Of a stretch of 34,780 nt of DNA, positions 1 through 34,780 are shown in pieces (the first letter of the stretch is position 1; each line of letters begins with the position of its first letter). A program made the translations under genes and the position numbers. Source of the stretch: Chromera velia (lineage: Eukaryota; Sar; Chromeraceae); the NCBI GenBank assembly GCA_018398765.1, contig JAHBMJ010001160.1, forward strand, positions 1 through 34,780. The letters run 5' to 3'. Below the pieces are notes generated by a model that worked only from the letters and a program-made list of their open reading frames with translations, had not been told where the DNA came from and did no database searches.

Positions 1-437
1 CGCGCAGTAAAGTCAGACCCGGTCAGGAAGTGCGTGACCGTGCGCGAATGCGAGCGACTGAGAGCAAAATGCAAAACGTGCAATTGAGCTCAAAAAGTAA
101 TTCTTCACATACATGCAGAAAAATAAATGAAAGAGACTTGGATCGGAAAGAAACATTCAGAAGTACCAGGAGTGGGAATGGTGGACTGTCAAACTTTCTC
201 TCCTGTAGGTACTGGACTGAAGTACTGACTGACTGAACTTATTGTCTCACCTAGCAGTAATATGTTGTAATAAACCGTACGGGACGGAAGGGAGCCAGTA
301 GACCAAACTAGACTGGACGGGACACAAACTTCGATCTTAGCGTCCGAGCTTCCTCCAGCTTGGTATCGCTATTCTAATGGAGGTTGTAGACCGATAGAAG
401 GCTGCACTGAGATGCGGGTGGTCCATACGCTCCTCAT

Positions 438-1286
438 CTACCGTACTGCAGGTCTCACTTCTGGTACACACGGCATCACACCCCCTCCATTTCCATACAT
501 CTCCCTGTAAAATGTCTCCCCTGTCTGCCCACATCCACGACATACCAAAAATGTATGCCAGTCTGCAGTGCCAATTCCCTGAACATTTGGGATCAAGTCT
601 TCTCTTCCCAACCGAAAACAAAAAGACACATCCTCCCAATACTCATGCTGGAGCGGATTACGCGGTAGGACTGGCGTCTTTAGTTTTGCATGGGCTGCTC
701 GCCTTCTCTCTTTCTCTTTGTTCTTCGCCTCCGTTCTCTCTTGCCGATACCTGGCCTGACGAGACGGTGTCAAACCATTAGACAAGACTGCCGGTCCCTC
801 CATTCCCTCATTGATTGGAGGCAGAGGAGACCAAGGGCTGTCCGTCTCCTTCGTTTGCTTCACAGCCAGCATTTCCCTTTCGTGCTTTTCCTGCCTCTTT
901 CTCTCTTTCTTTTCTTGGCGCTTCTGTTTCTGTCTCTCTGCTATCCCCGGACTCCCACCTCCAAAGTTATTTCTCTGCCCACCTGTTTCTAAACGATTGA
1001 GCTGCGGAGATGGGCTGTGTAGTCTCTCAGACTGGCAGTGGATTTGCTCTCTCAATTCCCAACTCCCACCTTCATACAGCGATTCAAACAAGTCCTTTCC
1101 TACACTTCCTTCTTCTTTCCCATACCTTTCGATCCGGCACAGCTCTATTAGAGCGGGCTCATTCATTTGACTATCTCCTCCGGCAGGAGCCATCACAAGG
1201 GAGCTCTGACCGAAATCAAAAGTCGTCTGAGGCGTTGCAAAGAACACGCCCCCATCAGAATTAACAATCCCACTCCCCTCTTGCAC
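438..1286 (-). CDS. Unrecognised 282-codon open frame, possible terminal exon
   Basis: I do not recognise this protein. The frame opens just after an in-frame TAG and has no ATG at its 5' end (first possible start is GTG), so if real it is an exon entered by splicing. The middle is highly charged (runs of Lys, Arg, Glu and Gln near residues 115-140 and 180-195, coiled-coil-like). The C-terminal 70 residues are more globular and contain a Cys-x2-Cys pair (CRGC). The plus strand here is pyrimidine-rich, as expected for the antisense of a purine-rich coding strand, but also for non-coding DNA. The transposon at 1427-2770 lies just upstream on the same strand. It could be a chance open frame. Confidence 0.3.
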   Translation of the reverse strand: MQEGSGIVNSDGGVFFATPQTTFDFGQSSLVMAPAGGDSQMNEPALIELCRIERYGKEEGSVGKDLFESLYEGGSWELREQIHCQSERLHSPSPQLNRLETGGQRNNFGGGSPGIAERQKQKRQEKKERKRQEKHEREMLAVKQTKETDSPWSPLPPINEGMEGPAVLSNGLTPSRQARYRQERTEAKNKEKERRRAAHAKLKTPVLPRNPLQHEYWEDVSFCFRLGREDLIPNVQGIGTADWHTFLVCRGCGQTGETFYREMYGNGGGVMPCVPEVRPAVR

Positions 1287-1417
1287 TTCCTATGTCCCTC
1301 TGCCTTCTTTCTGGGACGACTGACTGAAGTCGAACGTCATACTTGGAGTTCCAGTAAGTGTGGCTCCCACGGAGCTTACAGGAACACTTCCCTCTCACAC
1401 CCCAGACATCTGCATAT

Positions 1418-1426
1418 CTGTTTGCT
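1418..1426. repeat. 9-bp target-site duplication, left copy
   Basis: CTGTTTGCT lies immediately outside the left inverted repeat and is repeated without mismatch at 2771-2779, immediately outside the right inverted repeat. Nine-bp duplications are typical of Mutator-like (MULE) transposons. Confidence 0.8.
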
Positions 1427-2770
1427 CTAGGGGGTAGCACTACATTACTGTATAAGGGTGACCCTAACTTTTTACATTCTCTAACAAAAAATCTAGATAT
1501 GGCGGGCACTTAGTTTATATACCAATCTTTTTTTCTACATTCTAAAGTGTTGATTTAAGCTAACAGAACTGATAGCAGGTTATATCTTCACTTCAAAAAA
1601 TTGGTTCAAAGTCATGTCGCCACGATTTGGTGGAGTGGCAGGCAGCTTGACCTGGCGGGGCCCTGGAGTCTATCAATGCTTGGACCCCCCCGCCAACGAA
1701 AGAAATACCCGCCAAAGGAAAGTCTACCGCGCTTTTATATCCCCATCTGCCCCCCACCGATCCTTTGGGCAGGTGCCAGGTACACACAGCTGTGGGTGTG
1801 CAGGATATGTGCCTATGTCATCGGACCGACTGCATTGCTGATTGACTGACTGACTGACTGACTGACTGACTGACTGTTCGTTCTCTTTCCTAGCGTGCCT
1901 GCCTACCTGCCTGCCTGCCTATCTGCCTGTCTGCCTGACAGTCTGCCTATCTGCCTGTCTGCCTGCCTGCCTGTCTGCCTGTCTACGACTGACTGACTGC
2001 CTGTTCGTTCTCTCTTCTAGCCCGCCTGCCTGCCTGTCGCTGCCCGTCTGCGTGTCTGCCTGTCTACAACTGACTGACTGCCTGTCCGTTCTCTCTTTTA
2101 GCCTGCCTGCCTGCCTGCCTGTCTGCCTGTCTATGACTGACTGACTGCCTGTTCGTTCTTTCTTCTAACCTGCCTGCCTGCCTGTCTGCCTGTCTACGAC
2201 TGACTGACTGTCTTTTCGTTCTCTCTTCTCGTTTGCCTGCCTGCCTGCCTGCCTGTCTGCCTGTCTACGACTGACTGACTGTCTGTTCATTTTCTCTTCT
2301 CGTTTACCTGCCTGCCTGCCTGTCTATGACTGACTGACTACCTGTTCGTTCTTTCTTCTTGTTTACCTGTCTGTCTGTCTTTCTGTCTATCTGTTTATCT
2401 CTCTGCCTATCTGTCTATGTAACAGATATAGAGACCTTGCAGGGTATGCGTGAGGTGTTCACGTTTCTTGGCGGGGATTGACTGTGTCTGGCGGCACATG
2501 GTGGGGTAGGCGTACTGGCGGGAGGGGAAGGTTTGTTAAAGTCCATCCCCGCCATGAAAAGCCCTGCCAAATTATGGTGACACCACTTTTGAACAACAAT
2601 TTCTCATGAACTAGAAAGCATGAATGGCCCGCCAGAATAGAAATTGAATTTTTAACATGTTCTATATCTATAACTTTTATGTAGCATAAGTCTAAACTAT
2701 TATCCTAACTAGTTAGGAAGCCCACCAAACTAGGGGTACCTATAATGTTCGTCTTAGTGCTACCCCGTAG
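1427..2770. mobile_element. Non-autonomous TIR transposon, MULE-like, 1344 bp
   Basis: The left end reads CTAGGGGGTAGCACTA. The reverse complement of the right end reads CTACGGGGTAGCACTA, so 15 of 16 bases match. Further in, the two arms share matching blocks in inverted order at similar spacing: a GGCGGGC block, a block around 1597-1630 that matches the complement of about 2567-2603 (GTTCAAAG, GTCGCCAC, ATTTGG), and GC-rich blocks containing GGCGGGG. The arms are therefore long (about 250-300 bp) but diverged. Perfect 9-bp repeats flank the element. Long inverted repeats plus a 9-bp duplication fit the Mutator superfamily. No transposase frame is visible, so it would depend on a helper. The centre is a minisatellite (1845-2420). 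Confidence 0.75.
1845..2420. repeat. Minisatellite of about seven 60-120-bp units
   Basis: Units begin with GACTGACTGACTG, continue with a pyrimidine block ending TTCTCTCTTCTAG or a variant, and end in a run of CCTGCCTG/TCTGCCTG tetramers. Unit length varies through gain and loss of the tetramers; the first unit is the longest. Units decay to the right, where the TAG becomes TCG or TTG. The array forms the core of the MULE-like element. Confidence 0.85.
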
Positions 2771-3150
2771 CTGTTTGCTGCTGCGACTGATTGGAGACGC
2801 CCGACTGCACACAGCTGTGCGGCTTTACGTGAATACTGCCATCGCCCAGTGTATCTTCGACCCAATCCACATCCTCCTCTCTCATATGGAATTCAGACCC
2901 TGGGGTACCTAGTAGAATAATTCTTCCTTCTCTCTCTGTCCCTCGCTCAGGCCTCCTCCATTGTTGCGAGCGTTCAGAAAAATTCAAGTGATTGCTGCCA
3001 AAACCTCGCCTGCTCGTTTTACCTCTCTCTCCACTTCGATTTGCATTTCTATGTGCGCCTAGGGCCTTGCGCATACCTTCAGAGAAGACGTCTCTGGGCT
3101 GACGGACTTTCTGTTTCTTTTTTCTCCCTTCTGAACTTTTTGGGCGAACA
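2760..3150 (-). CDS. Possible exon of an unrecognised gene
   Basis: The frame is open on the minus strand from at least 3150 down to a TAG at 2760-2762. That stop lies inside the terminal repeat of the adjacent transposon, so the native end of the frame has been replaced by transposon sequence. The N-terminal part is basic (Lys/Arg-rich, with repeated KK and RR), the middle is Ser/Arg-rich, and the C-terminal part is acidic then Gln-rich. No family is recognised. It may be spliced to the open frame at 3221-3583, but no convincing intron junction was found. Confidence 0.3.
2771..2779. repeat. 9-bp target-site duplication, right copy
   Basis: CTGTTTGCT is identical to 1418-1426 and abuts the right terminal inverted repeat. 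Confidence 0.8.
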
Positions 3151-3220
3151 GCATTACAGTGCTCAGATAATTACTGAGACTATGTTTTCTCTGCCACCTT
3201 TCTCTTCTAGGCTGCTTCTG

Positions 3221-3583
3221 TCAACCTGTGACTCCTGCAAGTTTTCGGTTTGCCCGTATTGGTGTGTCAAGTCGTATTTGGACTGCACTCTGCTTCTTAG
3301 AAATCCCAGTTGGTGGAACAGACGGTCCACTGGCTCCTGTGGACACCAAGAGTCGCTCTACAATCTCAAACCCTTCCTTTAAAAGGCTCTCACCGTTCGC
3401 TTGCACTTCTCCAGATGGAACGTCCTTGAATTTTTGAAGTTCATATACAAGCGAAAGAAAATTTCTGAAACGTTCCCAGATCGACATGACCGACGTGCTA
3501 CTAAAGACTTCTGAGAACTTTTCATAAGGCAAAGTAATGAACTCATGCTTTCTGTTTGTTGTAGTGGTTGCGTGCGTAGTCAA
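3221..3583 (-). CDS. Possible exon of an unrecognised gene
   Basis: This 120-codon open frame has balanced amino-acid composition and a probable amphipathic helical stretch in the middle (a segment containing SIWERFRNFLSLVYELQKF). It starts without an ATG. It lies 70-150 bases upstream of the basic frame at 2760-3150 on the same strand, so the two could be consecutive exons. No domain is recognised. The evidence is composition only. Confidence 0.3.
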   Translation of the reverse strand: MTTHATTTTNRKHEFITLPYEKFSEVFSSTSVMSIWERFRNFLSLVYELQKFKDVPSGEVQANGESLLKEGFEIVERLLVSTGASGPSVPPTGISKKQSAVQIRLDTPIRANRKLAGVTG

Positions 3584-4737
3584 TGCGACCTGTGTGTAGT
3601 TGCAAAGAGACTTCGTACTGTCAGACAGAGCTAGAAACAGAGACTGTGTTCACGACCCAAGATGGGCAGTCTGCGAACTCCACTGAGGCTGATCGTTTCG
3701 TTCTACTACTATGTAACAGAGTGTAGTGCAGTGGATAGCTGTTGTACGGGGCTCATATGGTATAAGAAGTTCTATCATGCAAGGTTACTACTTCCAGACA
3801 CTTCCCTATAGACTTTCGTACAACGGCGTGACTCACGGCTGACTGCGTGCATGATGTATGCGCATAGCTTAATTGCATAAACGCGAGTGCGCTTGGACTG
3901 TGCGCACCTCGATATTGTCTGATATCCTGCTTTGCGTATCGTTGGGCAGCTGGCTAGCCTCACAACGTTACGCGTTTGTCACTTGCTCGTCCACCAACTC
4001 GACTGCATGTTCTTGGACTCTTAAAATTCGCTTTCACCCTCCTACCCATGGCTTCAGAGTGATTTATGATCATTTATTTCCCTCCTCGAAACATTGGACT
4101 CCCACTTATACCCCACGCACCTGATTGGCAGACTTAGCGCTGTCCCCTGAGCTTGCTTGCGGTGGTGGGTCGCTACAGTCTCTTTGGGGGGTCGCGAGCC
4201 AACCTGACTTCTATAGCCTAAACCTCTCACGCTCGCGCGGAGGTATGGCTATAGGGTTGGGTGGCCTTGCCTGCGTGCCTATGAGCCTAAAACGGCTCCT
4301 AGGCCGTGACTTACTACGTACGGGGCGGCATGCTCCCGCGTGGCGACTGTATCAGGGCCGAGCAGCCTGCGCGGAACTTCATCGGTTCATGCACCGCCTA
4401 TACGCGTGCATGCGCGCGCGCTCCGCGTTGCAGTTGCCTCCCCTATGGTCTTTTGGATTCAATTCACTGAATTTCACTGAGCTTGAAGTATCTTGAAGTC
4501 CCTCCAGCTTTCCCCGCCAACCTCCTCATTTTATCCAACGAAAGTTGTTGAACAGTCCATGTCTTCGCCGCTTTGCAAGAGATCTTCGGTGCAACAGTGA
4601 AACACTAATGGGGTCGCCAATCCTCGACCTACAGTAGAAATTTCCCCAGAAGATGTGCAGGTCCGCAAGTGAGTGGAAGCCGAGCTTTTGACTGAAAGGT
4701 GTGCTAGAGGGCTTCCGTGATTGCATTCGCGCGTCCA
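3584..4737. other. Intergenic; probable 5' flank of the prenyltransferase gene
   Basis: No recognisable gene. A frame at 4125-4496 (+) has no coding character beyond openness. Two small inverted repeats occur: CTATAGCC with GGCTATAG (about 4212-4253), and GAGCC with GGCTC (about 4283-4298). A CpG-rich patch with GCATGC-type palindromes lies at about 4385-4430. No TATA box can be assigned. Confidence 0.5.
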
Positions 4738-6312
4738 ATGGACGAGATTCTTCCAGGAGGGGAAGACGAATACGAGTACGATCTTCCCATCTCGTTACGA
4801 ACGTCTGTATGGAGGGACATCGGCGAGATCACTCAGGGGGAGTCGGGGGAATCTGCTCTGGTGCCCATCAAATACCCTCCTGGATGTCCGTCAGTCCCTT
4901 TGCTCGTTTGTCTGCCTGGTAGTAGCTTCCCCCGTCATACCTGTCGGCTTGTGTAGGAGAAGAAGGGTTAGCGCCTGTGGGGGCTGATGAATTGAATTTT
5001 GTGTCGTCGCTTTTTTCGGATCATGGCTGTTTTGCTGTCTCCGCTTGTGTCGGAGCGCTCTGAGCCTCTTCATGCCTCATTCAAACGGGTGAACGTGTGA
5101 TGCTGTCATTGTTTTTAAAACTTTGTGTTCTTTCTATTCTATTCTGACTGCATGCAGTTGATTATTGTTTCCGCTTGATGCGCGTGTTGGTGGGTCGAGG
5201 CGAACTCTCTGAGAGAGGATTGGAGCTGTCGGAGGAGGCCATCAGCAGAAACGCCGCGTCGTATGAAGCATGGTGGTACAGGAGACGGTGCTTAGAAAAC
5301 CTGGGGGCAGACGTGGAAGAAGAAAAGTGTACGTTTGGGAGGCTGTGTTTGTCTGCCTGCCGTCATCTTATTTTCAGACGAATGCCCATTCTCGTGCAAT
5401 TGTCTTATCCGTTTTGCGCTGCCCCTTCCCCCTCCTCTGACTGCGGGCTGCTTAGTTTCAAAAAAAGGAAAAAAGGTATGCAAACGCTCTCCCCTCTCCA
5501 CGCTAGTGTCCGTGGGCCTTCCGTGCCTTCTTTCCTTCTTTCCTTCCCTTCCTTCCTTCCTTCTCTTTTCTCTCTAGGTCTATCTTTCTTCTTTTCTTAG
5601 ATATGCATTGTTTCTCTGGCCTTTTTTCCTTTTCTCGAAAGCACTCTGGGTCCTCTGGTATCCTTTTTGGATTCCCTTGATCGTTCTTCCTTTTGTGCAT
5701 CCTGAATGCTTTCTCTCAGACTGCGTGGACCAGTGGACCAGAGACATGCCAAAGAACTATCAGGTCGGTTTGCTATTTCTGGTTGTCCTTTTCTACTGAA
5801 GTTCTTTCTCTTTCTCATTGACAGGAAGCGGAAGAAGAAACGGGTGGAGCTAATGCATTCCATGCTCAGAATGGTCTTTCTGTATTTCGTTTTCCCTGCT
5901 CATTTCGCACTAGGCCCTTTTTTTCTTCGGGTTTCCTCTCCTCTACCCACTTGGTGAACCCGGTCATGTTGTCCTTCCTTCCCTCCTTCCTTCCTTCCTT
6001 CCTTTCTTCCCCCCTTCCCTCCTTCCTTCCTTTCTTCCCCCCTTCCCTCCTTCCTTCCTTTCTTCCTTCCTTCCTTCCTTCCTTCCCTCCTTCCTTGCTT
6101 GCTTCCCTCCCTCCCTCCGCCTTTCTTTCCCTCCTCGATGTGTGTGTGTACACTGCCTGCTCTCGAAGCTTCGTTAGACCCCCCTGTGTTCGTGCACCCC
6201 CGATGGATGGATGGATGGATGGATGGACGACTGTAGAAAAACATTCAATTCATGGAGAGGGTGTATGAATGAATGAATGAAAGAAAGAAGGAAAGAGACG
6301 GAGAGAGAGACA

Positions 6313-6363
<51 letters not shown>

Positions 6364-9300
6364 TTAGAGAGAGAGAACGAACGAATGAATGAATGAAAGC
6401 AGGTGTGGTACCACCGCAAGTGGGTGCTGGACAAACTGGGAATCTTCGAGGGAGGTCAGTCAGTTGGGTGATGGATCAGGCAGGGAGATCGTGCTGTTCA
6501 CAGTGGAGCAGGGGTCCTCGTTCGTTCTTTCGTTGGTTCGTTTGTTGTCTTGCTTTTCTCTCTCCCTCTCTCTCCCTCTCTCTCTCTCTCTGTGTGTGTG
6601 CGTGTGTGTGTGAAGGTGTGTGTGTATGTGTGTGTGCAAATCCATGGAAACAGTCGAATGCTCGAAGAAAGAGACGGAGAGAGGATCCAAGATGATGGCT
6701 CTCTTCCATTCACTTATGACTGACCTGTTGAATGATCACCTCACGGTCTGTCTGACGCACGCACGCACTCAGAGCTGGAGTTTCTCGACGAGATGCTGAG
6801 AGAAGACGCGAAGAACTACAACGCGTGGCAGATGCGTCTCTGGGTCCTCAACAGGTCTGTCAGACAGGCAGGCAGACAGACAGGCGGTTGGACCTCTCGG
6901 TCGGGGACAAACAAGTGTAATGGAGGGAGGGCATTTTTTGCCTTTTTTTTCGGCTCCCTGATCTGCGGGGCGCTCTTGCTTCGTTTCCTTTCTTCTGTCC
7001 TAAATGTTCCTTCCATTTTCCCTTTCTGTCTGTCTCTCCTCCCCCCCTTTCTCCTGCATGCAGAGTGGGCACGTGGGCAGACGAACTTCCCTTCGTGGAC
7101 CAGAAGATCATGGAGGATTGCAGAAACAACTCTGCATGGGCACACAGGTCCGTTGGGTCGTTCGTTGGTGTCTTGCAAGGGCGTACGGGAGGGACCTTCC
7201 GGCTGATGGAAAGAATTTGCAGATAGATGCACTGGAGAGACGGGAGGAGAAAGGTTCTGGAGAGAAGAGAATGACTGGCGTGTGGGGTGTCACAATGGGG
7301 AGGGAGGCATTTTTTTCTATTTTCACTCTTATCTTATGTTTCTGTTTCTGTGTGTGTTTGTTTCTGTGTATTTCTTTTTTGTGTGTCTGTGTGTTTTGAG
7401 CGTGCGTCAGGAGGGCCGTCCTGGAGCGTCTGTTTGAGAAACCCCTGCCATCAGACGTTGTGGAAGCAGAGATCAGCTACGCCTGTGGACAGGTCAGGCT
7501 ATTATCATAGTTTGCGTGGTTTGTCTCATTTCTTGCATCTTGGCAGGCTGTGTGTCCAATTTTCTCTTTCAGTCTTTCCAGCACTTCAACTTCCTCTGCT
7601 TTCATGAAGTTTCCTCTGATTATTCGCCCTCTCTTCCTCTTAGGGCGTGCAGCCTTCCAGATGCTCGTGAGTGTACGAAGGGAAGTGAGGAGACAAAAAA
7701 AAGAGGACATATCGCTGGGCCTCCCGCGTCTCCTCGCTTCGACGCTGTCCTTAGGAAGAGAAGAAACAAGGAAAGAAGAGAGAGAACAGAAGGAGGGAAA
7801 GGAAAGGAAAGGAAAGGAACAAGAACTTTTGTCGCTTCTTCATTTGCTTCCCACCCATCACTTCCTTCCGCTTTCCCCCTTCATGGTTTCCTGAATGAAT
7901 GAAGCAGATCTCCTTTGCTCCCCACAACGAATGCCCATGGAATTATCTTCTGGGGTCCGTCCGTTTTCTGTTTGTAATGATTGCATGTTGGTTTCTTGGG
8001 AGTTTTCGTTTTTTGCTTCTAGCTTATATGTATGCCTTGTTCTCGCAGGTGGAACAATATCCTTGTTTGTCTTTGTGCTGTGCCCTGCGTATTGGGCTGG
8101 ATGTATCATTATATGAAGCTCGGGGTTGACCAGTCTCTTTCGGTTGTTTGGTGACTTCTGCATTGCCTCTGATGCTCTCAATGTTCCATTGTTTCGAGTC
8201 TCTCTGCCTGTGTCTGGTCTCACCTGTCCCTATCTGTTCTGTATAACGGTCAAGCACAACCTCCCACCCAGACAGGTGTCTGCTTTCTTGCCCGCCTTCA
8301 TGCTTTCAACTTCCTTTGAAGCCTCCTGCTCTCTCGTCGTTCTTCACAAACCTCTGCACTGATCATGCACGCATCTGCAGGTTCGTTCGCCAAGAAGGAG
8401 ACGACCCGAAAGCAACGGAGCGGCTCTCTGCTTACAAACTCCCGTCGGTGGTAGGTGAGACTCTCTGTCTCCCTCTCTCTTTTGCTTGTCTGTTCAGAGG
8501 AGGATGGAGGAAGAGAAGAGAAGAAACGAGAAGTGAGAAAGTCTGCAGATCGAAAGAAAGAGAAAGAGAAGTCAATGACGCTGAGAAGCCGGGGAGACAA
8601 TTGGAATCATACCGGGACTGTCACATGTTTCCTCTCCAATGACCTTTGTGCCTGCTCTCGCTCTTTTGCTTTCCTCTTTTTTTCTTCCCCTCCCCCCAGC
8701 TCCGCTCCGTTTCTTCAAAAGAAAGACGCGAGAAGGCGGTTAAAGCAAATGTGAAAATCTCGTACAGACGTGTCTCAAAGCGATGAATGGAGAAAGATGA
8801 GGTGAGGCTGGGGAGGGAAGACGAAAGAGAAACGAACGATCGACAGCAAAACGAGTTTCTGCTTCTTTTCAGCTCTCCCTCTCTTCTGGCCATCTCCCGG
8901 ATGCTTCTCTGCATGCTTCTACGAATCCTTTCGTCTACCTGTCCTTTTCCTTTTCTTGTTCGTCCTTCCTTCTTTCTCTCTCCTTACGTGTGCAGGTCGG
9001 TGACACGGTCGAGGACGTGTTGAAAGGCCACCCAGAGTGCAGGTGAGGGGAAGTAGTGAGAGGGCTGCATGACAGAGAGAGGGAGAAGGAAAGGGGATTT
9101 TGACCCAGAAGACAGACAGATACAAAAGGAGACGCATGCACGCCACACGCACGCTCTCTCTCTCTCTTTCTCTCTGAGAGATCACACACACACACGCACA
9201 CACACACACACACACACTGAGAGAGAGAGAGAGAGAGAGAGAAGCGAACACACCCAGAGACAGAAGCAGACTCGCAGCCCGGACCAGCGACCGATTGGTT

Positions 9301-9672
9301 GATGGGAGTTCTCCGCGATTGATATGCTTTCGTTTCACCTCGTGCTTCCTTTGTGAGGAGCAGAACAGCAAAGCCGTTCATGCAGAATCGGGAGGAGGGT
9401 GACGTTGACAAGCACTGAACTTATTGGACTGATTGCCAGCTGCGAGCATTTTTTTGCTTTACCGATTTCCCTTGATTCAGTAAATGCGAGCTGAGTTCTG
9501 TTCCCAATTTACTTTGGACCGCAGGTTTGCTCTGGAGGCGAAAGCAAAAATCGCGGCCCTTCGTCAAGATGGTCCAACTGCAATCGCACTCTTTCGGAAA
9601 CTTCAGGAGGTAGACCCAGTAAGAAAGTACTACTGGATGATACGAGAGAAAGCTTTGACAAAAAAAACATGA
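4738..9672 (+). CDS. FNTA: Protein farnesyltransferase/geranylgeranyltransferase type-1 alpha subunit
   Basis: Shared alpha subunit of the two cytosolic CaaX prenyltransferases; it pairs with a beta subunit to attach farnesyl or geranylgeranyl to C-terminal cysteines. Inferred exons: 4738-4885, 5158-5328, 5720-5763, 6403-6454, 6773-6854, 7064-7147, 7411-7492, 7908-7954, 8382-8451, 8996-9042 and 9525-9672. They total 975 nt, that is 324 residues plus TGA, with every phase matching; this is slightly short for the family. Five PPTA-type helical repeats are visible: YEAWWYRR (residue 85), NYQVWYHRKW (119), NYNAWQMRLW (153), NNSAWAHRRAV (187) and ECPWNYLLGF (229). The Lys-Asn-Tyr at 118-120 and Tyr154 align with human residues lining the active site (Lys164, Tyr166, Tyr200). 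The C-terminus has the expected DPVRKYYWMIRE-type end. The start is the first ATG ahead of the conserved WRDI segment. Exon edges are by eye. Confidence 0.93.
5960..6117 (+). repeat. (TTCC)n microsatellite in prenyltransferase intron 3
   Basis: Pyrimidine-only CCTTCCTT repeats with CCCC interruptions, including a tandem duplication of a block of about 35 bp. It lies on the sense strand of the intron between exons 3 and 4. Confidence 0.9.
6200..6400 (+). repeat. Compound microsatellite: GATG, GAAT, CA, GA, GAAT
   Basis: Successive runs of (GATG)n near 6203-6226, (GAAT)n near 6264-6282, (CA)n near 6313-6345, (GA)n near 6345-6378, and (GAAT)n near 6381-6396. The last run leads directly into the AGCAG acceptor of exon 4 at 6402. 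Confidence 0.9.
6555..6645 (+). repeat. (CT)n/(TG)n microsatellite in prenyltransferase intron 4
   Basis: A CTCTCC/CTCT run is followed by GTGTGTG repeats within the intron between exons 4 and 5. Confidence 0.85.
9155..9245 (+). repeat. (CT)n/(CA)n/(GA)n microsatellite in prenyltransferase intron 10
   Basis: CTCTCTCT, then CACACACA, then GAGAGAGA runs within the intron between exons 10 and 11. Confidence 0.9.
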
Positions 9673-9973
9673 ACATTAAAAAAAAGGAGGACTTAAATGC
9701 ATGTCATGCAGCTTGGTCTATGAAGCCTGTGGCAGTAGAACAGGCCAGTACTATACTATATATACTACTACTCTCTCAGTAGTAGTAGTAGTCAGCTACT
9801 AAGTAGTAGGGTCACTAGCTAGGTCACTAGTCCAGCACTTAGGCACTGAGAGTGACGCTGAGTTAGCTGGTGGCCATCAATGGTCCATCATTCTAGCCAT
9901 CATTGTATATACGGGATAATATGCCCTGGTTTGAGATTATTATAGTTTGACAAGTGAGTCAATAGATTAACTA
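9673..9973. other. 3' flank of the prenyltransferase gene
   Basis: AT-rich, non-coding. It contains a short self-complementary patch made of TACTACTACT and AGTAGTAGTAGT (about 9763-9790). No gene is visible. Confidence 0.5.
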
Positions 9974-9979
9974 ATAGTG

Positions 9980-10032
9980 ATTGATTGATTGATTAATTAA
10001 TATGTTCCGCCCTCGGGCCTTCCCACTATGTC
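9980..10032 (-). mobile_element. 53-bp 3' stub of the 10.5-15.0 kb LINE family
   Basis: Read on the minus strand, this is CATAGTGGGAAGGCCC and about 15 further bases matching the 3' end of the plus-strand LINE (14950-14980), followed by an (ATCA)n-type tail. ATAGTG occurs on both sides (9974-9979 and 10033-10038), fitting a 6-bp target duplication around an extremely 5'-truncated insertion. Confidence 0.65.
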
Positions 10033-10173
10033 ATAGTGGTTTTAAGACTGGCTTATAAATAAAATAGAATATGATAGGATACTAGGGGTATCACCTAGGG
10101 TATCACAGAGAGAAAAAAAATAAATAACTGTCTTTGTGAGGTTTTTTTTTTATCTAAAACAACTGTTGTTTAA

Positions 10174-10226
10174 CTGTTGCATGGGTGTTGCACAAGTGTT
10201 GCAAGGTGTTGCCTGGGGTGTTGCAG
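10174..10226 (+). repeat. Short iterated GTGTTGC motif
   Basis: TGTTGC recurs five times at 11-13-base spacing (one CTGTTGC and four GTGTTGC). The sequence around it is non-coding and AT-rich. Function is unknown; it could be a protein-binding array or leader sequence of the downstream LINE. Confidence 0.5.
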
Positions 10227-10531
10227 GCAAAAAAATAAGAAAAAAAAAAGTAGATAAGTCGTTTTTCTAGGGACTTTTTTTTTTGCTGTGACATGCCGCC
10301 TATAGTATACCGTTAGTATGATGCCTAGATAAGATAGGATTTATGCCGTTTGTGGGGGCAACCTCTACAAGATAAAATGGCGACAGTGCTCAGGGGTACC
10401 AATAAATCACTTATTTAGTCACTTATCACTTATCCTAACACTTATCTACTATAAAGATTCAAGTTTTATGTACACTGCAGACTAGACTCCCAAGTCTAAC
10501 CCTAACGTACTAGACTAGAACAGAGAGGACA

Positions 10532-10969
10532 GTGTCCAATGTGAATGGAGGAAGACTGCAAGGAACGAATTTCCCGTTAGTAAGGGAGGGAAGAGAAGTG
10601 ATGACGACAGGGGGGGTGATGGTGTTGATGAGGAGAAAGGCAAGAGAGCTAGGCTTTACGACAGAAAGAACAACGGAGATAGCGGTATTTGCAGAAGCAC
10701 CAGGCTTCCCGCTCTTTGTTAGCTTGTATGACCCCCATAAAGAGTCGAACTACACAGATGAGACATACCTCAACAATTTAGCAGCTAGTTTGGTAGAAAG
10801 AATCGAAGAGAAAAGAGCAGAGAGAGAAAGAAAAGGAGAGAGCAGATTCTCAGAGGTCTGCGTGATGGGGGATTTCAACGCCCGCACTGGAAAGAAAACT
10901 CCTTTGATAGTCTGGACAGGGAAGGGAGGGGGAGAAAGGGAAGAGTGGGCACAAATAAGCGGGAGCTAG
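10532..10969 (+). pseudogene. LINE endonuclease fragment
   Basis: This frame ends in a segment with VCVMGDFNARTG, which matches the GDFNA core of APE-type LINE endonucleases. Upstream, the segment PLFVSLYDPHKES resembles the strand leading to the YxP motif of that fold. The frame is open for 145 codons, but the N-terminal catalytic motifs are not recognisable and the C-terminal SDH motif is absent. It is therefore a remnant. Confidence 0.8.
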
Positions 10970-12259
10970 TGCAGAAAAGAGGAAGTTTTCAGACCGGAGA
11001 GGGAGTCTGAAGACGAGACGGAGAACACAAAAGGAAGGGCTCTTATTCGTTTTTGTGAGATGGTGGGCATTGTTCCTCTGAATAGACTGAGACGATGTGC
11101 GGTCGAAGAGGAGGGAGAGAAGGTAGCCTTCAACTTCGATTGATCGTTTACCTTTGACAGCGGGGGAGACAGAGGAAGGTCCCTGATCTCCTGTGTCTCT
11201 GCCATCTGTTCTTCTTTTTTCTGTATTTTGTGTGTGCTCAGCTTGGTCAGAGCATTCAGCTCTTAGATTAGTCCTGAGGGAGAAAGAAAGAAAGAATGAG
11301 AGCGGCGAGAGAAGAGGAAACAAAGAAGAGAACGAAGCCAACCAAGAACAGAACAAAAAGAAAAGAAGAAAAGATAGGTGAAAAAAGATAAAAAAGAGGG
11401 AAAAGAAAAAAAAAATGAGAAAAGAGAAGATCAAATCAAGCCAAGATGGAAGGGAATGCTGACAAAGGAAGGAGAGGAGAGGTACCTCCAAGAGCTTCAG
11501 AAAAGAGTGAAGGAGGAAAAAGTGAGTGAGGTCTTTCAGAAAGTAATGGATATGGAAGAAAAAAAAAAATAGAGAAAGACTTACTCAACGAAACATACTA
11601 GAAATTCTAATATATCAGAGAGAAAACCTTAATATAAGCAACAAGGAAGGAGAAGAAAGAAGAAAGAAAAAAGGAGAGGAAAGAAGAGTCAGCAGAAGCA
11701 CTGAGAGGGGAAGGAAGAAAGCAAATAAGAAAACTCAGAAGAATAGAGAGAAAAGTGAGAGAGGAAATCAGAGGCCTGAAAGCAGTCTGAAAAAGAGAGC
11801 AGAGGGATAAACGAGAAAAAGAGAGCAGCATCTCAGCTCAGGAAGGAGAAAGATTGAGACAGACATACGAGGAGAGGAGAAAACAGTTAGTCATGATAGA
11901 GAGAGCACTGAGAAACGCGGTGACAAGAGAGCAACGGAAGGCAGAAAAGAGAAAGGTGGAGAACATAAGAGCCGAAATAAATGAAAGAGGCTGCTGAAAG
12001 GTGTGAAGGAGACTGGGTGAGGAAGATGGGAGGGCGGCACCAAGAAAAATAAAAGACAGTATGACGCCCCAGCAGGCAGTATGCAGAAGGTTTCAAATAA
12101 ACGTACAAGCTGCCATAGGAACAGAAAGAAGAGAGAAAGAGGGAACAAGAAGGAAGAACGACAGTAAGTAGAGCGATTCTAGAGAGCGATTAAGGAGAAA
12201 AGATGACATATAGCAGAGGAGAAGGAGGTAAGAAAGGCAATGAAAAGAGCAGGCAACCC

Positions 12260-13942
12260 CAGATTCTGAAAGGCCGCTGGGAAGGATGGAATACCCCCAG
12301 TAATGCTGAGAACGATGGAAAAATTGACTGAGCTGGTATCTTTGTAATATATTTTGTTAATTAATGTTGTATATTATTTTGGCTGGTGGCCAAAAATGTG
12401 GAACAACTTGCCGGTGACGGCTTTTCCAAAACCAGGTAAGTCATTTGTACTGCTTGAGGGATGGAGGGGAGACTCTCAGTGCACTTGGTGGTAGCAGATA
12501 TGAAATAAAGGGACATGATCATGAGAATGAAGGTAAAGAAGGAAGCTAAACAGACGCTATAGCAGTTTGCATATAAGAAAAAAGCAAGCACATACGATGC
12601 AATTTTTCTTTTACTGTTCGTTATTGCTCGAATAGAAGTGCTCAGTGTTGCTTTTGTTGACTTTACGTGGGCTTTCGACGAAGTAAGGCTGGAAAAGTTG
12701 AAAGAGAAATTGAGAAAGGCAGGGGTGGAGGAAGGTCTGATCAGATGGGTTGAGGCCTTAGAGTCTCTGAAAACAGTGAGGGCACGGGTGAAGGGAACGA
12801 GCATATGGTATCTAAAAGACAAGAGACTCAAGCAAAGAGGCCCGAGCGGCCTTTCCCTTTACTCTATATATACAGATGATTTACCGGAGGAAGTAGGAAA
12901 TTCAAAGAGAAGAGGACAGAGACGACAGACCGACAGACAGAGGCCAAACTTTAAGGTACCGGCAGGAGAAAACGGGAGGTGCCACTGGGTTGATTTCCTT
13001 ACCCCTCTGTTTGCAGATAACACAACACTCCTCGAATCCTCAGATAGACAGTTGAACCTTCTTCTTTCGAACCTTGTAGCCTTTGCAGAACCTCTCCGTC
13101 TTCTATTTTCTGACAAGTCGAGATTGGTCTGGTTTGGCCGCATCGCATCAAGAGAGAAAGAAGAAGTTAGACTAGAGGAGATAGTGATAAAAGAAGCAAG
13201 AGAACAACCCTATCTGGGACTAGTCCTATCCACCGACTGCAACCAAGAGACTATGATGGAAGCGTGGTCAATCAAAGCAGAGAGATGCATGCAGGGACTA
13301 ATGGGGAAGATAGGAAAGGAGGGAGGGATTCCACACGCTGATTGCTTCAATACATTTAAACAGACAGTGTATGCCGTGTGGTTGTATAGATATGAAAATT
13401 TAATCCATCCATACCCAGATTGTGCGTATGCAGAATTTGACGAAAAGCAAAGGAGATTTGTCAGGTTTGTTTTGCATTTGAGAAAGAAAGAAAATTGTGA
13501 TACCCTGATGATGGAAGGAGGTTTCATTCTAATTGATCTCAAAGTGGCTTCCAGAACGATCCGGTGGGCAGAGAAGGCTTTAAAGGAGAAAAGAAACGAA
13601 GCGGTAGGGCAGGCAATCCTTACATGCCTGAGAGAGGGGGTAGAGAACGAAATGGGGGGGGGGAGAGGAATACATCCTTTTCATCTTTTCCTGCATCTGA
13701 AGCAATGTGCTGCATTATGTGTACAAGCACTCTACATAGACAGAGGAATGCACCTTTTTGCAAAAGAAAGACTAAAAGGAAGCGCAGGGCAGAAAAAAAC
13801 ACAGGTAGTCAATGAAAATGTGGATGGGATAGAGAAATGGCTGCTAAAGAGAACAAAAAATGAGCTAGACGAGAAAAGGAGAGAGGCGTTTGCATATAGA
13901 ATAGAAAGAAACATAAAAAAGAAGAGCAGTCAGGAGAATTAA
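12260..13942 (+). pseudogene. LINE reverse transcriptase remnant, catalytic Asp lost
   Basis: Recognisable blocks: KAAGKDGIPPVML (about 12270-12308, the conserved entry block), QFAYKKKASTYDAIF (about 12566-12610), VAFVDFTWAFDEV (from about 12645; motif A with its Asp), GPSGLSLYSIYTDDL (about 12841-12885; motif B region) and FADN at 13010-13021, where the family has [FY]ADD. Change of the second Asp to Asn should abolish polymerase activity. From 12638 the frame is open for 434 codons, so this half is better preserved than the 5' half, where stops interrupt 12340-12600. Downstream blocks such as YLGLVLS fit the LINE thumb region. Confidence 0.88.
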
Positions 13943-13958
13943 GGCAGAACTGATAGGA

Positions 13959-14892
13959 GTGATGATCACTGACGTGCACAGAAAGGTCTTAAACGGAAAC
14001 CGTCTCCACCTTTCTTTATTTCAAGATAGAACAGGTAGAAAGGTTGGCTCGACAATGAAAATAGACAGAGAGAGAATAAGGAGAGCCCTTTTTTGCTATA
14101 CGAGAGTGGCGCTGCGATCAGAACACAGGAGAAGAGCAGCATGTAGGGTAAGAGACAGGACTGTAGCTGCAACTCAGGGAAAAATTCTGGTAAGGGGGGG
14201 AGAGAAGGTGCCGTCACAGAAAAAGACGTGCCAGTTCTGTCAAAGGTGGTTGGGAATCGAGGTGGTGGAAAACGAAAGCCATCTGGTGACAGAATATTCT
14301 GTTTTTGACAGAGAGAGAGTAGAGATATTCAGGAAGATAGAAGAGAAATGGGACAGCAAGATGGAAAAAAGAGCTAGAAAGGCAGCCACACAAAGAAAAG
14401 GGCTCAACAAAGAAGAGGGAAAAAGAGACAACTCGACGTTTTTCTGCTTTCTGTTGAATATATGACTGTCATACCGCAGTGGATGAGTTTTTGGGATAGG
14501 CGTCATTCAGATGGAGGGTGTTTGAGGAGTGTCCAGAATGGTATGGACATATTATAATAAAGGGAGACGCTCTGGCGGCCAGACATACAGGAATCACCGG
14601 AAAGCAGCGAGCGATCGAGAGATTAACAAAAGAATATGAGGAGACGATTGATAACTTAGAGACGACTGAAGGAGCATTAGGGTGGGGAAGGAGAGAGCCG
14701 CAGAAGAAGATTAATAAAGTGAACAAGAAGAGCGAGGAAGCCCAAATCGCATGCCGTTTTAGATCGATTTTCAGGCCGGAAAGCCGACACAGATCCAAAG
14801 CCGTGGCTCGAACAACGAACATTGTCAATCATGCAGCAGCGCTGCAGTGGCCAGGGCAACACACTCTGGCGGGCCCCCAAGGCGGGGTTTGA
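13959..14892 (+). pseudogene. LINE C-terminal region remnant
   Basis: Two consecutive frames, 13959-14465 and 14518-14892, are separated by a stop and a frame break. The first contains CQFCQRWLG and about 15 residues later ESHL, resembling the C-x2-C ... H ... C domain that closes many LINE proteins. The last Cys is not visible (a TEY sequence stands there), so the finger looks broken. The second frame is charged and probably coiled-coil; its assignment to the LINE rests on position. Confidence 0.6.
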
Positions 14893-15107
14893 TACCTTAG
14901 CTTAGGCTGGGGAACGCCCCGCCCTGCTAGCTCTGGCGACAGATAAACATAGTGGGAAGGCCCTCGGGCGGAACATATCAATCAATCAATTAATCAATCA
15001 ATCAATCAATCAGACTGGAGACAGAAACCTAGTACGAGACTGATGAGACTTCCTATAAATGAATTTAATGAAAAATATATTTAAAGCTAGATTTAAAGAT
15101 GTATGTA

Positions 15108-15232
15108 TGTACAGCTTGTGTCAATAAAGTTGTACGTATGCCACTGATATGTGCTAGAGCATATGACTGGCCGCAGTATCAGTGTGCCCCTGTAGCTAAA
15201 AACCAGGTTTTAAAAAACCTTTAAACTTATAT
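15108..15232 (+). repeat. 125-bp direct repeat, copy A
   Basis: Matches 15985-16109 over 125 bp with three substitutions and no gaps. It contains AATAAA and a TTTTAAAAAACCTTTAAA stretch. Homology stops abruptly at both ends. The copies bracket the minus-strand LINE fragment at 15233-15984. Confidence 0.9.
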
Positions 15233-15984
15233 GAATGAATGAATGAATGAATGAAGTTGGCTTTACTAGAGTGGAGCCGTGCTCCCAGCAGCCCATGTTC
15301 ATGCAAGAGATCGTCAATCACTCAACTCTAGAGATAAGGCTAAGCGCGAGATCCCCTGAAGTGCTCGCTTGGTGAGCTCACGAGCAGCATGCGCGTTGTA
15401 GGTGGCAATATAAGACTCGAACAGAAGAAGAAAAGGTCGCGTTCACATAGAGACAGGCGTGCACAGTGAGTAACAAAGATCGCAAAAGGCTCTGCATGCT
15501 TCAATGACATACGGATCGACTTGTAAAGCCAAAAGCAGCATCTTCCTCGCTTCTGTTTCGGCTGTATCCGATCCCTCAATTCCTTCTCTCTGAATCCTTT
15601 GCTTCACTTTCTTTCCCTCTACCACTTTGTTTAGTTTATTTCTTGCTTCTACCCAATTGGAGCATACTGAAAGCCGGTGCCAGAGATCATCAATTTTTCT
15701 TCCATTTGAACAGCCCTCTGCCAGACAAAACACCTCTCCCGGAGAGTTGGCCCCCCCCGTTAGACCCTTCCGATTTAGTGTCAATGCCCTTAAGAGTGGC
15801 TCAATCTTCTCACATAAGGCATTTCTCGGCAAACAGGACATCCGTACCTTGGGGCCATTCTTTGAAGACAAAAGAAATAGAGAAGAACGTGAAGAAGACG
15901 ATTAAAATAAACTTAGTAAAGTTTAAGTGTTTTTTGGGGTGGTTCTTTCTAGGTCTCTTCTGCCGGCGTTTCCTGTTACGCTTG
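15233..15984 (-). mobile_element. 5'-truncated minus-strand LINE fragment with (ATTC)n tail
   Basis: On the minus strand a 142-codon frame (15871-15443) includes CLAEGCSNGRKIDDLWHRL then SVC. This is the C-x4-C ... H-x4-C finger typical of LINE C-termini, and it is intact, unlike the finger in the neighbouring plus-strand LINE. The 3' untranslated part follows and ends in CCACTCTAGTAAAGCCAAC plus (TTCATTCA)n at 15233-15255. The 5' end is cut at 15984, where copy B of the 125-bp repeat begins. The tail abuts copy A. This is the expected arrangement of a target duplication around a minus-strand insertion. Confidence 0.8.
15443..15871 (-). pseudogene. C-terminal fragment of a LINE protein
   Basis: 142 codons open on the minus strand, covering the C-terminal Cys/His domain of a LINE open frame, with a helical C-terminal segment. 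Entry is by 5' truncation, so it is not a functional gene. It differs in sequence from the finger of the 10.5-15.0 kb LINE, so it is a second family. Confidence 0.7.
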
Positions 15985-16109
15985 TGTACAGCTTGTATCA
16001 ATAAAGTTGTACGTATGCCACTGATATGTGCTAGAGCATATGACTGGCCGCAGTATCAGTGCGCCCCTGTAGGTAAAAACCAGGTTTTAAAAAACCTTTA
16101 AACTTATAT
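15985..16109 (+). repeat. 125-bp direct repeat, copy B
   Basis: Same length as copy A at 15108-15232, with three substitutions (two transitions, one transversion). It is followed by ATATATAATAACG, whereas copy A is followed by the LINE tail. Confidence 0.9.
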
Positions 16110-16286
16110 ATATAATAACGTACTATCATTGTTTTATCATAATTCCAACCAATTAGATTTTTGATTAGAACCTCCAACTGGCCAATTGGAATCTTAATTC
16201 CCAAATAGAGCCTAATTAGAAAAGAAATATTTTCGAAAAGTCTCCTTACTAGGCCTTCTAGCCTTTCAATATTTAAAAAAACGTAA

Positions 16287-16338
16287 TTAAATGAATGAAT
16301 GAATGAATGAATGAATGAAGTTGGCTTTGCTAGAGTGG
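16287..16338 (-). mobile_element. 52-bp 3' stub of the (ATTC)n LINE family
   Basis: Contains GAAGTTGGCTTTGCTAGAG, matching the 3' end of the fragment at 15233-15984 with one change, joined to six or so GAAT units. AAAAACGTAA occurs on both sides (16277-16286 and 16339-16348), fitting a 10-bp target duplication. Confidence 0.75.
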
Positions 16339-16348
16339 AAAAACGTAA

Positions 16349-17128
16349 ACAACTGAAAAATAAACTTCATTTTAGCATGATTTTACTTTAAACAATATTT
16401 GTTCTTAAAGTCGCCAAACGCTAGACGTCTAGCTTAAAAATAGGCTGATCATTCCGCTGATGGCGACGGGCCGACGGCGTATGATGATGACGGAATTAAG
16501 ATGACTTATAGACCAAGAACTTTGACGTCTCGGCCTCGTAAATCACAGTGTTAGAGAGAGAAGGCTATTATATAGTAAATATACGCAAACATCCGAAACA
16601 GCAACAGCAAAAAACAGCGAGAAATAGCATGGCAACGTGTGTTTTCTCTGCTTTTACTTTCCGTGAACACACCACCCCTCCGGCGCCTCCGCATGGACCT
16701 GTCTGCTTTCTGTTTGCTTCAAACAGGCAGACAAAAGAAACATGCAAAACGAGAAAAACGAAAGTTTCCGTGGAGACACAGACCCTCCCCACAAACCATT
16801 CCACTTTGTCGAGGAGTCATCCTAAATTACAAGCACCCTGTGCACCCAGGCAGATGACTGCCGACTGATGACATGAAACGGGTGGCTGAAGCAAGGAGGG
16901 GAAACGGAGAAAAGGACAACGAGTTTGCATGCACGAGAGACTCTGACAACACAAAAAATGAATTGACAAAACAAATGCAGCATCGATCATGCAGCTAGTG
17001 GAGCGCCTGTCTCGTCACTCCACTTTCAAGATCATTCTCGGCTGCTTTTCCCCAAACCCTTGCAGCAATGGGCCCCGAATCACCAGAGTCTCCCCCCCCG
17101 CTATCTGTTGTTGCCCCCGGAGCTGTCG
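16349..17128. other. 3' flank of the SLC6-type gene
   Basis: No recognisable gene. Part of it (down to about 16995) may be the 3' end of the transporter gene if the alternative last exon described there is used. Confidence 0.4.
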
Positions 17129-18840
17129 TCAGGCCCGAAGCCCTTGACGGAGCTCTTCTTTCGTCTTCTTTGCCCCCAGCCAGCCCCGCAAGGCCTGCTT
17201 TTGCAGTCTCTTCCTGGGGACAACACAGTGAGATAATCGAGAGAACAAGCAGTACAGAGAAAGGGAAAAACGCTGCAAGATCCAGAAATACCGAATGTGG
17301 CTGCTGAATCTTCTGCAACCCTGCGTGATCTGGGTGCCGCTCATGTTGCAGGTCAACTTTGCGAAATCGGAACGTACCAGCACGATGCAGGCTATTACAA
17401 AAAGCACACCAAGGCACACACATGCAATCACGAGCAGAACCAGGAGGGAGTACCATGTACATGATTTCAGCTGAGACCGAGTGTCCTCTGCCGAGTCACC
17501 AATTCTGAAACGCAAAGTGCGAATTTCACGTCTCGCTTCGGGTGAACAGATATGTCCAAGGGTCTGTACCATCAGAACAGAGAACAGGCCAACTGCAACG
17601 AGACTTTCGGCTGACCGCATGTAGTAGATGCCTCCTCTACACATCAAAAAGATACCAAGACCGAAAGACATCGCGCAGACAAACGCCAGTGTGAGATTCT
17701 GGTTGCCCCAAAATTTCATGCGGCTTCTCCAAAATTCCAACGTGTCGACAGCTGTTTGGGTCAGGCCGAGCAGAGACCCGAGGCCCATTAAGGCCATGGT
17801 CAGGAAAGAGGGGATGATCCAGGCTAATGGTTGAGGCATCTGAGCAAGAGCTGCGGGAAAGACCTCGAAGGCCAACCGCACCCCGCTCTTGTCCAGGTTG
17901 GACATGTCAGCGCCTTCCGTGGCATGCACTACCCCTGCTAGGCTGAAAACTAGGCAGGCCGCAAGGACAGACATGACAAAGTCTAACACTGGGATCGCGA
18001 CTGCGAGCTGGCAGACCGGGGTATCCCAGCTGGTGCGGGCCCCGAAAGTTGTGTAGGCTCCGAATCCAGAGCTCAGGGAGAAGAACGCCTGCTGCCCTGC
18101 AGCAACCCACACCCAAAGGTCTTTTAGTTTTCCCCACTCAGGCTGCCAGCCGTACTGGAGCCCCACCTTGCTGCTCTCCCAATGGGCCGCCCATGTCCCT
18201 CCAAGGAGGGCAAGCAGGAAAACGGAGGAGAGTATCACGGTGACGCTGGTCACGGTCCCCTACCACCGAACATCCAAGCTTAGGGCAACGAATACAACCA
18301 CCCAGCAGACTGCCAGAGCAGCGACGAGGAACCCCTGGGGCATGCCGAGGTCGTTCGCCCCCTCACTCACGTGCAAGACGTCCCTCCTAAAGGACGTCTC
18401 CGCACTCGTCAAGGACTCCGCAGGACCTTCGAAGATGTAATACAGGGAGTACGCGATCACGGGGGCGTACCAGATTCCGACACCAAAAGAGAGGACGGAG
18501 CACGCAGGACCGACGGACTTGAACAAAGATGCACTCTGCGTTCTCCAGAAAGCCGTGGAGCCTGTGGGACAGACACAATTGGATTTCGAGAAGAGAGAGT
18601 GAGTTAGAGAGTGAGTGAATTAGAGAGTGAGTGAGTGAGTGAGTGAGTGAGTGAGTGAGTCTGTTCAATTTAGAAAAAACGGCTAAAAAAGGGGTCGATA
18701 AACAAAGCAAGAACGAACGAACGAACGAAAGAAAGAAAGAAAGAAAGAAAGAAAGAAGGAAAGAAAGAAAGAAAGAAAGGAAGGAAGGAAGAAAGATAGA
18801 AAGAAAGAAAGACAGACAGAAAGAAAGAAAGAAAGAAAAA

Positions 18841-18871
<31 letters not shown>

Positions 18872-18983
18872 GAAGAAAAAACAAGAACGAACGGAAGAAC
18901 GACAGAAAGAACAACAAGAAAAAAAGAAAGAAAGAAAGAAAGAACAACAGAAAGAAAGAAAGAAAGAAAGAAAGAAGAAAGAA

Positions 18984-19019
<36 letters not shown>

Positions 19020-19125
19020 ACAACAGAAAGAAAGAAAGAAAGGACGAAAGGAAGGGAGGAAGGACGAAAGGAAGGAAGCAAGGAAGAAAAAACAAGAACG
19101 AACGGAAAACGACAGAAAGAACAAC

Positions 19126-19157
<32 letters not shown>

Positions 19158-19165
19158 ACGAAGAA

Positions 19166-19201
<36 letters not shown>

Positions 19202-19372
19202 AGAAAAAAAAAAAGAAAGAAAGAAAGAAAGAAAAGAAAGAAAGAAAGAAAGAAAAGAAAGAAAAGAAAGAAAAGAGAGAAAGAAAGAAAGAAAGAAAGA
19301 AAAGAACAGACAGACAGACAGACAGAAAGAAAGAAAGAAAGAAAGAAAGAAGAGAAAGAGTGAGAGAGAGAG

Positions 19373-19411
<39 letters not shown>

Positions 19412-20559
19412 AAACAAAGAAAGAGTGATTGATCAACGGCCCTTCGACGGCGGGCAGGCAGTACCTCTAGGCTCTCGACAAACAGACTTGGCCTTTCAAT
19501 CATGTGATGATAAAAAAAAAAGAAAGAAAGAAAGTTCGAAAAAAGAAAAAGCTCACCCTTTCCGGACCTCTGCCCGATTCCTAGGTCCGTTGCAAACAGT
19601 GGAATCCCCAAGCAGAAGTGGATGAGGCAATAGGGAACCAGGGCAGCGGCACCCCCGTTGGAAAAAAGGAAGGACGGAAACCACCAAAGGTTTCCAAGCC
19701 CCACAGCATAGCTGACAAGAATCCAAAAGATACCAGTCTGCAACAGCAGCGATCGATCAATCAGACGAAGTGAAAACGACGGCTATCGCGCACTGGCTTT
19801 CAGCAAAGTCATGTCGCTGCAGAATTGAAAAAAAAAAAGACGCACCTGGTTGTTGAAGGGTTGCCTGTCTTCTCCAACCTCTCCGCCATCCTCTCCGGCA
19901 GGTCCGGCACCGCCGTCTCTCGCTCCGGCGGTGGGAACCTCCTCCACTGAACGGGCACCGCTGTCTCTCGCCTGAACCAAGACGCCACTTGGCACCTTAC
20001 GTTGATCTGGGGTGACTGGGCTGCTGTCCTGTGACTCTCCCTCTCCCCCTTTCCCCTCCCCCCTCTCGGAAGAACACAAAGAGCCGCTTTCAATGGGTAT
20101 GGGTTGAAGGTTTGACGGCACCCCGGTGGAGTGAGGAGAATGAGGGGCTGCGGAATTGGACAAATCAGACGAGGGGGGGGCTGAGAATTCTGCGTTTGAG
20201 GTCGGAAGAGGACTGCGACTTCCGCTTTGAGTGCTGCCGGCATTGGGCGTGACTAGGGTCCCCGGGGGCGTCGGAAAGAAACCTCCAAGGCCCCCCCTCA
20301 CAGCATTACCGTTCAGTATCGCGGAGGTCCCTCCACTTCTCTGATCCGTCTCTTCACTTGTGTTGACCGAATCCGCTGCAGAGGAAGTGTCTGAACCTGG
20401 CCGGGATGCCTCCTCGGAGCGTTCACTTCGCATCTGCAGGAAAGCATCTGCGCTGTTCCCATCTGAATTCGAAGCAATGCGCGCGAGTCCTTCAATTGCA
20501 CCATCCTCCGAGCCCTCCTCGGGTCTTTCACTTTCAGAGACGGAAGTGAGACGTGTCAT
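17129..20559 (-). CDS. SLC6/neurotransmitter:sodium symporter family transporter, in-frame TAG
   Basis: Sodium-coupled amino-acid or amine transporter of the plasma membrane (LeuT fold). Inferred exons: 20559-19846, 19737-19557 and 18561-17129. Phases match at both junctions (donors GTGCGT and GTGAGC). Residues 1-238 are a Ser/Gly/Pro/Glu-rich cytoplasmic tail. TM1 contains SYAVGLGNLWWFP, followed by NGGAAALVPY and LGIPLFATDLGIGQ (TM2), all diagnostic. Exon 3 holds STAFW, a TM3 with GIWYAPVIAYSLYYIFEG, the TM6 signature FFSLSSGFGAYTTFGAR, and TM8 with MGLGSLLGLTQTAVDTLE. The usual gate arginine of GNxWRFP is Trp. A TAG at 18260-18262 interrupts the frame between TM4 and TM5. The C-terminus is uncertain: either the frame runs to 17129, or splicing near 17325 adds a Gly/Ser-rich tail to about 16995. 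Substrate cannot be told. Confidence 0.85.
18602..18660. repeat. (GAGT)n microsatellite in transporter intron 2
   Basis: GAGTGAGT tandem repeats on the plus strand ((ACTC)n on the sense strand), 40 bases upstream of the acceptor of exon 3. Confidence 0.9.
18715..19418. repeat. About 700-bp (GAAA)n tract; (TTTC)n on the sense strand
   Basis: GAAAGAAA repeats with GGAA, GACA and AACAACAG interruptions. One interrupted block (AGAACGAACGGAA, CGACAGAAAGAACAACAAG) occurs twice, near 18890-18920 and 19096-19130, so the tract grew partly by segmental duplication. All frames are open across it, which creates long artefactual reading frames. It fills most of the 995-base intron 2 of the transporter gene. 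Confidence 0.95.
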
Positions 20560-21007
20560 ACCCCCTACTCATGCAAGTTTTTCCGCTGTGGATTCGTCAG
20601 ACTTGAAATGCACTCCCTTGTAGACTGTCGACTGACTGAATTTGACATTGCACCTTCTGGTCGTTGTCTCCTTCAAACAAAGGCCAGGTAGAACAGGCCG
20701 TAGAAGGGTTGATGAGCTCGAAATAGCTCGAAGACAAAGAGGATCTTCAATGCAAAAAAAGCCGAGTCACTGACCATGCGGTTGCCAACCTCCGCGCGCA
20801 GGGTTTCGCCCGGTTTGGGTTTGCATGCATGCAGGCGCATGTGACGCACGTACCGCGTGGCACGCACGCACCGTGTGGCCACGCGGTACGTATCTGTGCA
20901 TGAGCTAGGCCGACCCCGCGGCATGCATGCATGCCCCGGCTGCCGGGCCGCTGCAAGATCTTTACCCCAATAGGGTCCGCGGGGGATCGGGCTCCCCCCC
21001 CCTCCCC
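20560..21007. other. 5' flank of the transporter gene, CATGC-rich GC island
   Basis: No coding frame. 20800-20990 is GC-rich with many GCATGC and CACGTACCGCGTGG-type self-complementary strings. Homopolymer C runs adjoin the assembly gap. Confidence 0.5.
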
Positions 21008-21353
21008 NNNNNNNNNNNNNNNNNNNNNNNNNNNNNNNNNNNNNNNNNNNNNNNNNNNNNNNNNNNNNNNNNNNNNNNNNNNNNNNNNNNNNNNNNNNNN
21101 NNNNNNNNNNNNNNNNNNNNNNNNNNNNNNNNNNNNNNNNNNNNNNNNNNNNNNNNNNNNNNNNNNNNNNNNNNNNNNNNNNNNNNNNNNNNNNNNNNNN
21201 NNNNNNNNNNNNNNNNNNNNNNNNNNNNNNNNNNNNNNNNNNNNNNNNNNNNNNNNNNNNNNNNNNNNNNNNNNNNNNNNNNNNNNNNNNNNNNNNNNNN
21301 NNNNNNNNNNNNNNNNNNNNNNNNNNNNNNNNNNNNNNNNNNNNCCCCAAGAN
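21008..21353. other. Assembly gap
   Basis: 337 Ns at 21008-21344 and a single N at 21353, bordered on both sides by runs of C. Sequence content is unknown. Confidence 1.
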
Positions 21354-21478
21354 CCCCCCCACCCACCCACAATATCACAATCACCCCAAGAAGGAGGTCT
21401 GTCTTCAAGCGCGGGCGCGCGTGCGTATGTTAATGTTGTGCGTTGGTGTTTTTTTTATATTTTATTAGATTTTTGTAT

Positions 21479-21483
21479 GAATT
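21479..21483. repeat. Copia target-site duplication GAATT, left
   Basis: GAATT directly precedes the left LTR and recurs at 27276-27280 directly after the right LTR. Five bp is the usual length for Ty1/Copia elements. Confidence 0.75.
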
Positions 21484-21733
21484 TGAAAGGTACTAAGCTC
21501 TAGCGGAGAAGAGAATTTACTATAGGAGGATTCAAATTATTTATACGGAGAGGACTGATAAAAAGGAGAATGTCTTCCTTCTTATCAATCAGTCTGTTTG
21601 ATTCGTATCCAATCTTGCTTTAATCAATATGCAATCACTATTCCATAAATCTATGCGGCACGCTCGCCCCGCGTATCTCAATAAGATGCAGCGGCGGATC
21701 TGGTGGCGGGCACCTCCATATTGAGCCCTTACA
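21484..21733 (-). repeat. Copia 3' LTR
   Basis: 250 bp, starting TGTAAGGGCTC and ending CCTTTCA on the minus strand, so it has TG...CA ends. Aligns without gaps to 27026-27275. Confidence 0.9.
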
Positions 21734-21843
21734 GTCACCCCCTGATCATAAAAACAGAGAACGATCACTCAAAGGCGGAGAAAGTGCACCTTCTTTGCAA
21801 AATCAATGACTTTCCGCCTTGCACCTGATCTGACAGCAGTCGA

Positions 21844-22240
21844 TCAATCACGAGGGACGTACTGAGTTCCCCTGTCTTTTGAGAGCTTGAGCTTTGTCTG
21901 TCTGTCCGCACGCATGACGTCGGTCGGGCACCACAATGTTTTTGCTCTCATTGCTCTAAGTTCCTGCCGAACAAACCGAAGCATGCCTTGAAGACGAGGT
22001 TCAGATCTCACTTCTCGTGTCTCCAACTGTTCCATCAAAGGAGCAGAGTCAGTCACGAATTCGATCAGGACCTTCTTCTACCACAGAGCCTCAGCAAACG
22101 ACTTCTTCTACGCTTTCTTCACTGTCTCATGCTGCGTGCACAGTTTAGAAGACGTACTAGAATTCAAGACTCTCTTAATCTGTTTGGACTTCCATGCAAA
22201 GAGATTGTTCTCTCGCATAGATCCAATTGACTCGCTCTGA
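21844..22240 (-). pseudogene. Copia RNase H fragment
   Basis: Pieces such as NLFAWKSKQIKRVLNSS (about 22160-22210) and VTDSAPLMEQ (about 22030-22060), then LWCPTDVMRADRQTKL, match the end of Copia RNase H, including the late Asp-bearing strand and the final AD-x-x-TK-type motif. At least one frameshift and stops separate the parts. Confidence 0.75.
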
Positions 22241-22241
22241 T

Positions 22242-23615
22242 CTACAAGGAACGCCTCATACCCTGCCCTCCCTTCTCCCCGAGAAAGAGAAAAAGAACCG
22301 TCGTAAAAGTCAACGATCTTGGGATTGTGGCAGGGAGTGAAGACAAGAGGCCGTTCCGTTCCTTAAGTATGCAAAAGGAGACGTAGCACCCCCTCAACCT
22401 TCTCTGCAGAAGGCCGAGTGGACCATCGAAACAGCTCGCTGAACCCGTAACCCCTGTGCATTTCTGTATTAATGGAATGAGATCCTCCAACACTTCTCCC
22501 TCTTTAGGAGGCTCAAGAAGAGATGCATTCAATCTCTCCCCAAGCAACTTCTTCTCATCTATTTTAATTGAGTCAAGGTAGGCTTTCTGTCCGATTTTGT
22601 ACCCCTCACGCGTGCGAGTGAGAGTCATTCCCACATACTCGAAACTCTCTCCTTCTTCCAACAACTCAGGCTCATCCATCTTAAGCCTCTTCTGAATGGG
22701 AGCAAAGTGAATGAGTGGATCGGCAGCAAAGATAAGCAAATTATCCACATGCATTAGCATGATTGCGATGATTTCTCCTTTCTCATCCTTCTTAATAAAC
22801 ACACTCTCTCTCAGCTCTTCCCACCCTTCCTCCTTTGCCATCTTCTTGAAGCTCTGAGTGTATAGACGAGGGGCATCCTTGAGTCTATACATCACTTTAT
22901 TCAAATGAAAGACCGACCCTGCTTTCATCCACTCAGGCAGACCTGCGGAAAGTTTGTCAGGCAACCGAACATACACTTTATCCTTCATTTCAGCAGTCAG
23001 AAATGCAGTTCAAACATCCGACCTTATGTACCCCCATCCCTTTGTTGCCGCAAATGAAAGTACAAACAAGACAGACCACTAATCGGCCATCCCTGAGTAT
23101 GTCTGCAGGTCCTTCCTATCATCTTGGAATCCCTTCATAACCAGACGCGCTTTTGCGACTCTCTTTCCCCCTTTTAGTTTCCAAGTCAGGACCCATCGAC
23201 ACCTCATGACTTTCCTGCCTTTTGGGATATGCACCCCCCGATGGAAGACCGTTTCATCCAGGAAATGCTGCAGCTCATCAAGCATTCTTTTCTCATGACT
23301 GCCACTCTCGACCTCTTCATTGGTTGCATCAATGTGTCCTTTTCGAGGATTCACGTGACTCATCATTTTTTCGACTAGAGTCGGATCAACAGGAACGATC
23401 CGAGGGAGAGGACGTCTCTTCTTCTCCTTTTCTGCAATCACGTGAGCGAGCTCTTCTTTTAATTTCCCTAGACGCTCTCTCAGCGCTTTTTCCTTCTCTT
23501 CATTATCTTGTGCAGCCTGCACTTCCTCTCTACCTTCTTGCGTACAAAGCGTATTCCCATCGCTGTCTACCCCCCAATCTACCTCAACGTCTTCAGCGAC
23601 AGGGGATGGAGGCAC
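22242..23615 (-). pseudogene. Copia reverse transcriptase, catalytic motif changed
   Basis: N-terminal half (23615-23079): a charged linker, then the block with CRWVLTWKLKGGKRVAKARL and VMKGFQDD, typical of the Copia RVT_2 domain. C-terminal half (22988-22242): KVYVRLPD, FHLNKVMYRLKDAPRLY and, at 22740-22751, HVDN where the family has YVDD. Loss of the second Asp would inactivate the enzyme. A break at 22989-23078 separates the halves, so motif A is damaged or missing. Confidence 0.85.
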
Positions 23616-23732
23616 ACCCCCTCCGTCTTCTCTTTCCTCTCTTTTTAGCAGCCATCTGGCCCCCTTTCTGGGCTCTGAGTCCCTCTCTGCTTCCTCTCTT
23701 TCCTCTTTTTCCCCTTCCTCTCCCCCCTCCTG

Positions 23733-24860
23733 CTATACATGCATCTCGAGCTGACCTGTCTGAATTTGTATGCCTGCAGGGTTCTGAAGGGGAGAAAAGA
23801 AAGGCTGTGCACCTCCTATGTCCGACGACACAGAAGTTGCAATATAGCGCTCACACAGTCGAGCAGCCGTGTGAGAGACAGAAAGAAAGAAACGAGCAGA
23901 CGCAAAAGAAGAAGAGAACTTTGCAGGAGGACGATCTCCCACATCGCAAAACACCTCTTCAACATCAACATCCGAGAAGGCCCCATCATCCACCTCATCT
24001 GACCCCCTCCCCTCACCCCCCAATCCCGGAGACACCCTAGAAAGAGAAGGAGAAGACGAGTAAGAAGAAAAAGAATTATTCATATTCCTACCCTGTCCCC
24101 CCTTCCCTTTCGATTCCCCAGAAGAAGAGAGAGAAGAGCCAAACAGTTTGCGATCCATGCCTCTCCACGCAACAAGTGAGACAGAAGAGGGAGAAACACG
24201 AATGGGCTTCCAACGATTGTTCTTTCTAATTATTACCTTCAGCACATTTGAATTTTCGATTCCTCCAAAGAAGCCCTCGACACCATGCACAGCTTCTTCG
24301 TCTTTCTTTCTCGGACGGGCATCATATACACACATACGATCACCAACAGTGATGGAAGGAATCTCTGCTGCACGTTCTTCTCTAAAGAAAGCATAAACAG
24401 GGGACTTACCAGTGATAGTCGAGACGCAATTGTTCAATTCTTGAACCACCCCCCAGAACAGTTACTTTTCGGTGTAGAGGGGAAGACCGGTTTGTCTTCT
24501 CACCTTCCAAAGGAGACGCTTCACTGTCCGATTTGCTCTCTCCCCCTAGCCCTGATGTTGAGAGGTATAGTCCGCTCCCCTCTGGTAAAAAATTCTCTCT
24601 TCCTGATAAAAGTGATCGTACTGCCCTTTCTTGTCCCCCGAGAACTCTTTTCCATTGTCTGTCTGTACAACCTCCATCTTTTCACAGCGAGGCTCAAAGC
24701 GACGCACGACCAAACAAAGATGTCTGATTGCCTGTGCCTTGCATCCAAGAATCTGCCCATCCATCAGTCTTCCTTTTCTTTCAGTTAGAAGACTTGCCGG
24801 CACCCCTCCAGACAAAAAGAGAAGATCTTGTGTCCAATGAGATCTTAATTTCTCTGGCAC
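23733..24860 (-). pseudogene. Copia integrase remnant
   Basis: 24860-24546 contains MEVVQTDNGKEFSG and DYTSQHQG, the second catalytic Asp region and the YTPQQNG-type motif of Copia integrase. 24449-23733 continues with SPVYAFFREERAAEIPS and VGDRMCVYDARPRKK, matching the C-terminal part of integrase. The 3' end is a Ser/acid-rich spacer. A frame change separates the two parts. Confidence 0.8.
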
Positions 24861-25617
24861 CCCCCCCTCCCTGCCTGGCTGGTATCCGTCTCATCTCTAC
24901 ATTGACATCTGTGCACTTCCTGCAGTCAATTCCTTTTCTGCACTCTTCAAAATCTACCATCATTCGGTATACCATGCCTTTCTCTCTGAAGCATGCATAG
25001 AGCCGTTTCCCTGTCGCATGCCTAAACCTACCATGCCACAAATTCAACTCTGCAGAGGACATGTGCTCTGTACATTGCTGTGCCCACGAGACGGAAAGCT
25101 TCGCCTTGTCGGGCATCCGCTCCCTGGCAGCCTCATCGGCGCCTGAAGAAACAAAAGAAGAAGAATTTGAAACAATGGTCAGGTACACACAGTCCTTTCT
25201 GTCTGCACTTAAATAAGATTCAGAGGGAGGAGAAGAAGACGACGGAGAGAGAACACGCACTACATGCACCCCATCTCTCTTATATAAACGAGCTCTCACT
25301 GCCCCACCCCCCTTGCCAGGAAATTTAACCCAAAAGGGAGGGTCCACTTTCTGTATTCTGCAACCCCTCACTGAGAGAAGAGACACAGGGACTGACGATT
25401 TGAAAGCCCCTCTCAGAAGAGGACAAACGGGCTCTCCGTCCACCCCCTCAAGCAGAGGTGATGCCTCCACCTCCTCAGCACACACCATCTCTCCCCCTGA
25501 GGCCTCCTCATACCTGAACTCACAGGGCCTGCGGGAAACAATCGAATCCTTGAGATCCCCCCCAATCAAATGCCGACTACAACCAATATCAGCAACAGGA
25601 GACTTCTTTCTCCACAC
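24781..25617 (-). pseudogene. Copia protease and pre-integrase region
   Basis: The frame opens with PVADIGCSRHLIGG at 25600-25560. This corresponds to the Copia protease active site, where a D-[ST]-G triad is expected; Ile stands in the middle at 25582-25590. The pre-integrase zinc region follows at about 25060-24930 (LWHGRFRHATGKRLYACF ... GIDCRKC). It then runs into integrase with a frame break near 24800. Confidence 0.8.
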
Positions 25618-25774
25618 CTATCTCGACTCCTCTCTGCTCCCCGCTGCCCCCACACGCTCCTTCCTTTCCTCCTCTCCGCCTGTGTTATCGTCATCGCTGA
25701 GGGGGGCGAAAGAATTTCCGAGGTGGATCCCCCCCCTAACTTGCATACCCTTCTCAAAGCCCAAGCATAGTCAG

Positions 25775-25948
25775 GCGCTGCTGCGCCCCCCCTCCCTGGT
25801 CCCCTGCCACCCATTCTTTTTACAGACAGGGGCCTTGTCCCAATGCCCCTTCTCCCTACATGCCCTGCAGGGGGAAGCACCATCGAGGGTGGCTCTGCAG
25901 GTGCTGATGTGTCTATTTCCACACGTTTGACAGACAGGAGGGGAGTCT
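25775..25948 (-). pseudogene. Copia gag zinc knuckles downstream of an in-frame TAA
   Basis: In the same frame as gag and directly after its TAA (25948-25950) lie CQTCGNRHISTC and CRACREKGHWDKAPVC, two CCHC-type knuckles, ending at a TGA near 25775. In an intact element these would be the end of gag. The TAA therefore looks like a nonsense mutation (or a readthrough stop) and not the native end. Confidence 0.75.
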
Positions 25949-26976
25949 TATGAGCCGGAGGAGCTCTGTCCCTCCCCATTCACCCCCTCGGCCGCCCTGT
26001 TTGCCCTCTCCACACCCTGTGAACCCCTCTCCCTCTTCTGTTCCTGCAGCTCTGTCTGGGGGCTGTCCGTCAGAGCAAATTTCTTGAAGATCTTTCGCAG
26101 CATCGGAAATTTGATGCGGGAAAGGGAAAGGTCATTGAGTTTAGCAACGTTGTCCGACTCCTTAAACACTTTATTGGGAAGAGCACGAAGGACCTCCTTG
26201 TGCTGGACTCGAGTGAACGAATTCAGGACGTTGGGGACAAGACCGTCTTCATCGATGTGGTACTTCTCTTTGGATGCGTCATAAAGAAGCTTATCCAGCC
26301 TCTTGTAAATGGTGTAGTAGGAGAAAACGAGACCAGAGCGAACAATAGGGAGGCCATCCTTGTCAACCTTGTCACAATGATATGGGAAGAACTGAATGCG
26401 AAGGGCGATCTTGCTTTCAACCTTGAAGGTGAGAAGACCGTACTCCTTTCGGAGTGCGCGGAGAATGTTCTCGGCAAGCACACCCCGATTCCGCAATCTC
26501 TGGATGTTACGGTTTACCTCCGAGCTCTGGAGCTTGTCGAAGCAGACCTTCATTTTATTTCTCCAACTCTTGTCCGAAACAAAGCGTTCTCTGGATAGCT
26601 GGTCGTTGTAAAAGTTCTGCCACTTCTGCTCCCACTCCTTAATGTGCTGCTTATTCTGCATCTGAGGTACAGCACCGAAGTCAACTTTCATGTAGCAGTA
26701 GGAAAAAGAAGCGGACACAGAAGGGGCCTGCTCCTCATCCTCTGGAGGAGAATCAACACGAGCAACAGGAGACGGGGCTTGTGAGAGTGACGGGGCGAGA
26801 GCAGCCATCCCTTCTTTAATTCCTTTCTGCACTGAGGAATCAATCAAGGCCTCCAAATCGCTTTTAGAGAGAACAATCATCTCTCCTAAACCCGTTAATA
26901 CACCGGCTGTAGCCGCTGTAGCCTCAGCTGCCTGCTGCTCTTTCTGGAGTCTTCTCTTCTCTGCACGAGTCCGCAC
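25948..26976 (-). CDS. Copia gag, truncated by in-frame stop
   Basis: 342 codons from an ATG 50 bases inside the 5' LTR. The N-terminus is basic and Ala/Gln-rich. The central helical part (residues about 95-290) includes WEQKWQNFYNDQLSRERF and is probably the capsid-like domain. The tail is Glu/Arg-rich. The zinc knuckles that normally end gag follow in the same frame beyond a TAA. Confidence 0.75.
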   Translation of the reverse strand: MRTRAEKRRLQKEQQAAEATAATAGVLTGLGEMIVLSKSDLEALIDSSVQKGIKEGMAALAPSLSQAPSPVARVDSPPEDEEQAPSVSASFSYCYMKVDFGAVPQMQNKQHIKEWEQKWQNFYNDQLSRERFVSDKSWRNKMKVCFDKLQSSEVNRNIQRLRNRGVLAENILRALRKEYGLLTFKVESKIALRIQFFPYHCDKVDKDGLPIVRSGLVFSYYTIYKRLDKLLYDASKEKYHIDEDGLVPNVLNSFTRVQHKEVLRALPNKVFKESDNVAKLNDLSLSRIKFPMLRKIFKKFALTDSPQTELQEQKRERGSQGVERANRAAEGVNGEGQSSSGS

Positions 26977-27025
26977 TATTTTTGAAAATTCCAGTTTGAC
27001 TCAATTAGATCGTGACACACTGAAC

Positions 27026-27275
27026 TAAAAGATACTAGGCTCTAGCGAAGAAGAGAATTTACTATAGGAGGATTCAAATCATTCATACGGAGAGGACTGA
27101 TAAGAAGGAGAATGTCTTCCTTCTTATCAATCAGTCTGTTTGATTCGTATCCAATCTTGCTTCAATCAACATGCGATCACTATTCCATAAATCTATGCGG
27201 CGCGCTCGCCCCGCATATCTCAATAAGATGCGGCGGCAGGTCTGGCGGCAGGCACCTCCATATTGAGCCCTTACA
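27026..27275 (-). repeat. Copia 5' LTR
   Basis: 250 bp. Aligns gap-free with 21484-21733, with 17 differences. Its inner end reads TTTTA in place of TTTCA on the minus strand, so the terminal CA is lost by one transition. Confidence 0.9.
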
Positions 27276-27280
27276 GAATT
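27276..27280. repeat. Copia target-site duplication GAATT, right
   Basis: GAATT directly follows the outer end of the 5' LTR and equals 21479-21483. Confidence 0.75.
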
Positions 27281-27802
27281 TTACAGTCAGATTGTCTTTT
27301 TTGTACCGTCCCTCCTCTGGGCTGTTCGGCGACTTGGATGCATACATGCAGATCTGCATGCAACTATTAGTAGATAAGTACATGCGGACCCTATAGCCCC
27401 GGAAAGCGAAGCGGGGGGTACTTACTAAACAATTCCCAGAGCCCACAATACATGGAGCTTTCGTCAAAAAAAGGCCCCGGAAAGAACTGTCCCCTTGGGC
27501 CAAAAAAGCGCCCACCGATTCCTGAAGTGCTCCAATGTGCGTGCGTCAATTTAATTGTTGAGGTGCGTATGTTTATATGCTAGGTTTATGTGCGTCAGGT
27601 GAACATAAAATACATGTAGCCTCGGGTGTGCACAGACTGCTCATAACGTAGCTTTTTTGACGATTAAAAATTGATGCACGCATTCTGATACCCTGGAAAG
27701 ATCGCTGAGGGGGCATTTAATACAATTCAAGTACTTCGGAGTCTAAAGGTAATTTCGCTTTCTGGGCTATTCGCACGTAGTGCGTTAGATTAATGGACCC
27801 CT
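27281..27802. other. Intergenic, no gene seen
   Basis: Mixed-composition sequence with GCCCCGGAAAG occurring twice (about 27397 and 27470) and GCAGATCTGC at about 27349. No frame with coding character. Confidence 0.4.
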
Positions 27803-28173
27803 GTGGAGTCCTACCCTGTGGTACCGCCCTCTGGACCCTCGTATACGCTGTATCTGAATGAGCCCGCGTACTGACGCCATGCTCCACCGCCGCATGCATG
27901 TATACGCAATCGACTTACATGCATGTACGTATCGTGTGCGTCGATTAAAGTTGTCGAAGTCGAGTCTGCATATGACCTTCACATTCAAGCAACACGTCAC
28001 TTAAGCAACGGATAGCATCGTTTGAGTCTGATGTCTGTTCGTCATAGATCAAGAGAGCCCCTAAGAGTCTGAGAGAGAGGAACGAGTAGAAACTATGCAT
28101 GATAGAATGAACGCAGCTGATTAGAATCCCAGATCGCGCTAGAACTTAAACTGATGTAGGGACAAACCTCCTG
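27803..28173 (+). repeat. 371-bp direct repeat, copy 1
   Basis: Aligns without gaps to 30999-31369 with 20 differences, of which 19 are transitions. About 17 fall in the first 160 bp and three in the last 210 bp. No terminal inverted repeats, tail or target duplication were seen. No coding function is recognised. Confidence 0.9.
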
Positions 28174-30998
28174 AAGCTGGCCAAGAGCATGCAAAGTATT
28201 AGCGACTGAGTGTGACTGGAGCGTCTTTTGTCTGGAGTTGAGAGTTCATGTATCGAAAAGAGTAGCAAGGGGATGAAACGAGACAGAAAAAAGAGACGAG
28301 ATAAAAAGAGACTAGCGGGGCAGTCTGCAATGTGTCCGGTCCCTTCCCTCCTTCCTTTATGCAGCTACTGACACGCGCAGAGTGTGTTTGTGCTTGACGA
28401 GACTGTTGAATCCTTCTGTTGACGAGAACTCCAACTCGATTGCCCACCCCTACGTCAGCTATATATGAAAAGGGCAGAGGACTGCCTGATTGTTGCCGTC
28501 ATGTACTTATGTCTGCATGTGCCCGCGACTGTCTGTGACTGCCTTTGCGCCCCTGCACTGAACTTAGGGGGGGAGTGAGCATTGCAAGGCTGAGTGTCAA
28601 AGAGGTGGACTGCGAGAACAATAAGCCAAGCGCCGCATGTGCCGCACATTCGGAACTTCTGGAGCTCCTTTTAGAAGAGTGACCTTTCTTCTCTCTCGGC
28701 TTTTCTTCTTTGCGCGTGACTTGCGAGTCAGACCCCTCGTATGGCTGAGAGCACGAGCACACGAGGGGGCGCCTTCATTCACTGTCTCCTTCTCGCTTCC
28801 TTCTGCTGCTTTAAAACGTTTCAGGTTATCCCTGGCTTCCTCCTTAATTTAAGAAAAAGAGACTGGAAGAGGTGGAGAGAAAATGAGTAGAGAAGGAGCA
28901 AAAAGAGAAGAAATCTTTAAAGAGATGTCTGGTTCAACGAGAAAAGAAGAAAAAGCGAGGGGACAGCCTGTGTATGTCTCTGTGTCCCTTCTGTATCTTC
29001 TCCCTGCAGGGGGATGCCGGTGCTTTGGAGGCCCTCTGGGTTCTCTGGGTATCGCTTCTCCCCCTTGCAGCACGGGAATTGATGGGGGCCTTGGTGGAGC
29101 CAGCCGTCTCTGCGTGAGCATCTACGTGGAGCTAGACGGTGTACCGCCAGGCGTCTCCCTCCGATAGGTCTGGCTGGGTGCCGTTTATTGGTTGATGTCC
29201 GTTGTCTTGATTTGCCCTTCCCTGCCTCTATCACTTTGTGCCCGTCTCTTCCCTCATGCTGGAATGCAAGGTTTGCTGTGTCTCTCTCTCATATAGCTCC
29301 AGTGCTTTCGGTTGCTTGCCCCGGTCTCAGACTGTAACCGTTGTATTGGGTCGATCTACGGTGTTGGTGATAACGAGCGAAGAGACGCGCATGCAGTCTT
29401 TGGGAAGGAAGTGAGATAGAAGAGAGAGAAAGAAATAATGTGGATAAATGTGTGTGAGGCTTTCTGCTGCCGCCCTCTGGTTTTGCCGTCTCTTCATGTT
29501 TTGTTCGAACCTCCGTCTGCCCGTCACTTGCATTCAGCAAAGAGAAGTAGAAGGGGATCTCTTACAGGCGTACTATTCTGTCTGTTGCCCACTTCCTTCC
29601 AGCAAGCCGGTCTGAGAAAGAGAGAGAGAGAGTGAGAGAAGGCGAAACGAAGTCGAAAAACGGAGTTGGCTACCTCTTTCCTTCCGCTAGTTCCACCTCT
29701 TTCTTTTTGATCACTTTGTCGTTGGTGGTATTCGATCTGCGTCTTTGTTTTGAAACTATAGAGGTGTGGGAGGTGCAGCTTTGTCTTTCCATCCCGCTTC
29801 AAGGGAAACGAAGGCAGTATGAAAGAGAAATGAGAGAAAAAGGAAAGGGTGGAACTGCGTAAAAGTTTGAAAAACGGGGATTTGTTGGAATGAGCTTGTT
29901 TATCCCTCTTAGAATTTTTGTATTGGCCTCGTCGCTGCTTTCTGTTTTACCGCCTTCCGGTGCCCTCTGATACTATCCCGTTTATGTGAATGGTTTAGCA
30001 TGTGAAGATCTAATGTGGTGGGAGTGTGTATATGCATACATGCATGCCTGAACTTTTGTCCCGTTAGTTCTTTGGTTGGCCATACGTGTCCCTCTGGGTC
30101 TGTCTTTTTGTTCTTCTGTAAAAGGTTGATCGGTCTGCCCTTTTCTTTTCCCAGTTTCAGCTGTTTGCTTCTCTGGTTTCTCGCTGTGGCTGCCTTTTCT
30201 ACTGGCAGCATCGAAACGAACTCTTGTCATACAGGGTGTGTTATTGAGAGTTTATTTCCTTTATTTTTGCTTCTATGTAGCCATGTTCGCTCATCTGACT
30301 TTGCCGCATTGGTGTAAGGCCGGCGCCTTGGAGGAGGAAAGAAGATAAAGAGGGGAAAGCAAAGCAGGAGTGAGAAGTAACAATCTCTAAACAAAACAGA
30401 GGAAGGTAAAAAAAAAAAAGTAAAGTAAACGACTACGAGTGTATAAATCGGTATAGGGATGCATGCATATATGTGACCGCACGGATGAATTGGGACTGAC
30501 TGTGTCCTGCTCTCTGTTGCTCTTTCTGTCTAGCATTTTTGTCTCGTTCTTTCTTTCTAGGGGGTACGAAAAGTTAATAGAAAGCCGGGAAACGTAAGAC
30601 CTTGCAATGGGAAGCTTGCGGCCATCGAATGACAGACCCTGCTGTTAGGTAGGGAGGGTGTGCTTCTGCAGACCCCGGGCAAGCCGACGTCTCTAAAACA
30701 GGCTTTTCGAGGAAAGACCTGGTGGGTTGGCGTTGCCGGCGAGGCAGTGGTGATAGTACCTTTGCACACGTTAATCTGATTGACTTGCATCAATGGGAGG
30801 AAACTTTTCTGTTTGTCAGCTTTCGCATCTAAATTTTTTCGACTACCTCCTTGAAGGTGTTCTGTTGGTTACATGGGTTTGCATTGCGTCTGCATGGTTG
30901 ATCATGTCCTTTTGCTTGTCTTTTTTCCCTTTCCGCGCATGCTCGAATGTGTGTAATCGCGGGGACACGATTTTTTTGTCCGTGGCCGGGGGAGATCC
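28174..30998. other. Long stretch without a recognised gene
   Basis: The plus strand is pyrimidine-rich from about 28650 on, resembling the introns of the prenyltransferase gene. Several good acceptor-like sites occur (CTCCCTGCAG at about 29010, TCTTTCTTTCTAG at about 30560). A frame of 94 codons at 28883-29167 (+), starting MSREGAKREEIFKEM, could contain an exon, but no family or consistent splicing was found. Confidence 0.4.
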
Positions 30999-31369
30999 GT
31001 GGAGTCCTACCCTGTGGTGCCGCCCTCTGGACCCTCGTATGCACTGTATTTGAATGAGCCTGTGTGCCGACACCATGCTCCGCCGCCGCGTGCATGTATA
31101 CGCAATCAACTTATATGCATGTACGTATCGTGCGCGTCAATCAAAGTTTTCGAAGTCGAGTCTGCATATGACCTTCACATTCAAGCAACACGTCACTTAA
31201 GCAACGGATAGCATCGTTTGAGTCTGATGTCTGTTTGTCATAGATCAAGAGAGCCCCTAAGAGTCTGAGAGAGAGGAATGAGTAGAAACTATGCATGATA
31301 GAATGAACGCAGCTGATTAGAATCCCAGATCGCGCTAGAACTTAAACTGATGTAGGGACAAACCTTCTG
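30999..31369 (+). repeat. 371-bp direct repeat, copy 2
   Basis: Second copy of 27803-28173, same orientation, same length. Sequence outside the copies is unrelated at both ends. Confidence 0.9.
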
Positions 31370-31971
31370 TAAACTGTGCACGACTGAGTGTTGTAGATCT
31401 TCCCTAAGGTTCTTGTCCTCGCTTTACCTTCTGTCTGGACGCCATAAGGTGGCCGGACAGGGGGGACAAAGCACCCTGCTGCATGCCCACATGCTTGCAT
31501 GCAGCATCGCGGGCCGGCCGGCCCCCGGCTGGCCGGGAGCCGAGCGCATGCGTTGCGCGTCCCCAGCTAGCATGGTCCCGGCATGCCAGCCGCGGGGCAT
31601 GCCAGGGCCGGGGTCGAGCTAGGGAACGACATGCATGGAACGACACTGCAGGCGCGATGGCAAATGCCACACAGCACAAGTTTCGATCACTCCTTCTTGT
31701 GAAGCAGAACGTTACTCATCTGTGCAGAAAACTGTCGACAGGAAGCGAAGAGCCCCTTTTCTCAACAGCGGTCGAACTTCTGCTTCTGCAAGAAATTTCC
31801 TTTCGGGGAGAAATTTCCGTTTTGGGAACTTTTCTGTGGAGGCAGTCTGATATCGGGAGATTCTCAGTGTCACTCCTCGTGATCTCCAACAGGAGTCGGT
31901 AGCTGTCTCATCTTTCGACTTGAGTTGAAGGAAAAAGCACTTCTCCAAACATCCACTCTCATCAGACCACA
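31370..31971 (+). promoter_or_regulatory. 5' flank of the UBA-protein gene with twin GAAATTTC palindromes
   Basis: Two perfect 8-bp palindromes GAAATTTC at 31792-31799 and 31810-31817, starts 18 bases apart, both followed by C, about 160 bases before the inferred ATG. They look like paired binding sites for a dimeric factor (inference). Further upstream (31480-31640) is a GC-rich island with repeated GCATGC and GGCCGG palindromes. No TATA box is evident. Confidence 0.4.
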
Positions 31972-33982
31972 ATGGACGAAGCAGAGAAGATCCAATCACT
32001 GGTCAGTGCTCTAAGTCGAAACTTGTTGATCAAAGGTCATGCAGTCGCGTCTTTGACTCTCCTTTTTTTGCCAGACAGACCTGGGGTTCATCATTTTGCG
32101 CTTGCAAGCCGCGTGAAACAGCTCTTGATTGTGTGAAGCTCTGTGGAAGGGAAACCAGCCGAAGCGGGGTTTCCCTTCTTTTCCAAGCAATACCTTCCTT
32201 GCCGTGTTTGTCGAACAATCGAGCGCCCTGTCCTTATTCCTACGTGCAGACCAGCCTGGGCTGTTCTGAGGCGAGAGCGAGGGAGGCTCTTGCAGCCACA
32301 AATGGTCAGGAGAGGCTTGGAATGACAAGGAGGTCTTTCAAAATCGTGAATGACCGTTCACGCCAGTTCTTGTTTTGAGTTGCAGCGCTTGTCTCTTACT
32401 GGTCGTTCTTTACCCCCGAACTTTGTTCGTGTTGATCCTCGCCTGCTGCGTGCCTACTTTTCCTCCCTATTCGTGGACCTCTTCTTATTTTCGCATCGCT
32501 TATTGATCTGTGAGAAGTTTTCTTCGGCTTGACTGTGAAAGTCACCTCTCTTCAAAAGTCGTCATTCATTGGAGTCCTTTCTTCTTTTCCCTCCCATTCC
32601 ATCTGTTCTTTCCCTCTCTTTTCTTCTTTTTCTTTCGCACAGGGAATCTGGAGGCTGCTGGTGACTGGATTGCCAACGTCATGTTCAATCCCCATATGGT
32701 CAGTGTATTGGCTCTGCTTTGCCTTCCTCCTCGTTCTGTTCAGTCTTCTGATCTGATGGACGCTCTGTCAGATGCTCCTCCGACTTTCCAGGTCCACATC
32801 AGCGGTCCCTTTCCTCTGCCATCGTTTGCACGCGTTGAGAAATGCCATTCTGTATCATTTTATCTTTACAGTTGTGCCCTGCTGCGCGCCTGCCTGTTTG
32901 CCAAGCCGAGTGCTCGATGGATCGATCCTTCGGGCTTGAACAGAAAGGACCGCCCGTCTCTCTCCTGCTCTTTCCTGCCCTTCTGCACTTCTACCGACTA
33001 CCCGTGCAGGTAGCTGCCCCCATAGCTGACGGAGAGATGTTTGAGATCTCCGACGACGAGGAGGACGCCCCTCCCGAGCCAGCGAGACGCTCCTCCCGAG
33101 TCGCCCCGCCTTCCCCCAACCGTTCCCGCAACTATCCCGTTCCCCCGCCCAATCCCTTCGTTGCGCAGCCCCCTTCCATGGTCTCCCAACCCCAAGAGAA
33201 TCCTTTAGGATCCCAAAGGCGTCTGTCTCGAGAGGAGAGACTACAGCAGAGAACAGAACGGAGACGGGCTCGCGACCGCCCTGCGCCTCCAGCAAATCAG
33301 CAACAGCCGTCGCAGGGGGTGGTGGGGTTTGGAGTGAGCAGCGGTATGTCTGCTGGTATTTCTTTGGGGGATGCCTCCCGTCAGGCCATCAAGAGAGATC
33401 GGCCCGAGGACCTCCGACAGGACGCAGCGATGGATGAGGCGGAGAGGCTGCAGGAGAGAGCGAGGCAGCGGCTGGAGGAAGAGAGAGAGAAGAACCGAAA
33501 GCAGGCGGAGGAAGCACTGCGATATGTTCCCCAAGAGATCAGAGACAGGGCAGGAGTCGGGACGGCTGCTGCAGCCTCGTCCTCTTCCTCTTCTTCTTCT
33601 TCCTCAGCCCTGGCAGCAGCTGGTGGAAGTGCCGTCGGAGCAGCAGCAGCCGCCGAGGAGGACCGGAAACCGACTGTCGTGTGCAAGGACCTGTACTCGT
33701 CCTACACGGTCAGTCAGTCAGGCAGGTAGGCAGTGGATATTTGAGTGCTCTAGGCGCTGATGCAGGGGAAAGAAAGGGTAGTGCAGCAGTCTCGATCGAT
33801 CGATCAGCCTGTCACAGCTCTTTCTTTCTTTCTTTCTTTCTTTTCTTTCTTTCTTTCCTTCTTTCTTAATCAAATTTCAACTGCTTCCCCCTCCCTGTCT
33901 TGGTCTTTCTTTTCCGCTTCTTCTGACGGACGGACAGAAACATCGAGGGGCAGCGTTAGCTTTCTTCCTTCCTTCGTCTCTC

Positions 33983-34016
<34 letters not shown>

Positions 34017-34756
34017 AGTCTGTCCGCTTATAATGATAAGGAAAAAGAGGAAAGAAACAGACGGAGCCACACTTATCTCTGTGTTTCTGTGTCTGTCTCT
34101 TAATTAATTCAGGTGAATGCGAAGTGGCAGTACCAGTCAGATACCCGGTTCTGTGAGTCGCATTTCGCCTCGACTCTCTCAGACTGGAAAAAGCGGTCAG
34201 TTAGTGAGCGAGTGATTGTCAGAGGTTTGTTTTTTAATGGGTTGGCTGGTTCTTTCGTCTCGGGGGGACGCTTGGTCCTCTCCGTCGCTGACCTGTTCCC
34301 TCACCCTCCCCGCACGCATCAAACCAAATGCCGATCCAGAAAGGGCGGGGCGTTCTGTCTCTCTTTCTTTCTTTTCGGTCCTCTCCCTTCTTCCTTCAGT
34401 TTCTCTTGCTTCCCTGGCCTTACTACTTTCTCTCGCTGGGATTGAAAAGCAAGGGCAGCAGAGAGACCGTGAGACTCTCAGTTGAATGCCCCCCCGTGGT
34501 TTGTGTTTGCCTCGTCCGAGCTGAACCCACCCACCCACATATACATATACAGACCGATGTATGTGTCAACGTCCCCGAAGGGTGAGAGGGAGGGACTGAA
34601 TGCAAATAAATGTTCATGAATGTCACTCACGTGAGGGAGGTACTGCATGAATGTCAGGTTTGAGATTGAGTCTGCGGCGAAGTTCTGGCTGAAGGAGAAG
34701 TGGGCCCCCAGAGATGAAAAGAGAAACTACTACTACAACTCCAGGACCAGCACCAG
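31972..34756 (+). CDS. UBA-domain protein, 3' end cut off by contig end
   Basis: Inferred exons: 31972-32001, 32250-32304, 32643-32698, 33010-33708, 34113-34195 and 34658-34756, with continuous phase; a 48-base in-phase exon at 32744-32791 is possible. Residues 1-47 form a UBA-type ubiquitin-binding domain: the core LGCSEARAREALAATNG and NLEAAGDWIANVMFN match the MGF-x(n)-AL-x(2)-T-x-GN-x(2)-A-x(2)-W(IL) pattern, with Cys for Phe in MGF. An acidic SDDEED patch, a Pro/Arg-rich stretch, a Glu/Arg-rich coiled coil and a Ser/Ala low-complexity linker follow. The last two exons give a conserved-looking segment (WQYQSDTRF, SHFASTLSDWKKRFEIESAA, RNYYYNSRTS), whose YYYN-x2-T pattern faintly recalls the back half of a WW domain. 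The role is likely ubiquitin-linked; the exact protein is not recognised. Confidence 0.75.
33820..33866 (+). repeat. (TTTC)n microsatellite
   Basis: CTTTCTTT repeats in the intron after the long exon of the UBA-protein gene, the same motif as in the transporter intron. Confidence 0.9.
33980..34016 (+). repeat. (TCTG)n microsatellite
   Basis: TCTGTCTG tandem repeats, about nine units, in the same intron. Confidence 0.9.
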
Positions 34757-34780
34757 GTGGGGGGGGGGGGGGGGGGGGGG
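34757..34780. other. Terminal poly-G run
   Basis: After GT at 34757-34758 the contig ends in 22 consecutive Gs. This may be a real G tract starting an intron, or an assembly/sequencing artefact at the contig end. Confidence 0.8.

Follow-up and report, generated by a model that had tools for sequence, protein, structure and literature searches.

Introns of three genes in the window

The window is a 34,780-nt stretch of DNA from Chromera velia, a unicellular eukaryote, probably an alga akin to malaria parasites, for which PMC4501334 mentions published RNA-seq. It contains introns of a prenyltransferase alpha-subunit gene, a UBA-domain gene and a transporter gene, with exon ends placed by protein similarity, reading phase and coding statistics. 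The joined exons of the prenyltransferase gene (10 donors) form an open reading of 324 residues with matched PPTA repeats (E 4.3e-36). This exon chain, tested whole as originally predicted, aligns with a local score of 428 to human FNTA. The product of the UBA-domain gene (5 donors) gives a UBA domain match (E 1.7e-6), and in the transporter gene (2 donors, minus strand) a SNF match (E 1.3e-13) comes from the exon bounded by 19556 and its acceptor. All 17 donors of the original prediction are present in the sequence:

4886..5157 (+), prenyltransferase alpha-subunit gene intron 1, donor GTCCGTC
5329..5719 (+), prenyltransferase alpha-subunit gene intron 2, donor GTACGTT
5764..6402 (+), prenyltransferase alpha-subunit gene intron 3, donor GTCGGTT
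6455..6772 (+), prenyltransferase alpha-subunit gene intron 4, donor GTCAGTC
6855..7063 (+), prenyltransferase alpha-subunit gene intron 5, donor GTCTGTC
7148..7410 (+), prenyltransferase alpha-subunit gene intron 6, donor GTCCGTT
7493..7907 (+), prenyltransferase alpha-subunit gene intron 7, donor GTCAGGC
7955..8380 (+), prenyltransferase alpha-subunit gene intron 8, donor GTCCGTC
8451..8995 (+), prenyltransferase alpha-subunit gene intron 9, donor GTAGGTG
9043..9524 (+), prenyltransferase alpha-subunit gene intron 10, donor GTGAGGG
32002..32249 (+), UBA-domain gene intron 1, donor GTCAGTG
32305..32642 (+), UBA-domain gene intron 2, donor GTCAGGA
32699..33009 (+), UBA-domain gene intron 3, donor GTCAGTG
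33709..34112 (+), UBA-domain gene intron 4, donor GTCAGTC
34196..34657 (+), UBA-domain gene intron 5, donor GTCAGTT
19840..19845 (-), transporter donor GTGCGT, reading from 19845 down
19551..19556 (-), transporter donor GTGAGC, reading from 19556 down

It had been proposed that introns here use GTCNGT donors in place of GTRAGT, with C at +3 in 12 of 17, G at +5 throughout and +4 free. The window donors bear out the first two counts (+3: C 12, G 3, A 2; +5: G 17/17), while +4 is A in 9, C in 5, G in 2 and T in 1.

Donors across the genome

Protein-anchored spliced alignment at ten loci outside the window gave 53 joins, of which 38 unambiguous introns were kept and 15 ambiguous or poorly aligned joins were dropped. 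Joins were allowed to start with GC, GA or AT besides GT, and their ends were restricted to AG, which yielded consistent frames and alignments. All 38 kept joins start with GT (GC is found in 4 of the 15 dropped), and all have G at +5. At +3, C occurs in 21, G in 10, A in 7 and T in none; GTCNGT fits 20 and GTRAGT 2. At 449 background AG|GTNNG sites, taken from both strands of the same DNA, the +3 counts are C 133, G 131, A 98 and T 87, which makes the C excess (p 0.00085) and the T shortage (p 0.00028) of the introns significant. C remains the commonest +3 base in 15 of 15 threshold settings. Further downstream, +9G and +10T are each found in 25 of the 38.

A gene finder whose donor model ignores +3 returned 57 introns in its first round, 8 of them also belonging to the 15 discarded protein-anchored joins. 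Removal of 10 (4 antisense to accepted genes, 6 mutually overlapping) left 47 further non-conflicting introns with C 32, G 8, A 5 and T 2; the removed introns have A 7, G 2 and C 1, so their removal raised the C share, and figures based on 110 donors still take them in. Retraining lowered the recovery of known introns from 41/48 to 31/48 at the loosest threshold and admitted more T (8/62 at score 8), and therefore only the first round is used. With a flat donor model the gene finder is noisy: score 9 gives 54 new introns with +5G in just 25 (+3 C 24, G 19), and at higher scores G exceeds C (17 versus 15 at score 12, 13 versus 11 at score 15). In the combined set of 100 donors +3 is C in 65, a purine in 33 and T in 2, compared with 30% C at background sites.

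The +3C preference is thus confirmed as real, and it extends beyond the window to the genome at large, in both the 38 protein-anchored and the 47 gene-finder introns. Most other eukaryotes have A or G at +3, and a literature search of titles and abstracts, partial in coverage, returned no report of a +3C donor preference. U12-type (minor) introns have an RTATCCTT donor, and RTATCC is absent from the 38 donor hexamers. The introns described here are major-class GT-AG introns with a shifted donor, in which the missing purine at +3 is a variant feature and no bar to membership. They share with canonical U2-type introns (CAG|GTRAGT) the GT start, +5G, an exon-end AG preference, the CAG end, and a canonical U1 5' end and U6 ACAGAG. 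They differ in that +3 is mostly C, +4 is tied to +3, a four-base repeat continues from the donor and GTRAGT is found in only 2/38. The signal is therefore of the ordinary GT-AG kind, with a new donor variant.

Linked donor positions and four-base periodicity

The view that +4 is free is contradicted by the 38 introns, in which A occupies +4 in 14/21 donors with +3C versus 4/17 with a purine, and G occupies +4 in 9/17 purine donors. Two further positions go with +3C in this set: +6T (20/21 versus 10/17) and +7C (19/21 versus 6/17). In all donors +7C is found in 45/65 with +3C versus 12/33 with a purine, while the +6T link loses significance across the 100 (p 0.09); in the 47 gene-finder introns alone, position couplings are not significant (p 0.12 to 1). 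Exon-end AG does not differ significantly between the two groups (11/21 versus 12/17 of the 38). The donor code thus comprises a GTCAGTC-like type, which is the commonest, and a GTRGGT-like type, and GTRAGT is nearly gone. The linked +4 (A after C, G after purine) and the +3C/+7C coupling are new here.

The coupling of +3C to +7C arises because intron starts run as four-base units, (GTCN)n, a pattern that is also general in noncoding DNA here. Identity at distance 4 exceeds the column-shuffled expectation in 5/6 position pairs (38 introns) and 6/6 (100 donors); it is 0.38-0.45 in introns versus 0.257 in coding DNA, and intron interiors and 3' ends show this periodicity as well. After GTGT, the commonest GT-starting tandem units are GTCT (87) and GTCA (60), and GTTN forms 72 tracts versus 74 for GTGA, GTGC and GTGG together. 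Tandem starts among donors are GTCA in 17 and GTCT in 4; GTGA gives 0 donor starts versus 36 tracts elsewhere (p 0.005 against intron interiors). Since GTA is scarce in introns (81/899 GTN), A is as enriched as C relative to supply. Repeat coupling is strong in the protein-anchored set: where +7 differs from +3, 13/15 of its donors have a purine at +3. In the wider set it is weak, with C at +3 in 20/44 such donors. In the UBA-domain gene of the window, just 1/5 donors with +3C have +7C.

Recognition of the donors

Two U1 copies keep their 5' end, both canonical (ACUUACCUG): the sole full-length match and a 3'-truncated copy, which both start AAACUUACCUGG; the 5' end is missing from a third copy. 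ACAGAG is retained in 7/7 U6 matches. In the original prediction, +3C would imply altered U1 or U6 or compensating protein contacts. An altered U1 or U6 is a cause that these genes do not support, and a search of the U1 5' end and U6 box for compensatory bases found none. A sequence with the matching base (ACTGACCTGGCTGGCG), sought as a variant U1 5' end, occurs in the genome as one exact 16-mer, on contig C379, which was rejected as a U1 gene: its surroundings are not U1, there is no Rfam hit, and it scores 16 in local alignment, where one control stretch scores 9 and the two other U1 copies score 106 and 102. Compensatory change in U1 or U6 is accordingly rejected as exceedingly improbable; since the searches score the best candidates only, they could overlook a variant that has diverged strongly, and only such a variant or an unassembled one would escape. 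Genes for SNRNP27 (87 bits, YMNRKGGFNR stretch intact), U1-C, LUC7 and a METTL16-family protein are present. The METTL16-family exons lie in order on one contig, two of them above the cut-off. Because bacterial proteins also belong to this Pfam family (5/14 control genomes), the match is probably, rather than certainly, METTL16. Loss of METTL16 or SNRNP27 is rejected as a cause, both genes being found, METTL16 with this qualification.

U1 is the first to read +3 and U6 reads it at a later step; a purine suits both in well-studied species. Calculated U1 pairing is nearly equal for C and T (GUCAGU -8.2, GUUAGU -8.4 kcal/mol), and T is found in 0/38, so acceptance of C but not T needs recognition beyond U1 pairing. 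From the observed donor shift, near-invariant +5G, rare +3T, +3C/+4A/+7C coupling and canonical U1 and U6 letters, we tentatively favor, at a little under even likelihood, a genome-wide shift to two donor types through GTCN supply together with a C-preferring reader, for which U6 is the simplest candidate. The four-base periodicity of noncoding DNA, with its abundant GTCN, would often supply intron starts as (GTCN)n. Position 6 of U1 mismatches C and T alike, and +3 would be read mainly by a step that prefers C over T, for instance by the G in the ACAGAGA box of U6, which would lie opposite +3 and could form a full pair with C; +4A and +6T may keep the U1 helix strong enough. Supply of GTCN units accounts for only part of the pattern, and supply and spliceosomal acceptance probably act together. 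The claim that a C-preferring reader (U6 pairing or a GTCNGTC-reading protein) has taken over the +3 choice from U1, with snRNA letters unchanged, is possible but appears less likely than its opposite.

The U6 contact at +3 is known from spliceosome structures; most eukaryotes have the same U6 G and yet do not favor C, which speaks against U6 reading. GTCT pairs best with U6 (calculated -5.0 versus -1.9 kcal/mol for GTCA) and is the commoner DNA unit, yet it is the rarer tandem donor start (4 versus 17). U6 reading also leaves +7C unexplained, and further points against the favored account are the weak repeat coupling in the wider set, the enrichment of A relative to supply, which equals that of C, and the lack of tandem GTGA donor starts, for which supply alone gives no reason.

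The +7C association would find an explanation if a sequence-specific protein, or an altered Prp8, U1-C or LUC7 contact, read GTCNGTC as an extended donor, with +3C and +7C co-selected. Frequent +9G and +10T, too far downstream for U1 and U6 to pair with, argue for such a reader, as do the 17 tandem GTCA donor starts beside none for GTGA, although GTGAGT suits U1 better. The identical periodicity of intron interiors and 3' ends, however, means that +7C need not be a signal, the UBA-domain gene mostly lacks it, and U1-C, SNRNP27, the METTL16-family protein and LUC7 are known by presence, with the SNRNP27 stretch intact; we consider a protein reader unlikely. If instead a tolerant spliceosome took any GTVNG, +3 would simply mirror local four-base repeats, in keeping with the abundance of GTCN units and with the mostly purine +3 of non-repetitive starts (13/15 in the 38). 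Such supply alone is improbable: T is found in 0/38 and 2/100 donors though GTTN tracts are about as numerous as the three GTG units together, C reaches 65/100 versus 30% at background sites, and the absence of tandem GTGA donor starts is left unexplained.

Altered chemistry with the same letters, a different U1 or U6 modification (at U1 position 6, for example) through which C becomes tolerated, would suit the canonical U1 and U6 but is quite improbable. Pseudouridine reportedly can stabilise duplexes in which it pairs with A, G, U and C (PMC3950712); this takes in C, but also U, whereas T is excluded at +3. An introner or transposon origin, with intron ends as terminal repeats of mobile elements, possibly paired, and +3C as a legacy, is very improbable, although introners are described in dinoflagellates (PMC7789003, PMC9860276) and some introns here begin GTCAGTCAG and finish CTGACTGACTGCAG, which are inverted copies. 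Among 48 introns, GTCAGTC starts are unassociated with CTGAC/TGACTG ends (2/13 versus 6/35, p 1), and an intron's own two ends pair no more strongly than do ends of different introns (-9.40 versus -9.61 kcal/mol, p 0.68), so 5'-3' pairing is rejected. The 24 similar pairs among 105 introns are simple repeats or one site predicted twice, once per strand; no non-repeat family is found in these 105, a sample too small to exclude a minority.

Comparable systems are described in three reports. In Saccharomycotina, donors switched from +4A to +4U with unchanged U1 ACUUACC and U6 ACAGA letters, in association with loss of METTL16 and SNRNP27K (PMC10581693). This is likewise a clade-level change at one donor position with constant snRNA letters, but it affects +4 rather than +3, and SNRNP27K and a probable METTL16 are found here. 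Two classes of 5' splice site, read by U5 or U6, have been described (PMC11732430); donors here also fall into classes with linked positions, but the link is intron-internal (+3, +4, +7), exon-end AG not differing significantly. Amoebophrya, also an alveolate with unusual intron ends, has non-canonical introns (PMC7789003), whereas here all 38 accepted introns start with GT, U1 is found, and inverted-repeat pairing (48 introns) and intron families (105 introns) are not seen.

As the U1 and U6 letters look normal, the donor-reading rule seems to have changed while the RNAs that usually read this signal show no visible alteration. The shares of U1 and U6 in reading +3 are hard to separate in well-studied species; a C-rich, T-poor +3 with canonical U1 and U6 makes them separable, since C and T look alike to U1 pairing alone. 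If a C-preferring reader has indeed taken over at +3, this would be a natural uncoupling of the demands of U1 and U6 on the same base. A further suggestion from this genome is that repeats in noncoding DNA can shape a splice signal, and gene finders tuned to GTRAGT would perform badly on this genome.

Donor sites inside and outside the window

All 17 donors originally predicted from three genes of the window were found in the sequence, and the recount agrees with the claimed preponderance of C at intron position +3, counted from the G of GT (C12 G3 A2), and with the invariant G at +5 (17/17). Joining the prenyltransferase exons at these donors yields a 324-residue protein, open in frame throughout, which aligns with human FNTA and matches the PPTA repeat family. 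The joined exons of the UBA gene form a 340-residue open frame, in which the UBA domain is interrupted by introns 1 and 2. Together these two genes have +3 C in 12 of 15 introns. The two transporter donors lie on the minus strand, with a SNF family match in one exon.

Genes outside the window were located in the same assembly (177.8 Mb, 4040 contigs) with human protein sequences as queries, and the regions were fetched. Adjacent tblastn matches were joined by trying starts GT, GC, GA and AT with ends AG, scoring the protein alignment alone, and joins were accepted when the best donor led the next by 5 or more and the normalised score was 1.5 or higher. This retained 38 of 53 introns, in ten loci; the 15 rejected joins began with GTC (4), GTR (7) or GC (4). 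In these 38, C leads at +3 (C21 G10 A7 T0), so the preference claimed for the window holds outside it too; C also ranks first under all 15 threshold settings tested. The other positions are A18 G12 T4 C4 at +4, G38 at +5, T30 at +6 and C25 at +7, with 20 donors fitting GTCNGT and two fitting GTRAGT. The Prp8 gene, whose exon matches reach 98% identity to the human sequence, carries +3 C in 8 of its 10 accepted introns. The alpha-tubulin scores highest against PDB 7tnt/7miz (927 bits; Toxoplasma), ahead of 9r4x (903) and 6u42 (895), a ranking that points to an alveolate close to Apicomplexa.

A simple gene finder was also applied, its donor model requiring GT and +5 G, favouring exon-end AG, and ignoring +3, +4 and later positions. 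Of 48 known introns it found 41 at the loosest threshold and 35 at the threshold adopted, and it predicted 57 others. Dropping 4 that lie antisense to accepted genes, and 6 that overlap one another, left 47 (C32 G8 A5 T2 at +3) and raised the share of C. A flat-donor version was noisy, with G exceeding C at its strictest thresholds. Addition of the 38 and the 15 prenyltransferase and UBA donors gives 100 donors (95 full introns and the 5 UBA donors), with C65 G19 A14 T2 at +3, 52 GTCNGT and 4 GTRAGT.

Linked positions and four-base periodicity

Donors with C and with a purine at +3 differ downstream. In the 38, +3 C donors more often have +4 A (14/21 vs 4/17), +6 T (20/21 vs 10/17) and +7 C (19/21 vs 6/17), whereas purine donors more often have +4 G (9/17 vs 3/21); the frequency of exon-end AG is not significantly different (11/21 vs 12/17). 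The links to +4 and +7 persist in the 100 (p 0.001 to 0.003), with a weaker one to +6 (p 0.09), and no significant link of +3 to +4, +6 or +7 is found within the 47 gene-finder introns alone.

Identity at distance 4 exceeds the column-shuffled expectation in the 38 at pairs (3,7), (4,8), (8,12), (11,15) and (12,16) (p 0.0025 to 0.0045), with p 0.06 at (7,11), and in the 100 at all six pairs (p 0.004 or less). Such identity is 0.384 within the 95 introns, 0.422 at positions 7-40 and 0.447 near the 3' end, against 0.257 in coding DNA. Four-base periodicity characterises noncoding DNA here. Acceptors in 48 introns also lie in four-base units, TGCAG being terminal in 26. Arrays and a shared intron were also observed:

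Window ~1830-2400: further arrays, CCTG/ACTG-type
Window 18600-19430: long GAAA-type tetranucleotide array in an intron of the SNF transporter gene on the minus strand
L039:4701-4970 and L040:4787-5006 (regions elsewhere in the assembly): alpha-tubulin genes sharing an intron position (in L040 placed by the gene finder); both introns retain CTG|GTCAGTC and are otherwise diverged (148/277 aligned columns identical)

Pairing of intron ends was rejected as an explanation, and introner families received no support in a small sample: the 24 similar pairs among 105 introns are all simple-repeat stretches or one place predicted twice. Mobile-element-like and repeated stretches were noted by eye in the window, the second of them probably an LTR retrotransposon judging from its sequence:

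10550-14760, plus strand: decayed non-LTR retrotransposon-like stretch
21480-21745 and 27020-27285: near-identical direct repeats, with a minus-strand region resembling a Copia-type polyprotein between them
27800-28170 and 30990-31370: two copies of a ~370-base stretch

Repeat supply, spliceosomal components and the reading of +3

Tandem units starting with GT (215.6 kb, both strands) are GTGT 151, GTCT 87, GTCA 60, GTGA 36 and GTTT 31. Tandem-starting donors make up 27 of the 100: GTCA 17, GTCT 4, GTCC 2, GTCG 2, GTGT 1 and GTGG 1. GTGA is the textbook intron start, yet no donor starts with tandem GTGA, while intron interiors hold 6 GTCA and 5 GTGA tracts (p 0.005). Repeat supply favours C but leaves the absence of GTGA starts unexplained. 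Where +7 differs from +3, 13 of 15 donors in the 38 have a purine at +3, which ties +3 C to the repeat; the same class in the 100 (C20 A13 G10 T1) loosens that tie.

Compensatory bases in U1 or U6, which the original prediction had proposed looking for, were not found: U6 ACAGAG is kept in all seven matches (one followed by T), and a search of the assembly gave no U1-like gene with a base matching +3 C. U1 has a single full-length match (79 bits), which begins AAACUUACCUGG, and two partial ones (L001-L003): a copy truncated at its 3' end, with the same start, and a third that lacks its 5' end. Position 2 of the full copy, which faces +7, is A, not U. The SNRNP27 gene is present and carries YMNRKGGFNR, as are METTL16-family exons, U1-C and one LUC7 locus; the METTL16 and U1-C names are tentative because each of these families has matches in some of the bacterial control genomes too. 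Yeasts offer a precedent for a donor switch with U1 and U6 letters unchanged (PMC10581693).

Calculated U1 pairing is equivalent for C and T at +3, so the T deficit needs a reader other than U1. The preferred candidate would be the G of U6, a role suggested by spliceosome structure; the main rival is a protein reading GTCNGTC.

Against 449 AG|GTNNG sites of the same DNA, real donors among them (C133 G131 A98 T87), and taking introns as independent, C is in excess (p 0.00085 in the 38, 2.9e-13 in the 100) and T in deficit (p 0.00028 and 1.4e-7, respectively). Because GTA is scarce within introns (81 of 899 GTN), enrichment of A at +3 relative to supply is roughly equal to that of C. The oddity of +3 in these introns is that C is tolerated as a purine is, and T is not.
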